DNA of 64,000 nucleotides, taken from the IMG/VR virus record IMGVR_UViG_3300018432_000014, positions 1-64,000 of that record; one strand, 5' to 3'. Positions 1-64,000 of this stretch are shown piece by piece (the first letter of the stretch is position 1; each line of letters begins with the position of its first letter). A program made the position numbers and the translations under genes. Below the pieces are notes generated by a model. The model ran no database searches, was not told where the DNA came from, and worked only from the letters and a program-made list of their open reading frames with translations. The DNA is from a virus.

Positions 1-90
1 AGTCGATCGGAACAGAGGTGTATGGCCACGGTTGTAAACGCCCTCGTAAGGCAGTGCTGCGAGCTATTGCGGCTGCGAGGTCTCTTGTAG
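1..90 (+). CDS. 3' end of an unidentified upstream gene (partial)
   Basis: Frame 1 is open from the first base of the window to a TAG at 88-90, giving 29 residues. No motif is visible and the start lies outside the window. It could be the tail of a real gene preceding the zinc/HTH gene at 124, or chance, because long open frames are common at this GC content. Confidence 0.3.
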   Translation, partial: SRSEQRCMATVVNALVRQCCELLRLRGLL

Positions 91-123
91 ATTCACCCAG
101 CTGTGCGCGAAGGAAAACTCAGG

Positions 124-1380
124 ATGCCGACCACAAAGAAGCCAGAGAAGAAGCCATCACGATCACCTACGCGAGGCGCCAGCGTGCGGCCGGGCCGAGC
201 GTCTGAAGCACCTAACCTCACGCTGGTCCGAGGCAGCAAGGCCAAAGGGGCCGGCATGCTGCTCGAAGACAAGAAGACGAAAGCGAATCCAGCGGTGATG
301 CGGCGAGCGGCGAAGGTCCTCGGCATCAACACGCCGAAGGCGACTGGCGCTGCGGCCGATCAGGAACTGCTCGGCAAGCTGCGCATGGAGATCGCAAAGC
401 GCACGGCGACGCTCACGCAGGAACAGATGTTCGAGTGCGTCGAGTGCAAAGAGATCTCGACCGATGACACCGAGTTCTGCCCGTTCTGCGGCGACGAAGG
501 TGTTTCTTCTGATGAGAACATCGCAGAGGTTGTCGGCGCGGTGCCGGCGAACGCTCGCCAAGCGACGTCGATCCCGCCGCCGAAGAAGTCGTCGAAGCCC
601 GCAGCGGCGGAGGTCGAAGAAGTCGAAAAAGTCGAAGAGGTCGAGGCGGTGGTCGTGACACCGCCGACGAAGCGACGCGGCGTCGGCATCACTCGAACGC
701 CGGTGCCGGTTGTTGTCGATGTCGATGCTCGGTTGGCCGAGGTCGAGCAGGAGCTAGAGGCCGTGCTGCAGCGTCTCGACGTGCTGAAAAACAGCGCGGT
801 CGGGATGTCCTACGACGTTGGTCTCGAGCTGAAGAAGATCCGGGATCAACAGCTCTTCAAGGCGCGCGGATACACGACGTTCAAAGACTTCGCGCTCAAC
901 GAGCTGCCGATGAAGCGAGAGTCAGCGTTGCACCTCTGCTCGATCGTCGACACGTGGTCGCGCGAAGACTACCTGCAGATGGGCTACTCGAAGATCCGGC
1001 TGATCACGGCGATCACCGATCCAGTCGTGAAAGAGGAGCTGATCGCTGCAGCGAAGGGCGGCGCGACGCGCGCAGAGCTTACCGAACGAGCGATGCGCGG
1101 CAGCACCCCTCCGCCGAACAAGCCCGCGGTCGAGAAGGGCGAGAAGATCACTCTGCTCGGAAAGATCGGCGCGCGTAAGCAGGCCGTGAAGTTTCACGAT
1201 GCGTCGACCGGTGAGGTGCTCGACCATGCGGGCACGTTCAAGAACTACAAGCCCGAGATCTACGGCGAGCTAGAGATCTCCGATGGCGTCTTCGTGCGTT
1301 TCGGCTTGCGCGTCAACGGGTCGAATCAGCTCGAAGGTTTGACAGTCAAATTTGTCCGCGCAGGCGACGGCGCCGAATAA
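124..1380 (+). CDS. Zinc-ribbon protein with DUF3102-like helical domain
   Basis: A 418-residue protein. It has a Lys/Pro-rich basic N-terminus, a CVEC...CPFC zinc ribbon at about residues 104-122, and an acidic Glu/Val linker. A helical region follows at about 210-320 (KKIRDQQLFKARGYTTFKDF, then LPMKRESALHLC). That pattern resembles Spo0J/DUF3102-like HTH segments in which a protein 'grows' from a short helical repeat to a DNA-binding fold; this assignment is inference. ATG 124 is preferred over GTG 103 because an AAGGA-type site lies upstream. It directly precedes the DNA polymerase gene, so a role in replication or partition is possible. Confidence 0.6.
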   Translation: MPTTKKPEKKPSRSPTRGASVRPGRASEAPNLTLVRGSKAKGAGMLLEDKKTKANPAVMRRAAKVLGINTPKATGAAADQELLGKLRMEIAKRTATLTQEQMFECVECKEISTDDTEFCPFCGDEGVSSDENIAEVVGAVPANARQATSIPPPKKSSKPAAAEVEEVEKVEEVEAVVVTPPTKRRGVGITRTPVPVVVDVDARLAEVEQELEAVLQRLDVLKNSAVGMSYDVGLELKKIRDQQLFKARGYTTFKDFALNELPMKRESALHLCSIVDTWSREDYLQMGYSKIRLITAITDPVVKEELIAAAKGGATRAELTERAMRGSTPPPNKPAVEKGEKITLLGKIGARKQAVKFHDASTGEVLDHAGTFKNYKPEIYGELEISDGVFVRFGLRVNGSNQLEGLTVKFVRAGDGAE

Positions 1381-1387
1381 CCCGTGA

Positions 1388-4201
1388 GTGGAACTTGTAT
1401 CTGGTTGGTCTGACGATAAGTACGTCTATCTAGTTGAGCGTCTGTCTGGCGACAGCGACGTTCGGGTCCGACGAGTGCGCGCCAAGTGGTCGGCGTTCTT
1501 CGTCGGGCTCGATGACGACGATCGCCACGCTCTGCAGCGTACTCGCGAAGTCATCGGGCTCTCGGTGCGAGGCAAGCACACGCGGGTCGACTTCCGGAAC
1601 AAGTGGGACCGACTCTCGGTCTGCAACCGACTCGGATCGTTGATCGAGGGTGCGCGCGCGGCGGCGTCGGGCGATGAGTTTGCGCTCGGTGAGTCGATCC
1701 CGGATCCGCCTGCGATACTCGAGGCCGACGTCAACCCGCTTCGTCGGCTACTCAGTGATCACGGCAGCCTGAACATTTCGACGAATCCTCGGCTCGCGTG
1801 GTTCGACCTCGAGACCGACAGCCGGTGTTCCTTCGTCGAGGCAGTCGAGCACGGGCGCGCTCGCATTCTGTGCTGGTCACTCACGGTGATCCGAGACGGC
1901 GAGGCTGTGCTTGTCGCGAGCGAACTGCTCGAGGCCGATACCGACGCGGCCGAGCGCGCGTTGATAGAGCACTTTCTCGAGGCGTGCAGGCCTTACGACG
2001 TGCTCATGGCTTGGTCGGGCGACGGCTTCGATTTTCCGGTGATGGAGAAGCGTGCCGACAAGATGCGCGCGCGACCGGGCGGCAAGGTGCCGCTTTGGAA
2101 TCGGTGGTGTTGGCTCGACTGCATGGAGCTTTTCAAGAAGCTGCATGCACACGTGCACGAGTCGGGCGAGGAAAAGATGAGCTTCAAGCTCAACTCGATC
2201 GCTCAGGTGATCGTCGGCGAGGGCAAGCGAGAGTTCGAGGTGTCGCGCACTTGGGAGAGCTGGGTTGCGGGCGGTGCCGAGCGACAGCGGCTGCTCAAGT
2301 ACAACGAGGTCGATGCTCTGCTCATGCCCAAGATCGAGTTGAAAACGGGGTACGTCGCGCTGCATATCGCGGTGTGCTCGGTCACTCGATGCTTTCCAGA
2401 CAGTCGATCGTTGATGGCCTCGCAGCAAGGCGACGGCTTCTTGTTGCGGCTCGGTGAAATTCACGGGCATCGATGGCCGACGAAGCAGATGGTGTCCGAG
2501 GTTGCGCAGTATGCCGGCGCGTATGTGATGGAGCCGACTCGCACGGGGATCATCGAGAACGTGCACGTCGCAGACTTTGCCGCGCTGTACCCCTCGATCA
2601 TGCGCAGCTGGAACATTTCGCCTGAGACGACGCTCGGGCGCCTCGAGCCCGATCCTGCAGAGGGCAGCTGCACACTGCCGTACACCGACAGTCTTCGATT
2701 CTCGCTCGCGCAACGCGGGATGTTCCCGAGAGCGCTCGACGAGCTGGTTGCCAGACGTGCCGAGTATTCGCGCAAGGGCGACGAAGCCGAGCCGGGGAGC
2801 GAGGATTGGGATCACTATCGGCGACTGAGCGGCGCCTACAAGATTGTCGCGAATTCGTTCTATGGGATCATGGGCTCGCCCTATGCTCGCTTCTTCTCGG
2901 CGTCTGCAGCCGAGGCCGTAACGCAGACCGGTGCATGGCTGATCAAGCGAGTCGCGGCGGAGAGCAAAGCGGTCGGGCTCGATCCGTTCTACGGCGACAC
3001 CGATAGCGTTCTCGTGTCCGGTGAGTCGGAGCGTTTCGCGGCGGTCGTGCGTGATCTCAACGCGAAATGGAAGCCGTTGCTGACGTCGTTCGGCTGCGTT
3101 GAGTGTCACGTCAAGCTCGAGTTCGAAAAGTCGTACTCGCGATTCGTGCTCGTGAGTGCGAAGCGCTACGTCGGGCGATACGCGGTCTTCAAGGGCAAGC
3201 CGGTCGCGAACAAAATCGAGGTCAAGGGGCTCGAGTACAAGCGAGGCGACACGATGCGCATGACACGCGCGATGCAGAAGGAGCTGATCGATCTGTTGCT
3301 CGGGCCCGAGGTGCCGACGATCGATGTGATTCGCTCGTTCGTCGCGGGTTGGAAAGAGCACGTGCTCACGGGCGAGCTGTCGATCGAAGACGTCGTGCTG
3401 AGTCAGTCGGTGAAAGGGCTCACCGAATACGCGGACAAGTACACGACTCGGAAGTGTTCCGGGCCCGACAAGCGAAAGTGCGAGTACACGTTTCCGTCGA
3501 CCGATGTTGGTGCTCGCGGCGAGGATGTCTGCCCGAGATGCAAGACCGCTCGCAAGCGTCTCTCGCCTCCAGTGCACGTGCGAGTTGCGAAGATCCTAGC
3601 CGAGCGGGGCGAAGAGATCCGAGCGGGCACCCGAGTCGAGTACCTGATTGTCAGCGACGAGGGCGCCAAGCTTGAGGCGGTGCCGGCGCGTGACCCGGGC
3701 GCGCTCGACTTGATCAATCGTCAATACTACTGGACCACCCGCATCTATCCGCCGACCGCTCGCGTGCTCGAGAAGGCGTTCCCGGGCGATGTGTGGACCG
3801 AGACGTCGCACGAAAAGAAGGCGCGGCGACATCAGGAGAAGGTCGACCGCTTTCGTGGCGTGATCACGGATCTGCCGTTGTTCGCAAGCCTCGAGCCACC
3901 GGCGCAGATCGTGATCACGCTCGACGCGGATCTTGATGCGCCTGTCGACGTAGCCAAGCTCAAGAGGGTGCTCGCGACGTGTGCGGGTGATCGGTCGGTC
4001 GAGCTGCGAATGGTCGGTCGCGATGGTGTCGTCACGACTGATCTCGGGCAGTGCAACGGCGCGAAGACGACAATCGCTGCGATCGAATCACTATGCGGCG
4101 TCGGATCCGTGTCCGCAGATGCAGTTGGCAGCAATCAGTCTCGGTATGGTTCAGCGCCGACGAAAAATACAGCCGCCCGAGGTCGAAGCAGAAGCTTGTA
4201 G
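1388..4201 (+). CDS. Family B DNA polymerase with 3'-5' exonuclease
   Basis: Replicative DNA polymerase, 937 residues, GTG start. Exo I is WFDLETDS at about residue 138, an Exo II-like segment is WSGDGFDFPVM near 205, and Exo III is YNEVDALLM near 305. Polymerase motif A is DFAALYPSI (about 395), motif B KIVANSFYGIMG (about 484), and motif C YGDTDS (about 534). A probable zinc site follows in the thumb/C-terminal part (KCSG...KCEY, CPRCK, about 688-720). The set of catalytic residues looks complete. The stop codon lies in one of the dispersed 20-bp palindromes, and the next gene overlaps its 3' end in another frame. Confidence 0.96.
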   Translation: MELVSGWSDDKYVYLVERLSGDSDVRVRRVRAKWSAFFVGLDDDDRHALQRTREVIGLSVRGKHTRVDFRNKWDRLSVCNRLGSLIEGARAAASGDEFALGESIPDPPAILEADVNPLRRLLSDHGSLNISTNPRLAWFDLETDSRCSFVEAVEHGRARILCWSLTVIRDGEAVLVASELLEADTDAAERALIEHFLEACRPYDVLMAWSGDGFDFPVMEKRADKMRARPGGKVPLWNRWCWLDCMELFKKLHAHVHESGEEKMSFKLNSIAQVIVGEGKREFEVSRTWESWVAGGAERQRLLKYNEVDALLMPKIELKTGYVALHIAVCSVTRCFPDSRSLMASQQGDGFLLRLGEIHGHRWPTKQMVSEVAQYAGAYVMEPTRTGIIENVHVADFAALYPSIMRSWNISPETTLGRLEPDPAEGSCTLPYTDSLRFSLAQRGMFPRALDELVARRAEYSRKGDEAEPGSEDWDHYRRLSGAYKIVANSFYGIMGSPYARFFSASAAEAVTQTGAWLIKRVAAESKAVGLDPFYGDTDSVLVSGESERFAAVVRDLNAKWKPLLTSFGCVECHVKLEFEKSYSRFVLVSAKRYVGRYAVFKGKPVANKIEVKGLEYKRGDTMRMTRAMQKELIDLLLGPEVPTIDVIRSFVAGWKEHVLTGELSIEDVVLSQSVKGLTEYADKYTTRKCSGPDKRKCEYTFPSTDVGARGEDVCPRCKTARKRLSPPVHVRVAKILAERGEEIRAGTRVEYLIVSDEGAKLEAVPARDPGALDLINRQYYWTTRIYPPTARVLEKAFPGDVWTETSHEKKARRHQEKVDRFRGVITDLPLFASLEPPAQIVITLDADLDAPVDVAKLKRVLATCAGDRSVELRMVGRDGVVTTDLGQCNGAKTTIAAIESLCGVGSVSADAVGSNQSRYGSAPTKNTAARGRSRSL

Positions 4202-4946
4202 CCCCGGGGCCACATCTGATGATGATGCGAGCGAGGATCGCTTTGCCGGCGATCCAGAAGAGCCCGGGCCTGTGCCGCAGACCGAGCTGCAAGAGTCGTT
4301 TGCGCCGGTGCCTTCGAAGCCGGTGCCTCGCTCGGATGCTGCCGAGAAATACTCGGTCGCTCGGTTCCCTGCGAAGGCCGTGATCCCATCAAAGGAGCAA
4401 GCGATGCAGGCTGCCGCGAAAGGCGAGCCGCAGCAGAGCCCGATCCCGTCTGCGAAAGATCGGCATCCGATGCCTTGGGGGTTGGTGATCACCGATGTTT
4501 TCAACATCGATGTGCACAAGACTTATGCTCGGCTAGAGCAAGAGCTGTCGCTCGGTGACGGCGCGACCGAATACGGCACGGTGTTGCATGCGGTCGACGC
4601 GAGCGCGCGCAATCTTTACGAGGCCGCTCGTCTCGCTCGCAAGGCCAAGCTCGCGGACGAAGGTTTCTCGGTCGAGTTGGACAAGCGGCTCGAGGTGCTG
4701 CGTACGGCTGCGATCAATGCGCTCGAGGTCGAGAAGAGTTCCGGCGCGCGTAGCAAAGCGCCGACGATCAAAGACATCGACGATCGCATGCTCTCGAGCT
4801 GGCCAGACGAGGTGACGTCGATTCGAGCACGCAAGCTCGAGATGCATGGTGCCTTGCGCGCGATCGAGGCTCTCGAGCAAGCGTGGCGTGATCGCTGTCA
4901 GTCGCTGCGAACGATGGCTCAACAATTCAATCGAGCCGGCGCCTGA
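4146..4946 (+). CDS. Hypothetical replication-region protein, helical C-terminus
   Basis: About 266 residues. The N-terminal 110 residues are acidic, Pro/Ala-rich and probably disordered. The C-terminal half is helical and charged, starting near PWGLVITDVFNIDVHKTYA. No family is recognised. The start is uncertain: ATG 4146 (MVQRRRK) and ATG 4119 are both in frame and overlap the end of the polymerase gene. Its position between polymerase and putative SSB suggests a replication accessory protein, for example a loader or mediator, but nothing in the sequence proves this. Confidence 0.6.
   Translation: MVQRRRKIQPPEVEAEACSPGATSDDDASEDRFAGDPEEPGPVPQTELQESFAPVPSKPVPRSDAAEKYSVARFPAKAVIPSKEQAMQAAAKGEPQQSPIPSAKDRHPMPWGLVITDVFNIDVHKTYARLEQELSLGDGATEYGTVLHAVDASARNLYEAARLARKAKLADEGFSVELDKRLEVLRTAAINALEVEKSSGARSKAPTIKDIDDRMLSSWPDEVTSIRARKLEMHGALRAIEALEQAWRDRCQSLRTMAQQFNRAGA
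4196..4215. repeat. 20-bp palindrome copy 1
   Basis: TTGTAGCCCC/GGGGCCACAT. Overlaps the polymerase stop codon. Confidence 0.85.
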
Positions 4947-4964
4947 GCCGGGAAAGGTTTCGAC

Positions 4965-6554
4965 ATGGCTGGCGGATTAGGTATTGCGGGTTTCTTGAAG
5001 CATAGCGACAGCGTCTCGAGCGGCGGTGGTAAGTGGCTCCGCACGTGGAAAAAGAAGGGCGTCGGCGAGGTCGTTGTTTGGCTGCATACGCGCGCGACGA
5101 TCGTGCCGTGCCTGAGTCACAGCTTCATGAACGAGGACACTTTCGAAGACAAGGACACCGGGCGACCGGTGCCGGTGTTGCGCTATCCGCGATTCGTCTC
5201 GCCGGATGCCGAGGTCGTGCACAAGAATCAGTATTTTCGAAACGACGATGGCACGCTGCAGGTCCCGCCCGATCTCGATCCGTTTCTGCTTCTTCGCGAG
5301 TGGCTTCGCTTCGCGGATCATCTCGCTCTCGATCAACCCATCTTCAAGTGGGAGAACCCAAAAGAGCGCGACACGATTCGGTGGTATCGCGGCGAGTTGA
5401 GCGGGCTCGAGAAGCGCGGCAAGAAGAACTTCGGGCACTCGCTCGATACGAAGTTCGAGTATCTCTATGTCGTCGTCGACAACGAGGATGTAGATACAGG
5501 GCCGGTGCTTGCGCGCGAGGGCAAGCTACTCAGTCAGAAGATCGTCGAGGTCATCAAGCAACAGCAAAAGATGCTTGGCGAGGCGGGCGGCGATCCGGCA
5601 CAGCATCCGTACGCGTTCGAGTGGCGTGCCGAGGATGCCTCAAGCCCGATGAATGCATACAAGGCATTCAAGCGAGAGGATGCCGAGTTGACCGATGAGA
5701 TCTGGGAAAAGATCTCGTCAGACGAGTTTCCGGATCCTGAGCCACACGGATCGGTCGCGGACGGCGACATGGAAAAGATCCGGCAGGCGTTCGAAGCGGC
5801 GGCGCAGATCGATCTGCCGCTCGACGAGATCTTCTCGGACGACCCTGCAACGCGTCGGGCTCTGTCGCGACCGGGCGGCTCTGCCAAACGAGAGCCGGCG
5901 CGGCCGTCGCGCGCGGCACAATCCCGCGGTCCGGTGAATCCACCCGCGCCGACGACGCGAGCGACCGCGCCAGCGGCTACCAGCGGCTCTAAGCCGGTTG
6001 CAGCGACCGGGGCGGCTAGGCAACCCGCGCCGGCTGCATCGCCAGTCGCAGGAGGCCCGCAGCAACGTCGTCGCAAGGTCGGGGTGCCGGAGCCCGAGCC
6101 TGAGCCCGAACCGGAGCCAGAGGTCGAGGGCGAGATGATCGGCTGCGACGATTGCGGGATCGCGATGCTCGCGACCGATACCAAGTGCCCGAATCCTGAA
6201 TGCGGGGCCGAGTACGAACCGATCATCGATCCCGCGCCGGTAACGAAGCCTGCAGCTGTTACCAAGCCGAAGCCTGCAGGGGTACCGAAGCCCGCAACGG
6301 CGCCGAAGCCAACGGCGTCGAGAGGTGGGCTACCTTCAACGGCTGCAGCCGAGCCGGCCGAACAAGCGCCGAATTGTTGGTCGTGTGGAACAGCACTCGG
6401 CGGCGCTGAGATGTGCCCGAGCTGCGGCATCGATCAGGGCGACGAAATTCCGTTCATTCATAACGAGCTTGTGAGCGGTTGGGATTCGGGCGTTGGAATC
6501 GGCGGGATCGGTGAGCGATGGAATCGCAAGCGCACGGCTCGTCGGATCATCTGA
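4965..6554 (+). CDS. Probable gp32-like ssDNA-binding protein with C-terminal zinc ribbons
   Basis: A 529-residue protein with a good ribosome site (GGGAAAGG). The first 250 residues resemble T4 gp32-type phage single-stranded DNA-binding cores: a compact hydrophobic/basic domain with FEYLYVVVDNEDVDTG near residue 165, followed by a Lys/Gln helix and FEWRAEDASS. A long Pro/Ala-rich linker contains an EPEPEPEPEPE run. Two zinc ribbons follow (CDDCG...CPNPEC, about 391-405, and CWSCG...CPSCG, about 475-490), then a basic tail. The SSB assignment rests on general resemblance and on its place next to polymerase and RecA genes. Confidence 0.5.
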   Translation: MAGGLGIAGFLKHSDSVSSGGGKWLRTWKKKGVGEVVVWLHTRATIVPCLSHSFMNEDTFEDKDTGRPVPVLRYPRFVSPDAEVVHKNQYFRNDDGTLQVPPDLDPFLLLREWLRFADHLALDQPIFKWENPKERDTIRWYRGELSGLEKRGKKNFGHSLDTKFEYLYVVVDNEDVDTGPVLAREGKLLSQKIVEVIKQQQKMLGEAGGDPAQHPYAFEWRAEDASSPMNAYKAFKREDAELTDEIWEKISSDEFPDPEPHGSVADGDMEKIRQAFEAAAQIDLPLDEIFSDDPATRRALSRPGGSAKREPARPSRAAQSRGPVNPPAPTTRATAPAATSGSKPVAATGAARQPAPAASPVAGGPQQRRRKVGVPEPEPEPEPEPEVEGEMIGCDDCGIAMLATDTKCPNPECGAEYEPIIDPAPVTKPAAVTKPKPAGVPKPATAPKPTASRGGLPSTAAAEPAEQAPNCWSCGTALGGAEMCPSCGIDQGDEIPFIHNELVSGWDSGVGIGGIGERWNRKRTARRII

Positions 6555-6970
6555 AGGCGTGCTTCGTCTGCAGCAGGTCGTTGCCGCTAGATGAGTTCTA
6601 CAAGCACCCGAGGATGTCAGATGGCCGTCTCGGGAAATGCAAAGCGTGCACCAAGCAGCATGTGCGGGAAAACTATCGCCAGCGACGCGAGCAGTACAGA
6701 GAGTATGAACGCGTTCGATTTCAAGAGCCGGAGCGCAGAGCCTATGTCTACCGAGCAGCGGCCAAACATCGAACAAACAACCCGATCAAAGCTCGGGCGA
6801 GAACAGCTGTCGCTAGAGCAATACGGAGCGGTCGTTTGGTTCGCATGCCCTGCGAGGTCTGCGGAATGAAAGCCGAGGCTCATCATGGTGACTACACCAA
6901 GCCGCTCGAGGTTCAGTGGCTCTGCAAGGAGCACCATTGGGCGCATCACAACGAAAGAGCGAACGGTTGA
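6518..6970 (+). CDS. HNH-like zinc-binding phage protein
   Basis: 150 residues with two metal-binding segments: CFVCSRSLPLDEF...CKACTK at residues 15-44, and CEVCGMKAEAHHGDYTKP ending in LCKEHHWAHH at about 112-145. The second segment is typical of HNH/Endo VII-like phage proteins that bind or cut DNA. Whether it is an active nuclease is unknown. It begins inside the 3' end of the putative SSB gene (37-nt overlap) and its TGA overlaps the next ATG. Confidence 0.65.
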   Translation: MESQAHGSSDHLKACFVCSRSLPLDEFYKHPRMSDGRLGKCKACTKQHVRENYRQRREQYREYERVRFQEPERRAYVYRAAAKHRTNNPIKARARTAVARAIRSGRLVRMPCEVCGMKAEAHHGDYTKPLEVQWLCKEHHWAHHNERANG

Positions 6971-7230
6971 TGTCGGACCTCATCAATCATCCGGCGCACT
7001 ACGTGTTCAGTGCGATCGAGCCGATCGACGCGATCGAGGCGTGGCAGCTCGGCTTCTGCCTCGGCAACGCGGTCAAGTACATCGCTCGGGCCGCGCACAA
7101 GGGGCGACTGCTCGAGGATCTCAACAAAGCGAGATGGTACCTCGAGCGAGAAATCGCTCGGTTGGAAGCGAAAGAGTTGAAGGCCCATGAAGCAACGGCG
7201 CAAGAAGTCTGCGGCAGTCGATCCGATTGA
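6970..7230 (+). CDS. DUF3310 protein
   Basis: 86 residues matching the DUF3310 pattern: NHPAHY at the N-terminus, then IDAIEAWQLGFCLGNAVKYI and KGRLLEDLNKARWYLERE. DUF3310 proteins are small, common in phages, and have been annotated as nucleotide-kinase-like without solid biochemistry. ATG 6970 is chosen because it overlaps the preceding stop (TGATG) and starts exactly at the conserved domain. The 3' end overlaps the RecA-like gene by 44 nt. Confidence 0.85.
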   Translation: MSDLINHPAHYVFSAIEPIDAIEAWQLGFCLGNAVKYIARAAHKGRLLEDLNKARWYLEREIARLEAKELKAHEATAQEVCGSRSD

Positions 7231-8323
7231 AGCCGATTCGGTTGCGGCTCCACGCCGAACGCCGATCCCGTTGCCGAAGGGTTGGAAGCGGGCCGAGGAT
7301 GCGCTCGATCGCGTCGAGTCAGTCTCGACGATCTTCCCTGACTTCAATCGAGCGACTCGCTGCGGCGGGTTGCCGATCAACCGCATGCACGTGATCCACG
7401 GCGAGACACACGGCGGCAAAAGTCTCTTCGTGCTTGGGTTGATCAAAAGCTTTCTCGACGGCGGACATGTGGCTGCGTACGTCGATGCCGAACACTCGAC
7501 ACCTCACGAGTTTGCCGAAGAGCTGATCGGCGACTTGTCGAAGTGCGAGGGCTTTTTCGGAAGTCGACCGGATACCTACGAAGACACGATCGACGCGGTC
7601 AACGAGTTCCTAAGCATGATGGTCACGCTACGTAAGACGCATCCGGAAAAGAAGGCGATCGTCGTGATCGACTCCATCAATAAGCTCACGCCAGCACGCG
7701 AGCTAAAGAACGTACTGAAGAGCGGCGGCGAAGAAGTCAGCAAGGGCCACGCGGGCCGGTATCGAGCGGCCGTCAATCAAGCGTGGCTCAACCATCTCTC
7801 GCCGCGACTCAAGCCCGCGGGTTGCGCGATGGTGTTCATTGCGCAGGAGCGTGTTGGTGCTGACGACGCACCATGGCAGCCCGACGGCGGCGTGCAGATC
7901 AAGGGCGGGCAGGCGTTGAGCTTCGATGCGTCTCTCTTGATCCGTGTGTCCAAGTCGATGCCGATGCGAGACACGACGAGCGTGACGAAGGAAGCGCCGA
8001 AGGGCGAGATCGTTGGCTGGGCTCACCGAGTGCGGATCTACAAGTCGAAGGTGGCGCACATGGACGGCGCTCAGTCGGATTGCGCGTTTCACTTCTCGAA
8101 CGGCAAGCAAACACCGGCCGGCTTCGACACGTCGCGCGACGCACTGCATCTCGCGAAGAAGCTCGGTCTCTTGCAGGTCAACGGATCGTGGCTTTCGTGG
8201 CGCAAGCGTCGTTGGCAAGGCGAGATGCGCGCGGCTCAGTGGCTCTCCGAGAAGCCAGAGGTTCTCGCCGAGTTGATGCAAGAGATCGAGTCACGTCTCG
8301 CGACGAATCGTGGCGCGGCCTGA
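7187..8323 (+). CDS. RecA/UvsX-like recombinase
   Basis: 378 residues. The core domain has a Walker A loop GETHGGKS (about residues 71-78), a conserved DAEH segment (AAYVDAEHS, about 99) and a Walker B stretch AIVVIDSINKL (about 158). Further downstream are VFIAQERVG and a GGQALSFDASLLIRV strand, typical of the RecA family. It would form filaments on ssDNA and drive strand exchange, together with the putative SSB upstream and SbcCD downstream. A Lys/Arg-rich N-terminal extension precedes the core. Confidence 0.88.
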   Translation: MKQRRKKSAAVDPIEADSVAAPRRTPIPLPKGWKRAEDALDRVESVSTIFPDFNRATRCGGLPINRMHVIHGETHGGKSLFVLGLIKSFLDGGHVAAYVDAEHSTPHEFAEELIGDLSKCEGFFGSRPDTYEDTIDAVNEFLSMMVTLRKTHPEKKAIVVIDSINKLTPARELKNVLKSGGEEVSKGHAGRYRAAVNQAWLNHLSPRLKPAGCAMVFIAQERVGADDAPWQPDGGVQIKGGQALSFDASLLIRVSKSMPMRDTTSVTKEAPKGEIVGWAHRVRIYKSKVAHMDGAQSDCAFHFSNGKQTPAGFDTSRDALHLAKKLGLLQVNGSWLSWRKRRWQGEMRAAQWLSEKPEVLAELMQEIESRLATNRGAA

Positions 8324-8324
8324 A

Positions 8325-8486
8325 CTACAGGCGGCCGAGTACAACGAGCACGAGCACGATCACAAAGACAATGCCGAGGGCACTGCTCGGGCCGTATCCC
8401 CAACTGCGCGAGTGATTCCATCGCGGCGCGGAGCCGAACACGAGAAATAGGATGACGATGAGCAGGACCCAACCGAGCGTCGACAT
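8325..8486 (-). CDS. DUF3309 small membrane protein
   Basis: 53 residues encoded antisense in the gap between the recombinase and SbcD genes. The protein begins MSTLGWVLLIVILFLVFG, continues with a RWNHSRSWGYGPSS turn and ends with a second hydrophobic helix. This is the DUF3309 pattern: two transmembrane segments around a WPHSRGWGYGPSG-like loop, known mainly from bacterial chromosomes. It is the only minus-strand gene in the first 19 kb, so it looks like an independently acquired single-gene insert. Its function is unknown. Confidence 0.82.
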   Translation of the reverse strand: MSTLGWVLLIVILFLVFGSAPRWNHSRSWGYGPSSALGIVFVIVLVLVVLGRL

Positions 8487-8516
8487 GCGGAAGACTCTAC
8501 AAGGAAACGGGGCCCG

Positions 8517-9284
8517 ATGAAGTTTCTGGCGATCAGTGACTTGCATCTCGACGCGGTAACGGCCGGCCGACCTCGCAGAGCCGAGGTGGTCGAGTACCTG
8601 CGAGATGCGCATGCTGCGGCGGTTCGAGAGGACGTCGACGCGGTCATCTTCTCGGGCGATGCGTTCGACCCGGGCGGGCCGCTCGAGGCGTACAACAGCG
8701 CATTGCTGATCTCGGCGTTGATGGCATTCACAGCGCAGCGGCGGCTGATCGCGATTGCTGGCAATCACGACGTGCTCGACACGTCGGAGCTTTTCGAGGG
8801 TTCGCCGATCACGACGCTCACCCCGCTGCGCGTGGCGGCTCACTATTCAGAAGACGTCGGGTTAGTGAACGTCTTCGAGTATCCATGCTTCGAAGAGATC
8901 GACGATTACGGCGTGCTCGCGTTGCCGTATGTGTCGCGAGCGCATTCCGCTCGGATGCCGAATTGGGTCGAAGAAGCGTTCGGCGCAGCGGCTCGGTTTG
9001 CAGCACTCGGCGGGCGGATCATCGTGGTCGCTCATCTCGTGATCCCGGGCGCGACGCTCGGCAGTGAGTCGATCGAGATGGCTCGCGGGCAAGATCAGGT
9101 TTTCCCGTTCGAAGCGGTCGCTGTGCTCAAGCCGGCGCTCGTGATCAATGGCCACTACCACGCTCGGCAAGAAGTGCTCGGACCGAGCGACGTGCTGATC
9201 CAGATTCCGGGCTCGCCACTGAGATTCACGTTTGGCGAGGTCGAAGACGAGCGTAAGGGAATCCTAATCGCAGAGGTCACATGA
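8517..9284 (+). CDS. SbcD/Mre11-like DNA nuclease (gp47-like)
   Basis: 255-residue calcineurin-like phosphoesterase. Metal-binding motifs are in order: ISDLHLD (residues 6-12), SGDAFD (about 46), AGNHDV (about 81), VVAHLV (about 173) and INGHYH (about 210). This is the nuclease half of an SbcCD/Mre11-Rad50/gp46-gp47 complex that processes DNA ends. It lacks the long C-terminal extension of bacterial SbcD, as expected for phage versions. It overlaps the next gene by ATGA, and the ATPase partner is one gene downstream. Confidence 0.9.
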   Translation: MKFLAISDLHLDAVTAGRPRRAEVVEYLRDAHAAAVREDVDAVIFSGDAFDPGGPLEAYNSALLISALMAFTAQRRLIAIAGNHDVLDTSELFEGSPITTLTPLRVAAHYSEDVGLVNVFEYPCFEEIDDYGVLALPYVSRAHSARMPNWVEEAFGAAARFAALGGRIIVVAHLVIPGATLGSESIEMARGQDQVFPFEAVAVLKPALVINGHYHARQEVLGPSDVLIQIPGSPLRFTFGEVEDERKGILIAEVT

Positions 9285-9697
9285 AAGCTCGCACTCGAGT
9301 GAAGAAGCCGATTCCGATGCTGATTGGCGCGACGGTTCGGTTTGTGGGTCGACCCGATGCAGGCATGCTAGTCATTCGCGAGCCCGCCGAAGTCGACACG
9401 GCCGATGTCTGCGGCGCTTACGTAAAATTCATGCCGACGATTCGCGTGTCCGAGAGAGCCTCTCTCGACTCGACTGGCATTGCGGCTCGTCTACGAGAGC
9501 GAGGCGCGATCGCGGTGGTCGTTGTGCCGGTCGTGATCGCGGATCGCGGGCCGAGCAAGGCAGACGAGAAGCGAGTGCATAAGAGTGCCGAGCAGTGGAT
9601 CAGTGCGTGGCTCGATGCCGTGCGCGGTGTCGAGCGTGAGGTTGCGCTGAGAGCGCTTGCCGAAGCCATGGCGAGCGCAGATGAGGCTGGCTTGTGA
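9281..9697 (+). CDS. Hypothetical protein between SbcD and SbcC
   Basis: 138 residues, linked by ATGA to SbcD and by GTGA to SbcC, so it is probably translated with them. It has an N-terminal basic strand-rich part (IPMLIGATVRFVGRPDAG) and a C-terminal Ala/Glu helix. No family was recognised. Its position suggests a partner or regulator of the nuclease complex. Confidence 0.7.
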   Translation: MKARTRVKKPIPMLIGATVRFVGRPDAGMLVIREPAEVDTADVCGAYVKFMPTIRVSERASLDSTGIAARLRERGAIAVVVVPVVIADRGPSKADEKRVHKSAEQWISAWLDAVRGVEREVALRALAEAMASADEAGL

Positions 9698-11634
9698 GAA
9701 TCGAACGACTCTACATCGCGGGGTGGATGCCGTTTGCGGGCGAGCACGACATCGTGCTTCCGGCAGGCCCGATCGCGGTCGTAGGGGAACACAACGGCGA
9801 TCCTCGCCGCTCGAATCGAGCCGGCAAGACGGCTCTGCTCGAGGCGATCACGTGGTGCTTGTTCGGCGTGCATCGCAAGCGGCTCGACGATGCGATCATC
9901 AATCGAGGTGCGGACCTCTGCGAGGTCACGGTCGATCTCGGCGGGTTGGGCGTGACTCGTAGCAGAGCGCGCGGCAAGGGCTCGACGAAGCTGCAAGTCA
10001 ATCTCGGCGGAACATCTCTCGTCGGCGAGTCGGCTCAAGCGAAGGTCAACGAGCATCTCGGGCTCGGGCTCGACGACTATCTTGCAACGGCGTGTTTTCG
10101 ACAGGGCGACGTGGAGAGCATCGTGTCGAGAACGGCGGGCGATCGGCTTGCGCTCGTGAGTGAGTGGCTGCAGCTCGGGCGATGGGCCGTCGCGAAGAAG
10201 GTCCAGGCGGCGAAGGTCAACGCAGCCGATGCAGCACTTGGCGCGAAGCGGTCATCGCTCGCGACACTCGAGGCGACCACGCTCACCGAGGCTCGGCGAC
10301 TGGAGCTGCAAGAGACCGAGACCCGGTTGACGGCCGACGGTGAGCGCGGGCAGAGGCGGCTCGCATCGATGCAAGCTCGGTCGGGTGAGGCCGCAAATGC
10401 GCGGATCGCTCTAGAGCAGCATCTCGAGATCGAGAACCTGCGAACACGGGCGGGCGAGCTTCGAACACAGCTTGCAGGCAAGCGAGCGGCCGACGGTGAG
10501 ACCGAGGCAAAGTTGCGGGCTGTTGAAGAAGCGGCTCAGGCGGAGCAAGCCGCTCGCAAGTTGGTCGATGAGGTCGCGACGATCGCGTCTAGCGGTTTCG
10601 ATGGCATCTGCCCGGTGATGTGCGAGGCATGCCCGGTTGCGCCCGACGTAGAGGCTGCAGTGCGCTCCAACACCGAGCTTTACGAGGTCCGTAGCAAAGA
10701 GATGAGGGCATGCAGCGCGACGACTCGCGAGCGGCGCGGTGATGCAGTGCTTGCGCGGGCGGCGTCGACGCAGCTCGATCGAGCGTCCGCCGAGTACGCT
10801 GAGATCGTGCGACGCGGTAAAGAGCTTGCTGCGTCCGTGGTGTTGAGCGTCGACGAAGCGACCGAGCGTCTCAAGGACGGCGAAACCATCGAGGCCGGTT
10901 TCGCAGAGGCGCAAGCCGAAGTCTCTGCGGCGGCGGTGCAACTCGGCAACGTGCAGCGCTTGCTTTCGGCCAGCGTTGAATCGGAGCTGCAGTGCCGAGC
11001 GTTGCGCGACAGTGTGGCGATTCTCGAAGAGTCGGCGCGCGTGAGTAGTTTGGCACTGCGCGCGATCTGCCAAGTACCGGCTGACATCGCTCGTGACGAG
11101 CTGATCGTGCTCGAGGCTGACGCGAATCACTTGCTGCAAGGCACGGGCGTCAGTCTGCGATTTTCGTGGGCGCGAGAGCTAGCCGAGAAGTCGCCAGCCT
11201 GCGACGAGTGCGGGCACGTCTTCGCCTCGAAGCGAGGCGATGCATGTCCACGGTGCAGCGCGGCTCGAGGTAAGAAGCGGGCGCAAGAGCTAGAGATCCT
11301 CTGCGACGATGGGTCGGGGCTCGAAGAAGATGTCCGATTCAATAGCGGAGGAACACGGGCGATCGTGGGCGCGTCGATTCGACTCGCGGCGTCGGCTCTC
11401 TTGCGACGGCTACGCGGCGCTCCTGCAGCTTGGGCGATTGTCGACGAGCCATTCGGTCCGCTCGACAGCGAGAACCGAGAACAACTCGCGAGAAGCTTCG
11501 CGGGCATGCTCAACAGCGTGGGTCTCGAGCAAGCGCTCGTCGTGTCACACGACATGGTTTTACTCAGTGGTCTGCCGAGCAAGCTCGTGATCAACAAGAC
11601 CGGTTCCGGATCCAAAATCAGATTGGAGATGTGA
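9694..11634 (+). CDS. SbcC/Rad50-like ATPase with zinc hook (gp46-like)
   Basis: 646 residues. The Walker A region reads GEHNGDPRRSNRAGKT (about 31-46), with extra residues in the usual GxNGxGKS loop. A Q-loop-like RQGD lies near 136. Two coiled-coil arms flank a Cys-rich hook (CPVMCEACP, about 306-314), and a second zinc ribbon (CDECG...CPRCS) lies at about 502-522. The signature is NSGGTRAIVGASIRLA and Walker B is AWAIVDEPFGPLD (about 579-591). It should pair with the SbcD-like nuclease. The GTG start overlaps the preceding stop. Confidence 0.9.
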   Translation: MRIERLYIAGWMPFAGEHDIVLPAGPIAVVGEHNGDPRRSNRAGKTALLEAITWCLFGVHRKRLDDAIINRGADLCEVTVDLGGLGVTRSRARGKGSTKLQVNLGGTSLVGESAQAKVNEHLGLGLDDYLATACFRQGDVESIVSRTAGDRLALVSEWLQLGRWAVAKKVQAAKVNAADAALGAKRSSLATLEATTLTEARRLELQETETRLTADGERGQRRLASMQARSGEAANARIALEQHLEIENLRTRAGELRTQLAGKRAADGETEAKLRAVEEAAQAEQAARKLVDEVATIASSGFDGICPVMCEACPVAPDVEAAVRSNTELYEVRSKEMRACSATTRERRGDAVLARAASTQLDRASAEYAEIVRRGKELAASVVLSVDEATERLKDGETIEAGFAEAQAEVSAAAVQLGNVQRLLSASVESELQCRALRDSVAILEESARVSSLALRAICQVPADIARDELIVLEADANHLLQGTGVSLRFSWARELAEKSPACDECGHVFASKRGDACPRCSAARGKKRAQELEILCDDGSGLEEDVRFNSGGTRAIVGASIRLAASALLRRLRGAPAAWAIVDEPFGPLDSENREQLARSFAGMLNSVGLEQALVVSHDMVLLSGLPSKLVINKTGSGSKIRLEM

Positions 11635-12140
11635 TGGTCGTCATTGGGATCGACAACGGGCTCGATGGCGGTCTAGTGGCACTCTCGTCGAAGGGTGTTG
11701 TTTGGATGGAGGTGACGCCGACGATCGGCAAGGGCAAGCGTTCGTTCGATCTCAGCGGCATGAGGCGCAGCCTGGTCGTGCTCAAGAGCGATGCGCGTGG
11801 CGATCTCATCGTCGGTCTCGAGCGCGCGCAAGCGATGCCGGGGCAAGGCGTCTCGTCGACGTTTTCGACCGGTTTTGGACACGGATTGTGGCAAGGCTTG
11901 CTCGTCGGGATCGGCATTCCGTTCGAGTTGGTGTCGCCTCAAAAGTGGCAACGCACGATGTTCGAGGGCATCAACCGGACCGACACGAAGGCAGCATCGG
12001 CGCTCGTCGCACAACGCTTGCGGCCTGACGTGGATTGGCGAGCGTCGCCCCGGTGTCGCAAGTCGCACGACGGTTTGACCGATGCGTTTTGCATTGCCGA
12101 GTTTCTTCGCAGGCGACTCGTTTCGGAGAGCGCCGAATGA
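11634..12140 (+). CDS. RuvC-like Holliday-junction resolvase
   Basis: 168 residues with an RNase H-like fold pattern: first acidic residue in VVIGIDNGLDGG (residues 2-13), second in VGLERAQAMPGQG (about 60-72), and a final acidic pair in KSHDGLTDAFCIAEF (about 145-159). This arrangement is typical of small phage RuvC/Holliday-junction endonucleases that resolve branched DNA before packaging. The ATG overlaps the SbcC stop (TGATG). A longer frame begins upstream inside SbcC, but its N-terminal part looks like shadow. Confidence 0.85.
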   Translation: MVVIGIDNGLDGGLVALSSKGVVWMEVTPTIGKGKRSFDLSGMRRSLVVLKSDARGDLIVGLERAQAMPGQGVSSTFSTGFGHGLWQGLLVGIGIPFELVSPQKWQRTMFEGINRTDTKAASALVAQRLRPDVDWRASPRCRKSHDGLTDAFCIAEFLRRRLVSESAE

Positions 12141-12856
12141 CTCTCGCTCGGATCAAGAAGCTCGGCTCGGCAGAGGTGCGCGTCGGTCGATGGCAAGACG
12201 TGCTCGCAGACGTCTTGCCGGATGTGCTCGTGTCGGATCCGCCGTACTCAGAGAAGACGTGCTCCGGGCACGATGCGGCAGACACGATGATCCGGGACGG
12301 CAAGGCTCGTCGAACGATGGGCTATCCAGCGTGGTCCCGAGACGACGTCGCGGAGTTCTGTCAGTGGTGGGCACCTCGCACTCGAGGATGGTTCGTCGCG
12401 TTCACTGATGACGTGCTGTTCCCTGTCTATCGTGAGGTGCTCGGGGATCTCGGGCGCTTCGTGTTTGCGGCAGTGCCCTCGGTGCAACGCGGCATGACGG
12501 TGAGACGACAGGGCGACGGGCATTCGAGTTGGACCACGTGGATCGTCGCGGCTCGACCGCGCACAAAGGAGTTCGCAAAATGGGGCACGCTACAGGGCGC
12601 GTATATCCTCCCACCAGGATTCAAAGAGAAGGGGCAGAAGGTCACGGGCCAGAAGACGCTATGGGTGATGGATCAGGTGGTACGCGATCACTCGAGAGCG
12701 GGGGATCTGGTTGTCGATCCGTGCTGCGGGTCGGGGACCACGTTGCTAGCGGCGGCACGCGCCGGACGAAACGCGCTCGGCTGCGATCAGAGCGAGGGGG
12801 CTGTATCGATCGCGCGAGAGCGTTTGTTCGGTACACAAGTCAGCGCCGGAGAGTGA
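12137..12856 (+). CDS. DNA methyltransferase, N4-C/N6-A type
   Basis: 239 residues. The catalytic motif SDPPYSE (about residues 33-39) precedes the AdoMet-binding motif VVDPCCGSGTTLLAA (about 194-208), the order of beta-class N4-cytosine/N6-adenine methyltransferases. No target-recognition domain is obvious. No restriction endonuclease gene sits beside it, so it is probably an orphan enzyme protecting phage DNA. ATGA overlap with the resolvase gene. Confidence 0.9.
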   Translation: MTLARIKKLGSAEVRVGRWQDVLADVLPDVLVSDPPYSEKTCSGHDAADTMIRDGKARRTMGYPAWSRDDVAEFCQWWAPRTRGWFVAFTDDVLFPVYREVLGDLGRFVFAAVPSVQRGMTVRRQGDGHSSWTTWIVAARPRTKEFAKWGTLQGAYILPPGFKEKGQKVTGQKTLWVMDQVVRDHSRAGDLVVDPCCGSGTTLLAAARAGRNALGCDQSEGAVSIARERLFGTQVSAGE

Positions 12857-13266
12857 TGCAGATGGCGAGCGGTAAAGCTGTGCAAGAGGTGGTCGAGTTC
12901 GCACGGAGGTGGTCGGGCGCCGGGCCTCTCGTCGTGCAAGCGTGGGATTCGTGGGAGGCGATTGCGTGCGAGTTTTTCGGCGTGTCGGCGGCGGACTCTG
13001 CGGGCGAGATGCATGCGGTGATGTCGATCGTCGAGAGCGTTGCATTCGGTTCGCCCGAGGACGTCAAAGCTGCAGTGCGCGAGGCGCGGCCCGATGCGGT
13101 CGAGATCGCGCACGAGCTGCTCGCGCATCTGCCGCAGTTCGATGTGGTGCTCGAGGCCGAGATCAGATTTCGTGCGGGTGATCTGTGTTCGGATTGGTCA
13201 CTTCAGCTCGTTGACGGGAAGTTGGTAGCACGTTCGGAATTTCGAGCGGGGCACGACACCCATTGA
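12856..13266 (+). CDS. Hypothetical protein
   Basis: 136 residues, starting at an ATG overlapping the methyltransferase stop (TGATG). It is mostly helical and acidic, with LVVQAWDSWEAIACEFFGV near residue 25 and a C-terminal strand ending at RSEFRAGHDTH. No family is recognised. It is the last gene with tight coupling to the recombination block. Confidence 0.65.
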   Translation: MQMASGKAVQEVVEFARRWSGAGPLVVQAWDSWEAIACEFFGVSAADSAGEMHAVMSIVESVAFGSPEDVKAAVREARPDAVEIAHELLAHLPQFDVVLEAEIRFRAGDLCSDWSLQLVDGKLVARSEFRAGHDTH

Positions 13267-13277
13267 TCGAGGTGACC

Positions 13278-13679
13278 ATGACTGAGGACAAAGACATCGA
13301 CACGCTACGGCGCGAGCTAGAGCAGTTGCGAGGCAACGCCCAAGAGAGCCCGACGGCTTCGAGTCTTGTGAAGGGGCTCGAGGATCGATGCGAGTCGTTG
13401 ACGAAGGAGCTTGCGAAAGCCGACGTCGAAAACGAGAGGCTGCGAGTCGAGTCTTTGAAGGCTCGACGCGCAGTGACGCTCGCGGGCAAAGAAGCCGAGG
13501 CGAGCATTGCCGTGATCGCGGCCGAGCTGGCACACGAGCGGCTCGAGAAAGAGCGCGCGTTAGGCGAGCTGGCGCGCGCTCGATGGCTTCTCGATGGCTC
13601 GCCAGACCCGACTGCGGCAGTGGACTCCAAGACGAACGGCGCCGAGTCTGTCGAGCCTGCCTCTACGGAACACAGGTGA
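13278..13679 (+). CDS. Coiled-coil hypothetical protein
   Basis: 133 residues. ATG 13278 is chosen over the upstream TTG because GAGGTGA sits just before it. Heptad-like Leu/Glu/Lys/Arg sequence covers about residues 10-105 (TLRRELEQLRG, then ENERLRVESLK), so a long coiled coil is likely, ending in a flexible Thr/Ser/Glu tail. Function unknown. Confidence 0.7.
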   Translation: MTEDKDIDTLRRELEQLRGNAQESPTASSLVKGLEDRCESLTKELAKADVENERLRVESLKARRAVTLAGKEAEASIAVIAAELAHERLEKERALGELARARWLLDGSPDPTAAVDSKTNGAESVEPASTEHR

Positions 13680-14053
13680 GCGCTCGGGTGCAAGTCGTCG
13701 CGGCGTTCGTGACGACGGGTTGGACCGATGTGTCGCGCTTGCGACTTTGGGCAAAGCAGGTGCCGACCTCGTTCTGCATCCTGCTTACCGACGATGTCAC
13801 CGAGGCGAATACGGTGCTTGCGCGGCAGCTCAAGTGCTCGGAGGTCACGGTCGGGCTCATCCGGCTACCCGGGGCCTTACGATCGGCCGAGGCCCTCTGG
13901 AAGGCTCGAGTGCGGCGCGATGAGGTGATGGTAGCGGTCGCAGATGAGGTCGTTGTGTTCGGAGCCGATCCGCGCGACCTCGAGACGTGGCGGCGCGTCG
14001 AGGCGACGGCTTTGAAGACAGTGACGATTTTTCATGCTGTCGAGGGCGTGTAA
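13676..14053 (+). CDS. Hypothetical protein
   Basis: 125 residues from a GTG that overlaps the preceding stop. An alternating alpha/beta pattern is visible (VQVVAAFVTTGWTD, SFCILLTDDVTEAN, EVMVAVADEVVVFG), reminiscent of a small Rossmann-like or glycosyltransferase-like fold without a clear motif. The stop TAA lies inside a copy of the dispersed 20-bp palindrome. Confidence 0.6.
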   Translation: MSARVQVVAAFVTTGWTDVSRLRLWAKQVPTSFCILLTDDVTEANTVLARQLKCSEVTVGLIRLPGALRSAEALWKARVRRDEVMVAVADEVVVFGADPRDLETWRRVEATALKTVTIFHAVEGV

Positions 14054-14067
14054 TCCCGGGGCCACAC
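14048..14067. repeat. 20-bp palindrome copy 2
   Basis: GTGTAATCCC/GGGGCCACAC. Between the stop at 14053 and ATG 14069. Confidence 0.85.
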
Positions 14068-14068
14068 G

Positions 14069-14305
14069 ATGACGGAGCGAGAGTATTGCCAGGCGGCGGC
14101 GGACGCGTTCTACCGGTCAGACGTGCTAGCGGCCGACTGGATCCTGCGAGAGCGCGATCAGGCGCGCAGAGACGTCGAGGCCCGATACTGCGAGTTGCTT
14201 GCGGCGGCGCGGGCGGTGATCGAGTTCATCCCGCTACCGGTCGAGCATCGTGCCGCAAAGGTGTTCCGCTCGTTGAGGGCATGCATCGCCCGATTCACGA
14301 ACTAG
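14069..14305 (+). CDS. Small hypothetical protein
   Basis: 78 residues, mostly helical (REYCQAAADAFYRSD). The start codon lies 1 nt after the palindrome at 14048-14067, so binding of a protein to that palindrome could affect its expression. No family recognised. Confidence 0.6.
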   Translation: MTEREYCQAAADAFYRSDVLAADWILRERDQARRDVEARYCELLAAARAVIEFIPLPVEHRAAKVFRSLRACIARFTN

Positions 14306-14311
14306 AGCAGT

Positions 14312-14596
14312 ATGCTCACAAACATCGGTCCGTCTGCGTTGAATGAAAAGTTCGTCGAGCGCGAAGAGTCGCGCGAGAAGCTGCTCGAGTTGAGGCGCTC
14401 ACTCGCTGGCAAGCGAGGCGAGCACGAGCTGCTCGGCAAAGAGATCGCGGCGATGGAGAAGCAGATCGCCAAAGAGCAGCAGAAGCTGGTCGACGCGACC
14501 AACGAGGTCTCGAAGCTTCTGCACTCGGACTTGGCTGGCATCGTGCCGAAGGCACCGACGACGATCCCGCCTGAGCCCGACAGGAGGGCGACATGA
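14312..14596 (+). CDS. Coiled-coil hypothetical protein
   Basis: 94 residues, strongly heptad-like from residue 14 to 68 (REESREKLLELRRSL, then IAAMEKQIAKEQQKL), ending in a Pro-rich tail. It overlaps the following gene by ATGA. Function unknown. Confidence 0.65.
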   Translation: MLTNIGPSALNEKFVEREESREKLLELRRSLAGKRGEHELLGKEIAAMEKQIAKEQQKLVDATNEVSKLLHSDLAGIVPKAPTTIPPEPDRRAT

Positions 14597-14796
14597 GTAA
14601 GGCGCCGTCGATCGAGACTCAGCTCAAGACAGCGCTTCGAGACCTCAAGCGGTGGAAGGCGAAGGCGTTCGAAGCCGAGCAACGAGAGCGAGGTCTGCGA
14701 AGCCATCTCAAGGCTTTGAATAGCTCGTACGATGAGTGCGAGAAGGAGCGCGCACTGCTCGTGATCGCGGTGGCCAAAAAGCTGACGGATGGGTGA
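14593..14796 (+). CDS. Small helical hypothetical protein
   Basis: 67 residues, charged and helical throughout (LRDLKRWKAKAFEAEQRER). ATGA overlap with the gene before it. It may work with the coiled-coil protein encoded just upstream; no family recognised. Confidence 0.6.
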   Translation: MSKAPSIETQLKTALRDLKRWKAKAFEAEQRERGLRSHLKALNSSYDECEKERALLVIAVAKKLTDG

Positions 14797-14980
14797 AACA
14801 CCGAGCGAGAAGAGAAGACTTCGCGAAGCCGAAAAGCGTCACGGGCGCCGGCACTGTGTTCTCTCGGATCGCGCGTGTTGCGTCTGCGGTGAGCTTGCGG
14901 CGGATCCTGAGAGTGCGTGCCCGGGCCCGGGATCATTCGAGGCGAACGATGGATGCGAAGAAGCCAACGGCGGTCGGTGA
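14789..14980 (+). CDS. Small hypothetical protein with one CxxC
   Basis: 63 residues from an ATG inside the previous stop region. It has a basic N-terminus (SEKRRLREAEKRHGRR) and an ACCVCGEL segment that could be half a zinc site. It overlaps the next gene by 32 nt. The coding call is moderate because the overlap is larger than usual here. Confidence 0.45.
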   Translation: MGETPSEKRRLREAEKRHGRRHCVLSDRACCVCGELAADPESACPGPGSFEANDGCEEANGGR

Positions 14981-15173
14981 CCTGCAGGAACAACGCAAGC
15001 AACACGATCAACGTGAGGCGTGGTTCAAGACGTACCGCGCTGCGATCGCGGGCGCTGCAGGTCGCATCGCAACGAGTGCCGGCACGGTCGACGATGCCGG
15101 GGAGATGATCAAACTCGCGGGTGCGTCGGCGACGATGCTTGCGGATGCCGTGCACGGAAAACTCGACGCATGA
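14949..15173 (+). CDS. Small hypothetical protein
   Basis: 74 residues (begins MDAKKPTAVGDLQEQRKQ), alanine-rich and helical. ATG 14949 overlaps the end of the preceding frame, and its stop overlaps the next ATG (ATGA). The upstream extension of this frame overlaps two genes and is treated as shadow. Confidence 0.55.
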   Translation: MDAKKPTAVGDLQEQRKQHDQREAWFKTYRAAIAGAAGRIATSAGTVDDAGEMIKLAGASATMLADAVHGKLDA

Positions 15174-15403
15174 AGATTCTCACTCGAGACGAGCAGACCT
15201 ATCAGGCGATCGCGTCAACGCAGCTCTGGCGCGACATCGTGATGCGCGCCGACCGGATGAAGGTCGCGGGCGTTGGCGCGATCGATCTCGAAGCGATGAG
15301 TGATGCAGAGCACGAGCGGATCCGAGGTTGGGCGAGCGGTGGCGCTCGCATCGAGGGCGCCCCTGCAGTGATCCTCGATTACTTTGCTCGGCTCGAGAAA
15401 TGA
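15170..15403 (+). CDS. Small hypothetical protein
   Basis: 77 residues (MKILTRDEQTYQAIASTQLW...), ATGA-coupled to the gene before. Helical, with a Gly/Ala turn near GWASGGARIEGAP. No family recognised. Confidence 0.6.
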   Translation: MKILTRDEQTYQAIASTQLWRDIVMRADRMKVAGVGAIDLEAMSDAEHERIRGWASGGARIEGAPAVILDYFARLEK

Positions 15404-15416
15404 GAGGCGGCTGCGA

Positions 15417-15641
15417 ATGATTGGCAGAGAAGAGCAAGAGCATGTTGGCAAGGTCTCGGTTGATTTCGAGCTTGCGAAGACGACGCCGGAGATCTGCGAT
15501 CTCATCATGCGTGAGCGAGAGCAAGTGCGGATGGAATGCACCGGGCTGATCCTTGAGGCGCTCAGAGAGCGCGATCGTTGGGTCGAGCGAGTGCGAGTGC
15601 TCGAGGATCGTCTTTCAGCGATTCGATTGATGTGCGGGTGA
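15417..15641 (+). CDS. Small hypothetical protein
   Basis: 74 residues starting MIGREEQEHVGKV, with a long charged helix (MREREQVRMECTGLIL). Short intergenic spacing on both sides supports membership of the same transcript. Confidence 0.55.
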   Translation: MIGREEQEHVGKVSVDFELAKTTPEICDLIMREREQVRMECTGLILEALRERDRWVERVRVLEDRLSAIRLMCG

Positions 15642-15681
15642 CCATGGTCGCGCTCGGCAGTTGCGACTAACACATCGACAC

Positions 15682-15906
15682 ATGAAACGAGAGACAGAGA
15701 CGAAGACAGAGGCGCGCACCCGAGTCGAAACGATGTTGTTCGCTGAGGTGCGAGTGTTTCTCGATGCGCTCGAGAAGGCTAACCCGATGTGGGAGGACGG
15801 TGATTCGCACACGCTCGAGATCGAGGGCGGTTTCGACGGTTACGACGATGCCGATTCGTATCGGTACAGCTTTCGAGTGAAGCGCACTCAAGAGGAGGCG
15901 TTGTGA
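15682..15906 (+). CDS. Small hypothetical protein
   Basis: 74 residues (MKRETETKTEARTRV...). The second half is acidic and aromatic (GGFDGYDDADSYRYSF), possibly beta-rich. The GTG start of the next gene overlaps its stop. Confidence 0.6.
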   Translation: MKRETETKTEARTRVETMLFAEVRVFLDALEKANPMWEDGDSHTLEIEGGFDGYDDADSYRYSFRVKRTQEEAL

Positions 15907-16424
15907 GCGCTCCGATAAACGCGCCGCTCTCGCCCGAGCATGAGCGGGTGTTGAGTGAGTGTCTTGATTTTTACGATCTGCTTTCCGACGACGAGAATGA
16001 AGTGGAGTTCGACTCGTTGTACAACTTCGTACTTGAGCAACGTGCGGACGCGGTGGTTCAGGCTGCAGATGAAGCACTGCAGCGATCCGAGGATCTGCTC
16101 TCGCGGTTCGAAGAGTTGCGCAGTCTCTTCAACCATGCGGAACAGATCGCGGGATCGTGGCCCGACCGAGACGCGGTGCGTAAGGCTCTCGACGCGAAAG
16201 AGACCAAGCGAGAGCCGACAGCAGAACCGTTCTCGGTCGCGCTACGCACCGAGTTGGAACAGCTGCGGTACACGGAGCAGCTCATGTGCGCGCTCTACGC
16301 TGAGAAGACCGAGGGCATCGCGGCTCTCGACCAACCGAGGTTTACGCCACGCGAGCTAAAGACGGTGTTGCTTGCGCGGGTGCCTGCAAACGACAACAAC
16401 AATCGTGATGGAGGTCGCTCGTGA
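15903..16424 (+). CDS. Helical hypothetical protein
   Basis: 173 residues, GTG start overlapping the previous stop. Acidic N-terminus (ECLDFYDLLSDDENEVEF) followed by long amphipathic helices. No motif or family recognised. Confidence 0.6.
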   Translation: MSAPINAPLSPEHERVLSECLDFYDLLSDDENEVEFDSLYNFVLEQRADAVVQAADEALQRSEDLLSRFEELRSLFNHAEQIAGSWPDRDAVRKALDAKETKREPTAEPFSVALRTELEQLRYTEQLMCALYAEKTEGIAALDQPRFTPRELKTVLLARVPANDNNNRDGGRS

Positions 16425-16615
16425 GAGAGATGAAGCTAGGCGATCGCGTGCGAGACGTTTTCACAGGATTCTCTGGCGTGCTGGTTGCGCGGACCGAGTG
16501 GCTCAACGGCCCGATCCAGCTGACGATCGAGAGCACGCAGTTGTACCGAGGCAAGCCGATCGGGCGGCAGACGTTCGACGAGGTGCGGCTCGAGTTTTGG
16601 AACGAAGACGAGTGA
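16421..16615 (+). CDS. Small beta-rich hypothetical protein
   Basis: 64 residues from GTG 16421 (or ATG 16430). The sequence KLGDRVRDVFTGFSGVLVA resembles small SH3-like/KOW-type barrels, in which a GDRV-type strand starts the fold. This is resemblance only. GTGA overlap on both sides. Confidence 0.55.
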   Translation: MREMKLGDRVRDVFTGFSGVLVARTEWLNGPIQLTIESTQLYRGKPIGRQTFDEVRLEFWNEDE

Positions 16616-16848
16616 AGAAGAAGATCGGCAGACCGAGCCGCGGGCTCGAGGCTGTGCTCTTCATTCGAGTCGATCAACCGTTGCTCGACCGACTCGACGC
16701 GTTGCTCGAGATGCGGCGCGTGCAGAACGCGTCTCGTACGTACTCGCGATCGGATGTCGTGCGCGAGCTTCTGCAAGCGGCGCTCGACAAGGATGAGCTG
16801 CAGGCGCGCGCGTTACAGATCGCTACAGCGAGGGAGTTCTTTCGATGA
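16612..16848 (+). CDS. Ribbon-helix-helix (CopG-like) DNA-binding protein
   Basis: 78 residues. A basic N-terminus (KKKIGRPSRG) is followed by a beta strand VLFIRVDQPLLDRLDALL and a second helix SRSDVVRELLQAALDK, the arrangement of ribbon-helix-helix repressors. It probably dimerises and binds DNA as an autoregulator. GTG start overlaps the preceding stop. Confidence 0.7.
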   Translation: MKKKIGRPSRGLEAVLFIRVDQPLLDRLDALLEMRRVQNASRTYSRSDVVRELLQAALDKDELQARALQIATAREFFR

Positions 16849-17102
16849 TCGTGGTCAAGGTCGAGCTGCATAGCGCCATCACGGGACGAGTCAGCGAGAT
16901 CGCACGAGCCGAGATCTGCAACGTGGGCGGCACGCGCGATAGTGGTGAATACGAAGCTGATCTGAAGTGGCGCAACAGTGAGTTCGGCAGTTGGCTGTCC
17001 CTTGCGAGAAAAGGCCGTGTGCGTGGCTATCCTCGGCTCAGCTCGAACATTTGGGTCCTCGTGATGCGTGCGCTACGGTCGGCGTTTCCAGAGGAAACGT
17101 GA
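16845..17102 (+). CDS. Small hypothetical protein
   Basis: 85 residues, ATGA-coupled. It begins with a strand-rich segment (MIVVKVELHSAITGRVSEIA) and contains NVGGTRDSGEYEADL, a pattern I have seen in small phage proteins of unknown function. No active site is visible. Confidence 0.6.
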   Translation: MIVVKVELHSAITGRVSEIARAEICNVGGTRDSGEYEADLKWRNSEFGSWLSLARKGRVRGYPRLSSNIWVLVMRALRSAFPEET

Positions 17103-17245
17103 CCAGCTATCAAATCAGCTTTATTCCGATGTCTTGGGCGATCGGCGTGTGGCGCAGACAGCACAAGACGACGCTCGCGATCGGACCGTTGCGCTTCTCG
17201 GTGTCGCGTGGCTTGCGCGGCTGGAAAGAGCCGGGTGGTCGATGA
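17099..17245 (+). CDS. Very small hypothetical protein
   Basis: 48 residues from GTG 17099, which overlaps the preceding stop. Sequence MTSYQISFIPMSWAIGVWR with aromatic residues. Coding is supported mainly by overlap coupling on both sides. Confidence 0.4.
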   Translation: MTSYQISFIPMSWAIGVWRRQHKTTLAIGPLRFSVSRGLRGWKEPGGR

Positions 17246-17436
17246 CGCAAGACGACATCGCGAAGCAACTCGCTCTCGAGAAGAAGGCTCTCGCGTTGCT
17301 CATTCAAGCGGTCGACACCGCGCTCGGGCACGTCAACAAAAAGCATCCGAGCGTGATGGCAGCGCCCGACGTGATGAAGCTTCGAATCTACCTAGCAGCA
17401 CTCAAGCTCAGACATCCACCGGAGCCGAAGACATGA
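17242..17436 (+). CDS. Small helical hypothetical protein
   Basis: 64 residues (MTQDDIAKQLALEKKALALL...). The opening TQDDIAKQLALEKKAL could be one helix-turn-helix half, but there is no clear second helix. ATGA overlaps at both ends. Confidence 0.5.
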   Translation: MTQDDIAKQLALEKKALALLIQAVDTALGHVNKKHPSVMAAPDVMKLRIYLAALKLRHPPEPKT

Positions 17437-17810
17437 GCCACGATCCAGACGGCGAGTATCGAGACGATGTGCCCGGGCGCACCCCGGCAGAGCAACAGCT
17501 CGCGATCAGCCGAGCGCAACTCGATCTGCAACAGACGCTTGCTCGGGCGTTGATCAAGTGGCTGGAAGACTCGGCGCGAGAGGTGGCGACGAACCGCGCA
17601 GAGGTGCAAGCCGAGACTGAGATGCTCAAGGCTCAACAGCCAGATCCGTGGGTCGAGGAATACCGAGAGCTGTTCCGCGAGACGACTCGCAACGATCGTC
17701 GACAAGCGCTGGCGCTCGAGAGCATCGCGGTAGCGCTTCATTCGCTCGAGACTATCGTCGTCGAGTCGATCAAGGCAGACACGGCGAGGCAAGCCGAGGC
17801 GAGTAGTTGA
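17433..17810 (+). CDS. Helical hypothetical protein
   Basis: 125 residues starting MSHDPDGEYRDDVPG, then long helices rich in Ala/Arg/Glu. ATGA overlap with the gene before. Its stop (TGA 17808-17810) abuts the palindrome at 17810-17829. Confidence 0.6.
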   Translation: MSHDPDGEYRDDVPGRTPAEQQLAISRAQLDLQQTLARALIKWLEDSAREVATNRAEVQAETEMLKAQQPDPWVEEYRELFRETTRNDRRQALALESIAVALHSLETIVVESIKADTARQAEASS

Positions 17811-17829
17811 TGTGGCCCCGGGGCCACAC
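17810..17829. repeat. 20-bp palindrome copy 3
   Basis: ATGTGGCCCC/GGGGCCACAC. Just after the stop at 17810 and before ATG 17842. Confidence 0.85.
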
Positions 17830-17841
17830 GGGGCGATCCGA

Positions 17842-18216
17842 ATGACGGACAACGATGCCGAGCGCAAGCACTGCGAAGAAGCGATCTTCGCGTGCGGTGG
17901 CTACTACGTCGATCCGAATGGCGGCGCAGATACGGTCGATGCCGAGGATGCGATCGAGTGCCTGATCCGAGAGCGCGCGGCGGCGCTCGCTGCAGGCTTG
18001 GACCGTCGTGCTGCGAAGGTCGCGTGCGTAACGCTGGCCTCTCATCGACGGGTGCAGAAACAGCTTCGCGAGCTGCATCGCAGACACGAAGCGTTGTTCG
18101 CTGCAGCTGATCGAGTCGATCAGGCTTGGTATGAGGGGACGGACAACTCGACTCGGATTGCTATCGAATCGATGCGGCGGACGATGGATGCCGAGAAGAG
18201 AGAGCCGAGCGAATGA
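17842..18216 (+). CDS. Hypothetical protein
   Basis: 124 residues from ATG 17842 (MTDNDAERKHCEEAIF). A GTG at 17812 inside the palindrome would add MAPGPHGAIR, but the ATG begins with better-looking protein sequence. Helical, with FACGGYYVDPNGGADTVDAE near the N-terminus. No family. Confidence 0.6.
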   Translation: MTDNDAERKHCEEAIFACGGYYVDPNGGADTVDAEDAIECLIRERAAALAAGLDRRAAKVACVTLASHRRVQKQLRELHRRHEALFAAADRVDQAWYEGTDNSTRIAIESMRRTMDAEKREPSE

Positions 18217-18539
18217 CAGATCACGTCTACATGGTCCCGATCCCGAAACAACCGACGACGCCGATCTTCATGCTCGTGCTGGAGCCTGACGCGCGAGTGC
18301 TTGGCGTCGTGGCGTCGGCGTGGCACGGATGCTTTTGCTTTGTTGTGCAAGCCGAGTGCGGTGCGCCAAAGACGAGTCATCGGCGCTTCTACTTCGCGTT
18401 CGATCAGACGCTCGTCGTGAACGGGGCGAGGTACCTCGGCACGATGGCTGAAGCCGAGGTCGATCGCGATGTCATGAGCGACGGGCTCGTTCGAGACCGA
18501 CGTCGCGACTTGCACGTGTTCGAGGAGCCGCGCAAGTGA
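18213..18539 (+). CDS. Hypothetical protein
   Basis: 108 residues, ATGA-coupled. A beta-rich pattern in the first half (FMLVLEPDARVLGVVASAW, then CFCFVVQAECG). No family recognised. Confidence 0.6.
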   Translation: MTDHVYMVPIPKQPTTPIFMLVLEPDARVLGVVASAWHGCFCFVVQAECGAPKTSHRRFYFAFDQTLVVNGARYLGTMAEAEVDRDVMSDGLVRDRRRDLHVFEEPRK

Positions 18540-18781
18540 CCAAAGAGCAACAGCACTGCTTACTCGTCGCGATCGAATGGCTCGATCAGGCGTGGCTCAA
18601 AGACCAAATCGGCGGGTCGCTTGCCGAGCTGATCCACAGAGAGCGTTCTGCCGCTCGAGTGAGCGTCGTACAGAGCCTGCAGCCGGTGCTCGACTTCAGA
18701 ACGATCCTCTTGCAGGGTCGACGCTACGTGGCCGTGTCCGACCTGCGAGAGGCCTTGCAGACGGGCTCTCGGGAGGGCTAA
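18536..18781 (+). CDS. Small hypothetical protein
   Basis: 81 residues from GTG 18536, overlapping the previous stop. Helical with LVAIEWLDQAWLKDQIGG. Between its stop and the next gene there is a 17-codon frame (18791-18844) without other support. Confidence 0.55.
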   Translation: MTKEQQHCLLVAIEWLDQAWLKDQIGGSLAELIHRERSAARVSVVQSLQPVLDFRTILLQGRRYVAVSDLREALQTGSREG

Positions 18782-18859
18782 ACCGCGATCATGACGACAC
18801 TGCCCAAGCACACGGCTCGCGTGCATGCCGATCACACCGAGTGAAATCGAGAGGCGACC

Positions 18860-19114
18860 ATGCGAACGATTCGACTCGAGTATGAAGCGCTACTCAATGC
18901 CGTGATCGACGAGCTGCAGCTCGATCCGAGCGACCCGCGATTCGCGGCGGCGCGAGACAAGCTTCGAGCGCTGGTAGCGATCGGCCTCGAGAGACAACAA
19001 GGCTACGAGCATCTCTGCAGAGCCGCTCGAGGGCGAGTCGATGGCGGGCTTGTCGTTGCCAAAGTCGATCCCGAGCAGATCGGGATCGAGTCGATTGTCC
19101 CCGAACGGATTTGA
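18860..19114 (+). CDS. Small hypothetical protein
   Basis: 84 residues with a GAGAGGCGACC ribosome site. It is helical (LLNAVIDELQLDPSDPRFA), then ends in a strand-like VDGGLVVAKVDPEQIG. No family. Confidence 0.6.
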   Translation: MRTIRLEYEALLNAVIDELQLDPSDPRFAAARDKLRALVAIGLERQQGYEHLCRAARGRVDGGLVVAKVDPEQIGIESIVPERI

Positions 19115-19143
19115 CCGAGTCACCCCAACCGAGAGGAACACCC

Positions 19144-19278
19144 ATGACCGAGAGCACGAAGACGACCGAGAGCGAGACGCACAAAGACCCGGTACCCGAG
19201 AAGACGACCGAGAAGACGACCGAGAAGACGGAACCGGCAGAGCACACGACCGAGAAGACGACCGAGACCAAACGCTAG
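19144..19278 (+). CDS. Thr/Glu/Lys repeat micro-protein
   Basis: A 44-residue open frame preceded by GAGAGGAAC. Its composition is almost entirely Thr, Glu and Lys, with TTEKTTEKT-type repeats. The DNA repeats GAGAAGACGACC. It would be disordered and highly charged; no function can be inferred. It is included because of the good ribosome site and its fit in the gene series. Confidence 0.4.
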   Translation: MTESTKTTESETHKDPVPEKTTEKTTEKTEPAEHTTEKTTETKR

Positions 19279-19340
19279 CGCGATGCAGGTTCGGCACACG
19301 GCTCACCTCGTGTGCCGAACCGCTCGACTCGAGAGACAGC

Positions 19341-19523
19341 ATGCCCAAGCAACAGCCGAAGTACCGACAGGGATCGACGCTCGTCGACATCCCGTTTCGA
19401 CTCGAGTCAGAGGGCCAGTGGTGGGATCGCTTCTACCGCTTGCAGCTTCGCGGCGTGTCGGTCGCGACGATGGTGTGCCGAGGCATCGAGGCGATCGAAT
19501 CCGAACCGGATGGAGACACATGA
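19341..19523 (+). CDS. Small hypothetical protein
   Basis: 60 residues (MPKQQPKYRQGSTLVDIPF...). It resembles a ribbon-helix-helix-like start (TLVDIPFRLESEGQW) but is too short to classify. ATGA overlap with the next gene. Confidence 0.5.
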   Translation: MPKQQPKYRQGSTLVDIPFRLESEGQWWDRFYRLQLRGVSVATMVCRGIEAIESEPDGDT

Positions 19524-19708
19524 CAGGCTTCCCCGAGGTCCATCGCTGCGACTGCTACGACACGTTCGGTGAGCCCAAGCCCGGCTGCATCTTTCATCGC
19601 ACGGGCACGACACCGAGCCCCGCTTGCCTCGAGCGATGGGAGCGCTACAGCAACGCTCAGGCCCTCGAGCCCGAGTGCAACCCGTCGGTGTGTCTCGGAG
19701 AGGATTGA
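19520..19708 (+). CDS. Small Cys/His hypothetical protein
   Basis: 62 residues. HRCDCYDTFGEPKPGCIFH near the N-terminus contains three Cys and two His and may bind zinc. Function unknown. Confidence 0.5.
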   Translation: MTGFPEVHRCDCYDTFGEPKPGCIFHRTGTTPSPACLERWERYSNAQALEPECNPSVCLGED

Positions 19709-19711
19709 CCC

Positions 19712-19906
19712 ATGAAAGCTTTCATTCGACCTGCCAACGATCGCTCTCTATTGGTCAAAGCAACCGAGGTCACGAGCCTCGAGATGCTCGTCGGTGTGTT
19801 GCGCGGCAAGCGAGCGCGCATCTCGGCCGAATGCGTCGAGTTCGAATACACGCTCTTGATCGAGGTCGACGACGACGCGTCCTTCGCAACGCTCGAGTCA
19901 GCGTGA
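19712..19906 (+). CDS. Small hypothetical protein
   Basis: 64 residues (MKAFIRPANDRSLLVKATEV...), alternating strands and helices, ending at the stop that overlaps the stop of the convergent minus-strand gene (TGATCA). Confidence 0.55.
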   Translation: MKAFIRPANDRSLLVKATEVTSLEMLVGVLRGKRARISAECVEFEYTLLIEVDDDASFATLESA

Positions 19907-21079
19907 TCACGACTCGCTCGGGACCTTTCGTAATGCAGCTTGCAACTCGGCCTGCAGCTCGACCGAGCGAGCCAGTAGATAGGCATTCTCTTTCTCAGCG
20001 GCCCGCGTGTGCACGCGCAAGCTCTCGAGCGCTGCAGTCAACGACTCGACCGTAGGCGCAGACGGCGCAGCATCGGCCGAGGCTGCAGAGGCCATGTCGC
20101 TTGGCTCGGCTGCCGAGCATGCCGGGCAGATGTGCACGGGGAGGGTTGCACCGTTGGCCAACCAGCATGTGGCAACGACACGCTCGCAGGCCCGGCACCG
20201 GGCCTCGTGCTGCGTGACCTCGAGAGGCATGTCCCCGAGCTTGCGCGCGCGAGCCTCGTCGATCGGGATGACATCGGCGATGTCGGCTCGCTTCGAGATC
20301 AGCGGGTAGAGATGCTCACGAACGAATGCAGCGTTGCGCCGACGAGCCTCGCCGATCGGCACGACCTCCGGATCGTCAGGCCGGCGCGCTTGCGGGATCA
20401 GACCCACGCTAGGCTCTGTGACCGTCTCGAGCATCGACTTGAGCAAAGCGATCTCGTCGATCGTGATCACAGCATGGCGACCATCGAGCATGTACCGCTC
20501 GTGCAGCGTGTCGGCGAGATGCCTGGCCACCTGCAGCACCAACCGCGTTTGCGGGTCGAGACCCTGATGCTCGACCATCTGCAATGCAGCATCGCGCTCG
20601 ACTACGCACCGATCGTACCGAGCCAGTAGCATGGCCTTACCGGCAGCCAACTCGCGACGGCGTTCGAGCAACTGCACGACCGCATCGACAAGCACAACGA
20701 CGCATCGGGTCTCGGGCATCGGCAGAGCCGTGAGCAAGGCGCTGGCAACAGGGAAGTCATTGAACGCACGCAATCGATCGAACGTCGCAGTCCATGCAGG
20801 GGCCGGGCTCAGAGGCAACTCACTGAAGGCAGAGAGAGCCGAGGTAAAGCGGTCGAGAGAAGCGAACACGGCCCGATGAAATGCCTCGGGCGTGGTCGAT
20901 GGATGAGAGAGGGCCTCGACGAGGCTCGTCTTTAGAAAGCTATGCGCAGAACGAGCGCGAGCGAGTGTGGCCGCAGAGAGGACCGAGCCGCTCGACTGCT
21001 CGTACTCCAAGAGGCGCTCATCGGCCAGATCGAGCAAGACGTGCACGCCGTCGAGAGGGGACGCAGGAGAGGTGTTCAT
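19907..21079 (-). CDS. Large minus-strand hypothetical protein with zinc ribbon
   Basis: 390 residues from the ATG at 21079. The N-terminal 300 residues are helical with no recognised motif. A zinc-binding region follows (CRACERVVATCW, then CPAC, about 307-332), then a coiled-coil tail. It converges with the plus-strand gene set, and the two stops overlap. The start sits in CCCGGATGAAC, a context shared with the gene at 25102. Its isolation on the minus strand suggests separate regulation. Confidence 0.65.
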   Translation of the reverse strand: MNTSPASPLDGVHVLLDLADERLLEYEQSSGSVLSAATLARARSAHSFLKTSLVEALSHPSTTPEAFHRAVFASLDRFTSALSAFSELPLSPAPAWTATFDRLRAFNDFPVASALLTALPMPETRCVVVLVDAVVQLLERRRELAAGKAMLLARYDRCVVERDAALQMVEHQGLDPQTRLVLQVARHLADTLHERYMLDGRHAVITIDEIALLKSMLETVTEPSVGLIPQARRPDDPEVVPIGEARRRNAAFVREHLYPLISKRADIADVIPIDEARARKLGDMPLEVTQHEARCRACERVVATCWLANGATLPVHICPACSAAEPSDMASAASADAAPSAPTVESLTAALESLRVHTRAAEKENAYLLARSVELQAELQAALRKVPSES

Positions 21080-21243
21080 CCGGGCCACGTAGCGCACGAG
21101 GGCCGATTGCTCAAGTGACCTGCAAGGGGGATCGCGAGAGCCGACACAAGGGCCAGCAAGCGATCGAGAACGACCTTCAACAGATCGCCCGATGCCCTCA
21201 AGCGGCCTCAACAGATCCAGAATTGTAGCCGCACCCCGGTGAG

Positions 21244-22263
21244 ATGAGCGAGCCTCTAGGAATGCCGATCGCAGCAATCAGTCCTGAGAGGTGGGAAGCC
21301 ATCTGCGAGATCTACCAGCACCACGCCGGGCCGAGCTTGCACGCCGCTCGCGACTTGGGTTGGCCCGCGGCGAGAACGCGACGAGTCTGGAATCGAGGCT
21401 ATCCGTCGCAAGGCTTGCCCCCGGTCAAGACGGTGGTCGCGTCGACGGCCGAGAAGGTCGCTGCGATCCGAGCGGGTCGAGCTGAGATCGAAGCGAGAGA
21501 GCGGGCGCAGAGCGAGGCGATGACTCGACCGAGCGATGCAGACGAGGCGGTCGAGCGCGCGGGGCACAACGTCGAGGTCGTGCAACCGGCAGAGCAACGT
21601 CGCATCGAGATGATGTTGCGACGAGAGAGCGACAGAGAGAAAGCCAGACAGGATGCGATCAAGAGTCGGTCTGAAGAAGCGGCCCTTGTCTCGCATGCCA
21701 GGCGCAACTCGCTCGCACTCAACGTCGTCACGGCTCAGATACTGCGCGGCGCGCAAGCGCTCGCAGGTCGGATACAACTGCAGCTCGAGAGAGAAGCGAC
21801 GTCCGACAAGCCACTCACGATCGCAGAGCAGCTCGCACTCGTGCGACAGGCTGCAGCGATCGCTCGCTTCAACAGCGAGGCCGCAATGATGGCGGTCAAG
21901 ACCGAGCGCATGGTGCTCGGCACGAGTGAGCAAGCCGAGTCGAGCGAGCCGAATGGCTCGCTCGAAGAAGCCGCGCAATGGATCGAGTCGTCGGTCAAGG
22001 CAGTGCAACGCGCCAGACAGCGAGGCATGCTCGTGATCGTCGCGGGCGAGCAGACGCCGACGGTCGCGCACGGGCGTGTGGCCCCGGGGCCACAACCATC
22101 CCAGCTACCCGAGGATGCGACCGAGCCCGACGACGATGATGATGATGAGAGCGAGGGCGAGCGGGCCGAGCTGCCGACCGCGAAGGAACAAGCCAAGCTC
22201 GGCGGGCCGAGCGACGAAGTGCTTCGAGCCAGAGTGCGAAAGCTCACGATGAGAAGCGTCTGA
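21244..22263 (+). CDS. Candidate small terminase subunit / HTH protein
   Basis: 339 residues. The N-terminal 60 residues look like an HTH (AICEIYQHHAGPSLHAARDL, then PAARTRRVWNRGYPSQG). A long helical middle follows, then an acidic run of Asp. This architecture and its position two genes upstream of the large terminase fit a DNA-recognising small terminase, but no signature proves it. A copy of the 20-bp palindrome lies inside the gene and encodes RVAPGPQ. Confidence 0.45.
   Translation: MSEPLGMPIAAISPERWEAICEIYQHHAGPSLHAARDLGWPAARTRRVWNRGYPSQGLPPVKTVVASTAEKVAAIRAGRAEIEARERAQSEAMTRPSDADEAVERAGHNVEVVQPAEQRRIEMMLRRESDREKARQDAIKSRSEEAALVSHARRNSLALNVVTAQILRGAQALAGRIQLQLEREATSDKPLTIAEQLALVRQAAAIARFNSEAAMMAVKTERMVLGTSEQAESSEPNGSLEEAAQWIESSVKAVQRARQRGMLVIVAGEQTPTVAHGRVAPGPQPSQLPEDATEPDDDDDDESEGERAELPTAKEQAKLGGPSDEVLRARVRKLTMRSV
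22076..22095. repeat. 20-bp palindrome copy 4 (inside a gene)
   Basis: GTGTGGCCCC/GGGGCCACAA inside the candidate small terminase gene, encoding VAPGP in frame. Confidence 0.85.
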
Positions 22264-22288
22264 GTAACATGCACCCTCCGGTGTGTGT

Positions 22289-22294
22289 TATACT
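22289..22294 (+). promoter_or_regulatory. -10 box of a predicted leaderless promoter for the resolvase
   Basis: TATACT is followed after 5 nt by the ATG of the resolvase. That spacing matches the leaderless arrangement at the repeated promoters elsewhere in the window. No clear -35 was seen. Confidence 0.5.
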
Positions 22295-22299
22295 TGAGC

Positions 22300-22992
22300 A
22301 TGATACGTCGACGAAGTCGCAAGACGGGCGGCAGCTCAAGAGTCGCCATCGCATACCTACGAGTCTCGACCTCGGATCAACGCGTCGAGCAACAGCGTGA
22401 CGCGATCGAGCGTTGGGCTGCGGCGTCGGGCGTCACGGTGGTCGCGTGGTGCGAGGACATCGGCGTGTCGGGTGCAGCACCCATCGACGAGCGACCGGGC
22501 TTGCTCGAGGCGCTCGCAGCCTTGCGTGAGCACAAGGCAGGTGTGCTCGTCGCGGCGAAGCGAGACCGACTCGCTCGAGACGTAGCGACCGCGGCGGCGA
22601 TCGAACGGTTGACCATTGAGGCCGGCGCTCGAGTCGTGACGAGTGACGGCCTCGACTCGAGCGACACGCCAGAGGGCGCGTTGATCCGGGCGATCATCGA
22701 CGCGATGAGCCAATACGAGCGAGCGCTGATCCGAGCGCGCACGAAAGCCGCGCTGCGAGCGAAAGCCGCTCGAGGGGAACTATGCGGCGAGGCGCCTTTC
22801 GGTTTTCGCGCTCGAGAGGGCAAGCTCGTCGAGGATCCGGCCGAGCAACGAGCGCTGCGCAGCATGCGGGAACACCGAGCGGCGGGAATGACGCAACACG
22901 CGATCGTCGCCAAGCTCACGGCCGAAGGACACAAGCCGCGCGGCGCGCGATGGCATGCGACCACGATCGGGCGACTCGTCAGAGACATCTGA
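22300..22992 (+). CDS. Serine recombinase (resolvase/invertase family)
   Basis: 230 residues from ATG 22300. The catalytic serine lies in AYLRVSTSDQ (about residue 21), with conserved AAKRDRLAR (about 85) and SQYERALIRARTKAALRA later. A C-terminal HTH follows (GMTQHAIVAKLTAEGHKPRG). It is a small, single-domain-plus-HTH enzyme, not a large integrase, and could resolve multimers or invert DNA. It sits directly upstream of the large terminase, an unusual location. The upstream GTG at 22285 is less likely. Confidence 0.88.
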   Translation: MIRRRSRKTGGSSRVAIAYLRVSTSDQRVEQQRDAIERWAAASGVTVVAWCEDIGVSGAAPIDERPGLLEALAALREHKAGVLVAAKRDRLARDVATAAAIERLTIEAGARVVTSDGLDSSDTPEGALIRAIIDAMSQYERALIRARTKAALRAKAARGELCGEAPFGFRAREGKLVEDPAEQRALRSMREHRAAGMTQHAIVAKLTAEGHKPRGARWHATTIGRLVRDI

Positions 22993-23005
22993 TAACGTCG
23001 ACGTC

Positions 23006-25075
23006 GTGACTGATGACGCACACACCCATACGCGCGCGCGCATAGAAGGCACCCCTTCGAAAAGAGGCCGGCCTCGCATACGGGTGAAACGGGCGCCAGA
23101 GCACACCCCTGCGAGCCCGGCGACAAGCCCCGTCGAACGGCGCCCCTTAGACACCCCGGTGCCGACCCTAGGCGTCGACGACAGGGCCGGCTTTGAAGGG
23201 CTGCTATCTCAGGGCACCCCTACGCTAGAGGGCGACAGCGAGGCGCAGAGGAGCCCTGATGCAGAGGGCGCTCACGACGAGCACGGCGCTCAAGGGCAGG
23301 GGCTCGGGCCTAGCGCACACGTCGGGGACACCGATGTGCGCAGAGCATCCGACATGGAGGGGGGCGGGGGTTTTTCTCCACTTTTCTCCCCCTCTGAAAT
23401 GCAGCCCTGCCAATCTCCTACGATCGATCAAAAAATCTCGGAATCGGCCGATCAAAAAATCTCGGAATCGATCGATCAAAAAATTCCAAAACTAGGGGTT
23501 GAGTCGGTTGAGTCGGTTGAGTCGGTTGAGCTGCAAACCTCGGTTGCGTCGGTTGCGCCGCACGACGAAGCCCCGCTCAGCGATCAAGAAGTCGCCATTT
23601 CGCTCAAGCAACGTGCGGCCGAGGCGCGTGCTCAACTGCACGAGCTGTGTCGGCAAGACATCAACGCGTTTGCCGAGTACGTGCTCAAAGACGACGAGAC
23701 CGGGCTGCCGCTAGAGCAGGCGGATTTCCATGTGCGCGCGCAGCACGCGCTGACCGAGCACCGGCAGATCGTCGTGATGTCGCATCCCGAATCGGGCAAG
23801 ACGACGAACATCGCGGTGGGTCGTGTGCTTTGGGAGCTGGGGCGCAATCCGAATCTGCGCGTGATGCTGCTTTACAACGCCGAAGACTCAGCGGCGAAGA
23901 CGCTCGGTGCGATCAAGCGCTACATCGAGACGAGCCGCGAGCTACACGCGGTATTCCCATTACTAAAACGCGGGTCGATCTGGAAAGACGATCAGATTTT
24001 CGTGCAGCGCTCCGCTTACGATCGGAACCCGTCGATCGTCGCGGTCGGATACAACTCGAGGCGCATCGGCGGTTCGCGTGTTGACCTACTGATCGTCGAC
24101 GACTTGCTCGATGCGATCGTGACGGCGACCGAGGCGCAGCGGCGCAAGCTTTCATCGTGGGTCAAGAACACGGTCTTTACCCGTCTGTCGGCGAATGCTC
24201 TCGTCGCGTTTCTGACGAATGCGTGGCACCCGCGTGATCTCGCGCATGAGCTGATCAAAGAGCGCGGTTGGTTTCTCATCTGCCGACCGATACGCAATCC
24301 AGACGGCACGATTTCGTGGTCGCGTTGGACCGAAAAGCGACTCAAGCAAAAGCGCAAAGACTTGGGTCCGCTCGAGTACGCTCGATCGTTCGAGTGCAAT
24401 CCGCGCGACGATGAGGCGCGCGTGTTTCGGCCCGAGCACATCGAGCAAGCGCTCAAAGCGGGTAAGGGGTACGGGTTTCTGTCGGGCATCGATGTGATGC
24501 CGCAAAACTGCCTGATCGTGACGGGCATCGATCTCGCGGCGGGCGACGACACGAAAACGAAGGGCGCGCGGACCGTCTTGTCGAGCGTGTTCTTTCATCC
24601 CAACCAGCAACGGCAGCTCGTGCGCATGCGCTCGGGTCGCTGGCGTGCCCGGCAGATCCTCGATCATGTCGCGGCGGTCGGGCAGCTGTTCCCGACCAAC
24701 CATTGGATCGTCGTCGAGAACAACGGTGTGCAGCGTTACATTTTGGATCTCGCGCACGAGAACGGTGTCGACGTCGGCGTGGCCCTCGTGCCATTCACGA
24801 CGGGCCGCAACAAGGCCGATCCCCGATTCGGGATCGCCTCACTCGCCGCCGAGTTCGAGGGCCGCCGATGGATCCTGCCGAGCGACTGCGATGCCGACGA
24901 TCAAGAGGAGGTCGAGGGCCTCGTCTCTCAGCTCATCGACTACGTGCCGGAGGCCCATACAGGGGATAGACTTATGGCTACGTGGTTCGCGCGCGAGATC
25001 GGCCGGCGCATCTTTGCCCGGTTTTTCGGCAGCGGGCGTTTTTACTCGGGCTCGTCTGTACGCGCTATCGGTTAG
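23006..25075 (+). CDS. Large terminase subunit with long N-terminal extension
   Basis: About 689 residues from GTG 23006. The first 200 residues are low-complexity, with a basic KRGRPRIRVKR patch and tandem repeats (8-residue DQKISES units and VES units). The motor begins near FAEYVLKDDE; Walker A is SHPESGKT (about 262-269) and Walker B is VDLLIVDDLLD (about 357). The nuclease part has TGIDLAAGDD (about 510), WIVVENNG and GDRLMATWFA. It packages DNA into proheads. It is 33 kb from the portal gene. The true start could lie further in, because the extension has no known function. Confidence 0.9.
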   Translation: MTDDAHTHTRARIEGTPSKRGRPRIRVKRAPEHTPASPATSPVERRPLDTPVPTLGVDDRAGFEGLLSQGTPTLEGDSEAQRSPDAEGAHDEHGAQGQGLGPSAHVGDTDVRRASDMEGGGGFSPLFSPSEMQPCQSPTIDQKISESADQKISESIDQKIPKLGVESVESVESVELQTSVASVAPHDEAPLSDQEVAISLKQRAAEARAQLHELCRQDINAFAEYVLKDDETGLPLEQADFHVRAQHALTEHRQIVVMSHPESGKTTNIAVGRVLWELGRNPNLRVMLLYNAEDSAAKTLGAIKRYIETSRELHAVFPLLKRGSIWKDDQIFVQRSAYDRNPSIVAVGYNSRRIGGSRVDLLIVDDLLDAIVTATEAQRRKLSSWVKNTVFTRLSANALVAFLTNAWHPRDLAHELIKERGWFLICRPIRNPDGTISWSRWTEKRLKQKRKDLGPLEYARSFECNPRDDEARVFRPEHIEQALKAGKGYGFLSGIDVMPQNCLIVTGIDLAAGDDTKTKGARTVLSSVFFHPNQQRQLVRMRSGRWRARQILDHVAAVGQLFPTNHWIVVENNGVQRYILDLAHENGVDVGVALVPFTTGRNKADPRFGIASLAAEFEGRRWILPSDCDADDQEEVEGLVSQLIDYVPEAHTGDRLMATWFAREIGRRIFARFFGSGRFYSGSSVRAIG
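23426..23487 (+). repeat. 24-bp tandem repeats inside the terminase gene
   Basis: Units begin at 23426, 23450 and 23474. Each opens with GATCAAAAAAT and encodes DQKISES-like octapeptides. They are locally AT-rich compared with the surrounding gene. Confidence 0.85.
23499..23530 (+). repeat. 9-bp tandem repeats inside the terminase gene
   Basis: GTTGAGTCG-type units repeat three to four times and encode VES repeats. A looser GTTGCGTCG pair follows downstream. Confidence 0.85.
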
Positions 25076-25101
25076 TGTTCCGGCCGTGGTATGTGTCCCG
25101 G

Positions 25102-25365
25102 ATGAACGCGCCGATCAAGCCCGTCGACACGAGTACACTCGAGGGGTACGTCGCGCAAGCCGCGAGCCTGATCGTCTCGCGCCGGGCAGAGACGGCCGAG
25201 GATTGGCGACTGCTCTTCATTTGGTTGCTCGGTTTCAGCTCGGGGCATGTGCTGCGATTGCGCGCGATGCTCAAGCAAGGCCGCTTGAATGATCCGGCTG
25301 CGATCGAGGCCGCGCTCGACGAGCTGCAGGTCGAGCTAGAGCAGATCCGAAAGGCGCATCTATGA
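25102..25365 (+). CDS. Small hypothetical protein
   Basis: 87 residues (MNAPIKPVDTSTLEG...), helical with WRLLFIWLLGFSSGHVLRLR, which could be a short membrane or hydrophobic helix. The start lies in GTGTCCCGGATG, which contains half of the dispersed GTCCCG element; a GTG at 25093 is also in frame. Confidence 0.6.
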   Translation: MNAPIKPVDTSTLEGYVAQAASLIVSRRAETAEDWRLLFIWLLGFSSGHVLRLRAMLKQGRLNDPAAIEAALDELQVELEQIRKAHL

Positions 25366-25679
25366 GCGCCAAACCTGAATCGACGGTCGAGGCGGACGGC
25401 GGCAAGCGCACGCTCTCGATCTTTTACAAAGAGCTGCCCGATGGTCACGACGTCACGGTCTACCGCATGGCGCTCGGGCGCGCGCGCATCTGTCTGGGTT
25501 GGGTCGACGACGAGGTCAACGTGCTCGATGCGTATTGCTACGACGATCCGGCGCTTGCCTGCGTGGCGGCCGAGCGTTGGTCGGGCGAGGGCGATCCGAT
25601 CGATGGCTGGACCCGACACATCAACTCGGGTCGCAGGCGAATCGATGGCGACCCGAACAAAGAGAGCGTGCGTTGGTGA
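25362..25679 (+). CDS. Hypothetical protein
   Basis: 105 residues, ATGA overlap with the gene before. Beta-rich centre (LSIFYKELPDGHDVTVYRM) and a short basic end. No family recognised. Confidence 0.6.
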   Translation: MSAKPESTVEADGGKRTLSIFYKELPDGHDVTVYRMALGRARICLGWVDDEVNVLDAYCYDDPALACVAAERWSGEGDPIDGWTRHINSGRRRIDGDPNKESVRW

Positions 25680-25915
25680 TGGCGCTTGGCCCTGGAAAAT
25701 ACGATCACATCTGCACTCGGATCATGGAGGTGTACGGCGCGGAGGTCGCGATGGCGATCGTAGTCGGCGGTACCAACGGGACCGGGTTTAGCTGTCAGTT
25801 TCGGATCGGCTCGCGCGACGAGCTGCCTGATGTCGTGAGTGCTGCAGTGCATGCGCTTCGCACCGTGGCCGACGAGATCGAGGCCGACGCATCTCGAGGA
25901 TTAGCCGATGCATGA
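25679..25915 (+). CDS. Small hypothetical protein
   Basis: 78 residues from an ATG overlapping the preceding stop (TGATG). Glycine-rich strand region VAMAIVVGGTNGTGFSCQF. A 23-codon frame at 25908-25979 overlaps its end and may be a separate micro-gene. Confidence 0.55.
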   Translation: MALGPGKYDHICTRIMEVYGAEVAMAIVVGGTNGTGFSCQFRIGSRDELPDVVSAAVHALRTVADEIEADASRGLADA

Positions 25916-25950
25916 CAATTGGTTCGAGATGATCGAGCTGGTGCGTGTGG

Positions 25951-26109
25951 ATGAAGCCGACTCTAGATCAAGTGAATGAAGTGTTCTTATGGCTTGTATT
26001 CATGCGAGTTCTGCGCGGCATGCCGCCCGTCGATCTCGAGACCGTTTTACTTGGGGGATTTGCGTTGATGGTAGTCGCGTTGTCTCATGCGGTGAGATCC
26101 AAATGTTAG
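25951..26109 (+). CDS. Small single-pass membrane protein
   Basis: 52 residues starting MKPTLDQVNEVFLW, followed by a hydrophobic stretch FLWLVFMRVL and a second, TVLLGGFALMVVALSHAV. One or two membrane helices are likely. A holin or membrane accessory role is possible but unproven; it is not beside a recognisable endolysin. Confidence 0.5.
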   Translation: MKPTLDQVNEVFLWLVFMRVLRGMPPVDLETVLLGGFALMVVALSHAVRSKC

Positions 26110-26119
26110 CGGTGAGAGT

Positions 26120-26464
26120 ATGACGCGGCGTCAATGCAAACTATGCCCGTGGAAGGTGTCGACCGATCCGCTCGACATACCGGGCGGCTACGAGGTCGCG
26201 TTGCACGAGCATCTACGTAGGACGATCGCCGATCGCGCTCGATTCGAAGATCTGTTGAGCGACAAGCCTCTGCGCATCATGGCGTGTCACGAGAGCAATC
26301 CAGATCGCCCGATCCCGTGCGTGGGTTGGCTCGTGAATCAACTCGAGCGGAACAACTTGCCGCTGCGGTTTGCGATGATCAAGGGTCGGATTGATTGCGA
26401 CGTCGAGTTGGTCGGTCCGCAGCACGAGAACTTCGAAGACACTTTGCCAAAGAGGCGTACTTGA
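26120..26464 (+). CDS. DUF6283-like phage protein
   Basis: 114 residues with the pattern QCKLCPWKVSTDP at the N-terminus, MACHES (about residue 54) and CVGWLVNQLERNNLPLR (about 67-84). This CxxCPW...CHES...CxGWL arrangement is what I associate with DUF6283, a small phage/plasmid family of unknown function that probably binds metal. Confidence 0.65.
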   Translation: MTRRQCKLCPWKVSTDPLDIPGGYEVALHEHLRRTIADRARFEDLLSDKPLRIMACHESNPDRPIPCVGWLVNQLERNNLPLRFAMIKGRIDCDVELVGPQHENFEDTLPKRRT

Positions 26465-26697
26465 TTGATCGCAACCGGGCTCTCGACATTTCGAACGACG
26501 TCGATTGCTTTCTGAAAGAGCTGTGCGCGCGCTACCCCGAGTACGCGATCCTCGTCGTGGTCGCGGACCTCGACGATGGCAACGTGTTCGTGACTACGCC
26601 CGTAGTCGCAGAGACGACGGCTGTATTACTTCGCGCTGCAGCAAACCAGATGCTCAACACGCCTATCGATCTAAGTGATAACGACGAGGTTAGTTAG
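26461..26697 (+). CDS. Small hypothetical protein
   Basis: 78 residues from a TTG overlapping the previous stop (TTGA). Contains EYAILVVVADLDDGNVFVTT, a strand pair, and a C-terminal helix. The non-ATG start is supported only by overlap coupling. Confidence 0.5.
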   Translation: MIDRNRALDISNDVDCFLKELCARYPEYAILVVVADLDDGNVFVTTPVVAETTAVLLRAAANQMLNTPIDLSDNDEVS

Positions 26698-26949
26698 ATG
26701 CCGATGCTGCGAATGCTAATGAAACCAGATGAGGTCAACTCGTATCTCCTCGAGCATCATTTGACCCGGGGCTACGCGACGATCGACGTCGCGTTGATGC
26801 AGAGCGGCGGTATGGGCAGCGGACAACCGGCCGTGTTGCTCGTGCTCGAGGTCGACGGGCGAAAGGTTGTCGCCAAGACGTCGCTGCAGATCCTCGAGAC
26901 GATGACGAGCGCGATGTGCGCCGCGTCGGGCGTGAAACGAGCGCCATGA
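26698..26949 (+). CDS. Small hypothetical protein
   Basis: 83 residues (MPMLRMLMKPDEVNSYLLEH...), strand-rich centre PAVLLVLEVDGRKVVAKTS. It starts immediately after the preceding stop. Confidence 0.55.
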   Translation: MPMLRMLMKPDEVNSYLLEHHLTRGYATIDVALMQSGGMGSGQPAVLLVLEVDGRKVVAKTSLQILETMTSAMCAASGVKRAP

Positions 26950-27113
26950 GTGAGGTCGGCAAGCGCTTGCTCGCAGCGGTCGGCGTGTTGTCACTCGCGC
27001 CGATCATCTTGCCGCGCGTCGAGCTGAATACGACTCAAGCGTTCGGTTTCGGTTGGTGTTGCGCGTGCCTCGTCGTGTTCGGTCGCATCGTCCGCCCGGT
27101 CGAGAAGCGATGA
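26946..27113 (+). CDS. Small membrane protein
   Basis: 55 residues, ATGA-coupled. Two hydrophobic stretches, LLAAVGVLSLAPIIL and FGFGWCCACLVVFG, suggest a small membrane protein. Function unknown. Confidence 0.5.
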   Translation: MSEVGKRLLAAVGVLSLAPIILPRVELNTTQAFGFGWCCACLVVFGRIVRPVEKR

Positions 27114-27313
27114 CGCCGGGGGAACATGTTCGGCAAGTCGAGCACGCTCGCGAATGCGTGATTTCGGCGCTCGTGTGCATTGAGCAGCGCGAGTTCATCG
27201 GCGCTTTCATTCTGTCGGCTGCCGCGGTTGTTGCGCTGTCGCATGTCGTCGGCAAAGCCGGGCTTGGCGCCGCTCGAGTGATCGTGGCAAAAGAGTTCAG
27301 CTCGCGCGCATGA
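27110..27313 (+). CDS. Small membrane-associated protein
   Basis: 67 residues, ATGA-coupled. A hydrophobic segment FIGAFILSAAAVVALSHVVG is a probable membrane helix. The 3' end overlaps the end of the convergent minus-strand operon by 17 nt. Confidence 0.5.
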   Translation: MTPGEHVRQVEHARECVISALVCIEQREFIGAFILSAAAVVALSHVVGKAGLGAARVIVAKEFSSRA

Positions 27314-27524
27314 GTCGCAGTCGGCGGCGTATCGTGCCGACCGAGCAACCGAGTCGCAGCGCAAGTTGCACGGCTGTCATTTGCCCGGTGAGCACGCGTG
27401 CGAGATCGCTCGGCTGAATCACGAGCGTCGGTCGACCGACGTGCACGCCATTCGCCCGAGCTTTGCGAATGCCCTTTTTCGTGGCATCGGAGATCGCGTT
27501 TCGGCATTGGTCGCAGATGCTCAT
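27297..27524 (-). CDS. Resolvase-type HTH protein
   Basis: 75 residues. GVHVGRPTLVIQPSDL followed by TAVQLALRLGCSVGTIRRRL matches the C-terminal DNA-binding region of serine recombinases. No catalytic domain is present, so this is a stand-alone HTH or a remnant. It is the last gene of the seven-gene minus-strand operon. Confidence 0.7.
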   Translation of the reverse strand: MSICDQCRNAISDATKKGIRKARANGVHVGRPTLVIQPSDLARVLTGQMTAVQLALRLGCSVGTIRRRLRLMRAS

Positions 27525-28123
27525 GATCCGGATGCTTTGCGATACGATGGAGCGTGAGTGTTGATCGGGTCGTGTTCCCTTACCAAGCCGAAGACCTCGG
27601 CTCGGTCAACGCTCACTTGCTTGCGCGCGCGCCGAGTCGCGAGCGTGAGCGCCCGGATGCAGGCGCGATGCTTCGTGCTGCCGTGGCGTAGCGGCTGCAG
27701 TGGTGACGGGCAGTGCTCGTAATCGCACCAATGCAGGGTCCTCGGCTTGGGCTCTCGAGGCCGCAGCCGAGCACGAGCCTCGGCTACGGCAGCTCGTGCG
27801 CGCGCGGCCCGCATTTCGGCCAGTCGCGCCGCTCGGGCTGCCATGATGTCGTCGTGAGCAAGCACGCGTTGCAACTCGACGATTGCGAGCCGCTTGGCCC
27901 TGCCTGCGGCCTCGGGCGTGTCACCGAGTAGCTCACCAGCCTCGGCCGCAGTGAAGCCGCCTAGCGCCAGCCAGAGGGCACGACGGGCCCCTTCTGACAG
28001 GCGCCGGAGCGTCGAGTAGAAGTGCAGCGCATCCTCGGGCGACAGGCTTTCACGCCACGTCGACCCGAGAGATGCGATGGCGAGCGGTGGTCTGATGCGC
28101 ATGAGGACCCTGATCCACGTCAC
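27521..28123 (-). CDS. Sigma-70 region 4-like HTH protein with Cys/His tail
   Basis: 200 residues. Residues about 38-95 (LHFYSTLRRLSEGARRALWL, then FTAAEAGELLGDTPEAAGR) resemble region 4 of ECF-type sigma factors, which read -35 elements. A charged linker follows, then HWCDYEHCPSPLQPLRHG, a possible zinc site. Region 2 (-10 binding) is not visible, so it may be a transcription regulator rather than a complete sigma factor. 4-nt overlaps on both sides. Confidence 0.55.
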   Translation of the reverse strand: MTWIRVLMRIRPPLAIASLGSTWRESLSPEDALHFYSTLRRLSEGARRALWLALGGFTAAEAGELLGDTPEAAGRAKRLAIVELQRVLAHDDIMAARAARLAEMRAARARAAVAEARARLRPREPKPRTLHWCDYEHCPSPLQPLRHGSTKHRACIRALTLATRRARKQVSVDRAEVFGLVREHDPINTHAPSYRKASGS

Positions 28124-28620
28124 GACTTGTCGGCTTGTTCACTCTCGAGCTGCGCCAGATGGTTTTTTAGCATGGCGATTTGGCTAAGCCGATCGATCGA
28201 AGACGAGTGATAGACGCTATCGAGGCGATGGTCTGTGATCAGCAACAGAAACGACTCGGTTCTGTAGAGCATCTGCATCACGGTGTCCGAGATCGCGCGC
28301 AACTTGCTTGAGAGAGCATCTGGACTGTCGGGCTCGTGCGAGCTGGTAGACTTGCCTTCTTTGCGGATGAGCCATTCGTTGATCTGTCGGATGCGGTTGA
28401 CCGGATACGCTCGCGGGTGATCGGCCGCCTGAACGTGCGCGAGAGCTGCGACGAGTAGCTCGTCGATGAGAATGGTCTCCATGCCAAATTCCTCACCCGC
28501 GAGGCTGGCGATCTTCTGTGCACGGACGATCGTCTCGTTGAAATCCTCGGGGGCGCGCCCGAGGATCGCGTTGACGTAGTCGTCTTTTGCATTCGGGCGC
28601 CAGAGCTTTCGCTTGCTCAT
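28120..28620 (-). CDS. Hypothetical protein
   Basis: 166 residues, helical, in the minus-strand operon with 4-nt overlaps. Begins MSKRKLWRPNAKDDYVN. No family recognised. Confidence 0.65.
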   Translation of the reverse strand: MSKRKLWRPNAKDDYVNAILGRAPEDFNETIVRAQKIASLAGEEFGMETILIDELLVAALAHVQAADHPRAYPVNRIRQINEWLIRKEGKSTSSHEPDSPDALSSKLRAISDTVMQMLYRTESFLLLITDHRLDSVYHSSSIDRLSQIAMLKNHLAQLESEQADKS

Positions 28621-29123
28621 GACGACTGCTCCGGCACCTTGATCGGCATCGGTCCCATAGGCCCGACCTTCGCATCACGATTGCGCTCGTCGTGCTTGTC
28701 GAGCAACTCGAGGGCCTTGCGTACGCGATCGGGATCGCTCTGGATCAACTCCTCGAGCTGCAGCGATGCGATCTGCGTTTTGATCTCGGCGATCGAGGCT
28801 TCGTGCTCGCGTTGCTTCGCGGTCAGTAGCTCGATCTCGCGAGCGGCGTTGCGCGGCTCGGCTGCGATGACAGCCACTCGTGTCCGTGGTCGATACGCGC
28901 GCTCGCGTGGCGCTCGAGGCGCTCGAGGCGCTCGAGCTGTTCCCGTGCGAGCTTTGGGTTTGGCAGTAAAGTACGCCTCGGCTTCGCGGTCGAGCGCGAT
29001 GCGCTCGCTCTGGCTCAACGCGGTTCGGCTGATCGCCTGCTTCGCGATCCCGACCGTTGCGTAGGTGCCGGACGTGATCTTCGCGTGCATGGTCTTGAAC
29101 GTCATGAGTGGCTTGCTCTTCAT
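28617..29123 (-). CDS. Hypothetical protein, basic with coiled-coil end
   Basis: 168 residues. A basic middle (APRAPRAPRERAYRPR) is followed by a heptad-rich helix (LLTAKQREHEASIAEIKTQI). The DNA there carries short GGCGCTCGA repeats. It may bind nucleic acid. Operon position with 4-nt overlaps. Confidence 0.6.
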   Translation of the reverse strand: MKSKPLMTFKTMHAKITSGTYATVGIAKQAISRTALSQSERIALDREAEAYFTAKPKARTGTARAPRAPRAPRERAYRPRTRVAVIAAEPRNAAREIELLTAKQREHEASIAEIKTQIASLQLEELIQSDPDRVRKALELLDKHDERNRDAKVGPMGPMPIKVPEQSS

Positions 29124-29347
29124 GGCTTGCTCTTTTCGGTTGAGTTGGACTCGGGGTTACGATTGTTGCTCGGTGAGTTGTCGCGCCAGCGTTGCAGCGC
29201 TTCGTCTTCGGTCGTGCCGCGACCGGGGGCTCGATACGAATCGTCTCTTGACGAGACCATGCTGCATGCACACCAAGCCGCGAAGTTGCCGCCCGCTTCG
29301 CGCACGACGGTGACAGCGTGCGCGCATCGCGGACAGCGGGCTTTCAT
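29120..29347 (-). CDS. Small zinc-ribbon protein
   Basis: 75 residues with CPRCAHAVTVVREAG...CACS, a probable treble-clef or ribbon zinc site, and a Lar-like EDEALQRWRDN tail. Similar short CPxC...W proteins are common in phages as restriction alleviation-like proteins; function is not known here. Confidence 0.6.
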   Translation of the reverse strand: MKARCPRCAHAVTVVREAGGNFAAWCACSMVSSRDDSYRAPGRGTTEDEALQRWRDNSPSNNRNPESNSTEKSKP

Positions 29348-30255
29348 GACTTGCGGTGCTTCTTGCCTGGCTTCTTGGGCCGCGCACTCTCGATCCTCGA
29401 GAGCGTCTCGACGAACGTAGCGTGAGCGAGTTTGGCATCAGCGATGCTTGAGGTTGCGATCGAGCTTTCCTCGGACGGTAGCCATTCGGCGGCGTTGAGC
29501 ACGCGGGTCTCGAATACGAATCGACCGCGACCGACGCTGCTATCGACGCCAGTCCAGATCGTCGAGACGCAAATTTCGCCGATCATGGTCGACTCGATCT
29601 GAGTGTAACTTTTGTCCGCGTGCAGCTCGCGCCACGTCTCGAAGTCGATCGGGATGAGGTCGCGATCGTAGAAGTCGAGCGTGCTCGTGCGCTTCAACTC
29701 TGAGCTGATCCGTTTGACCTCTCGCTCGAAGAGAGTCGCGGGTTGAGCCGCAGCCGCCTCGGTTTCGCACAATAGCTCGAGACCGCCGAAGATCGTCGAG
29801 TCGCGCATACGACTGTGTTCCAATTCGTTGAGGTAGCCTCGAGTCACAACCAGGATGTCGGGCGAATCGGGTTCGAAAAACTCTTCGAATGCGGATTCGA
29901 CCGCAGCCTCTCGCGATCCGAACATGTCTTGCAGGGTCGGCAGCCCAAGCCCGCCGAGTGGGCCTCGCTCGTGCTGCTCCCACCGATCGATCCTCTCGGA
30001 TGCGAGGATGCGCGCGCGTTGCTCGGTGAGGTCGACGAAAATGCGATCGCCTACCTCGGGCGTGTGTTGCGGTCTGTAGTCGGGTTGTAATCGCGCCGGC
30101 TCGGCTTCGACCACCATCAGATCGCCAGACATCGAGGGGATCTCGATCGGCACTGCACCATCGCGACTGTTCCAAAGCGACTCGCGTTGCCCGTCTTCGC
30201 TGACGTAGGTGACGAAGCAATAGGCCAACGAGTGCTTGTGCCGCCCGCGAATCAT
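29344..30255 (-). CDS. Hypothetical protein
   Basis: 303 residues, the largest member of the minus-strand operon. No recognised domain; it mixes helices and strands (LAYCFVTYVSEDGQRESLW near the start) and ends in a Lys/Arg-rich tail, KKPGKKHRKS. 4-nt overlap at both ends. Confidence 0.6.
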   Translation of the reverse strand: MIRGRHKHSLAYCFVTYVSEDGQRESLWNSRDGAVPIEIPSMSGDLMVVEAEPARLQPDYRPQHTPEVGDRIFVDLTEQRARILASERIDRWEQHERGPLGGLGLPTLQDMFGSREAAVESAFEEFFEPDSPDILVVTRGYLNELEHSRMRDSTIFGGLELLCETEAAAAQPATLFEREVKRISSELKRTSTLDFYDRDLIPIDFETWRELHADKSYTQIESTMIGEICVSTIWTGVDSSVGRGRFVFETRVLNAAEWLPSEESSIATSSIADAKLAHATFVETLSRIESARPKKPGKKHRKS

Positions 30256-30671
30256 TTCGCGCTCACGCGGGCACCGACGTTGTGCATCGTCTCGACGCGC
30301 ACGATGCCGCGCGTTTTCGGCGCGTCTCCGCAGAGCGAGCGATACTCGTCAACCCACGGGCCGAAATGCAGGGTCCGCTCGTTTTCGATCCGAGCTTGCA
30401 CGTGCGTGTAACGCGTAAAGCGCTCGACGCTCATCTGCAGCATGAATCGCGCTCGCGGCATCGAATGCCAGACGATCACCGGCGCGTTGTCGGGATAGGC
30501 GCTCTGCAGCACGGCATCATCGGTCTCGATCCACGCGTGCGCGAATCGGACGCCGTTCATTACGCAGATGCCATGCACGAGATAGAACCGCTCACGCATG
30601 GCGTGCGGTACGTCAGTCATGAAATCGAGCGTGTCGTCGAAGCAGGTGTGCGTCGGCCGCAGAGTGTGCAT
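30252..30671 (-). CDS. Hypothetical protein, first gene of the minus operon
   Basis: 139 residues from ATG 30671 (MHTLRPTHTC...). Strand-rich segments FYLVHGICVMNGVRFAHAW and APVIVWHSMPRARFML. A TACGGT box ends 7 nt before the ATG, so this start is predicted to be leaderless; GTG 30680 is an alternative. No family recognised. Confidence 0.6.
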   Translation of the reverse strand: MHTLRPTHTCFDDTLDFMTDVPHAMRERFYLVHGICVMNGVRFAHAWIETDDAVLQSAYPDNAPVIVWHSMPRARFMLQMSVERFTRYTHVQARIENERTLHFGPWVDEYRSLCGDAPKTRGIVRVETMHNVGARVSAK

Positions 30672-30678
30672 GTCGCGC

Positions 30679-30684
30679 ACCGTA
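30679..30684 (-). promoter_or_regulatory. Predicted -10 box of the seven-gene minus operon
   Basis: On the minus strand TACGGT precedes ATG 30671 by 7 nt, the leaderless spacing seen at the repeated promoters. No second promoter is needed because all downstream junctions overlap by 4 nt. Confidence 0.45.
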
Positions 30685-30732
30685 CGGCAGTGGACACAGC
30701 CGCGACAACCGGCTTCTTTCAGCTAACCCATA

Positions 30733-30748
30733 GTCCCGTATGCGGGAC
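30733..30748. promoter_or_regulatory. GTCCCG-TATG-CGGGAC operator-like inverted repeat
   Basis: A perfect 6-bp inverted repeat with a 4-bp spacer, the same arrangement as the elements at 36719, 44297 and 46107. It lies upstream of the minus-strand operon. Confidence 0.65.
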
Positions 30749-30749
30749 G

Positions 30750-30781
30750 ATCGGTTACGTGAGGCGCCTCACGTAACCGAT
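30750..30781. repeat. 32-bp perfect palindrome
   Basis: Two 16-bp arms, ATCGGTTACGTGAGGC and its complement, meet without a spacer. It lies 1 nt after the GTCCCG operator. A cruciform, strong dimer-binding site or replication/transfer element are all possible. Confidence 0.85.
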
Positions 30782-30825
30782 GATCGCTCGATGTCCTCGA
30801 ATCGGGACTAGAATTCTTGCGAGTC

Positions 30826-30852
30826 GACACGAGCCCCGCTCGGGCTCGTGTC
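30826..30852. terminator. Hairpin, likely terminator of the minus gene at 30871
   Basis: An 11-bp perfect stem (GACACGAGCCC) with a 5-nt loop. It lies just downstream of the stop of the minus-strand gene 30871-31146. There is no U-tract, so termination is inferred from position. Confidence 0.5.
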
Positions 30853-30870
30853 TCATCGGCAGATTTCAAA

Positions 30871-31146
30871 TCAGCGGCTCGTGTGCCTGCAGGATTCCGT
30901 TGCGCCCCGCGCTATCGAGTCGCTGTCGCCAAGCTTGAGAATGACGGCGCGTTGATGGTCCTCATGAAAGATGCCGACGCTGTAGCTGAGCGAGCGCAGA
31001 GCACATGCGCGAGCGTTGCTCTCGTTGCCGGCTGCCAAGCATCGCTCGGCATCGTCGAGGCAGAGTCGCGCGCTCGAGGCCATCGCGGCGCCGTTGCTGA
31101 CGTGCTTGCGTGCGAGGTCGAGAATCTGCGAGGTCGAGGTCGTCAT
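30871..31146 (-). CDS. Small hypothetical protein
   Basis: 91 residues (MTTSTSQILDLARKHVSNG...), helical. CGGAG lies upstream of the ATG. A copy of the 39-bp repeated promoter is on the same strand at 31196-31234, which implies a leader of about 40 nt instead of a leaderless start. Confidence 0.6.
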   Translation of the reverse strand: MTTSTSQILDLARKHVSNGAAMASSARLCLDDAERCLAAGNESNARACALRSLSYSVGIFHEDHQRAVILKLGDSDSIARGATESCRHTSR

Positions 31147-31195
31147 CTGAGAGGCTCCGGGTCGGTCGGTCGCGGTGTGCGACCTGACAACTCAC

Positions 31196-31234
31196 ATCCT
31201 AGCTCGGTCTTTGAAAAGCGCTAGCGGTATTTCA
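31196..31234 (-). promoter_or_regulatory. 39-bp repeated promoter, copy 1 (minus strand)
   Basis: Reads TGAAATACCGCTAGCGC, then TTTTCA and a TAGGAT -10 box. It drives the minus-strand gene at 31146. Confidence 0.8.
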
Positions 31235-31244
31235 CAAGTGCGCG

Positions 31245-31460
31245 TTACTCTGCAGGAACCTCGATCGGCAATCCGAGCCGCTGTCGCATGTAGTACGAGA
31301 GCGTCAAGTTGAGCGCGCGAGCTTCTTTCTTCAGCTGCGCCTTCTCGCTGACGGTCAACCCGATGAAAGCCGGAGAGCCCTTGCGTTTTTTGCCGAGACG
31401 CGGTCGACCCGCGCCCTCACGTGCTCCGCCTTGTCCGGCGTGAGCGATTTTCTTAGTCAT
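31245..31460 (-). CDS. RHH-like small DNA-binding protein
   Basis: 71 residues from ATG 31460. A GAREGAGRPRLGKKRKG basic segment is followed by PAFIGLTVSEKAQLKKEA and LNLTLSYYMRQRLGLP, the strand-helix-helix pattern of plasmid/phage ribbon-helix-helix proteins. It probably binds DNA as a dimer and is itself a member of the repeated-promoter regulon, so it is one candidate autoregulator. Confidence 0.7.
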   Translation of the reverse strand: MTKKIAHAGQGGAREGAGRPRLGKKRKGSPAFIGLTVSEKAQLKKEARALNLTLSYYMRQRLGLPIEVPAE

Positions 31461-31466
31461 GCTCAA

Positions 31467-31505
31467 CCCTGGATCGTGCCAATGAAAAGCGCAAGCGGTA
31501 TTTCA
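31467..31505 (-). promoter_or_regulatory. 39-bp repeated promoter, copy 2 (minus strand, weak -10)
   Basis: The conserved left part is present (TGAAATACCGCTTGCGC) and the start codon is 6 nt past the expected -10 position, but the -10 hexamer is CCAGGG rather than TAGAGT. Confidence 0.65.
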
Positions 31506-31509
31506 GACT

Positions 31510-31800
31510 GCCCGGATTCGCGGCCCGGATGTGCGAAGAAGGGCAGCATGTGCGCGCGCGAGAGAGGATCCGAGCGGGATCCCCGTCGGCGGGCCCGCGC
31601 CGCTCGAGACCGCGCCGGGGGAACATCCGATCGCGGCCGAGCACGGGCCCTCGAGCCCGCGTGCGACCTGCGACCGCGCCGACCTTGCCGAGCCCGCGCC
31701 GGCTTGTGCCCGGGCCCCTCGAGCCCGCACGGGCCCGCGCCGGGGCATCTTGCGACCGCGCCGCTCGAGAGGCCCGCGCCCCTCGAGCCCGGGGCTCGTC
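31510..31800. other. GC-rich spacer with repeated CGCGCCGCTCGAG-type words
   Basis: About 290 bases with no convincing gene on either strand. It is built from overlapping words such as CCCGCGCCG, CTCGAGCCC and GGGCCC, some able to pair. The same words recur in the spacers at 33915-34072, 35710-35830 and 50670-50834, so this is a repeat-derived spacer, possibly with structured RNA. Confidence 0.6.
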
Positions 31801-32043
31801 TCAGACCGCCTTGAGCTTGCGGCCGACCGCGATCACCTCTTGACGCATGCCGTATCGCAGTTGCGAGAGCAGATTGCGCGACCATTCGGTATCGCGAATC
31901 GCGAGCAACGTCGCTGCGAGCTTCTCGACCGAGGCGTAACCCGCGCCGCTTCCGTCGCCCTCGCCATCCTCGCCCGCTGCGTTGACGCATCCGACGAGAT
32001 TCGTTGCCGTGTTCTTGAGAGCGTTGAGGTTCGTCTTGTTCAC
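31801..32043 (-). CDS. Small hypothetical protein
   Basis: 80 residues, GTG start (MNKTNLNALKNTATNLVGCV...). Gly/Asp/Glu-rich centre, then a helix. The start lies 9 nt after a degenerate CGGCAT version of the CGGGAC element on the minus strand. No family recognised. Confidence 0.55.
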   Translation of the reverse strand: MNKTNLNALKNTATNLVGCVNAAGEDGEGDGSGAGYASVEKLAATLLAIRDTEWSRNLLSQLRYGMRQEVIAVGRKLKAV

Positions 32044-32062
32044 ACCCTAAGCATGCCGGATC

Positions 32063-32068
32063 CGGGAC
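32063..32068 (+). promoter_or_regulatory. CGGGAC element upstream of the minus gene at 32043
   Basis: GGATCCGGGACACTAA on the plus strand. No start codon follows at 9 nt on this strand, so it may be an operator shared by the divergent genes at 32043 and 32172. Confidence 0.45.
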
Positions 32069-32123
32069 ACTAAGACAAGAGCAGAGGCCCGATCCCGAGC
32101 CGATCATGCGGGTCGTGTAGGTA

Positions 32124-32162
32124 TGAAATACCGCTTGCGTCTTTCAAGGCCGGAGCTAGAGT
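32124..32162 (+). promoter_or_regulatory. 39-bp repeated promoter, copy 3
   Basis: TAGAGT is the last hexamer; ATG 32172 lies 9 nt further, the longest gap among the copies. Confidence 0.8.
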
Positions 32163-32171
32163 CAAAAACAG

Positions 32172-32474
32172 ATGGACACCAACGAAACAACGCAGTCGTT
32201 TGAGGCAACTGTCGAGGCATATGTTGCCGCTCTCAATGCTCGTGCGAACGAGCTGATCGCAGCCGGAAAGGCGCCTCTTTACCTGAGCTTCGGCTTCACG
32301 ATGGGGCCAAAGCACGCGCGGATCTTCGCGAATCACGGCGGCACGAGCCGCAGCTCGCGCGCCTTTTTCAGCCGAGACGGCCTGATCCGTCGCGCCGACA
32401 GCTGGAAAGCGGCGGGTCGGATCCTCGGCAAGCATGACAGCGCCGACGCTTTCGCCTACATCTTCGGTCGTTGA
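32172..32474 (+). CDS. Small hypothetical protein
   Basis: 100 residues. It contains YLSFGFTMGPKHARIFANHG and SRSSRAFFSRDGLIRRADSW, basic and aromatic. Looks like a small nucleic-acid-binding protein but matches no family. Followed by a 9-bp-stem hairpin. Confidence 0.65.
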   Translation: MDTNETTQSFEATVEAYVAALNARANELIAAGKAPLYLSFGFTMGPKHARIFANHGGTSRSSRAFFSRDGLIRRADSWKAAGRILGKHDSADAFAYIFGR

Positions 32475-32483
32475 TCCGCGCCG

Positions 32484-32503
32484 GGGCCCTCTTGAGAGGG
32501 CCC
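32484..32503. terminator. GC hairpin between cassettes
   Basis: GGGCCCTCT and its complement with a 2-nt loop, just after the stop at 32474. No T-run; intercassette position suggests termination. Confidence 0.5.
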
Positions 32504-32527
32504 GCGCAGACAATCGACCCGCGCCGG

Positions 32528-32566
32528 TGAAATACCGCTAGCGCTTTTCAAGCGCTCAGCTAGAGT
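32528..32566 (+). promoter_or_regulatory. 39-bp repeated promoter, copy 4
   Basis: TAGAGT then 6 nt (CAAGAC) then GTG 32573. Confidence 0.85.
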
Positions 32567-32572
32567 CAAGAC

Positions 32573-32860
32573 GTGGACAAGAAGACGACAACGAAATCGA
32601 AGAAGTTGCAGATCGTGCTCGCGAAACTCGTCGACGATGTGCGGGTGATTGATCCCGGTGCTCGCGACCTCGGGATCGGGCCGAAGTTCGAGGCGATCAA
32701 GCGGCCTGTCGCGCTAGTTTGGATTCGCAGCGGCACCGGCGCCGACCTCGAAAAGGCGCAGAAGTTCGCGCCGACCGAGGGTTACACGGTCTTTGTGTAC
32801 GCGCCGACCGAGCGCAACCCGCTCGACCGAGCCCGCGCCGACATTGCGGCGACCGCCTGA
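32573..32860 (+). CDS. Small hypothetical protein, leaderless
   Basis: 95 residues, GTG start 6 nt from the -10 box. A basic MDKKTTTKSKK start is followed by strands (VALVWIRSGTGADLEKAQKF, YTVFVYAPTERN) that suggest a compact alpha/beta fold. No family recognised. Confidence 0.65.
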   Translation: MDKKTTTKSKKLQIVLAKLVDDVRVIDPGARDLGIGPKFEAIKRPVALVWIRSGTGADLEKAQKFAPTEGYTVFVYAPTERNPLDRARADIAATA

Positions 32861-32873
32861 GCCGAGGCCCGCG

Positions 32874-32894
32874 CCGCTCGAGATTCTCGAGCGG
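32874..32894. terminator. Perfect GC hairpin between cassettes
   Basis: CCGCTCGAG, 3-nt loop, CTCGAGCGG. It lies between the cassette ending at 32860 and the promoter at 32908. The same hairpin sequence is at 34433 and 51458. Confidence 0.55.
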
Positions 32895-32907
32895 CTGCCG
32901 GGAGTTG

Positions 32908-32946
32908 TGAAATACCGCTAGCGCTTTTCAAGATGCGAGCTAGGAT
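32908..32946 (+). promoter_or_regulatory. 39-bp repeated promoter, copy 5
   Basis: TAGGAT, 6 nt, ATG 32953. Confidence 0.85.
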
Positions 32947-32952
32947 CTAGGC

Positions 32953-33102
32953 ATGGACAACGCAGTAACACGGTACGAGATCGCGGTCGCCAAGATGAAA
33001 GACGCGGAAGCGCGCAACCTGTCACGCACGACGATCGCCAAGCGTTGGCGCGAAGTTTTCGCGGCAGAAGACGCTCTGAAAGCTCGCGATTTCTACCGCT
33101 GA
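32953..33102 (+). CDS. 49-residue leaderless hypothetical protein
   Basis: MDNAVTRYEIAVAKMKDAEA... a charged helical micro-protein ending FYR, too short for standard gene calls. Support comes from the promoter copy ending 6 nt before its ATG and the hairpin after its stop. Confidence 0.6.
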   Translation: MDNAVTRYEIAVAKMKDAEARNLSRTTIAKRWREVFAAEDALKARDFYR

Positions 33103-33110
33103 AAACACCG

Positions 33111-33128
33111 GGGCCCTCTCGAGGGCCC
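33111..33128. terminator. GC hairpin between cassettes
   Basis: GGGCCCTC, TC loop, GAGGGCCC, directly after the 49-residue gene. Confidence 0.5.
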
Positions 33129-33139
33129 GCGCCGCTCGG

Positions 33140-33159
33140 GTGTAGCCCCGGGGCCACAC
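33140..33159. repeat. 20-bp palindrome copy 5
   Basis: GTGTAGCCCC/GGGGCCACAC between two cassettes. Confidence 0.85.
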
Positions 33160-33181
33160 GGCAGCAATCGACCCGCGCCGG

Positions 33182-33220
33182 TGAAATACCGCTAGCGCTT
33201 TTCAAGACCTGAGCTAGAGT
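33182..33220 (+). promoter_or_regulatory. 39-bp repeated promoter, copy 6
   Basis: TAGAGT, 6 nt (CAAAAC), ATG 33227. A copy of the 20-bp palindrome lies 22 nt upstream. Confidence 0.85.
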
Positions 33221-33226
33221 CAAAAC

Positions 33227-33457
33227 ATGGAAACGAAATCGACCCGCGCCGCTAGGTTCGACGCTCTTCTTGCGGCAGCTGCCGCCCGCACACCGGGATA
33301 CGCTGCAGCCGCCGCCCGTTGCGCGGCAGAAAACGCCGCTCTCAAGACGCGCGACCTCGCCGACGCACATCGTGCGAGCCGTAGCCCGCGACCCGACGGC
33401 GGCGAGGATGACGGTTGGGGTGACTATTGCTCGCCCCGATCGGCTTTCGAGGTGTGA
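33227..33457 (+). CDS. Small Ala-rich leaderless protein
   Basis: 76 residues, dominated by Ala/Arg (LLAAAAARTPGYAAAAAR). An acidic, aromatic end GGEDDGWGDYCS. Function unknown. Confidence 0.55.
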   Translation: METKSTRAARFDALLAAAAARTPGYAAAAARCAAENAALKTRDLADAHRASRSPRPDGGEDDGWGDYCSPRSAFEV

Positions 33458-33493
33458 AATACCGCTAGCGCTTTTCAAGACCTGAGCTAGGAT
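33455..33493 (+). promoter_or_regulatory. 39-bp repeated promoter, copy 7
   Basis: TAGGAT, 6 nt (CTGAGC), ATG 33500. It begins within the last codons of the previous gene. Confidence 0.85.
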
Positions 33494-33499
33494 CTGAGC

Positions 33500-33721
33500 A
33501 TGGACACGAAGCAAGCCCTCAAGTTGATTTACCGCCACACACACCGCGATTCGCGCGGAACACTCTCGGATTGCAAGACGATCCTCGTCTACCGCAACGG
33601 GACCTGCCTCGTGCCGCTCGAGGCCCTCACGGCTGCCGAGATTGCCGAGCGCTTGCCGCTCGCAGAACGCCGCGAAGCCGAGCGGCTCGAGAAGATCGCA
33701 GCGAAAAAGGCGGCGAAATGA
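33500..33721 (+). CDS. Small leaderless hypothetical protein
   Basis: 73 residues (MDTKQALKLIYRHTHRDSRG...), with a Lys/Ala C-terminal helix KKAAK. ATGA-coupled to the next gene, so this cassette holds two genes. Confidence 0.65.
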   Translation: MDTKQALKLIYRHTHRDSRGTLSDCKTILVYRNGTCLVPLEALTAAEIAERLPLAERREAERLEKIAAKKAAK

Positions 33722-33912
33722 TCACCCGCGCACAACTCGACTCGCACGTCTGCGACCGATCGCGATCGTGGTGGGCACACGACGCACAAGGGATCCCGCT
33801 CTGTCGGGTCTGCGACACCTGCGAGCGTGCCAAGCTCTCGCGATACCGGCCCGAGATCCTGAGCGGATACGATCAATCTGACGTCGACGAGCCGATCGAG
33901 GCAGACGACTGA
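33718..33912 (+). CDS. Small Cys-containing phage protein
   Basis: 64 residues. WWAHDAQGIPLCRVCDTCER and SRYRPEILSGYDQSDVDEPI form a pattern that recurs in many phage small proteins: one zinc knuckle followed by a YRPEIL...GY motif. Function unknown. Confidence 0.75.
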   Translation: MITRAQLDSHVCDRSRSWWAHDAQGIPLCRVCDTCERAKLSRYRPEILSGYDQSDVDEPIEADD

Positions 33913-34072
33913 TCCCGGGGCCCTCGAGCCCGTGCCGGGCCCGGCAATCGGAGCCCGGCCCTCGAGCCCGTGCCCGGCGACCCGCGCCGCTCGAGAGCTG
34001 CAGCTCGGGCCCGTGCCGACTCGAGGGCCCGCGCCGCTCGAGAAGCCCGCGCCGACAATCGACCGGGGCCGT

Positions 34073-34111
34073 TGAAATACCGCTAGCGCTTTTCAAGGCC
34101 TGAGCTAGATT
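34073..34111 (+). promoter_or_regulatory. 39-bp repeated promoter, copy 8
   Basis: TAGATT, 6 nt, ATG 34118. Confidence 0.85.
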
Positions 34112-34117
34112 CAAAAC

Positions 34118-34423
34118 ATGGCAAACGAAGTCGCAAACACCATCGTCGCGCAACTCAGCAATCGCGGTCTTTTCATGCTTGGCGCGAAAGACCTCGTCGC
34201 AGGCGAAAACAGCCTCACCTTCAAGATCGGCCGGAACAGCAAGACGATCTCGCACATCCGGATCACGCTCGATGCGAGCGACACCTACACGGTCGAGTCG
34301 ATCCGAGTGCGCAAGAGTGCGGGCGTGCCGGTCGTGCGGATCGTCGAGACCTGCGGCGACGTGTATGCGGACAGTCTCAAGCGCACGATCGAGACGTTTA
34401 CCGGCATGTACATGAGCTTGTGA
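34118..34423 (+). CDS. Small leaderless hypothetical protein
   Basis: 101 residues with strand-rich segments (FKIGRNSKTISHIRITLD, YTVESIRVRKSAGVPVVRIV) and an acidic helix near the end. I have seen this pattern in other phage small-gene regions, without known function. Confidence 0.7.
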   Translation: MANEVANTIVAQLSNRGLFMLGAKDLVAGENSLTFKIGRNSKTISHIRITLDASDTYTVESIRVRKSAGVPVVRIVETCGDVYADSLKRTIETFTGMYMSL

Positions 34424-34432
34424 GAGGCCGCG

Positions 34433-34453
34433 CCGCTCGAGAATCTCGAGCGG
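34433..34453. terminator. Perfect GC hairpin between cassettes
   Basis: CCGCTCGAG, loop AAT, CTCGAGCGG, between the cassette ending 34423 and the next promoter fragment. Confidence 0.55.
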
Positions 34454-34466
34454 CTGCCGGGGCTTG

Positions 34467-34490
34467 TGAAATACCGCCAGCGCTTTTCGG
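34467..34490 (+). promoter_or_regulatory. Truncated copy of the repeated promoter
   Basis: The left part is intact (TGAAATACCGCCAGCGC), but the -10 half is missing. The next gene is instead served by a CGGGAC element. Confidence 0.7.
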
Positions 34491-34539
34491 GCCCGCGCCG
34501 AAAATCGGCTCGATGGCCCTGGACATCAGGGCCTGCATC

Positions 34540-34545
34540 CGGGAC
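34540..34545 (+). promoter_or_regulatory. CGGGAC element of the gene at 34555
   Basis: GCATCCGGGAC followed by 9 nt (CACTAAACG) and ATG. The 9-nt spacing equals that at 36744, 46097, 49598 and 54170. Confidence 0.65.
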
Positions 34546-34554
34546 CACTAAACG

Positions 34555-34815
34555 ATGGCAAGCAAGAAAAAACCGACGGACCTCACGACTCAGATACTGA
34601 TCCAAATTCGCGATGAGATCCGGCAGACAAACGAGCGACTCGAGCGACTCGAGCGCCGGCAGACCGACTCGGAAACGCGATTGGCGACCGAGCTTGTCGC
34701 GCTCGCGAAAGCCGTCAACGATGTACGCGTGCTGATCATCGACATGCGTCAGGATCAGCGCCGCATGGAAGCGCTCGAGGAACGCGTGCTCCATGTCGAG
34801 CGCAAGGTGAGCTGA
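34555..34815 (+). CDS. Coiled-coil small protein
   Basis: 86 residues. Nearly all heptad-like (IRQTNERLERLERRQTDSE, then RRMEALEERVLHVERKV), so an oligomeric coiled coil is likely. Serves as the only member of this cassette driven by a CGGGAC element. Confidence 0.65.
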   Translation: MASKKKPTDLTTQILIQIRDEIRQTNERLERLERRQTDSETRLATELVALAKAVNDVRVLIIDMRQDQRRMEALEERVLHVERKVS

Positions 34816-34839
34816 TTCTCGAGCGGTCTCGAGCGGTTG

Positions 34840-34878
34840 TGAAATACCGCTAGCGCTTTTCAAAGACCGAGCTAAGCT
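34840..34878 (+). promoter_or_regulatory. 39-bp repeated promoter, copy 10
   Basis: TAAGCT, 6 nt (CTGGTT), ATG 34885. Confidence 0.8.
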
Positions 34879-34884
34879 CTGGTT

Positions 34885-35061
34885 ATGACAACGACGAGCA
34901 ACGCGAAGACCTGGATTGTGGCCGAGTATCGCAACGACGACTTTTTCGGGCAGACCGAGAACCTCACTCAGAAAGAGGCGACCGACCTCGCAAACAAGAT
35001 GAGGGCAGCCGGTCTCGAGGTGACGATCGCAGACGGCCCGGGCGACCTCGAGAGCTTCTGA
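34885..35061 (+). CDS. 58-residue leaderless hypothetical protein
   Basis: MTTTSNAKTWIVAEYRNDDFF... with KEATDLANKMRAAGLEVTIA, an alpha/beta pattern, ending GDLESF. It is not in a standard gene call but has the promoter spacing of the regulon. Confidence 0.65.
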   Translation: MTTTSNAKTWIVAEYRNDDFFGQTENLTQKEATDLANKMRAAGLEVTIADGPGDLESF

Positions 35062-35123
35062 GACCCGATCGGGCCCGGCAAACACCGGGCCCGCGCCGTT
35101 TCCGAGCCGCGCAGACGACCTCG

Positions 35124-35162
35124 TGAAATACAGCTAGCGCTTTTCAAGACTTGAGCTAGAGT
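35124..35162 (+). promoter_or_regulatory. 39-bp repeated promoter, copy 11
   Basis: TAGAGT, 6 nt (CAACTC), ATG 35169. Confidence 0.85.
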
Positions 35163-35168
35163 CAACTC

Positions 35169-35708
35169 ATGGACAGCAACGCAACCGAGATGTCGACCGA
35201 GGCCAAAAAGATTCACCCTTTCGAGCGCAACGGTCTCGGGATCGCGCCCTTCAAATACGTAGGGTTCTACGTCTCGAAATACCAGGCGATCCCGGGCGAC
35301 CCGAGCTGCCCGATTCAGCCCGGCAGCTCGTGCGACCATTGCGGCACGGCGATCATGAATGTCTGCCGGATCAAGTCGGCCGACGGTCGCGAATTCAAGG
35401 TCGGATCCGACTGCGTTGGCAAGGTCGGGCGCGCGCACGATGCCGCTCTCTTGACCGCCGTCGAGGCCGCCGCCCGGAAACGTGCCGGCGCCGCTCGTAA
35501 GAGCCTCGCAGCGGCCCGCGCTGCAGAGCTGGCGACCTTGCTCGCAACCGAGACGGTCCGGGCGACCCTGGCCCTGCAGCCGCACCCGCACCCCTACCGC
35601 GCCGGGCTCGGTGACACGCTTCTCGACGCGATCGAGTTCTCGGTCAAGCGCAGCGGCGCCGCTGGCATCGCTCGCACGCTCAAGACGGTCAAGGCGCAGA
35701 TCGCCTGA
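35169..35708 (+). CDS. Phage zinc-binding protein, leaderless
   Basis: 179 residues. FERNGLGIAPFKYVGFYVSK, then SSCDHCGTAIMNVCRIKSAD and FKVGSDCVGKVG, form a pattern I recognise from several phage genomes: a zinc-binding fold followed by an Ala-rich helix. Cys at about 54, 57, 65 and 79 are the likely ligands. Function unknown. Confidence 0.75.
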   Translation: MDSNATEMSTEAKKIHPFERNGLGIAPFKYVGFYVSKYQAIPGDPSCPIQPGSSCDHCGTAIMNVCRIKSADGREFKVGSDCVGKVGRAHDAALLTAVEAAARKRAGAARKSLAAARAAELATLLATETVRATLALQPHPHPYRAGLGDTLLDAIEFSVKRSGAAGIARTLKTVKAQIA

Positions 35709-35712
35709 CCGG

Positions 35713-35730
35713 GGCCCCTCTCGAGGGCCC
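35713..35730. terminator. GC hairpin between cassettes
   Basis: GGGCCCCTC paired with GAGGGCCC after the stop at 35708. Confidence 0.5.
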
Positions 35731-35830
35731 GAGCGGCTCGAGGGCAGGAGGCCCGCTGCCCGAGCATGTCGCTCGAAATCCGCGCCGCTCGAGGGCTGCA
35801 GCGGTTCGCAGAGAAATCGACTCGGTCAGA

Positions 35831-35869
35831 TGAAATACCGCTAGCGCATTTCAAGACCTCGGCTAGGCT
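35831..35869 (+). promoter_or_regulatory. 39-bp repeated promoter, copy 12
   Basis: TAGGCT, 6 nt (CTAGAC), ATG 35876. Confidence 0.85.
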
Positions 35870-35875
35870 CTAGAC

Positions 35876-36667
35876 ATGGACACGAACAAACCGACTCTCA
35901 GCGTGAATCTCATCGCAATCGTCGACGGCTACCTCAGCGGCAAGCGCCGCGAGAAGTTTCGCGACAGCATCTCGATTCTCAACCGCTCGCTCGCACAAGG
36001 TGCCTGGACACCGCGGGGCTCGGTCAAGGCGAGCGCTGGTTTCTATCAGGGTCTCGCGAAAAAGATCGGCAATCTTCAACCTTACGAGCTTGACGCATGC
36101 GTACGCTACGGCCAGCCGATGCGGTCGGTGACACTTACAGACGAGATGTGCATGCAACTGTCGTCGTCTCGCGTGTTGCGCGCTTGGGTCACGCTCTGCT
36201 CGGAAGTCGCTGCAGCTCGCGCGTTTCTCGATGCGGCCCGCCCGACGCCGGTTGTCACGGCGATCGGTCTCTCGCCGAAAGTCACGAAGACTCTGAAAGA
36301 CTGCAATCTCGACATCGATCTCGCGACGATCAAGCCCGCGAAGATCAGCTTTTACGAAGTGCAGGCGCGCGATAAGGCCGGCGAATTGCGGGTTGATCGC
36401 GACGGTAAGCCGGTGATGGAGCGAGTCTATTTCGTCGACTGGAGCGCGGGTTGCCTTTTCAACCGGTCGCGGTTTGCGATGGGTGACGGCTGCCACGCTT
36501 GCGGCAAGACGATCCCGAGCGGCCGATTCGTGCCGATCGAGGCGAGCTGCAAGAAGCTCGGGCAGAAGGTCGCCCTCTGGCTCGGCTGCGACTGCGCGCG
36601 GAACATCTTTGGCGTCAAGGACATCGGCATCGACAAGAATGCGAAAGCGCCGACCGCGGGCGAGTGA
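35876..36667 (+). CDS. Zinc-motif hypothetical protein, leaderless
   Basis: 263 residues, the longest of this cassette array. A helical N-terminal half is followed by ERVYFVDWSAGCLFNRSRFA and CHACGKTIPSGRFVPIEASC, with further Cys pairs (LGCDCARN). It resembles the 35169 gene in having a C-terminal zinc site but is not obviously homologous. Function unknown. Confidence 0.7.
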   Translation: MDTNKPTLSVNLIAIVDGYLSGKRREKFRDSISILNRSLAQGAWTPRGSVKASAGFYQGLAKKIGNLQPYELDACVRYGQPMRSVTLTDEMCMQLSSSRVLRAWVTLCSEVAAARAFLDAARPTPVVTAIGLSPKVTKTLKDCNLDIDLATIKPAKISFYEVQARDKAGELRVDRDGKPVMERVYFVDWSAGCLFNRSRFAMGDGCHACGKTIPSGRFVPIEASCKKLGQKVALWLGCDCARNIFGVKDIGIDKNAKAPTAGE

Positions 36668-36718
36668 AACTTTCTCGAGGGCTCGGGTCGAATATCGGCC
36701 CGAGCCTATTGCATACGG

Positions 36719-36734
36719 GTCCCGCATCCGGGAC
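36719..36734 (+). promoter_or_regulatory. GTCCCG-CATC-CGGGAC element
   Basis: Full 16-bp inverted repeat. The ATG of the next gene lies 9 nt after CGGGAC (ACTAAAGGT), which predicts a leaderless start near a CACTAA -10. Confidence 0.75.
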
Positions 36735-36743
36735 ACTAAAGGT

Positions 36744-37052
36744 ATGGATTACGTCAGCAAGACGGGGCTCGCGAAAATGCGCAAGGTCGTGAGAGAGACT
36801 CGAGCGCTTTATGCGGAGGCCCGATGGGTTGCGCTCGCAGCCGGCAGACAGGCTCGGTCGCGTGACACGAGCCGAGCCCGGCTGATCCTCGAAGACGCAC
36901 TCGACGCGGCTCTCGAGGCTCGCCAGACCATGCGGCATTACGCAGGCGTGCTTGCCAAGATGGAGGCTCTCCCGATCGAGCCGCATGCAGGTCGAGTGAG
37001 CCCGGCTGCGCTCGCTCGGCTGCGCTCGCTCGGCCGACTCAATCCGGCTTGA
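36744..37052 (+). CDS. Helical hypothetical protein
   Basis: 102 residues, Arg/Ala-rich (MDYVSKTGLAKMRKVVRET). Its TGA overlaps the -35 box of the next promoter. Transcribed from the CGGGAC element. Confidence 0.6.
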   Translation: MDYVSKTGLAKMRKVVRETRALYAEARWVALAAGRQARSRDTSRARLILEDALDAALEARQTMRHYAGVLAKMEALPIEPHAGRVSPAALARLRSLGRLNPA

Positions 37053-37076
37053 CCGTACACCGGACAAGGGTACACT
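37049..37076 (+). promoter_or_regulatory. Sigma-70-type promoter of the XRE gene
   Basis: TTGACC at 37049-37054, 16 nt, TACACT at 37071-37076. An ordinary -35/-10 pair, unlike the repeated promoters. Confidence 0.55.
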
Positions 37077-37078
37077 CA

Positions 37079-37138
37079 ATGAGTTACCGGTGTCACGGGC
37101 GTCGACAAACACCTCTACTGAAAATGAGGACGGCATGA
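37079..37138 (+). CDS. Possible 19-residue leader ORF upstream of XRE gene
   Basis: ATG 37079 opens a short frame (MSYRCHGRRQTPLLKMRTA) whose TGA overlaps the ATG of the repressor gene. It begins only 2 nt after TACACT, so its own translation depends on the true transcription start. It may couple or attenuate translation of the repressor, or be chance. Confidence 0.3.
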   Translation: MSYRCHGRRQTPLLKMRTA

Positions 37139-37500
37139 CTGCAAAGAAGACTGAATCGAAGCTCAAGCCGGGCGATCGCGAAGCAGGCGAGTTTCTCGAC
37201 GAGCTTTTGGGAGGCCCGCTGACGTTTGGTGCGATGGTTCGCTCGACTCGAATGACAGACAATTTCACGCTCGCGACGTTCGCGAAGAAGCTCGGTGTGT
37301 CGCGGCAATTCGTGTGTGATGTGGAACAGGGGCGGCGCGCTGTGTCGGCTGTTACGGCTGCGAAATGGGCTCGGTTGCTTGGCTACGCAGAGGCCGTATG
37401 GATTGCGCTTGCGTTGCAAGCGTCTCTCGATGCATCCGGCCTCAAGTATCGTGTGCGCGTTGAATCAATCGCACGCTCGCGAATGCGCAAGGCGTCGTGA
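37135..37500 (+). CDS. XRE-family HTH repressor candidate
   Basis: 121 residues. A charged N-terminus precedes a Cro/C1-type HTH: FGAMVRSTRMTDNFTLATFA, then KKLGVSRQFVCDVEQGRRAV (about 54-74). It is likely to be a phage regulator and a candidate reader of the GTCCCG or 39-bp elements around it. A C-terminal helix follows; no peptidase domain is present, so it is not LexA/CI-like. Confidence 0.75.
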   Translation: MTAKKTESKLKPGDREAGEFLDELLGGPLTFGAMVRSTRMTDNFTLATFAKKLGVSRQFVCDVEQGRRAVSAVTAAKWARLLGYAEAVWIALALQASLDASGLKYRVRVESIARSRMRKAS

Positions 37501-37504
37501 TCCA

Positions 37505-38542
37505 GTGAGCACGCCAGCGAACATGTTCGACGCGACTCGGCTCAGTGCGAGCTACGCGTTGCAGTTTTCGAAAGCATGGTTGAGCGATCCTCTTTCGACG
37601 GCGTCTGCTCTCACCGAGCGGATTTGCGAGCGCATGCATTTCCGAAAGCCGAAGGACGATCCCGAGGCGGACGGCGCCTATCACACCGTGCTGATGAACA
37701 CGCTCATTTGCGGTCGGTGGGCCATGGCTGGGCTACCGGTTGTGACTCTCGGGCATCGTACGGCGGCGGCTCTCATGGCGACTCGGATGAAGCCGGAGGA
37801 TGCTGAGGAATTCGTGCGCGCGCCGTGGCCCGCATTCGCGATCCGGCTGCCGGTGCCGTTGCTCACGATCGAAAAGCAGGGAGTGCTACTCGACGCGAAT
37901 CTCGTGATGGTGACGAGTGTGCCGAGAGAGCATGTGCACGCGAGCGACGGCCTGCCCGGGCGCGAGAGGTGGTGGTACAAGCTCGTCGCGCTCGATTCTG
38001 AAGATCTGCCCGACGTTGCGATGATGCCGCCCGAGACGATCGGGTTTCTAGGCGGCCTCAACATTTGGGGCTTCAACATGCCGACTCGGTATCTCGCGAC
38101 GCCCGACACGAGTGACGAAGAAGGTTTCACGAGATGGGATCTTCGCGAGACGGTCTCGAGCGACCAACGCTCGGATCAGATGGTGCGATCGTTGATCATC
38201 GCATGCTGTCTGTATCTCAGCGGCGACCCGCTCTCGAGGGCCGCTCGGACAGAGGGCGAGGGCGCAGTCACGATCACGACTCGCTCGAGGGCGCAGCGAC
38301 ACGGCGACGATCTGCCGGGCTACACCGAGCACGAGATCCGATCGTCGATCAAGATCAACCTGCATCACGCGATCCGCGACTACGTCAAGCACGGCGGCGG
38401 CACACCATCGGTGCAGACGCTCGTCGCTGGCCACTGGAAACGCCAAGCTCACGGCCCGGGCCGGACCGAGCGCCGGATCATTCACGTGCAACCGTATTGG
38501 CGAGGTCCGATCGACGCGCCGGTCTCGATTCGGATCAAGTGA
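37505..38542 (+). CDS. Conserved-type hypothetical protein
   Basis: 345 residues from GTG 37505. The C-terminus, VQTLVAGHWKRQAHGPGRTE, then IIHVQPYWRGP, is a pattern common in plasmid and phage proteins of unknown function (GHWR...R...I.P...GP). A glycine-rich centre and strands indicate a globular enzyme-like fold, with no assigned activity. Confidence 0.6.
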   Translation: MSTPANMFDATRLSASYALQFSKAWLSDPLSTASALTERICERMHFRKPKDDPEADGAYHTVLMNTLICGRWAMAGLPVVTLGHRTAAALMATRMKPEDAEEFVRAPWPAFAIRLPVPLLTIEKQGVLLDANLVMVTSVPREHVHASDGLPGRERWWYKLVALDSEDLPDVAMMPPETIGFLGGLNIWGFNMPTRYLATPDTSDEEGFTRWDLRETVSSDQRSDQMVRSLIIACCLYLSGDPLSRAARTEGEGAVTITTRSRAQRHGDDLPGYTEHEIRSSIKINLHHAIRDYVKHGGGTPSVQTLVAGHWKRQAHGPGRTERRIIHVQPYWRGPIDAPVSIRIK

Positions 38543-38572
38543 CGGCCGAGATCGAAGACTCGGTGCAACCTC

Positions 38573-38701
38573 GTGAGTAAGGTCTCGGACGATGTGGCGG
38601 CATGGTACGCGGGGAGATCCCGCGGCGCCTCTGTCAGGTGGGTCATGAAACACCGCTGCATCGTTCTCGGCTGGCCAAGACAGGCGATCGACTTCCCGTG
38701 A
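38573..38701 (+). CDS. Short hypothetical protein
   Basis: 42 residues from GTG 38573 (MSKVSDDVAAWYAGR...), fitting the only gap before the next gene. No motif, and coding potential alone is weak. Confidence 0.3.
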   Translation: MSKVSDDVAAWYAGRSRGASVRWVMKHRCIVLGWPRQAIDFP

Positions 38702-38715
38702 ATCCGTGGGCCCGC

Positions 38716-38735
38716 GTGTGGCCCCGGGATTACAC
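38716..38735. repeat. 20-bp palindrome copy 6
   Basis: GTGTGGCCCC/GGGATTACAC upstream of the gene at 38767. Confidence 0.8.
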
Positions 38736-38766
38736 GCTCGGTTACCCTCTCGAGAGAGGTGACACC

Positions 38767-39555
38767 ATGAGCAAGGATCTGCGGTCGATCAACGAAGTAA
38801 ATGCATTGGGCGATCGCGTGTTCGGCGATCCCGGTACGACTCAGCGTGAGTGCGGAACAGTCGTCGAGGTCGACAAGACCACTCGACGGTGCCGAGTGCA
38901 GTGGGATTCGGGGCTGTCGACGTATGCCGAGCACGAGAACCTCGAGCCCGAGGATCTCAACAAGGTCGCTCGACGGCCGCTCGTACGAGCGGGCAACGTG
39001 CTCAAAGACAAGGGCCCCGACACGGCGGTTGCGACACCGACCGCGACGAAGCCCCGTGAGACGCTAGGCGGCGTCGTGCACGTCTCGGTCGGCGAAGTAC
39101 CTGCGGTCGGCGACGAGTCGGGTGTGCCGCCCGTGCAGGTCAGCAATCGGCGTGTTTCGGAGAGGCCGCGCGCAGAGGCCGCGATCGACGACGAGACCGA
39201 CTCGATTGTGCAGGGGCAACACGAGCGCGACGACGAGACGCTTCGCAAGCTCGAGGCCGGCGCCTCGAAGGGCGAGACCTCGAAGACGTCGACGGGTGAG
39301 CCTTGGAAGCCCGGCGCCGAGACCGCGAAGCTCGACACCGCGAAGGTCGAGACCGACGGCAACGTGCAGGCGCGCGAGACGCCCGACGGTGTGCAGGTGC
39401 GGAACACCCCGGACGCTCCGAATGCTGCAGCGCCCGAGGCTCAGCCGCTCGGCAAGGTCGCGATCGAAAAAGACGACGACGAGGCTGATGACGAAGACGA
39501 CGACGAGAGCACAACCGTAGTCGACGCGTCCAAGAAGCCCGCCTCGGCCGAATAG
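38767..39555 (+). CDS. Acidic low-complexity hypothetical protein
   Basis: 262 residues from ATG 38767 after GAGAGAGGTGACACC. A small KOW/SH3-like N-terminal segment (TVVEVDKTTRRCRVQWDSG, about 37-55) is followed by a long Pro/Thr/Glu-rich disordered region and an acidic DDDEADDEDDDES tail. The upstream extension overlaps a palindrome and is not used. Function unknown. Confidence 0.6.
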   Translation: MSKDLRSINEVNALGDRVFGDPGTTQRECGTVVEVDKTTRRCRVQWDSGLSTYAEHENLEPEDLNKVARRPLVRAGNVLKDKGPDTAVATPTATKPRETLGGVVHVSVGEVPAVGDESGVPPVQVSNRRVSERPRAEAAIDDETDSIVQGQHERDDETLRKLEAGASKGETSKTSTGEPWKPGAETAKLDTAKVETDGNVQARETPDGVQVRNTPDAPNAAAPEAQPLGKVAIEKDDDEADDEDDDESTTVVDASKKPASAE

Positions 39556-39569
39556 GGTCGAGAGAGTTC

Positions 39570-39613
39570 GGCCCGTTGCCGGGCGAGTGAACCGGCCAAC
39601 TCACGAACGGGCC
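39570..39613. repeat. Nested inverted repeats after the acidic gene
   Basis: GGCCCGTT and AACGGGCC enclose GAGT...ACTC. It could be a structured 3' end or terminator; no T-run follows. Confidence 0.4.
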
Positions 39614-39750
39614 TAGCCGTTGATCCCAACCCGGGATCTCTGGCGACGAAACAACATGGGTGACAGTCGGGAGAGACCGGCATTCAATCCGAGCGGCGTC
39701 CGTGCTTATCTTGCGGGGTACTAGTGCAGACTGTCACCTCGAGCGAGCCC

Positions 39751-40017
39751 ATGACGAACGACCGAGCCAGCAACGTCATCCGGGCTCTAGCGGGCGCGTG
39801 GTGCCTGCTCATGTTGCTCGGCATACTCGCGGGCGTGCTGCGGCAGCTCGACGGCTCTGCGAGCCTCGAGCGGCGCACTGCAGCCATGATCGAGCCCGAG
39901 CCCGAGTCGCTGCGACAGGCGCGACGGCGGATCCGATCTCAAGCGGTGGTCAATGCTCGACTCGCACCCGAACTAGGTGCGAGCGAGGTGACTGCACATG
40001 AGGATCGACGACGCTGA
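39751..40017 (+). CDS. Small single-pass membrane protein
   Basis: 88 residues. ALAGAWCLLMLLGILAGVL is a clear membrane helix near the N-terminus, followed by a charged Arg/Glu helix that is probably cytoplasmic. GTG 39724 is an alternative start. Confidence 0.5.
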   Translation: MTNDRASNVIRALAGAWCLLMLLGILAGVLRQLDGSASLERRTAAMIEPEPESLRQARRRIRSQAVVNARLAPELGASEVTAHEDRRR

Positions 40018-40252
40018 AACGACCGACACGTTGCGCCGAGAGCGCAACGTGTATCGTGAGCTTGCAGAGCAGCAAGAGGCTGCGACCGTGAGACTCGTGA
40101 GCCATTGGCGCTCGGTTGCCGACAAGCTCTCGATATTCGAGTCGTTCGACAGAGGGGCGACGGCTGCATATCGATGCGCTGCGAACGAGCTTAGCGAAGA
40201 GTTCTCGAGTCTCAAGCCAGTCAAGGACAAGCCACTCGAGGGCAAGTCATGA
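39998..40252 (+). CDS. Helical hypothetical protein
   Basis: 84 residues (MRIDDAETTDTLRRERNVYR...), charged, helical. It starts inside the previous gene and is ATGA-coupled to the next. Confidence 0.6.
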   Translation: MRIDDAETTDTLRRERNVYRELAEQQEAATVRLVSHWRSVADKLSIFESFDRGATAAYRCAANELSEEFSSLKPVKDKPLEGKS

Positions 40253-40884
40253 GGATCGACGCCGACCGCTGGCCCCTTGATTGGCCTACTGACTGGCCAC
40301 GCACGACACGCCGCGAAAACACCGCTCGCTACAGTCTTTCGTTCGATGCGAGTCGCGAGCGTCTAGTCCGACACCTGAAGATGCTCGGTGCGACCGAGTT
40401 CGTTCTCTCGACGAATGTTCCGTTGCGCAAAGATGGCTTCCCGCGCACGACGACTGAGCCGCGCGATCCGGGCGTCGCGGTCTATTGGGTCGAGGCGTAC
40501 GCGCAGCCTGCGAACGGTAAGCCCTCGACTCGAGCGTACCGATCGAAGGTGATTGCGTGCGACCACTGGACTCGCGTCCGAGACAACTTGCGTGCATGCG
40601 GCATGGCGATCGAAGCGCTGCGCGCGCTGCAGCGATCGGGCGCGACTCAGGTGATCGACCGCGTGTTCACGGGCTTCGCGGCGTTGCCTGCGAATGCGAG
40701 TAAGAGCAACTGGCGAACGGTGCTCGGCTTCGATCCTGAGATCGAGATCGTCTCGCCCGAGATCCTCAAGGCCGCATACTTCGCGGCGTCGCTTGCTGCA
40801 CATCCGGATCGCGGCGGCAGTCACGAGGAACAATCCCGCGTCAACCAAGCGCATGTCGACGCGCGACGGGAGCTTGGTCTATGA
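40249..40884 (+). CDS. Phage J-domain-like protein
   Basis: 211 residues. The C-terminal LGFDPE...ILKAAYFAASLAAHPDRG with GGSHEEQSRVNQAH carries the HPDRGGS motif and helices of a DnaJ domain. The N-terminal part (RYSLSFDASRERLVRHLKML) is phage-specific. It is expected to interact with a host Hsp70, but the client is unknown. ATGA overlap with neighbours. Confidence 0.75.
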   Translation: MRIDADRWPLDWPTDWPRTTRRENTARYSLSFDASRERLVRHLKMLGATEFVLSTNVPLRKDGFPRTTTEPRDPGVAVYWVEAYAQPANGKPSTRAYRSKVIACDHWTRVRDNLRACGMAIEALRALQRSGATQVIDRVFTGFAALPANASKSNWRTVLGFDPEIEIVSPEILKAAYFAASLAAHPDRGGSHEEQSRVNQAHVDARRELGL

Positions 40885-41333
40885 CCGAGTGGCAACGCAT
40901 GCAGTGCGCACGCTCGGGTTGCTCGAACGAGTTCACGCCGGACCGATCGTCGCAGCGCTATTGCTCGAGATCGTGCCTGCATCGCAGACGCAACGCAGAG
41001 CCGCTCGACGCGCGCGAGTGCAAGGCATGCTCGCGATCGTTTCGCCCGCGGACGGTGCAAGGTCTCTACTGCAGCCCGCGCTGTCAGGTGTCCGCTGCAC
41101 AGAAAGCCTACGCGCGCCGGCTGCCGCTACCCGAGAAGAGCGAGCCCGAGCGCACCGGTGTTCCCCGGACCATCACGCTCGAGGCCGATGTGTTTGCAGA
41201 GCTGGAGTTTCAAGCCGAGCGCTTGGATCGCTCGGTGTCTTGGATCGTCTCGCGTTGCTTGGATATCGCGATGCCATCGATCTACGAGCTGCCCACCATG
41301 CCCGAGCCGGAGATTTGGAGAGGATCGCGATGA
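40881..41333 (+). CDS. Double zinc-knuckle protein with RHH-like tail
   Basis: 150 residues. Two similar knuckles (CARSGCSNEF...YCSRSC; CKACSRSF...YCSPRC), then PRTITLEADVFAELEFQAER and SVSWIVSRCLDIAM, the strand-helix-helix form of ribbon-helix-helix proteins. It probably binds DNA. ATGA overlap. Confidence 0.65.
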   Translation: MTEWQRMQCARSGCSNEFTPDRSSQRYCSRSCLHRRRNAEPLDARECKACSRSFRPRTVQGLYCSPRCQVSAAQKAYARRLPLPEKSEPERTGVPRTITLEADVFAELEFQAERLDRSVSWIVSRCLDIAMPSIYELPTMPEPEIWRGSR

Positions 41334-41536
41334 ATCAGACGAACACCGAATGTTACGAGTGCGGTGGCACGGATGCGCAGCGACCGGGTTTGCCATGCGA
41401 TGCGTGCATGGAGCGAGCTATTCCGGGTTGGCTGCGTCTCCGAGACGATCACGAGCGGCTTCTCGCTGCGGGCGTGCATCCGGACATCGCATCGCGTCGT
41501 CTGTGCGTGGCGGTCGAGCACGGAGATTACGACTGA
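41330..41536 (+). CDS. Small zinc-binding protein
   Basis: 68 residues. CYECGGTDAQRPGLPCDACM holds two CxxC pairs. The rest is helical. Function unknown. Confidence 0.6.
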   Translation: MNQTNTECYECGGTDAQRPGLPCDACMERAIPGWLRLRDDHERLLAAGVHPDIASRRLCVAVEHGDYD

Positions 41537-41781
41537 TGAATCACTCGAGCAGACCCGCAGAGCCAGAAGAGATGAGCCCGTTTCGCTCGAGGCTTGAATC
41601 GGCAGCCGTCAGGCTCGAGGTGCTCAGGTCACGATCGAGCCCGACGGTCGCCATGGACATCTTGCGCGAGATCGTCGCGGTTCGCGAGGCCGCGACACGA
41701 CTCGAGGGCGAGCCCTGCCACGCATGCGCAACGCTCGCCTCTGCGAAATGCAGATGGTGCGCGGGCAAGGGGGCGCTATGA
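41536..41781 (+). CDS. Small hypothetical protein with C-terminal knuckle
   Basis: 81 residues, TGATG overlap with the gene before. Helical body, then EPCHACATLASAKCRWC, a possible zinc site. Confidence 0.55.
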   Translation: MNHSSRPAEPEEMSPFRSRLESAAVRLEVLRSRSSPTVAMDILREIVAVREAATRLEGEPCHACATLASAKCRWCAGKGAL

Positions 41782-42005
41782 GCGCACGACAGTTGCTCGA
41801 GGTGCTCGGTGTCTACGCGTTTCGACGCGCGCGTTTCGGGCGACAGGAACACACGCGTCGCCCGATCATCTTCACTGGCGTTAGCGTCGGTTGGTTCGCG
41901 TTCGGTCGATTCAAGCTCGACACCGAGTGGCAACCAGAGCCTCGACCGCCGATCGATTTCGACGAGATGCTTGCCGAGGTCGACCCGAAAGAGGGGACGA
42001 CGTGA
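41778..42005 (+). CDS. Small hypothetical protein
   Basis: 75 residues, ATGA-coupled, with a beta-rich middle (PIIFTGVSVGWFAFGRFKLD). No family recognised. Confidence 0.5.
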   Translation: MSARQLLEVLGVYAFRRARFGRQEHTRRPIIFTGVSVGWFAFGRFKLDTEWQPEPRPPIDFDEMLAEVDPKEGTT

Positions 42006-42148
42006 TCCTCGATTCGGTACGTCTGCCGATGAGGTCCGTGGAAAAATCGGCGGTTCGACGCGTCTTGACGCTTTTCCTCTTGATCAAGCGTCGGTTCCGA
42101 GTATGGACGCCTTTCTCGAGCGCATGCCTTGTCGGCGGTAGCACGTGA
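42002..42148 (+). CDS. Possible 48-residue protein
   Basis: GTG 42002 overlaps the preceding stop and its own stop overlaps the next GTG. Sequence RSVEKSAVRRVLTLFLLIKR. Coupling on both sides is the only support. Confidence 0.3.
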   Translation: MILDSVRLPMRSVEKSAVRRVLTLFLLIKRRFRVWTPFSSACLVGGST

Positions 42149-42561
42149 GCCAGATCCCTCGACTGGTCTCGCCGACAGAGGTCATGCGAGTGCTGAGTTG
42201 CGGGCGCAGAAATGCGTATGTCGTGATGGCGCGTCTTGGCGGTCACAAGATCGAGGGCATCGGCTGGCGTGTGTCTGAGAAACGACTGCGTGAATACGTT
42301 TGTAAACTCGAGCGAGGATGTAGCGACGAATGGAAACCAAATCTCGAAAGCGAAAGAACGGCAAACGATTCTGGTACGCAACCATCCATTGGTCCGATGG
42401 ACAACGGATGTGCAGCAAGCTCGTCGCAACCCACGTTGCAGACGATGGAACTGCAGCCTCAAGAAAAGCAGCCGAGCAAAACGGCAGAGAGATCCAAAAT
42501 ACATTCGCGAATCGTCGTAGCAGCAAAGAGAGCACGCTCCTTACGCTCGAAAAGGCGATAG
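42145..42561 (+). CDS. Excisionase-like HTH protein
   Basis: 138 residues, GTG start. The first 55 residues form an excisionase/MerR-like HTH (LVSPTEVMRVLSCGRRNAYV, then IEGIGWRVSEKRLREYV). The remainder is Ser/Gln-rich and overlaps the integrase gene by 232 bases in another frame. A phage Xis directs integrase to excision, and its position directly before Int supports the call. Confidence 0.6.
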   Translation: MSQIPRLVSPTEVMRVLSCGRRNAYVVMARLGGHKIEGIGWRVSEKRLREYVCKLERGCSDEWKPNLESERTANDSGTQPSIGPMDNGCAASSSQPTLQTMELQPQEKQPSKTAERSKIHSRIVVAAKRARSLRSKRR

Positions 42562-43454
42562 CTGATCTCGTTTTGGCAAAAACGCTTGCAGGGAAGTCAG
42601 ATGCCACTCTCGAGATCATTGCAGACAAGGCAGCTCGTCTCTTCGAGGTGTTCGGGCCCGACTGCAGGATGTACGCGATCGATCGACAGGCTGCTAAAGC
42701 CTATCTCGAGGAGAGATCGAAGCCGGATGAAAACGGAAACGTGCCAGCGGCGACGACGTTGTATCGCGAGTTTCTGATCCTCAAGCAAGCGTTCAACGAA
42801 GCCGGCATACCGCATCCCGAATGGCCCGAGATACCAGACGCGCCGCCATCACGTGATCGTATTCTTGAGGTACCTGAACAGATCAAGTTGCTTGCGGCGG
42901 TCGCACCTCAACGACGAGTGCTTGTCCAAGCGTATCTGCAGCTCGGGGGCATGCGTAAGAGCGAGCCAGAGACGATCAGTCGCGTGAATTGGAAAACACG
43001 CATGGCCACTATCAACGGCACGAAGACTAGACGATCGGTCCGTGAGGCGCCGATCCCGGATGGTCTTTATGAGTTGATGAAGGAAATGGGCGATCCGTTT
43101 CCTGGATTCGAGCCATGGGCAAACGCTGATCGTGATTTGCGTGCGGCGTGCGTGCGAGCTGAGATCCCGATCGTGAGCTTCAATGATCTGCGGCGTACAT
43201 ACGCGACGTTTATGGCGCGCTCAGGATGCCCTCAACTCTTGCTTGCTCGGTACATGGGAACAAGCGTCAAGATGATCGACGAGGTCTATGCTCGGCTCGA
43301 GGCAGAGGGCGAGCATCATCTCGCATCGGTTCGAAAGGGCGTGCCCGACCTCGAGCGACACAAGCGCAAGGCGAGCAAAGCAATCCGGGCTCGAGAGGCA
43401 CTCGCTGCGCCAATCGCGAAAGCCGTCGACAAGGCACGTGCGAAGACACCCTAG
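42330..43454 (+). CDS. int: Tyrosine recombinase / integrase
   Basis: 374 residues from ATG 42330. A SAM-like N-terminal domain starts KRKNGKRFWYATIHWSDG. Catalytic motifs: first Arg in QLGGMRKSEPETI (about 207), a second box in FNDLRRTYATFMARSG (about 283; the usual H of HxLRH is Asn here), and the tyrosine in VYARLE (about 318). It would integrate the phage at attP/attB. It ends against an opposing gene, with overlapping stops. Confidence 0.85.
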   Translation: METKSRKRKNGKRFWYATIHWSDGQRMCSKLVATHVADDGTAASRKAAEQNGREIQNTFANRRSSKESTLLTLEKAIADLVLAKTLAGKSDATLEIIADKAARLFEVFGPDCRMYAIDRQAAKAYLEERSKPDENGNVPAATTLYREFLILKQAFNEAGIPHPEWPEIPDAPPSRDRILEVPEQIKLLAAVAPQRRVLVQAYLQLGGMRKSEPETISRVNWKTRMATINGTKTRRSVREAPIPDGLYELMKEMGDPFPGFEPWANADRDLRAACVRAEIPIVSFNDLRRTYATFMARSGCPQLLLARYMGTSVKMIDEVYARLEAEGEHHLASVRKGVPDLERHKRKASKAIRAREALAAPIAKAVDKARAKTP

Positions 43455-43672
43455 CGAGCCTCGTGTTCGACGCACCATCGGATCAACTCGCTTCGCGGTA
43501 TGATGAGTCGCGAAGCGCCCGACAGCTTGGATCGCATCGCTCTCAACTCACCGGCTGCGATCAAGCGCTGCAACGACCTCGGGTGCATGCACAGTGCGCG
43601 CGCTGCATCTCGCAGGCCGACCGTTGCGGGCAGTGACGATTCGAGATCGCGCAGATGAGGGGCGATCGCTAC
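43451..43672 (-). pseudogene. HTH C-terminal half without its own start (split excisionase-like gene)
   Basis: 73 residues with VGLRDAARALCMHPRSLQRL and SKLSGASRLIIPRSELIRWC, an excisionase-like HTH, but no usable start codon. The preceding ORF 43669-43872 reads N-terminal LSDEDIERIARRVAVLLAQ, the usual first half of such proteins, and stops exactly where this half begins. A -1 shift near CGAGGGTACCC would join them. Either a frameshift mutation or programmed shifting. Confidence 0.5.
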
Positions 43673-43872
43673 GGGTACCCTCGACGGGCTCGACGTGCTG
43701 CGACCTCTGCGATGTCTGCCTCGCTCGGCTGAACCTCTGAGCGAGGCAGTGCTTTTTTTGCGAGAGGCTTTTCGTCGAGTGTGGGTCGAGCCGCAAACTT
43801 TTGAGCGAGTAGCACTGCCACGCGACGAGCAATGCGCTCGATGTCTTCGTCGCTGAGCTTGACGTCGATCAT
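43669..43872 (-). CDS. N-terminal half of the split HTH gene
   Basis: 67 residues (MIDVKLSDEDIERIARRVAV...), helical, ending RRARRGYP. Alone it is a helical peptide; joined to the downstream half it would give a standard ~140-residue excisionase-like protein. Confidence 0.55.
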   Translation of the reverse strand: MIDVKLSDEDIERIARRVAVLLAQKFAARPTLDEKPLAKKALPRSEVQPSEADIAEVAARRARRGYP

Positions 43873-44126
43873 GGCTTGGCCCGTTTGCGCAACGTCTGGC
43901 GCGCGTCTTTGAGAGCAGCTGCAGCTTCGTCGGGTCGCAGCTTTGCAAGCTCAGTTTTTGCGGTGCGCTGCACACGGGCGGCGATCGTTTGCATGCGTTT
44001 GGCTGCGGGGCTCAGGTCGAGCCGGTCGTATGGTCCTTGCGCGCGGCGCTTGCCCTCGACCGCTCGCACGAGCTGAGCGAGCAGAGCCTCGATTGCGCAG
44101 AGCCGAGCGTTGAGTTCCGGGTCCAT
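43869..44126 (-). CDS. Helical hypothetical protein
   Basis: 85 residues from the ATG at 44126 (MDPELNARLCAIEALLAQLV...), ending in a Lys/Arg-rich tail. It overlaps the start of the next gene by ATGA. Function unknown; it lies between attP and the HTH gene. Confidence 0.55.
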   Translation of the reverse strand: MDPELNARLCAIEALLAQLVRAVEGKRRAQGPYDRLDLSPAAKRMQTIAARVQRTAKTELAKLRPDEAAAALKDARQTLRKRAKP

Positions 44127-44296
44127 GGTCAATCCGCTAGCACGGTTGGCACGAGGCCCGTACACGGCCCGGGCGAATCGCACAGGGCCCGAATCTTCCA
44201 GAGACGGCAGAATCTCAGATCTGACGACTAGCATAGTCCCAAAACAGTCGAGGTTTACAGCGTGATCAGCATGCTAAGAGATCGCGACCTCAACAC

Positions 44297-44312
44297 GTCC
44301 CGCATCCGGGGC
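44297..44312. promoter_or_regulatory. GTCCCG-CATC-CGGGGC element
   Basis: A near-perfect copy of the 16-bp inverted repeat, in the attP region, with no start codon at the expected distance. Confidence 0.55.
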
Positions 44313-44402
44313 GCACTTCTCTGCAGTTTGAGGGCCAAAGTGACACTATCAAAAGTGTGTAGTGTTGGATCTGCGACACAACACAATTTCGATTTTAGGT
44401 CT

Positions 44403-44419
44403 GGGCTCGCTCTGGGCTC
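44403..44419 (+). repeat. Direct repeat, left arm of the attP region
   Basis: GGGCTCGCTCTGGGCTC. The same 17 bases recur at 44605. Each contains two CTGGGCTC-like words, resembling integrase arm sites. Confidence 0.75.
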
Positions 44420-44504
44420 CGAAAACGACCCCTGCGAGACCTAAAGGAACAGGTGCGCGCGAATCCTACACTGTCTTTTGCCGTGAAATCATTGGATAAA
44501 ATAG

Positions 44505-44551
44505 TGGAGTCAGGGGGGATCGAACCCCCGGCCTCCGCACTGCCAGTGCGA
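44505..44551 (-). other. attP-like segment: 3' half of a tRNA-Ala(GGC) gene
   Basis: On the minus strand the anticodon arm (loop CTGGCAG, anticodon GGC), a 5-nt variable loop, a perfect T arm (GGGGG-TTCGATC-CCCCC) and the acceptor 3' strand TGACTCC plus discriminator A are present. The D arm and 5' acceptor are absent, so it is not a functional tRNA. Phage attP cores often copy the 3' half of the host tRNA in which they integrate; the integrase gene is 1 kb away. Confidence 0.75.
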
Positions 44552-44604
44552 AAGTCATTCCGAAATCCCCTGTGATTGCAGCTAGTTACAGCCGCGAAAT
44601 TCTT

Positions 44605-44621
44605 GGGCTCGCTCTGGGCTC
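44605..44621 (+). repeat. Direct repeat, right arm of the attP region
   Basis: Identical to 44403-44419; the pair brackets the tRNA-like core at unequal distance. Confidence 0.75.
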
Positions 44622-44827
44622 AGGCTGCCGCGGGGTTGTGGGCCGTTTGAGCCCGTCCTGCCTACCAGCGCCGTGCTCGGGCTTTCTGAGCCCGAGCCTC
44701 TCAGCGGTCTTACCACGGCAGGGCCCGACCGACCTAGCGGCCTGCCCGAGACCGCCCCTATGGCGAGCCCGAGGGGCCTGCGATTGGGCTTCTCCCGAGC
44801 CCGTCTCGAGGGCTACCGTCGGGCCCC
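44620..44827. other. GC-rich spacer right of attP
   Basis: About 200 bases without a convincing gene. GC-rich words with partial inverted repeats, such as GGCTGCCGCGGGGTTGTGGGC. No clear promoter for the gene at 44828 was seen. Confidence 0.5.
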
Positions 44828-45085
44828 GTGGCCACCTCTCGACGAGACGACAGCATCGCGCCCGGATTCGGCTTACGCGTTCAAGAAGCACGGCAGCGGC
44901 TATGGATGTCGCAAGCCGCTCTCGGTGAGGCGATCGGCGGCGACACGGCGACCATCTATCGGACCGAGGCAGGCGACAATCTGCCGCAGCTCGCAACGTT
45001 TGCAGCGTTGTGCATCGCGCTCGACGTCTCGGCCGACTTTCTGTTGTTCGGCGACAGTGGGCGCCCTCGAGTCTTGAAGCGATAG
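44828..45085 (+). CDS. XRE-family HTH protein
   Basis: 85 residues, GTG start. FGLRVQEARQRLWMSQAALG, then TATIYRTEAGDNLPQLATF and CIALDVSADFLLFG are the five helices of a Cro/C1-type HTH. A Cro or repressor role is likely, given its position beside attP and integrase. Its stop is followed at once by a palindrome copy. Confidence 0.8.
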   Translation: MATSRRDDSIAPGFGLRVQEARQRLWMSQAALGEAIGGDTATIYRTEAGDNLPQLATFAALCIALDVSADFLLFGDSGRPRVLKR

Positions 45086-45086
45086 C

Positions 45087-45106
45087 GTGTGGCCCCGGGG
45101 TTACAT
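45087..45106. repeat. 20-bp palindrome copy 7
   Basis: GTGTGGCCCC/GGGGTTACAT, starting just after the stop of the XRE gene at 44828-45085. Confidence 0.8.
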
Positions 45107-45146
45107 CGCGTGTCTCACGAGGCCCGCTTGAGGCAACCTCGTGAGC

Positions 45147-45344
45147 ATGCCCGACGCAACCGTACTCTGCGAGCACCATTGGTCGAGACACAAGTACGAG
45201 CCCGAGGTCGAGCGCGAAACGCGCTACTGCATGCGGTGCGGCCGATGCCAGCAACGAGAGGGCAACGGCAGCAACCATTTCGCTCGGTGGCGGAACAATC
45301 GGCAACGCGCCGGTCGCTACGTTCGGCCGATTCAGATCACGTGA
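45147..45344 (+). CDS. Small zinc-ribbon protein
   Basis: 65 residues from ATG 45147. CEHHWSRHKY...CMRCGRCQ contains four Cys/His pairs. The end overlaps the convergent minus gene by 13 nt. Confidence 0.5.
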   Translation: MPDATVLCEHHWSRHKYEPEVERETRYCMRCGRCQQREGNGSNHFARWRNNRQRAGRYVRPIQIT

Positions 45345-45541
45345 CGATTCGCGTGAGCAAGCATCGCCTCCCAAACGGCCGACTGCAGCTCGGGCACGTG
45401 AGCAAGGCTGCGTCGAGTGCGTCGTGCCAACTCGACGCCCGCGCGAAACCGAAACCGCGGATTGAGATCGGCGTTGTTCGTCATGCGAAAGAGTTCCTCG
45501 CTCTCGAGAAACTCGATCTCGATTTCGAGAGACTCGTTCAC
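45332..45541 (-). CDS. Small hypothetical protein
   Basis: 69 residues, GTG start overlapping the DUF3846 stop. Acidic strand IEIEFLESEELFRMTNN near its start, then helices. No family. Confidence 0.5.
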   Translation of the reverse strand: MNESLEIEIEFLESEELFRMTNNADLNPRFRFRAGVELARRTRRSLAHVPELQSAVWEAMLAHANRHVI

Positions 45542-45855
45542 GACGCACCCGCTTGCAGCTCGAAGAGATCGCGAGCGAGCTTCTCGTCTGCATCGGTGAT
45601 CGAGACGTACTCGGTACCGAGTGCGCGCACGACGAAGAATGTTCCGACGAGGTCGCTCCGATTCGGCGGCAGACCGATCAACCGACCTTCTTCGTTGCAG
45701 ATCACGAAGAGCCAATGCTTGGCGAGCGCCGGGATGTGCACTTGCTCGATGTAGCCGCCGACGATCCGCTGCATGGCTTTCAGCTCGTCGTCGATCTCGA
45801 TCATCTCGCCCGGCTTGCTCGGCTCGTAGACGAGCACCTTGATCTGCTTGCTCAC
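45538..45855 (-). CDS. DUF3846 protein
   Basis: 105 residues. GGYIEQVHIPALAKHWLFVI, then EGRLIGLPPNRSDLVGTFFV, matches DUF3846, a small family widespread in phages and plasmids. Function unknown. It lies in a three-gene minus operon whose promoter element is at 46107. Confidence 0.85.
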   Translation of the reverse strand: MSKQIKVLVYEPSKPGEMIEIDDELKAMQRIVGGYIEQVHIPALAKHWLFVICNEEGRLIGLPPNRSDLVGTFFVVRALGTEYVSITDADEKLARDLFELQAGAS

Positions 45856-46097
45856 TCGCTGGTCTCGTATACGAACCGCGAGTCAATGCGAGATGTGATG
45901 CCGAGGAACCGATCGCCAAGCTCTTCGGCCAACTCGAGCGCGCGTTTTCGGTTGCAGTATCGCGACACGCAGAGCTGTCGATCCTCGTCGAGGTAATGAA
46001 CGTCGTACGGCAAAGACTTCGTAAGTCGACGAAGCGAATTGAACGCGACGTTCGATGAGTGTTTTCGCGCCGCATCGGGATCGGTAAACTTGATCAT
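45852..46097 (-). CDS. Small hypothetical protein
   Basis: 81 residues from ATG 46097 (MIKFTDPDAARKHSSNVAFN...). The CGGGAC of the upstream element is 9 nt away, so the mRNA is probably leaderless. First gene of the minus operon leading to DUF3846. Confidence 0.65.
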   Translation of the reverse strand: MIKFTDPDAARKHSSNVAFNSLRRLTKSLPYDVHYLDEDRQLCVSRYCNRKRALELAEELGDRFLGITSRIDSRFVYETSE

Positions 46098-46106
46098 CGG
46101 CCGGCA

Positions 46107-46122
46107 GTCCCGCATCCGGGTC
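46107..46122 (-). promoter_or_regulatory. GTCCCG-CATC-CGGGTC element of the DUF3846 operon
   Basis: Read on the minus strand the half nearest the gene is CGGGAC, followed by 9 nt and ATG 46097. Confidence 0.65.
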
Positions 46123-46208
46123 TTGTTGTCAAGAGTCGTCGGGCTCTCGAGATGCCATTCACGATCTGGCAAGGTCAGGTTTCCCTTTCGGCCGAATCGA
46201 GTTGAGCT

Positions 46209-46751
46209 ATGGGCGTGCAACACGAGATGTTCCCCGATCACGTGCAACCGCTGGCTCCGAGAGACGAGCCCGCGCCGGGCGAGCCGCAGGTAGCGGCACC
46301 CTCCGGCCGGCGCCGCTTGAAGGCTGCAGGGCTCGCGGACAAGCCGTCTGCGGTCGAGTTCGATGTGGTCGCCGCAAGCGAGGGCCGTGGCCCGTGGTCG
46401 ACACGCACGAGAGCTTCGACCGAGGCCTATCACGCGAAGACGATCGCAGCCGAGCCCGCGCCGGTGTGCATGGTCTCGGTCCAGATCACTCGAGGCTCGC
46501 CCGAGCCGTTACCCGATCGGGTCGAATCGCTGCAGGCTGCGCTCGCGAAAGCCAAGCAAACGATCACCGAGCTACGCGCGCGCATCATCCGAGCCGATAC
46601 GGTCGCCGAGATGTGGCGGTCGGCCTCGGATCCGGAAAATCTCGAGCGTCGAAAGTGCGGGCTCGTGATCCGACAGATCCTGCAGACCGACGGCGATCAA
46701 AGTCTCAAGACGGCACTCGCAGAGCTTGCGCGCGAAAGGGGCGAGACATGA
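46209..46751 (+). CDS. Hypothetical protein, coiled-coil C-terminus
   Basis: 180 residues. A Pro/Ala-rich basic N-terminal half, then SLQAALAKAKQTITELRARI, a predicted coiled coil, and a helical end. ATGA overlap with the next gene. Confidence 0.55.
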   Translation: MGVQHEMFPDHVQPLAPRDEPAPGEPQVAAPSGRRRLKAAGLADKPSAVEFDVVAASEGRGPWSTRTRASTEAYHAKTIAAEPAPVCMVSVQITRGSPEPLPDRVESLQAALAKAKQTITELRARIIRADTVAEMWRSASDPENLERRKCGLVIRQILQTDGDQSLKTALAELARERGET

Positions 46752-47029
46752 AAGCAGAGACGACAGCGGCACCGACTCGGCGCGTGCTGAAACGACGCGA
46801 GGCGATCGAGGTGTTCCAAGCCGAGCCGCAACGCGAGATGACAAGCGCCGATCTCGCGAGAGCGCTCTGTTGCTCGAGGGCCGACGCGATCGCGACGTTG
46901 CGATCGCTCGAGACCGCTCTCACGATCACGAGCCGGCTCGTCTCGAGCCCGCACCGAGAGGGCCTCGGTCGACGGCGGCGGTTCTACCGCCTGCATCGGC
47001 GAGTCGCTGCAGCCCCGCGTCTCGCGTGA
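46748..47029 (+). CDS. Small HTH-like protein
   Basis: 93 residues. EMTSADLARALCCSRADAIA, then TLRSLETALTIT, looks like a winged HTH. The surroundings are Arg-rich. It is one of several candidate regulators. A promoter copy on the opposite strand points into this gene. Confidence 0.6.
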   Translation: MKAETTAAPTRRVLKRREAIEVFQAEPQREMTSADLARALCCSRADAIATLRSLETALTITSRLVSSPHREGLGRRRRFYRLHRRVAAAPRLA

Positions 47030-47051
47030 CTCTCAATCGGTCACAACAGTC

Positions 47052-47090
47052 ACTCTAGCTGAGACGTTGAAACGTACAAGCTGTATTTCA
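47052..47090 (-). promoter_or_regulatory. 39-bp repeated promoter on the minus strand without a gene
   Basis: TGAAATACAGCTTGTACG, TTTCA and TAGAGT with normal spacing. The GTG at 7 nt opens only three codons (GTG ACC GAT TGA), so it would make an RNA antisense to the HTH gene at 46748-47029. Confidence 0.7.
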
Positions 47091-47110
47091 GCCGCCCGGG
47101 CCCGCGCCGC

Positions 47111-47311
47111 TCAGACCTTGACGGTGCACGCGACAGGATACTGCCCGGCAGTCTGCGACATCCAACGGCCCGCGCCGACCTCGTACACGTGCAAGCCGCG
47201 AAGCACGTACGTATGCGGCGCCTCGCCCGGGCCGACCGAAAACGTGTTGCGCACTTCCATCCACTGCCCGTTGACTCTGATCTGTTTCGCCACACAACAA
47301 CCGTAGCTCAT
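47111..47311 (-). CDS. Small hypothetical protein
   Basis: 66 residues from the ATG at 47311 (MSYGCCVAKQIRVNGQWMEV...). A strand-rich fold with VRNTFSVGPGEAPHTYVL. The start is inside the GTCCCGGATG part of the element at 47313-47318; a GTG at 47320 is in frame. Confidence 0.6.
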   Translation of the reverse strand: MSYGCCVAKQIRVNGQWMEVRNTFSVGPGEAPHTYVLRGLHVYEVGAGRWMSQTAGQYPVACTVKV

Positions 47312-47312
47312 C

Positions 47313-47318
47313 CGGGAC
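47313..47318. promoter_or_regulatory. CGGGAC element at the start of the gene 47111-47311
   Basis: CATCCGGGACACTAAC on the plus strand. Its minus-strand form contains the start codon of the leftward gene; no plus-strand start lies at 9 nt. Confidence 0.45.
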
Positions 47319-47441
47319 ACTAACGCAAGAGGCTAGGCTCGAGATTCAACCGGCGCCGCTCGAGGCCCGCGCCGCTCGAGGCGAGCCCGAGCAGACCGGA
47401 TCGCGTATCCGCGGAAGACTAGAGAAGCGCCGGGCGCTATC

Positions 47442-47447
47442 CGGGAC
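47442..47447 (+). promoter_or_regulatory. CGGGAC element near the amidoligase promoter
   Basis: TATCCGGGACACTAGC. It lies 42 nt upstream of the 39-bp promoter of the amidoligase gene and could modulate it. Confidence 0.4.
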
Positions 47448-47483
47448 ACTAGCGCCCGATTCCCGAGGCGCTGTCGCAAGTTA

Positions 47484-47522
47484 TGAAATACCGCAAGCGC
47501 TTTTCAGGACCCGAGCTAGAGT
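47484..47522 (+). promoter_or_regulatory. 39-bp repeated promoter, amidoligase copy
   Basis: TGAAATACCGCAAGCGC, TTTTCA, TAGAGT; GTG 47530 lies 7 nt later. Confidence 0.8.
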
Positions 47523-47529
47523 GTCTGTT

Positions 47530-48459
47530 GTGAGCACGACGATGAAAACGCTTGGTTTCGGGATTGAGATTGAGACCGTAGGTCTCCGCCGCACGGCGAT
47601 TGCCGCTGCGATTGCATCGGTGCTCGGCACCGACTCGCACGGCGGCGAGACGGCGACCGACTCGCTCGGTCGCACTTGGAAGGTTGTGCCCGATGGCAGC
47701 CTTGCAGGCGGCTACGACAACAGCGGCGAGATCGTCTCGCCCAAACTCACCTACGCCGACCTCGACACGTTGCAGGCGATTGTGCGTGCAGTGCGCGCAG
47801 CTGGCGCGCGGGTCGATGCCTCTTGCGGCATTCACGTGCACATCGACAGCTCGGTCTTTACGGCTAAGTCGGTCGTGAATCTCGTCAAGATCGTGCACAA
47901 GCAAGAGCGCTTGATCGAGCATGCCTTGCGCATCGCGCAAAGCCGTCTCGAGCGCTACTGCCTGCCGATCGATGCTGGTTTTATTCAGCGGCTCGAGGCG
48001 AGCCCGGTTCGCACGATGGCCGACGTCTCGCGCGCTTGGTACGGCTACGACAACTCGAGCCCGACGCGCTACGACTCGAGCCGCTACCACGGCCTCAACC
48101 TCAACAGTCACTTTTTCCGCGGCACCGTTGAGTTTCGCTACTTTACGGGCTCGTTGCATGCGGGCGAGGTCAAGGCGTATGTGCAGTTTTCGCTCGCACT
48201 CGCGGCCCGCGCGCTCACGACGAAATCGGCCTCGAGCAAGCGCCGCGAATTCAACGTGTCGACCGCGAAGTACGACTTTCGCGTGCTCATGATCAAGCTC
48301 GGCCTCATCGGTGACGAGTTCAAAACGTGCCGCCTACACCTCTCGAAGCATCTCGAGGGTACGAGCGCGACGAAGCGCGCCGCGGTTGTCGCGGTTGCCG
48401 CGCCCGAGGCCGCTGCAGCCTCCGAGTCGACCGACAACGGTGCGAACCATGGCTCATAA
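47530..48459 (+). CDS. Amidoligase-family protein
   Basis: 309 residues. Hallmarks are FGIEIE (residues about 8-13), WKVVPDGSLAGGYDNSGEIV (about 52-71), the SCGIHVHID core (about 98-106), and HGLNLNSHFFRGTVEFRYF followed by HAGEVKAYVQFSLAL. This is the COOH-NH2 amidoligase (glutamine-synthetase-like) family, described by Iyer and co-workers as making amide bonds in peptides or metabolites. It is followed by two cyclotransferases that cleave gamma-glutamyl amides. Substrate unknown. Confidence 0.85.
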   Translation: MSTTMKTLGFGIEIETVGLRRTAIAAAIASVLGTDSHGGETATDSLGRTWKVVPDGSLAGGYDNSGEIVSPKLTYADLDTLQAIVRAVRAAGARVDASCGIHVHIDSSVFTAKSVVNLVKIVHKQERLIEHALRIAQSRLERYCLPIDAGFIQRLEASPVRTMADVSRAWYGYDNSSPTRYDSSRYHGLNLNSHFFRGTVEFRYFTGSLHAGEVKAYVQFSLALAARALTTKSASSKRREFNVSTAKYDFRVLMIKLGLIGDEFKTCRLHLSKHLEGTSATKRAAVVAVAAPEAAAASESTDNGANHGS

Positions 48460-48949
48460 GCCCCGCGGCAAGCGGCCGACAGCGGCCCGCAAGCTCGGTC
48501 GTGACGCACTCTACTTTGCGTATGGCTCGAACCTGAGCGCGGCTCAGATGCAGGCGCGATGTCCCGGCGCCGTGATCGAGGCCCGCGCCACGTTGACCGA
48601 CTACACGATCGCATTCGGTGGTTTCTCTGCGCGTTGGGGCGGCGGTGTCGCGAGCCTCGTACGAGTGCGCGGCGCATGCACAGAAGGTCTGATCTACCGA
48701 ATCGACCGAGACCTCATGCGCCAGCTGGATCAGTACGAGGGTGTTCCCCGCTCGTACGTACGCATCGCGAAAGAGGTACTCGACGAGCACGGCCGCCGAC
48801 GTCGCGCGCAAGTGTATCTGCAGACCGACGACGCATTCACATCCGAGTGTCTGCCCTCTGCGAGGTACTTCGCGCAGATCCTCGCCGCATACGACCGACT
48901 AGGTTTCGACACCGATCCGCTACGCGCCGCCATTGGAGGCTATCAGTGA
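48449..48949 (+). CDS. Gamma-glutamylcyclotransferase-like protein 1
   Basis: 166 residues starting 11 nt before the amidoligase stop. LYFAYGSNLSAAQMQARCPG (about 20-39) is the substrate loop, and QLDQYEGVPRSYVRIAKEV carries the conserved acidic residue. A basic N-terminal extension precedes it. These enzymes remove gamma-glutamyl groups as 5-oxoproline, so it may reverse or trim the amidoligase product. Confidence 0.82.
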   Translation: MAHKPRGKRPTAARKLGRDALYFAYGSNLSAAQMQARCPGAVIEARATLTDYTIAFGGFSARWGGGVASLVRVRGACTEGLIYRIDRDLMRQLDQYEGVPRSYVRIAKEVLDEHGRRRRAQVYLQTDDAFTSECLPSARYFAQILAAYDRLGFDTDPLRAAIGGYQ

Positions 48950-49314
48950 CGACGATCGTGTTTGTGTACGGCTCGCTCCTTGCAGGGCAGGGCAATCACC
49001 GAGTGCTGCGCACGGCTCGCTTCGTCGGGCGCGCGCAGACCGCGCCCGAGTACACCATGCATTCGCTAGGCGGGTTTCCGGGCGTTGTGAGCGGCGGCAG
49101 CACCCCGATCGAGGGCGAGTGCTACGAGGTCGACGGCCCGACGCTCGAGGCTTTAGACCGGCTTGAGGGACACCCAAGTTTCTACCGCCGAACGCGGATT
49201 GTGCTAGAGGACAAGATGTCGGTTGAAATCTACTTGCTCACTTCCGAGCAAGTCGACGAGCTGCCGATCGTGGTTTCGGGTTGCTGGTTACAGTACCGAC
49301 AGGGGCAAAGATGA
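48946..49314 (+). CDS. Gamma-glutamylcyclotransferase/AIG2-like protein 2
   Basis: 122 residues, GTG start overlapping the previous gene. TIVFVYGSLLAGQGNHRVL (about 3-21) and LDRLEGHPSFYRRTRIVL are AIG2/GGCT hallmarks, a second and divergent copy. It is a compact version without extension. Confidence 0.82.
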   Translation: MTTIVFVYGSLLAGQGNHRVLRTARFVGRAQTAPEYTMHSLGGFPGVVSGGSTPIEGECYEVDGPTLEALDRLEGHPSFYRRTRIVLEDKMSVEIYLLTSEQVDELPIVVSGCWLQYRQGQR

Positions 49315-49556
49315 GAATCGAAATTCGTGATGGTCGCGTGCTGCAGGGCACGGCATTGCAGATTGTAAAAGCGATGCAGGATCTGGCATTCGGCGTCGAC
49401 GATTTTACGGTTGCGCAGTACGTCGCTTGGGTTGTCGACAACACGCTGCGCATCGAAGAGCTAGCGCTCGACGTCAAGGGCGAGACAGACGACGAGCTTG
49501 CGCAGTCGCTCGTCGACGAGATGCTGCGGCACAACTTCGCGCGAAAGCTCGACTGA
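49311..49556 (+). CDS. Conserved-type small protein of the amidoligase module
   Basis: 81 residues, ATGA-coupled. MRIEIRDGRVLQGTALQIVK and VKGETDDELAQSLVDEMLRH form a pattern that I have seen next to phage amidoligase/GGCT genes. No enzymatic motif; it may be a substrate carrier or regulator. Confidence 0.6.
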   Translation: MRIEIRDGRVLQGTALQIVKAMQDLAFGVDDFTVAQYVAWVVDNTLRIEELALDVKGETDDELAQSLVDEMLRHNFARKLD

Positions 49557-49582
49557 GACGAGTTGACAACGAGGCCCGCATC

Positions 49583-49588
49583 CGGGAC
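49583..49588 (+). promoter_or_regulatory. CGGGAC element of the gene at 49598
   Basis: CCCGCATCCGGGAC then ACTATAAGC (9 nt) then ATG; leaderless expression is predicted. Confidence 0.7.
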
Positions 49589-49597
49589 ACTATAAGC

Positions 49598-49783
49598 ATG
49601 GCTGCGAAACGTCGTCGTCGGTGTGTAGTGTGCGAGCGAGAATGCGTGCTTCTTTTGTGCGCGCGATGTTCGCGCTCATACGACAGGTCTTGTCGGAGAG
49701 ACGACTCGACGCTCGCAGCTGTCATCGAATGGGCCGCGACACGAGCCCGCAGGTTTGTGAAAGGTGATCCACGTGGCCAGTAA
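49598..49783 (+). CDS. Small zinc-knuckle protein
   Basis: 61 residues. CVVCERECVLLLCARC is a double knuckle, with a basic start MAAKRRRR. It overlaps the ligase start. Confidence 0.55.
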   Translation: MAAKRRRRCVVCERECVLLLCARCSRSYDRSCRRDDSTLAAVIEWAATRARRFVKGDPRGQ

Positions 49784-50669
49784 ACAGTTTCGCCCGATGC
49801 TCGCAGAGACGCTCGAGTCAGTGACTCAGCTTCGTTTTCCGGTGCTCGTGTCACCCAAGCTCGACGGCATTCGGTGCGTGATCCGAGAGGGCAAAGCTCT
49901 GAGCCGGAGCCTCAAACCGATCCCGAACGAAGCCGTGCGGAAGTTTCTCGAGGGCCGCCCGGAACTTGAGGGCCTCGACGGCGAGTTGATGGTCCACGGC
50001 GCGACGTTTCAGACCGTCACGAGCACGTTTATGAGCCGCTCGGGCGCGTTGCCGGGAGGTTGGTATTTCGGCGTGTTCGATGCTCTGCCGATTGTCGAGC
50101 GCGAGCCCTACACGACTCGGTTGATTCGAGCGACGGCTGCGGTCGCTGCAGCGGGCCCGCACATCGTGCTTGTCGAGCAGAGCGAGATCGCGAATGCGGA
50201 TCAGCTCGATACGTACGAGGCGAAAGCTCTCGAGCTTGGCTTCGAAGGCGTGATGATTCGTCGCGCTGCAGCGTTCTACAAGCACGGCCGTTCGACCGCG
50301 ACCGACGGCGCCTTGCTCAAGCTCAAGCGCTTTGCCGACGGCGAGGCGACGGTAATCGGCTTTGCCGAGCGCATGCACAACGGCAACATTGCGACGACGA
50401 GCGCGATCGGTCGCACGCAACGATCATCAGCGAAAGCAGGCAAGTCGCAGACGGGCTCGCTCGGTGCGTTGCTTGTGCGTGAGTGCGCGACCGGGATCGA
50501 GTTTGAGGTCGGCACCGGTTTCACCGAGTCGCAACGCCAGTCATTTTGGCGCGAGCAGACCGAGTTGCTCGGTCGCACGATCAAGTACAAGCATTTCGTG
50601 ATCGGCGCGATGCTCAAGCCGCGGTTCCCGACCTTCGTCGGCTTCCGAGCGGCCGAAGACATGGGCTAG
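49773..50669 (+). CDS. ATP-dependent DNA ligase
   Basis: 298 residues from GTG 49773 (AAAGGTGATCC upstream). The nucleotidyl-transfer lysine is in SPKLDGIR (about 28-35). Further motifs are LDGELMV (about 69), WYFGVFDAL (about 96), EGVMIRR (about 152) and LLKLKRFAD (about 178). The C-terminal OB part ends with IKYKHFVIGAMLKPRFPTFV. It is a compact phage ligase that seals nicks during replication and recombination. GTG 49764 is an alternative start. Confidence 0.9.
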   Translation: MASKQFRPMLAETLESVTQLRFPVLVSPKLDGIRCVIREGKALSRSLKPIPNEAVRKFLEGRPELEGLDGELMVHGATFQTVTSTFMSRSGALPGGWYFGVFDALPIVEREPYTTRLIRATAAVAAAGPHIVLVEQSEIANADQLDTYEAKALELGFEGVMIRRAAAFYKHGRSTATDGALLKLKRFADGEATVIGFAERMHNGNIATTSAIGRTQRSSAKAGKSQTGSLGALLVRECATGIEFEVGTGFTESQRQSFWREQTELLGRTIKYKHFVIGAMLKPRFPTFVGFRAAEDMG

Positions 50670-50834
50670 CGCGTCGCTCGAGGGCCCGAGCTGCCCGATC
50701 GCCTCGAGGCCGCTACGTCGACGAGCCCGCTCGAGGCCCGCGCCACTCAGAGCCTGCAGGCTACCGCCGATCGGCAGCTCGAGGCCCGCGCCGACCTGCA
50801 GCCCGCGCCGCTCGAGACCGCCGATCGGCTCTCG
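50670..50834. other. GC-rich spacer with repeated CTCGAG words
   Basis: 165 bases with no gene seen. Built from words like GCCCGCGCC, CTCGAGGCC and CTGCAGC, like the spacers of the other cassette array. Confidence 0.5.
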
Positions 50835-50873
50835 TGAAATACAGCTAGCGCTTTTCAAGACCTGAGCTAGAGT
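50835..50873 (+). promoter_or_regulatory. 39-bp repeated promoter
   Basis: TAGAGT, 6 nt (CTTGGT), GTG 50880. Confidence 0.85.
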
Positions 50874-50879
50874 CTTGGT

Positions 50880-51143
50880 GTGGCGAGCAAGAACAAAGAC
50901 GACGGTTATCGAGATTCGATCGACACTGCCGCGTATGAATGCGATCAGGCGAAAGCAGGTCGACCTGAGCGCAGTTGGGCAGATGCAATCGATGCGCGTG
51001 CTGATCAGGTTGAGGCTGAACAACTTCTTCCCGAGCTATCTAGCGCCAAACGGATCCGCGTCGTTCGGCACATGCGCGACACTGCCGAGGCGAAACGTCG
51101 GCCGGTTGCCGAAGGGCTGACGTGGTTGAGAAAACGACAGTAA
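50880..51143 (+). CDS. Small leaderless hypothetical protein
   Basis: 87 residues, GTG start, basic (MASKNKDDGYRDSIDTAAYE...). Helical and charged. No family. Confidence 0.6.
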   Translation: MASKNKDDGYRDSIDTAAYECDQAKAGRPERSWADAIDARADQVEAEQLLPELSSAKRIRVVRHMRDTAEAKRRPVAEGLTWLRKRQ

Positions 51144-51156
51144 TCGCGAGCGGTTG

Positions 51157-51195
51157 TGAAATACCGCTAGCGCTTTTCAAGACCTGAGCTAGAGT
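51157..51195 (+). promoter_or_regulatory. 39-bp repeated promoter
   Basis: TAGAGT, 6 nt, GTG 51202. Confidence 0.85.
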
Positions 51196-51201
51196 CTTGG
51201 T

Positions 51202-51447
51202 GTGGGCAACAAAACGAAAACGAAACGAATCTCACCAACGTACAAAGACCGTGGAATCGTGGCGCATGTGACGATCGTCGCGCGTCGGGGCAGTCAGCGA
51301 GGGCTCGGCACGGGCTCGCGATACAACGTATGCGGCGCAGAGCTAACCGCCTACGACATGAGCGTTGCAGAAGCCAAGGGCGAGAAGCTCGCAGGCATGC
51401 TCGAAGAGTGGCTCACATGCCCGGCATGTCGTGCGCTCGAAAAGTGA
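51202..51447 (+). CDS. Small leaderless Cys-containing protein
   Basis: 81 residues (MGNKTKTKRISPTYKDR...). VCGAELTAYD and CPACRALEK may pair in a zinc site. Same promoter architecture as its neighbours. Confidence 0.6.
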   Translation: MGNKTKTKRISPTYKDRGIVAHVTIVARRGSQRGLGTGSRYNVCGAELTAYDMSVAEAKGEKLAGMLEEWLTCPACRALEK

Positions 51448-51457
51448 GAGGCCCGCG

Positions 51458-51478
51458 CCGCTCGAGATTCTCGAGCGG
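51458..51478. terminator. Perfect GC hairpin between cassettes
   Basis: CCGCTCGAG, loop ATT, CTCGAGCGG, after the stop at 51447; identical in sequence to 32874-32894. Confidence 0.55.
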
Positions 51479-51491
51479 CTGCCGGGGCTTG

Positions 51492-51530
51492 TGAAATACC
51501 GCTAGCATTTTTCAAGACCTGAGCTAGAGT
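51492..51530 (+). promoter_or_regulatory. 39-bp repeated promoter
   Basis: TAGAGT, then 6 nt to a GTG (51537) in a frame with poor protein content; the likely gene starts at ATG 51569 in another frame. Confidence 0.8.
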
Positions 51531-51568
51531 CTTGTTGTGGGCACGAGAGCCCCGAGACGGAGTCGAAG

Positions 51569-51817
51569 ATGTCGGAACAGAGCAACTATTACGAGAACTA
51601 CTGCCGCGCCGGTGCTTTTGCGAGCGAGGATGCCGACGAGTGCGGTTGTCGCGGATCAGGTTGGTTTCTGTCGGAGGTCGACACGTGGCACGAGTGCCCG
51701 GTGCATTACGTAGCCGGTCAACGTCACCCCGAAGACGGTGATGTCTTCGAGGGCCCGACACAAGCTGCCCCGGTCGCGGTCGCGGTTGCTGCAAACGACG
51801 ACGACATCCTGTTTTGA
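51569..51817 (+). CDS. Small hypothetical protein
   Basis: 82 residues (MSEQSNYYENYCRAGAFASE...), acidic and Cys-containing (ECGCRGSGWF). CGGAG lies before the ATG. A leaderless frame would start at 51537 but gives an Arg-rich shadow protein. Confidence 0.6.
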   Translation: MSEQSNYYENYCRAGAFASEDADECGCRGSGWFLSEVDTWHECPVHYVAGQRHPEDGDVFEGPTQAAPVAVAVAANDDDILF

Positions 51818-51879
51818 GATTTTGCCGACGGGCCGGGGAACACCCCGGCTCTCTGGCGAACACTCAGGAGCAAGACGAC

Positions 51880-52224
51880 ATGAGCAAGAATCGCAGAGCG
51901 TTTTTCGTACGGTCGACGACTCGGATCGATCGACCCGAGCTGCGAGGCCCGACATTCTACCCTGTCGTGCCTGGCACGCGTTGCCAGAACCTTGACCGGT
52001 TCTCGACCGCAAAGGCAGCTCGTGAGCGCATGGTCGCATTGCTCGCAGGCATCGACGACTCGGCGGGCGAGTACATCTCGAGCGTCGACGCGTACTCGGT
52101 TGAGATTCGGACCACGATCAACGAGCACGGTCGTGAGGTCGTGACGGAGATTGGTAGGCGGCATTACCTTTGCCCGATGCAGTTGCGAGCGCGCGCAGAC
52201 GGCACCGAGCAAGTGACTGCCTAA
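51880..52224 (+). CDS. Hypothetical protein
   Basis: 114 residues, good AGGAG site. Basic N-terminus (MSKNRRAFFVRSTTRIDRPE) and strands (YISSVDAYSVEIRTTI). No family recognised. Confidence 0.6.
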   Translation: MSKNRRAFFVRSTTRIDRPELRGPTFYPVVPGTRCQNLDRFSTAKAARERMVALLAGIDDSAGEYISSVDAYSVEIRTTINEHGREVVTEIGRRHYLCPMQLRARADGTEQVTA

Positions 52225-52298
52225 GCACCGACATCTCGGTTCGAGTGATCGACCCGTTCGTTTTACCGCAAGCACTGGATCGTCTGACGTCGGTAGGT

Positions 52299-52304
52299 GT
52301 CCCG
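52299..52304. promoter_or_regulatory. GTCCCG element in the spacer before the nuclease gene
   Basis: GGTGTCCCGGATACGG. No gene starts at the expected distance on either strand; it may be an operator for the gene at 52501. Confidence 0.4.
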
Positions 52305-52500
52305 GATACGGTTTGCATGACGTCGATCAACTAGGGCTCGGATCGTAATCGCGATCCGATCGTTTGTTGCCTTGACCCTGTCGCGCGATCGTCGGTAAAC
52401 CGCAGAGCAGTCGCGCCGGTGTTAGCGTGGCCACGGATCGCGGGTCGTGGTGATCCTCGCGGTTGCAGCGAATACATCCGAGCAACGGAGATCGTTGATC

Positions 52501-53481
52501 ATGGCGAGAGCAAAGCTGCCGACGGGCATGTTTGGTTCCGAGGCAGAGCTGTGCGAGTTGCTCGCGAAGGTAGCTCGCGCCGCAGGGTTTCTCGTGCACG
52601 CCGAGGTCGGCTGTTGGGACATGGTCATCGTGTCGCGCGAGACCGGTCTGCAGTGCGGCGTTCAGGCGAAGTTGAGACCGAGCGTTGATGTCTTGGCTCA
52701 GGCGTTCGGTACCGATTCGCACGAGCCCGGGCCCTCGGTGCATGCGGTGCTCGTACCGGTGCCCTCGAGAGCATTCCTGCAGGTCGCAGCGCGGCTCGAC
52801 GTGATGGTGATCCAAGGCGTGACGCTCGACCGCTTCGACTTGGCGAGCGCAGTCTCGAGGGCGCCTCGTTGGCAGCACAAGGCGCCGCTCTGGGTGCCCG
52901 ACGTCGAGATCATCACGCCGGCCGGGGTAGCGAGCCCGCGCAAGGTCACCGAATGGAAGGTCAACGCGGTCAAGTTGTGCTTGCTGCTTCGCGAGCGCGA
53001 ATACGTGACGACGTCAGACATGCGGCGACTCGGACAGAATCGATCGTGGTGGTTCATGCGATCGGCGCCGATCCTCGTGCGCTCGGAACACGAGTCGCGA
53101 CAAGCCCGCTATGTCTTCGCGGATCCCTCGAGCCCTCTCGTGCCGGATCTTCGCTGGCCCGAGATCGTGACAGCTCTGCAGATCGGTGAGCGCAACCTTC
53201 GCGACCGAGAGGCGCGCGAGCTGGAGATCATCGAGTCGATCGCCGCTCACGCGTTGCCGCCGCAATCGTCGACGCCATCGCCTGTCATCGTGCCGAGAGG
53301 TCGACCGCGAGTGCGCACGAAGGTCGAACAAAATGTTCCCCGGCAGTCGATGCTGCCGCCGCCGATGGGCAACGCGTCAGACTTCGAGCCCGTCTCGGAG
53401 CGGATCCTCAAGCCGCCCGCGAATGCTCGGCACGCACTCGCATGTGTCGAGCCTCTCGCCAAGCGACGCGCGCGCGCCTGA
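52501..53481 (+). CDS. Putative PD-(D/E)XK nuclease-like protein
   Basis: 326 residues from ATG 52501 after GGAGATC. Early segment GFLVHAEVGCWDMVIVSRET followed by GLQCGVQAKLRPS has the D...Q-x-K spacing of PD-(D/E)XK enzymes, but the fold cannot be verified here. The second half is helical with winged-HTH-like WKVNAVKLCLLLREREYVTT, then a basic RGRPRVRTK patch. It may be a DNA-cutting or DNA-binding accessory protein. Confidence 0.45.
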   Translation: MARAKLPTGMFGSEAELCELLAKVARAAGFLVHAEVGCWDMVIVSRETGLQCGVQAKLRPSVDVLAQAFGTDSHEPGPSVHAVLVPVPSRAFLQVAARLDVMVIQGVTLDRFDLASAVSRAPRWQHKAPLWVPDVEIITPAGVASPRKVTEWKVNAVKLCLLLREREYVTTSDMRRLGQNRSWWFMRSAPILVRSEHESRQARYVFADPSSPLVPDLRWPEIVTALQIGERNLRDREARELEIIESIAAHALPPQSSTPSPVIVPRGRPRVRTKVEQNVPRQSMLPPPMGNASDFEPVSERILKPPANARHALACVEPLAKRRARA

Positions 53482-53569
53482 GATTGCGCGCGAGCATGTC
53501 TGCGTCGCCACTCTGATCGGAATACCGTGCAAGGGACCCTCCTAGGTCTCGGGTGATCGGTGCGTGATT

Positions 53570-53600
53570 GGCGAGGCCCTTTTCAGACAAGGGCCTCGCC
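53570..53600. terminator. 12-bp perfect hairpin downstream of the nuclease-like gene
   Basis: GGCGAGGCCCTT with a 7-nt loop and its complement. It ends 25 nt before the next gene. Confidence 0.55.
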
Positions 53601-53625
53601 TGTCATTTCGATCGGGAGGTCGTTT

Positions 53626-54042
53626 GTGAAACGTCGACATGCGGTCAACATCGACGATCGCCGTTGGGGCCGAGTGCCTCGCTTCCAATGCAGCGGCAAG
53701 ATCCTGCGAGACGCGCGCGAGAGCGCATCGCTCACGTTGCGAGTCGTGAGCGACAGCACGGGGATCGCAGGCTGCTCAATCAGCGACATGGAGCGCGGCA
53801 TCGTGGCAACGCCTCTGCATCACGTGCACGTGCTCTGTCGCAGTCTGAAGCTCGATCAGGCGAAGCTCGTCGAAGCCATTTTGCAAGACAAACTTTTCGA
53901 GGTCGGGTTGCTCGGCTTCGAGGTGCGTGTGGCCCCGGGGCCACACGGCCCGATCGCAGCGCCCGAGCCGACCGAGGTGGTTGACCGGCCCGGCTCATCT
54001 GAGCCCGCTAGCGGCTCGCAGACGGGCTCGAGGAGGTCGTAG
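53626..54042 (+). CDS. XRE-like HTH protein
   Basis: 138 residues, GTG start after GGGAGGTCG. ILRDARESASLTLRVVSDST, then GIAGCSISDMERGIVATPLH and CRSLKLDQAKLVEAIL fit a Cro/C1-type HTH. A copy of the 20-bp palindrome inside the gene encodes RVAPGPHG in its tail. Confidence 0.65.
   Translation: MKRRHAVNIDDRRWGRVPRFQCSGKILRDARESASLTLRVVSDSTGIAGCSISDMERGIVATPLHHVHVLCRSLKLDQAKLVEAILQDKLFEVGLLGFEVRVAPGPHGPIAAPEPTEVVDRPGSSEPASGSQTGSRRS
53927..53946. repeat. 20-bp palindrome copy 8 (inside a gene)
   Basis: GTGTGGCCCC/GGGGCCACAC, a perfect palindrome inside the XRE-like gene, encoding RVAPGPHG. Confidence 0.85.
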
Positions 54043-54154
54043 CGCTAGGTCGCCACGTCTACCAGGCTGCAGCCGTCAAAACGTCTCGCAGAGGCCCGGT
54101 GAGCCGATGTGGGACATGGCTATGCTGAGAGCGCTAGACAGCGGGCCCCTGATG

Positions 54155-54160
54155 CGGGAC
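54155..54160 (+). promoter_or_regulatory. CGGGAC element antisense to the sigma-like gene
   Basis: GATGCGGGACACTAATGGT then GTG 54170 (9 nt). It reads into a plus-strand frame that is antisense to the sigma-region-4 gene, so an antisense RNA is possible. Confidence 0.5.
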
Positions 54161-54184
54161 ACTAATGGTGTGACGGGACTACGT

Positions 54185-54766
54185 TCAGCCTTGCGCAACG
54201 CTAGCAGGCGCAGCCGCTTGTGCAGCACGCAACCAAGCTGCCGCGGCGGCACTCGGGCGCTTGCGTCGACGCGTGCTCTCGCAGACGGCGCAGAGAGTCT
54301 GTCGCCCGGTCTTGCGTACGTAAGCCTCGCCACACTTGCGACAATCAGGCGTTGCGATCGTTTGAGTACCGAGCCAAGTGACATCGCCTCCGGTGTTGTC
54401 GGCGATTTTACTCAGAGCCATGTTTTCGATCTGCCGCACTCGCTCGCGTGTGATGCACATGACACGGCCAATTTCTTCGAGCGTCATGCCGAAAGGGTGC
54501 TCGCTTACGGCACGTTGCGCGGCGGGGTGCATTTCCCATTCGAGATCCGACCACGGATCGGGTATGTGCGCCGGGGCTCGACCGCGTCTCGGTGCGGGTC
54601 TTTGGGGACAGACCTCTGGCACGGATTGAGATGTCGCAGCGATCGGCGTTTTTCGGATGCGAATCTTGTACGGCACGTCAGACGTTTTAGTGGCTACCGC
54701 AATGTGGGAGCTAGGTGCTCCAGCTATTGCGCGGGCGATTTTGGTTGCACATAAACGAGTCTTCAA
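54185..54766 (-). CDS. Sigma-70 region 4-like transcription factor with zinc knuckle
   Basis: 193 residues. GMTLEEIGRVMCITRERVRQ followed by IENMALSKIADN is nearly identical in pattern to region 4.2 of primary sigma factors, which recognises the -35 box. A zinc-binding CRKCGEAYVR...CAVC site and Arg-rich helix follow. Region 2 is absent, so it may bind host RNA polymerase or another sigma factor. The TTG start at 54766 is uncertain. Confidence 0.7.
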   Translation of the reverse strand: MKTRLCATKIARAIAGAPSSHIAVATKTSDVPYKIRIRKTPIAATSQSVPEVCPQRPAPRRGRAPAHIPDPWSDLEWEMHPAAQRAVSEHPFGMTLEEIGRVMCITRERVRQIENMALSKIADNTGGDVTWLGTQTIATPDCRKCGEAYVRKTGRQTLCAVCESTRRRKRPSAAAAAWLRAAQAAAPASVAQG

Positions 54767-54809
54767 GAGGGACGCCTAACGGCCCGCATCGGGCACGAGA
54801 CGAAAGATC

Positions 54810-55157
54810 ATGAGAAAAGTATTGTTGTTGAGTGCGATTCGGATGGTGCGCGGCGACAAGGCGGCTTTAGAAGAGATTCTGCGCGCTCTGCGCAAGACGT
54901 CCGGAAATATGCGGCAAGCCTGTGAGCAACTCGGGCTCGGCAAATCGTCGATGTACCGGCTCATCGAAGAGCTTGGTGCGCGAGACGCGGTCGACGCTCT
55001 GATCGAAGCGAAGGGCTACAAGATCAAGGGCCGCGACAAGGATCGCGCAGTCGAGCCGGCTCGTAAGCGCAAGGCTTCTGTGACGACTCTCAAGACGAAG
55101 CCCGAGCCCGTAGCTGCACCGGGCCCGCGCGCTCGCGTCAAAAAGGCGTCTGCGTGA
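54810..55157 (+). CDS. Fis-type HTH protein
   Basis: 115 residues. ILRALRKTSGNMRQACEQLG, then GKSSMYRLIEELGARDAVDA, is the Fis-family HTH. The C-terminus is Lys/Arg/Pro-rich. A candidate regulator of the local promoters. GTG-coupled to the next gene. Confidence 0.7.
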   Translation: MRKVLLLSAIRMVRGDKAALEEILRALRKTSGNMRQACEQLGLGKSSMYRLIEELGARDAVDALIEAKGYKIKGRDKDRAVEPARKRKASVTTLKTKPEPVAAPGPRARVKKASA

Positions 55158-55396
55158 GCTTGTCTGACAAAACCTGTCGAACGTTCGCGATCAACACTCG
55201 AACGTTCGTGCTGCAGTCGGCCCCGGAGGTCTCGCCAAGCGAGAAGCTGATCAGTAGCGCGACGGTGCTAGCGATTGGCTCGCACGAGCACGTCAGCATT
55301 TGGAATCGAGGCTGCCACGCGGGCGATCTCGTGATGAAAGAGGGCGACGGCGTGCCATTCGCGATCGCACTCGGGTTGGTCGAGGTCGACAAGTGA
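55154..55396 (+). CDS. Small hypothetical protein
   Basis: 80 residues, GTG start overlapping the previous gene (MSLSDKTCRTFAINTRTFVL...). Beta-rich. No family. Confidence 0.55.
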   Translation: MSLSDKTCRTFAINTRTFVLQSAPEVSPSEKLISSATVLAIGSHEHVSIWNRGCHAGDLVMKEGDGVPFAIALGLVEVDK

Positions 55397-55584
55397 GATG
55401 CAACTTCTGCAACCTGCGAGACGTCCGACGTTGGGCTGAGTTGAAAGGGCAAGTCGTGCACCTCGTCGACAACAAGCTCGACGGCGGCGTTACGGTTATC
55501 GTGTGTCGGCCCGACGAAACGCCGACACACCCCGATCACTTCGTCGCGTGGTTCATGGCTCTGCCGGATGCTTGCGCATGTTGA
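55393..55584 (+). CDS. Small Cys-containing protein
   Basis: 63 residues, GTG start. CNFCNLRDVRRWAELKGQVV, with a terminal ACAC, may bind zinc. Strand-rich (VVHLVDNKLDGGVTVIV). Confidence 0.5.
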   Translation: MRCNFCNLRDVRRWAELKGQVVHLVDNKLDGGVTVIVCRPDETPTHPDHFVAWFMALPDACAC

Positions 55585-55832
55585 CCTTGCTCGAGGGCCG
55601 GGTCCGAGTGCCCGATCTCTGGCGTGGCTATCGCGTGCTCTCGTGCGATCCACATCCCGACTTCGCAAACAACTACGAGTTGATCATGACCGATGGTGAC
55701 CACGTCGCGTTTCAGCTCATCAGCAACGTGTGTCTCGAGCGTGCATACAATCCGCAACCGTTCATCATCAGCGCGTTAAATCGCTGCGCCGATCTGCTCG
55801 ATCAACAAAGGCGTAAGCGCACAAAGACGTGA
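55578..55832 (+). CDS. Small hypothetical protein
   Basis: 84 residues from ATG 55578 (MLTLLEGRVRVPDLWRGYRV...), alternating strands, ending in a basic KRKT tail. ATG overlaps the preceding gene. Confidence 0.5.
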   Translation: MLTLLEGRVRVPDLWRGYRVLSCDPHPDFANNYELIMTDGDHVAFQLISNVCLERAYNPQPFIISALNRCADLLDQQRRKRTKT

Positions 55833-55844
55833 TAGGCCTCGCGA

Positions 55845-56159
55845 GTGCTCTGCACTCGGTGTCACAAGCAAGCCGCTGTCGAGGGAACACGTCGCTGCGA
55901 TTCGTGTCGCGCGTACTCGAACGCTCGACAACGCGAGCAACGCATCCGACGCGAGCGCGAAGCCAGATGCCTCTGCGGGCAACCGTGCGGCGAGTACCTC
56001 ACTCGGTGCGATGCATGTCTCGACGAAGAAATGCGCGCTCGCGAAGAGTTGCAGGCCCGACGCGAGCGCGAGCATGCGTGCATCTTGTGCGGCAAACGTA
56101 GCCCTACAGCCGGCCTCAAGACGTGCCGAGTCTGTATCGACCGGCTACTGCGGCGTTGA
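55845..56159 (+). CDS. Multi-zinc-knuckle protein
   Basis: 104 residues, GTG start. Three similar Cys-rich units (CTRCHK...CDSC; CLCGQPCGEY...CDAC; CILCGK...CRVC) suggest three zinc knuckles. Arg-rich linkers point to nucleic-acid binding. Its end overlaps the methyltransferase stop on the other strand. Confidence 0.65.
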   Translation: MLCTRCHKQAAVEGTRRCDSCRAYSNARQREQRIRREREARCLCGQPCGEYLTRCDACLDEEMRAREELQARREREHACILCGKRSPTAGLKTCRVCIDRLLRR

Positions 56160-57359
56160 GACCGCTGCGGCCCGCACGCGCGCTCGAGGGCCGGTCGTAC
56201 GCTTCGCTTTGCCTGACGTGAGTCTTTCCCAGCGCTCGACGATGACGTCGCAGTATTCGGGCGACAGCTCGATCGATGTGCAGGAGCGTCCGAGCTGTTC
56301 CGCTGCGATGAGAGTCGAGCCCGAGCCTGCAAACGGGTCGAGGACCGTGCCCTCGCTGAAACCCAAACACCAAGCCATCAGAGCGACAGGCTTTTGAGTC
56401 GGGTGCTGCCGCTTCTCGGATTCGCCCGCGCGAATCATGCCATTCCAGAGCTGCCGATGAATGCGAGCGGGCCCGGGCCGATTCGACCAAGCAAGCTCGG
56501 CATCTGCAAAGTTGTTTTGGATCTCGGTGTCGACTCGCTTGTCCCAAATCAACCAGCCACCGACGGGCGGCAGCTGATCGGCGAAGTAGTTGCCTCCCCA
56601 AATCGTGACGACATCAGCGAGCGCGATGAGCCATCGGACCTCGGGCGTTTTGCCGTCGCCTGCGATCGGCGTGTACTTGCCCTTCTTCGCTTTGTGCCAC
56701 GGCCCATCGATGCAACCGACGACGCCCTTTTGCACAACGGCAATGCCGTATGGCGGATCAGCCAACACGGCGCCGAATCGATCCGCATGTTTCACGGTCA
56801 ACGCATCGCCACAAATCAGCCGATGCTTGCCGAGCGTCCACACATCCCCGAGCTTGCTGACCGGCTTGCCTTTCGGCAGCTCGGGGACCTCGTCTTCGGT
56901 GATCTCGCTGCGAGCTTCGCGATCGGCATCGGCGATCAGCTTCTCGACCTCGGCAGCCGTCCAACCGGTGCCGGGCAGATCGTCGGTATGCTTCGACATC
57001 AACGCGGCGAGTTCGGTGTCATTCCAACCGCCTTTGATCACGAGTTGATTCGAGGTGACTAGGTACGCCTCGGCTTCGTGCTCGTTGCGGAAGTTCACGC
57101 CGCGCACGACGGGAACACACCATGTGCCGTCTGCAGAGACCTCGATGCGATCGGGCGGCGGCTGGCCCATGGCTTTCTTCGCAAGCAACTTCTCGAGGCG
57201 ACCATGCCCCGCAACGATGCGCTGCGTACCCTCGTCGAAGCAGATCGGCTCGACGTAGCCGAACCGATCGAGCGACTCACCGAGCCCGTCGAGGTCGTGC
57301 TCTTTGGGGTTGCCTGGCCATGTCGCCAGCTCTTCGAGGGGCACCCACTCGAGGCGCAT
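56145..57359 (-). CDS. ParB-N / DNA methyltransferase fusion
   Basis: 404 residues from the ATG at 57359. The N-terminus LEWVPLEELATWPGNPKEHD, then RIVAGHGRLEKLLA, is a ParB-N/Srx nuclease-like domain. The methyltransferase follows with ADPPYGIA (about 195), and the AdoMet motif VLDPFAGSGSTLIAAEQL (about 347). Such ParB-MTase proteins are common in phages; they probably modify DNA at a specific site. The ATG is 6 nt after a copy of the 20-bp palindrome. Confidence 0.9.
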   Translation of the reverse strand: MRLEWVPLEELATWPGNPKEHDLDGLGESLDRFGYVEPICFDEGTQRIVAGHGRLEKLLAKKAMGQPPPDRIEVSADGTWCVPVVRGVNFRNEHEAEAYLVTSNQLVIKGGWNDTELAALMSKHTDDLPGTGWTAAEVEKLIADADREARSEITEDEVPELPKGKPVSKLGDVWTLGKHRLICGDALTVKHADRFGAVLADPPYGIAVVQKGVVGCIDGPWHKAKKGKYTPIAGDGKTPEVRWLIALADVVTIWGGNYFADQLPPVGGWLIWDKRVDTEIQNNFADAELAWSNRPGPARIHRQLWNGMIRAGESEKRQHPTQKPVALMAWCLGFSEGTVLDPFAGSGSTLIAAEQLGRSCTSIELSPEYCDVIVERWERLTSGKAKRTTGPRARVRAAAVSTPQ

Positions 57360-57365
57360 CTTGCT

Positions 57366-57385
57366 TTGTGGCCCCGGGGCCACAC
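57366..57385. repeat. 20-bp palindrome copy 9
   Basis: TTGTGGCCCC/GGGGCCACAC, 6 nt upstream of the ParB-MTase ATG on the minus strand. Confidence 0.85.
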
Positions 57386-57403
57386 GGGTGTTCCGACGTT
57401 GAG

Positions 57404-57814
57404 TCAAAGGCCAGCAACCTTTCCGTTGTTCCAACCGGCATGAAAGCCGGGCGTGCTGCCGATCCTGGGATCTTGCTCGGTCCAATCGCGCCCGAGCGTT
57501 CGATACTGCACCGGGATGTCGTGATCGCCCGCAAGCTGGACCGCGATCAGCATGCCGTCGCTGACGCCGAGATCGGTGCAGACGATCACGGTTTCCGCGA
57601 GTAGCAGCCAAGCACAATGCGATGCGATGCCGTGCGTGCGATCGGCGTCTCGTGTGTCGTCGAGGACTCTCGGATAGAGCAGATGGCCCAAGAATGGCGC
57701 CTCGCCTCGACGAAGCGAATCGAGCATGCACGCGTCCGCATATTGGAGGTTGAGCTTGAGATCACCTCTGAAGGGCGACTCAATGCAGACGGGCTTCGCG
57801 GTCGGTAGGATCAT
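57404..57814 (-). CDS. DUF7768-like phage protein
   Basis: 136 residues. KPVCIESPFRGDLKLNLQYA, then GEAPFLGHLLYPRVLDDTRD and TDLGVSDGMLIAVQLAGDHD, match the DUF7768 pattern (related to nucleoside deoxyribosyltransferase-like folds). Activity is unproven. It is upstream of and co-directional with the ParB-MTase gene. Confidence 0.7.
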   Translation of the reverse strand: MILPTAKPVCIESPFRGDLKLNLQYADACMLDSLRRGEAPFLGHLLYPRVLDDTRDADRTHGIASHCAWLLLAETVIVCTDLGVSDGMLIAVQLAGDHDIPVQYRTLGRDWTEQDPRIGSTPGFHAGWNNGKVAGL

Positions 57815-57894
57815 TTCGATTGGCTCGGCTATCCGACGATCGGGTTGGTCTTGAGATACGCTGCGGGCAGTTACGAGAGCAAGTTGAGGGATCG

Positions 57895-58176
57895 ATGAGC
57901 CTGCAGCTTCTACAACTAGCAGTTCCCGCGAGTGGCGATACCGGACCCGGCGCCGGTCGAAGCGTTCGCGATCTCAGTCACAAGACCCTGCAGATCGTCG
58001 GCGGCGAGGGATCGTGGGATGTCCAAATCTCGCTGAATGGCACCGACTTCTCGACGATACTCAGTGGCGTCGACCCGGGCGGGATCTACATTCTCGAGCA
58101 CGCGTGCTCGCACGTTCGAATCAACGCTCTCGTCAACACGGTCGCGCCGGTCGTGTGGCTCGCGGGCCACAACTAA
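57895..58176 (+). CDS. Virion-region small protein
   Basis: 93 residues after GAGGGATCG. TLQIVGGEGSWDVQISLNGT and GIYILEHACSHVRINALVNT form a beta-rich pattern of small virion-associated phage proteins, often next to portal genes. Function unknown; the position at the head of the structural module supports a virion role. Confidence 0.6.
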   Translation: MSLQLLQLAVPASGDTGPGAGRSVRDLSHKTLQIVGGEGSWDVQISLNGTDFSTILSGVDPGGIYILEHACSHVRINALVNTVAPVVWLAGHN

Positions 58177-58188
58177 AGACTGGATCCG

Positions 58189-61100
58189 ATGGCCCCTCGA
58201 GACGGCGAGATCAGCGCGGAGCAGCGCATCGAGAGTGTCGCGCAACAGCGCGACACCGTGGTCAAGGCGTACGAGATCGGGCGCGACTACGCCGGGCTCG
58301 AGAAAGCAGAGCAGCAGAGCGAGTCGTCTGACGACACGATCATGAGCATCTCGACGGCGTTCGCTCGAGACCAGATCGAGCCGCCATACAGCCCGGATCA
58401 CCTCTGCAAGTTGTTCGAGCATTCGGCGTCGTTGCGACAGAACGTCGACGCGTACATGACGAACATCGACGGGTTTGGACACACGTTCGATCCGGTGATT
58501 CAGCTGAAAGAAGCCGCGGGCCGCGACATGGTGCGCGACGCGATTTTCATCGAGCGATACGAGGCCGCGCATAGCGGCTCGGTGCGGCAACCGGGCGGGC
58601 CTGTGACACCGACGCCGGGCACGCCCGCGAAGCCGACGCCGGAAGTGCTGATGCCGACCGATGAAGACATCGAGGCTCGGATCGAGCAGTTGCGGGCACA
58701 GATGCGCATGGAGCGCGCGCGAGTCGAGAGCTTCTTCTCGTACTGCGTTGCCGAAGAGAGTTTCACGAGCTTGCGGCGCCGCACTCGCCAAGACATCGAG
58801 GTCACCGGGAACGGCTATTGGGAAGTGATCCGCAACGGTGTCGGCGAGATCTCGCAGTTCGTACACATCCCGTCGCGGTCGATGCGCGTGACCTCGAAGA
58901 AGGCGCACTCGGTCGAGGTGCCGCAGCTCGTGCGATTCGGTTCGCTCGCCCATCGCAAGGAAACGTTTCGCCGCAAGTTTCGCCGCTACCTGCAGACGGG
59001 CGGCGATCATCCGATCTGGTTCAAGGAGTTCGGCGACCCGCAGATCCTCAGCTCGAAGACGGGCAAGTCATACGACTCGGTGCCAGCGCTCGAGGCCGCC
59101 GAAGTAGGCGTCCCGGAAGCAACCGAGGTGTTCCATTTCAAGATTCATGCGCTCACGACGAGTGCCTACGGTGTTCCGCGGTGGATCGGGAACCTGCTCT
59201 CGGTGCTCGGCTCGCGAGCTGCCGAAGAAGTGAACCTCGCCTATTTCGACAACAAGGCGATCCCGCCGATGGCGATCCTCGTGAGCGGCGGTCGACTCGG
59301 CGAAGAGTCAGTCAAGCGCATCGAGGATTTCGTCGAGATCCAGATCAAGGGCCGCAAGAACTTTCACAAGATCCTCGTGATCGAAGCTGAGACGACACAG
59401 GGCGCGATCGGGCTCGGCAGCGAGAACGCCGGGCACATGCGGGTCGAGATCAAGACGTTGACAGACGCGCAACTCAAAGACGGTCTGTTCCTCGCCTACG
59501 ACAGCGCGAACATGGACAAGGTCGGGATGGGTTTCCGGCTGCCCCGATTGCTACGTGGCGACATTCGCGATTTCAACCGCGCATGTTATTCGGGCGACAC
59601 TGAGACGCTCACCGAGGATGGTTGGAAGCTGCATCGCGAGATCGAACCTCACGAGAAAATCGCGGTTTATGATCCCGAGGCCGCAGAACTGCGGTTCGAA
59701 GTGCCAGCTGCGAAGCATGTGTACGAGGTCGACGAGGACCTCTATCGGTTCGAAAGCCAACACACGGACGCTCGTGTCACCGGCAATCACAAGATGCTCG
59801 TGCGCTGTCCGCAACGCGGTTGGCAGCAAGAGCCGGCTGCATTCGCGGCAACGCGAAGCCGGCTCGAGGTGATCAGTGCGCCCGAGGTCGACCGGCACGG
59901 TTGCGCGCTCTCGAATTTCGTGTTGCCAAAGCAGTGTCAGATCGAGCGAGGGCATTCGCATGAACCGATCGCTGCGAGCGATTGGCTCGAATTTCTCGGC
60001 TACTACCTCTCCGACGGCGGTCTGCTCGAGACCGACAACCCCGGAGCCCCGTATGTCGTGTTCCTGCGACAGAAAAAAGAGCCGTTTCGAACGCAGATGC
60101 AGGCGTGTCTCGATCGCATCGGTTGGCACTATTCGACGCAGATCAAGGCCGACGGGACGAGCGTGTTCTGCATCTCGAACCGCTGCCTGCGATCGTGGTT
60201 GATCGAGGCTTGCGGAGGTCGCTCTGCAGGCCGGCGCATGCCAGAGGGTTACGCGACCGGCTTGCCTCGAGAGCAACTCAAAATCCTCTGGACTGCGATG
60301 CAGGCAGGCGATGGCTCGAGGGGCCGGCAAGACACGAACGGTGGATATTACTCGGCGTCGAAAGCGTTGATCGACGACACTCAAATCGTCGCGCTGCGGC
60401 TCGGTTTGCGGACGGTCGTTCGATGGTCGGAGAGCGCCCGAGTGTTCCAGCTCGGTTGGTCGAGCTGGAAAACGGCTCAGCTCCGTGACAGTCATGTCGA
60501 GCGAGAGCGCTACGTCGGCGAGGTGTTTTGCTTCGAGTGCCCGGGCGCTGGATTCTTCGTCACCCGACGCAACGGCAAGATTGCGATCCAGGGGAACAGT
60601 GCAGAGGCCGCGCTCGACTTTGCTGAAAGCCAAGTCTTCGGGCCCGAGCGTAACGACTTCGACTTCTCGATGAACAGACACGTGCTCCCGGCGCTCGGGA
60701 TCCACCACTGGCAATTCAAAAGCAACGGCCCGCGCCTGAGCGACTCGCAGAGCTGGGGGGACATGATCATCAAGCTCACGACCGCTGGCATTCTGACGCC
60801 CGAGGATGCGCGCGCGCTCACGGGCACGAAGGTGCTCTCGCAAGAGTTGCCTCTCATCACGGCCGACTGGATTCGCCAGCCTCTGCCTCTGACGATCGCA
60901 GGCGTGCAGCTCGACACCTCGCTCGACAACAACATCCCGCTAGCCGCGGCAGAGGGCGCTGGAGGCGCTGGGTTGCCCGATACGACCACGGGCCCGACGC
61001 CAGCACCGGGACTCGTCTCGGCTGCCAAAGCGCGGTTGCTGGCGCGCGCGAAAGACATGATCCGGCTGCGAGACGCGTTTCGTAAACAAGAGACCGCTCA

Positions 61101-61227
61101 GGCGGTGGCCACGCACAAGAAACTGCAGGCTGCGGTCGAGGCTCAACCCGCAGACGACGAGATCGTGATCCGTATGACGGCCGAAGAGCTGGCGACGAAT
61201 TTCGGAATCACACGCAAAGACTCATGA
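58189..61227 (+). CDS. Portal protein with an intein
   Basis: 1012 residues precursor. The exteins resemble PBSX-type portals: IEPPYSPDHLCKLFEHSASL, IEVTGNGYWEVIRNGVGEIS, YGVPRWIGNLLSVLGSRAAE and IKGRKNFHKILVIEAE. The dodecameric portal forms the DNA entry ring. A 338-residue intein interrupts it after RDFNRA (residues 466-803), leaving about 674 mature residues. Downstream is the co-directional head morphogenesis gene with an ATGA overlap. Confidence 0.93.
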   Translation: MAPRDGEISAEQRIESVAQQRDTVVKAYEIGRDYAGLEKAEQQSESSDDTIMSISTAFARDQIEPPYSPDHLCKLFEHSASLRQNVDAYMTNIDGFGHTFDPVIQLKEAAGRDMVRDAIFIERYEAAHSGSVRQPGGPVTPTPGTPAKPTPEVLMPTDEDIEARIEQLRAQMRMERARVESFFSYCVAEESFTSLRRRTRQDIEVTGNGYWEVIRNGVGEISQFVHIPSRSMRVTSKKAHSVEVPQLVRFGSLAHRKETFRRKFRRYLQTGGDHPIWFKEFGDPQILSSKTGKSYDSVPALEAAEVGVPEATEVFHFKIHALTTSAYGVPRWIGNLLSVLGSRAAEEVNLAYFDNKAIPPMAILVSGGRLGEESVKRIEDFVEIQIKGRKNFHKILVIEAETTQGAIGLGSENAGHMRVEIKTLTDAQLKDGLFLAYDSANMDKVGMGFRLPRLLRGDIRDFNRACYSGDTETLTEDGWKLHREIEPHEKIAVYDPEAAELRFEVPAAKHVYEVDEDLYRFESQHTDARVTGNHKMLVRCPQRGWQQEPAAFAATRSRLEVISAPEVDRHGCALSNFVLPKQCQIERGHSHEPIAASDWLEFLGYYLSDGGLLETDNPGAPYVVFLRQKKEPFRTQMQACLDRIGWHYSTQIKADGTSVFCISNRCLRSWLIEACGGRSAGRRMPEGYATGLPREQLKILWTAMQAGDGSRGRQDTNGGYYSASKALIDDTQIVALRLGLRTVVRWSESARVFQLGWSSWKTAQLRDSHVERERYVGEVFCFECPGAGFFVTRRNGKIAIQGNSAEAALDFAESQVFGPERNDFDFSMNRHVLPALGIHHWQFKSNGPRLSDSQSWGDMIIKLTTAGILTPEDARALTGTKVLSQELPLITADWIRQPLPLTIAGVQLDTSLDNNIPLAAAEGAGGAGLPDTTTGPTPAPGLVSAAKARLLARAKDMIRLRDAFRKQETAQAVATHKKLQAAVEAQPADDEIVIRMTAEELATNFGITRKDS
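59584..60597 (+). other. Intein with LAGLIDADG-type homing endonuclease
   Basis: Starts with Cys in CYSGDTETLTEDGW (block A); block B is TGNHKMLV. LGYYLSDGG and AMQAGDGS are the two endonuclease helices. Block F/G is FFVTRRNGKIAIQGN, followed by extein Ser. The penultimate residue is Gly instead of the usual His, which is tolerated in some inteins. The catalytic Asp residues of both LAGLIDADG-like helices are present, so the homing activity could be alive. Confidence 0.9.
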
Positions 61228-63065
61228 GCATCTGGTCACGCGGTGTGGCAGCAGCCGAGGACCTTGCGACCGAGCTGCTCGGCGTGAGCGTGCACAAGGC
61301 CATCGACCCGCTCGACCCGGACGGTTTCGTCGTGATCGGCGATCGCGTGGCCGCTGCGTTGCGCAAGGCGGTTCGAGGCGGCGAGGCCGACGTCGTGCGC
61401 GGCGCCCTCGATGCGCTCAACATCGATTGGAACAAGGCCTCTCCGAACGCAGTCGACCGGGCGATCGAAGCCGCGAAAGTTTCGATCAAAGCGCACTACG
61501 AAAAGTTCGTGCTGCCGAAGGTCAACGACACGCTCGAGTTACAGGGTCCGATCCTGATGAAGGGCGTCAAGCGGGCCGTGATCGCTCGCGAGCAGATCGA
61601 GATAGCCCCGGTGCTCACGCTGCGAGATGAGGGCGCCGAGACCGCGATCCGACGGCAGCACGTCAACTTCATTCGCAACGGCGCGGGCAAGCGGCTCGAG
61701 AGGATGAGTGAAGAAGCCAGAGCCATCGTTGCTCGAGGCTTTTCGGAGGGCCTCGGTCGCAACGTCATCGGGCGAGACCTCAAAGACCATTTCACTGATC
61801 GGATCGTGCGACCCGACTCGTATTGGAACGTCGTAGCGAGCGCGTACATCGGTCGAGCACGGTCGACGTCGCAGGTCTACGCGTACGAGGATGCGGGGAT
61901 CCAGACGTTCGAGGTCGTCGCGGTGCTCGACGAGGTGACGACCGATCAGTGCCGATTCATGGACGGCAAGGTGTTCACGATCCGATCGGCTCGCCAGATC
62001 CTCGATACGGTCGAAGACATCGAGGATCCCGAGGACGTCGTGCTCGCGAATCCGTGGATTCGAAAGGGCCGAGATCCCGCAGGTGGTATGCGGCTCTTCG
62101 TGCCGACGAAAGGCGGGGGAACAGAAACGCTGGCGAAGATCGATCGCAGCGGCCTCGGCAAGCTCGACGACAAGGGCTCATTCTCGGGCGGCAAGAGCGC
62201 TGCCGGCATGAGCAAGCTCGGTGTTTCGATGCCGCCTTATCACGGGCTCTGCCGAACGGTGATCGTCGCTGGCGCAGAGATGTCCGAAGAGAAGCCGGTG
62301 CGTGCGCCGAGAGCGAAGCCAGCGCCGAAACCGAAACCGAAGCCGCCGCCCGGTGCCATGGGTGCCGGTGTGTTGCCAGATGTTCCGAGACCGTCTGCAG
62401 CTCTGAAGAAGAAAGCTTCGACATTGCATACTGAGTCACCGCGTTTCTACTACGACAGCAAGAACACGCCGACCTCGCCAGAAGCGTTGCTCGAGTTTCG
62501 AGCTGGTAAGTGCATGGCGTTGATGTCTTCGCCAGAGACCAAACGCGAGTACGCAGATTGGATGTCTTCGTGGGTCGGTCGAAGCACAAAAGAGCTTGCG
62601 ACGAAGGCGCGAAAAGGCGTGCTCGTCGAGAAGACAGCTGCGCAAGATGGCTATCTCGCAACGCAGGCCTGGATCGAAGCGCACATGCCCGAGTTGCGGA
62701 AGCCGCGCGTGATCAACGGCGTGGATGCTCCGCCGCTCATCGACGAAGACGGGTTTGTAACGCTCTTTCGAGGCGTGCACGGGCAGCCTGCACGAGAGTG
62801 CCGCAAGGCTCACTCGAAGAAGGAAACCCCCAAGCTCGAGATTCGCGATGCTGCGTCATGGTCGGAGGATCGCGATATCGCTCGCAGCTTCACTTTCGGC
62901 GGTGATGACGGTGTCGTGTTGATGCAAAAAATCCACTACACGCGTGCTTTCAGCTGCTTTCGCGCAAATGGGTCGGGTTGGATCGGCAACAACGAGCAAG
63001 AGTGGACGATGCTGCATGACGACGACTTTATTGAGGTAAATGTCGTAGAACTGATGACACGTTGA
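61224..63065 (+). CDS. Mu gpF-like head morphogenesis protein fused to an ADP-ribosyltransferase-like domain
   Basis: 613 residues. The N-terminal half contains the gpF-type core VVASAYIGRARSTSQVYAYE, with DEVTTDQCRFMDGKVF and PPYHGLCRTVIV (about 208-350). A Pro/Lys linker follows. The last 130 residues have LFRGVHG (about 513), ASWSEDRDIARSFTF (about 545) and NNEQEWTML (about 592), the R-S-E layout of ADP-ribosyltransferase toxins. Such fusions may be packaged and injected to modify host targets. Confidence 0.85.
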   Translation: MSIWSRGVAAAEDLATELLGVSVHKAIDPLDPDGFVVIGDRVAAALRKAVRGGEADVVRGALDALNIDWNKASPNAVDRAIEAAKVSIKAHYEKFVLPKVNDTLELQGPILMKGVKRAVIAREQIEIAPVLTLRDEGAETAIRRQHVNFIRNGAGKRLERMSEEARAIVARGFSEGLGRNVIGRDLKDHFTDRIVRPDSYWNVVASAYIGRARSTSQVYAYEDAGIQTFEVVAVLDEVTTDQCRFMDGKVFTIRSARQILDTVEDIEDPEDVVLANPWIRKGRDPAGGMRLFVPTKGGGTETLAKIDRSGLGKLDDKGSFSGGKSAAGMSKLGVSMPPYHGLCRTVIVAGAEMSEEKPVRAPRAKPAPKPKPKPPPGAMGAGVLPDVPRPSAALKKKASTLHTESPRFYYDSKNTPTSPEALLEFRAGKCMALMSSPETKREYADWMSSWVGRSTKELATKARKGVLVEKTAAQDGYLATQAWIEAHMPELRKPRVINGVDAPPLIDEDGFVTLFRGVHGQPARECRKAHSKKETPKLEIRDAASWSEDRDIARSFTFGGDDGVVLMQKIHYTRAFSCFRANGSGWIGNNEQEWTMLHDDDFIEVNVVELMTR

Positions 63066-63071
63066 CGACGT

Positions 63072-63077
63072 GTCCCG
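63072..63077. promoter_or_regulatory. GTCCCG element at the head-gene boundary
   Basis: TGTCCCGGATATGGG upstream of the gene at 63112. A GTG in it (63070) opens the same frame as that gene. Confidence 0.45.
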
Positions 63078-63111
63078 GATATGGGATTATTGCTCAGTGG
63101 GGATTCTCAAA

Positions 63112-63357
63112 ATGACCGACGTGATCAAACTGCCCGACGAGCAACACGACTGGCTCGGCTCGATGCGACTCAACGCGTTGCGCGAGCGAGGTTGGACAGG
63201 GTCGGCTCTTGAGTTTCGTGTGATGGCAGATCGGCTCAATGCGGACCCGATCGCAGGCGGTTTCACAGAGCCGGCAGAAGAAGACCGGATCGAAGCCGAG
63301 CGAATCGAAGCGGGCGCGTTGCAGATCTCGGACCCGCATTCCGACGACGATAGCTGA
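63112..63357 (+). CDS. Small virion-region protein
   Basis: 81 residues from ATG 63112 (MTDVIKLPDEQHDWLGSMRL...), after GTGGGGA. Helical and acidic at its end. GTG 63070 would add MSRIWDYCSVGILK. Unknown function in the head gene cluster. Confidence 0.6.
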   Translation: MTDVIKLPDEQHDWLGSMRLNALRERGWTGSALEFRVMADRLNADPIAGGFTEPAEEDRIEAERIEAGALQISDPHSDDDS

Positions 63358-63442
63358 ATCGAGGGACACAAGCGCTGGCGATGTGGGCGGATAGTGCGCC
63401 TGGAAATCGACAGCGAGTGCGCGAGCCCGGTAGGGCTTTCGT

Positions 63443-63742
63443 ATGGCCGGTGAGCTGATCGAGTTGTTCGTCGACAAGACGCTCGGGCGTCGCGTGTTGA
63501 CGAAAATCCAAGACGTGATCTCGACCTCGTTCGTCGACGATCGTTCTCGCATCACTCGAGCTGAGACGATACGGCGATTCAAGATCGTCGAGACGCTGTT
63601 CCGCGAGTTGCGGGCCGAGGGTTGGCCTCATCAACGCATCCTCGATGTGATGCCCGAGGCTCTGCGAAGCAAGCTCGACGGCACGCCATGGGAGCCAGAC
63701 TTCACTCGCAACGTTTGGATGCCGAGCGGTAGTCGCGGTTGA
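63443..63742 (+). CDS. Virion-region hypothetical protein
   Basis: 99 residues (MAGELIELFVDKTLGRRVLT...). Helical with RITRAETIRRFKIVETLFRE. Possibly head-associated by position. Confidence 0.6.
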   Translation: MAGELIELFVDKTLGRRVLTKIQDVISTSFVDDRSRITRAETIRRFKIVETLFRELRAEGWPHQRILDVMPEALRSKLDGTPWEPDFTRNVWMPSGSRG

Positions 63743-63811
63743 CGGACGCGTCACAAGTTGCGCCGGTCAGTCGATCGAGCATCTACTTGCCGGCTAAGGG
63801 AGCCCGACAGA

Positions 63812-64000
63812 ATGCCGACCTTTGCAGAGCAGATCGCCGCTACGAACGCCAAACTCGACGCACTGATCGCCGGGCCGCCGCCGCCCGCGCCGCCTGCACC
63901 CGAAGAGTTGAAGCTCACTCCTGCAGAGGCGCTCGCGACGATCACGGCCGAGCTGAACAAGAGTGACACGACGCCAGATCGCGCGACTTACCTCAAGTCG
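63812..64000 (+). CDS. 5' part of a virion-module gene (runs off the window)
   Basis: 63 residues, open to the end of the window, GGGAG site upstream. MPTFAEQIAATNAKLDALIA is a coiled-coil-like start, followed by a Pro run PPPPAPPAPEE and a helix. At this position a scaffolding or protease protein would be expected. The class cannot be decided from the fragment. Confidence 0.6.
   Translation, partial: MPTFAEQIAATNAKLDALIAGPPPPAPPAPEELKLTPAEALATITAELNKSDTTPDRATYLKS

Follow-up and report, generated by a model that had tools for sequence, protein, structure and literature searches.

The window, by which we mean the whole stretch of DNA analysed here, covers 64 kb of a 73-kb, integrase-bearing IMG/VR virus record, with the tyrosine integrase encoded at 42330–43454. 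A 39-bp element, A, recurs along it: a search for TGAAATACCGCTAGCGC with three or fewer mismatches returned 16 matches in the window against 0.13 expected from shuffles, and a scan for the dyad gave 17 copies, the seventeenth at 47052–47090 (minus strand). This is the number of places given by an earlier sequence-only reading of the same DNA. Ten plus-strand copies have an in-frame ATG or GTG 6 nt past the -10 box, opening ORFs of 49–263 codons, again as that reading had it. The leaderless-type copies lie at 32528–32566 (GTG 32573), 32908–32946 (ATG 32953), 33182–33220 (ATG 33227), 33455–33493 (ATG 33500), 34073–34111 (ATG 34118), 34840–34878 (ATG 34885), 35124–35162 (ATG 35169), 35831–35869 (ATG 35876), 50835–50873 (GTG 50880) and 51157–51195 (GTG 51202).

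The remaining copies depart from this layout in one way or another. At 32124–32162 (plus strand) the ATG of gene 32172 comes 9 nt past the -10, and at 47484–47522 (plus strand) a GTG follows at 7 nt, upstream of an amidoligase gene (47530–48459). The copy at 47052–47090 also has a GTG at 7 nt, which opens three codons only. The decayed copy at 34467–34505 (plus strand) has no -10 and sits directly upstream of a B-like promoter, described below. The copy upstream of a ribbon-helix-helix (RHH) gene, at 31467–31505 (minus strand), has an intact dyad with CCAGGG at the -10 position, the same as in the closest relative; TTGCGC-17-CAGGGT-5-ATG can also be read there. Some A copies have short leaders. 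The copy at 31196–31234 (minus strand; -10 TAGGAT) is separated from ATG 31146 by a 49-nt stretch, conserved in the closest relative, with GGAG preceding the ATG. At 51492–51530 (plus strand) the GTG found 6 nt downstream does not share the frame of a conserved ORF at 51569, so that a short leader with a ribosome-site-like GGAG probably precedes this ORF.

The core of A is a 23-bp dyad, TGAAA-N13-TTTCA, that spans about -45 to -23 and is centred near -34. It is this dyad that is operative, and not just the central palindrome pointed out earlier, CGCTAGCG. The 39 bp claimed for every full copy, counted from TGAAAT through the last base of the -10 box, apply to 15 of the 17. Taking the window together with its closest relative, which has 23 copies (40 in total), a TANNNT -10 box occupies the same distance, -12 to -7, in 36 of 40, and in 27 of these 36 an ATG or GTG stands exactly 6 nt beyond it, the next commonest offset having four. 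The arms TGAAA and TTTCA are best conserved, together with T-12, A-11 and T-7; the spacer is variable, as are the 6 nt preceding the start codon. A sigma-70-type -35 hexamer was looked for 16–18 bp upstream of the -10; in that place most A copies read TAGCGC, not TTGxxx. TTTTCA was rejected as a -35 box: a mere 10 bp separate it from the -10, and it forms the dyad's right arm.

Interleaved with A is a second leaderless promoter type of unrelated sequence, element B (GTCCCGCATCCGGGAC), which the earlier reading had overlooked. Here GTCCCGCATCCGGGAC lies in the spacer between -35 and -10 and extends over the -10. A permissive scan gave at least 21 B copies; among those listed, 19 of 21 have a TTGCAT- or TTGACA-like -35 at 17 bp, and the start codon follows 6 nt past the -10. 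On the plus strand of the window, a B-like operator and promoter at 34530–34554 precede ATG 34555, TTGCAT-17-GACACT-6-ATG (36709–36743) precedes gene 36744, and TTGACA-17-GACACT-6-ATG and the variant TTGACG-17-GATTAT-6-GTG occur at 49563–49597 and 63062–63096, respectively. A further plus-strand match, TAGACA-17-GACACT-6-GTG at 54135–54169, is doubtful, its ORF being antisense to a conserved sigma-region-4 gene. Two variants are on the minus strand: TTGTCT-17-CATGCT-6-GTG at 32044–32078, upstream of gene 31801–32043, which has B in two relatives (G001 and G002) too, and TTGCGT-17-TACGGT-6-GTG at 47294–47328, upstream of gene 47111–47293.

We compared four related phages: that of the window (G000), its closest relative G001, and G002 and G003. 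Conservation in relatives, on which the earlier reading had depended, is borne out by the 23 A copies of G001; in G002 and G003 the architecture is retained but built on another dyad. In G002 the main repeated element is B. In G003 it is a third dyad, C, a 25-bp palindrome over the -35 (TTGCAC); its eight copies are laid out as in A, five of them having an ATG 6 nt past the -10 and one having it 7 nt past. The operator sequence thus varies among related phages. Orthologous genes are found behind A in one of the phages but behind B in another, and the start codon stays 6–7 nt past the -10. Between G000 and G001 such swaps are seen at 36744 (B versus A), 32573 (A versus B) and 47111 (B versus A), and between G000 and G002 at 32172, 33500 and 34118 (all A versus B). 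Where both orthologues have A, the promoters are 78–91% identical and the DNA upstream of them 49–84%. Cassette order is not the same in G000 and G001.

Searches beyond these four phages found no comparable array. There was no DNA match among INPHARED phages and no match in Rfam, and searches with PolB, RecA-like and capsid proteins led to distant phages only and to no host. In IMG/VR, arrays of A were confined to G000 and G001, and the dyad-plus-promoter pattern gave single hits only outside G001; B-like palindromes in other contigs were not promoter arrays and apparently fall within conserved coding sequences. Motif matches in GTDB (n = 68) are each single copies spread over many unrelated phyla, and we read them as chance. 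The more distant relatives G004–G009, G012 and G013 have no comparable leaderless array; G005 has a ribosome-site-type start repeat in its place.

We took as leaderless a start codon 5–8 nt past the -10 without a ribosome site, and starts of this kind were found. A ribosome-site-like signal precedes 17%, 12% and 8% of cartridge starts in G000, G001 and G002, respectively, compared to 41–50% of other genes and 14–16% in random DNA; the six leaderless genes of G003 meanwhile show no drop in signal (50% versus 45%). The 6-nt spacing and the background-level signal at A- and B-driven starts support, from the sequence, the leaderless starts proposed earlier, and the start codon is probably the very 5' end of the mRNA.

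The earlier proposal of a promoter plus dyad serving a phage-specific regulon is supported as well. We suggest, with a probability of roughly 0.6, that the cartridges are operator-promoters which are used by a sigma-70-type host polymerase, yield leaderless mRNAs and are controlled by phage DNA-binding dimers. With the 23-bp dyad of A overlying the -35 region and TANNNT at -12 to -7, RNA polymerase would initiate on the first base of the ATG or GTG, and the resulting mRNA would be translated without a ribosome-binding site. Each cartridge would drive a single small gene of early type or a few such genes, and a phage-encoded dimer, probably a lysogeny repressor, would bind all dyads and so turn off the whole set together.

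The single regulator of the earlier reading is not supported, as two interleaved promoter types interchange upstream of orthologous genes. A weakly NikA-like RHH protein (31245–31460, minus strand; AlphaFold model of low confidence, pLDDT 71), encoded behind its own element A, is a candidate regulator of A and C, and a Fis-type helix-turn-helix (HTH) protein (54810–55157, plus strand), conserved in all four phages, is a candidate for B; both are candidates only. An XRE protein encoded downstream of the integrase gene (44738–45085, plus strand) is a rival candidate for A. Two other XRE proteins were rejected: the one at 37135 is not taken as a regulator and is more likely an antitoxin, because its G001 counterpart comes after a RelE-like gene, the arrangement of a toxin-antitoxin pair, and HTH changes in the one at 53626 do not follow operator types.

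Instead of repressing, the regulator might activate: an early-made phage protein bound at the dyads would recruit host polymerase to promoters with a weak -35, making a delayed-early regulon. The TAGCGC of most A copies suits such a promoter, and sites overlapping the -35 can serve in activation. However, B has a near-consensus -35 at 17 bp and an operator that takes up the spacer and reaches across the -10, C has TTGCAC, this placement of the B and C operators is typical of repressors, and A and B interchange at orthologous genes; we consider activation rather unlikely. That dyad and -10 together form a promoter for a phage-modified polymerase, with no separate operator, is improbable. A sigma-70 region-4-like protein (54188–54478, minus strand) that could modify it is conserved in all four phages, yet it is well conserved while the A, B and C dyads are completely different, and palindromes are what a dimeric regulator would be expected to bind. 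We give equally little credence to translation from short-leader or read-through transcripts, with the 6-nt spacing acting as an unusual ribosome signal: the GGAG leaders at 31196 and 51492 and the undiminished signal in G003 would agree with it, but the 6 nt in question vary and A and B starts are at background. Least probable of all is that the repeats serve chiefly to shuffle cassettes, as homology arms or mobile repeats, and resemble promoters only incidentally, since, although repeats can promote recombination and cassette order does differ, dyad and -10 are conserved while spacer and flanks vary, and the unrelated B and C sit in that very position, equally far from the start codon.

Under the operator-promoter reading, relatives would have placed other operators, B and C, in the same architecture and exchanged cartridges gene by gene, as one would predict were immunity specificity determined by the type of operator. 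The system looks like a phage immunity changing its lock gene by gene. We tentatively propose that operator type defines the immunity group, that cartridges are swapped singly with the exchange at the start codon, and that mixed genomes such as that of the window may be intermediates under two repressors. The system bears on how a temperate phage can alter dozens of operators along with its repressor: with three operator types at the same position of orthologous genes and two types in one genome, individual steps of this process can be followed directly in the sequences. In addition, the cartridge offers a compact, ready-made leaderless promoter for testing leaderless gene expression and its control.

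The conserved inverted repeats of phiC31 are operators scattered over the early region and bound by the phage repressor; to our knowledge, they are not known as leaderless one-gene cartridges. The earlier statement that no phage regulon of such architecture has been described can stand as far as the leaderless form is concerned, but elements that repeat a promoter together with a dyad have been described in cluster K mycobacteriophages such as Adephagia and TM4 (PMC11373665, PMC3203893). Their ESAS is a 46–47-bp intergenic repeat with SigA-like -35 and -10 boxes and an imperfect inverted repeat, found upstream of several small genes, in seven copies in Adephagia, its role unknown (PMC11373665, PMC3203893). 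The repeated intergenic promoter with an inverted repeat is shared with our cartridges, the sequence being unrelated. The cluster K genes are leadered, as their ESAS is coupled to SAS, which accompanies the start and offers pairing of the ribosome-site kind (PMC11373665, PMC3203893), whereas the cartridge here ends at the start codon and SAS (GGGATAGGAGCCC) is absent from the nucleotides preceding A-driven starts. Cluster O mycobacteriophages have more than 30 copies of a 17-bp dyad repeat, and for some of their SigA promoters transcription is predicted to begin with the start codon's first base; most of the repeats are not near promoters, however, and dyad and leaderless promoter do not form one unit (PMC4351075). 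In SPbeta, SPBRE is a repeated site for the master repressor MrpR in promoters of many genes of unknown function and holds lysogeny (PMC10516654). Unlike the cartridges, it is a 15-bp site for a recombinase-fold repressor, and that report mentions no leaderless genes and, in the portion drawn on here, no swapping of operator types (PMC10516654). Cluster A mycobacteriophages have about 30 repressor sites (stoperators) per genome, with a consensus that differs among heteroimmune relatives; most lie off promoters and block elongation (PMC6550527), whereas here the copies are at promoters, 36 of 40 A copies having a -10. Unlike stoperators, the operators described here change to unrelated sequences, gene by gene.

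The 39-bp element A, which mostly lies directly before ATG or GTG, had been counted at 17 places in the sequence-only reading, and this number is borne out: TGAAATACCGCTAGCGC with up to three mismatches gives 16 matches against 0.13 expected, and scanning for the dyad raises the count to 17 by adding 47052-47090 on the minus strand. The copy at 34467, described as truncated, is indeed imperfect, but it is actually a decayed A with a B-like promoter immediately downstream. The dyad, TGAAA-N13-TTTCA, spans -45 to -23 with the start codon as +1, and TTTTCA is its right arm. At the -35 position (16-bp spacing) most copies have TAGCGC and a minority TTGCGC/T. Conservation is strongest at TGAAAT, at TTTCA and at three -10 positions (T, A and T), and variation is seen in the 10-bp spacer and over the 6 nt preceding the start. 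Strong hairpins of the form CCGCTCGAG-ATT-CTCGAGCGG, lacking a T run, stand just 5' of A copies (e.g. 32864-32907, 34423-34466 and 51448-51491), where mean fold energy is -19.8 versus -14.3 in random pieces; they are possible terminators or insulators.

We compared four metagenomic genomes, using ORFs from our own gene caller rather than curated annotation. The window phage (bases 1-64000 of a 73,487-bp IMG/VR virus record, a contig not necessarily complete) is read as temperate because it encodes a tyrosine integrase, a family B DNA polymerase, a terminase-like protein, a portal and a DNA ligase. The 1012-aa portal ORF (58189-61227) has an internal LAGLIDADG-like domain, probably an intein, and its best match in the closest relative, G001 (IMGVR_UViG_3300018422_000001, 110 kb), spans residues 1-466 only. 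At 56145-57383 (minus strand) a ParB-like domain is fused to a DNA methyltransferase, 95% conserved in G001, and behind an element A at 47530-49314 an amidoligase is followed by two small proteins that by eye look like gamma-glutamylcyclotransferases. Blastn identity of G001 to the window phage is mostly ~80-92% where alignable; G002 (IMGVR_UViG_3300043388_000012) and G003 (IMGVR_UViG_3300048606_000120) have polymerase, portal and capsid proteins in common with it at 64-81% identity.

The search for the motif in related genomes, proposed earlier, had a divided outcome: G001 carries 23 copies of A, whereas none was found in G002 or G003, which use elements B and C. TANNNT stands at the fixed distance in 36 of the 40 A copies of the window phage and G001, followed by a start triplet after 6 nt in 27, 7 nt in four and 9 nt in two. 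A short leader is probable for two of these 27 (51492 and its G001 orthologue), where the conserved ORF downstream bears GGAG and is in another reading frame than the 6-nt start. Scored over -15 to -3, ribosome-site positives make up 17% (window phage), 12% (G001) and 8% (G002) of A- or B-driven starts, against 14-16% at random and 41-50% at other genes; judged from sequence, the ribosome-site score of these starts is at the random level. The predicted leaderless starts of G003, a small sample (n=6), have no such drop (50% versus 45%).

Element B is GTCCCGCATCCGGGAC, with a TTGCAT/TTGACA-like -35 to its left and its right half overlapped by the -10 box; the start codon lies 6 nt past the latter, as in A. 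Among the matches listed, 19 of 21 B promoters have a -35-like hexamer at 17 bp. There are six in the window phage (one, 54145, doubtful), three in G001, 13 in G002, whose array is built on B, and one in G003. The dyad of the G003 array is C (TTGAAATCGTGTTGCACGATTTCAA, spacer 8, TANNNT; eight copies, five followed by ATG at 6 nt and one at 7 nt), and the outer arms TGAAAT/TTTCA are common to A and C. A degenerate C pattern matched no contig in IMG/VR; that search is uninformative and the pattern probably too strict, because G003 itself was missed. Leadered promoters at 31147-31195 (minus strand) and at ~25930 of G003 (minus strand) both have GTTGTCAG soon after the -10 box, and TTGTC likewise occurs 3' of several B-like sites.

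Orthologous genes differ in promoter type. Genes 36744 and 47111 have B in the window phage versus A in G001, gene 32573 has the reverse, and genes 32172, 33500 and 34118 have A in both phages versus B in G002. At 47111 the first 60 coding nt are 90% identical between the two phages under different promoters. Identity between paired A promoters is 78-91%, also at genes where it falls to 49-84% in the DNA further upstream.

In A and C the putative operator covers the -35, in B the spacer and the -10. These positions are typical for repressors; given also the usable -35 boxes in B and C, we prefer a repressor (probability about 0.6) over an activator, which is less likely. The RHH protein (31245) fits best as candidate regulator of A and C, because its gene has its own element A, lies divergent from the right-hand array and has orthologues in G001 and G003 but none found in G002; its Pfam match is NikA-like, under the curated cut-off, and its structure model is of low confidence. 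XRE 44738 is a rival candidate for A. All four phages encode the candidate for B, the Fis-type protein (54810), whose helix hardly varies; its gene is preceded by a B-like palindrome that is exact in G002 and degenerate in the other three. XRE 37135 was rejected, as it looks like an antitoxin. A RelE-like ORF precedes this XRE gene at 6657-7407 of G001; at 37000-37500 of the window the counterpart of this ORF appears mostly missing, and the XRE gene appears to be an antitoxin-like orphan.

The literature searched was open-access only, so lack of an earlier description is no proof of novelty. In cluster K mycobacteriophages, ESAS are repeated promoter and inverted-repeat elements (PMC11373665, PMC3203893), tied to a ribosome-site-like start sequence. 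In G005 (IMGVR_UViG_3300018432_000013), a more distant relative, at least 13 copies of CGGGAGCACG stand shortly 5' of ATG at 66.5-74.2 kb; they form a start-associated repeat of ribosome-site type, similar to the SAS of cluster K. The cluster A stoperators (PMC6550527) and MrpR/SPBRE (PMC10516654) illustrate the repressor logic. In cluster O, predicted leaderless promoters and dyads are both present, but not as one unit (PMC4351075).
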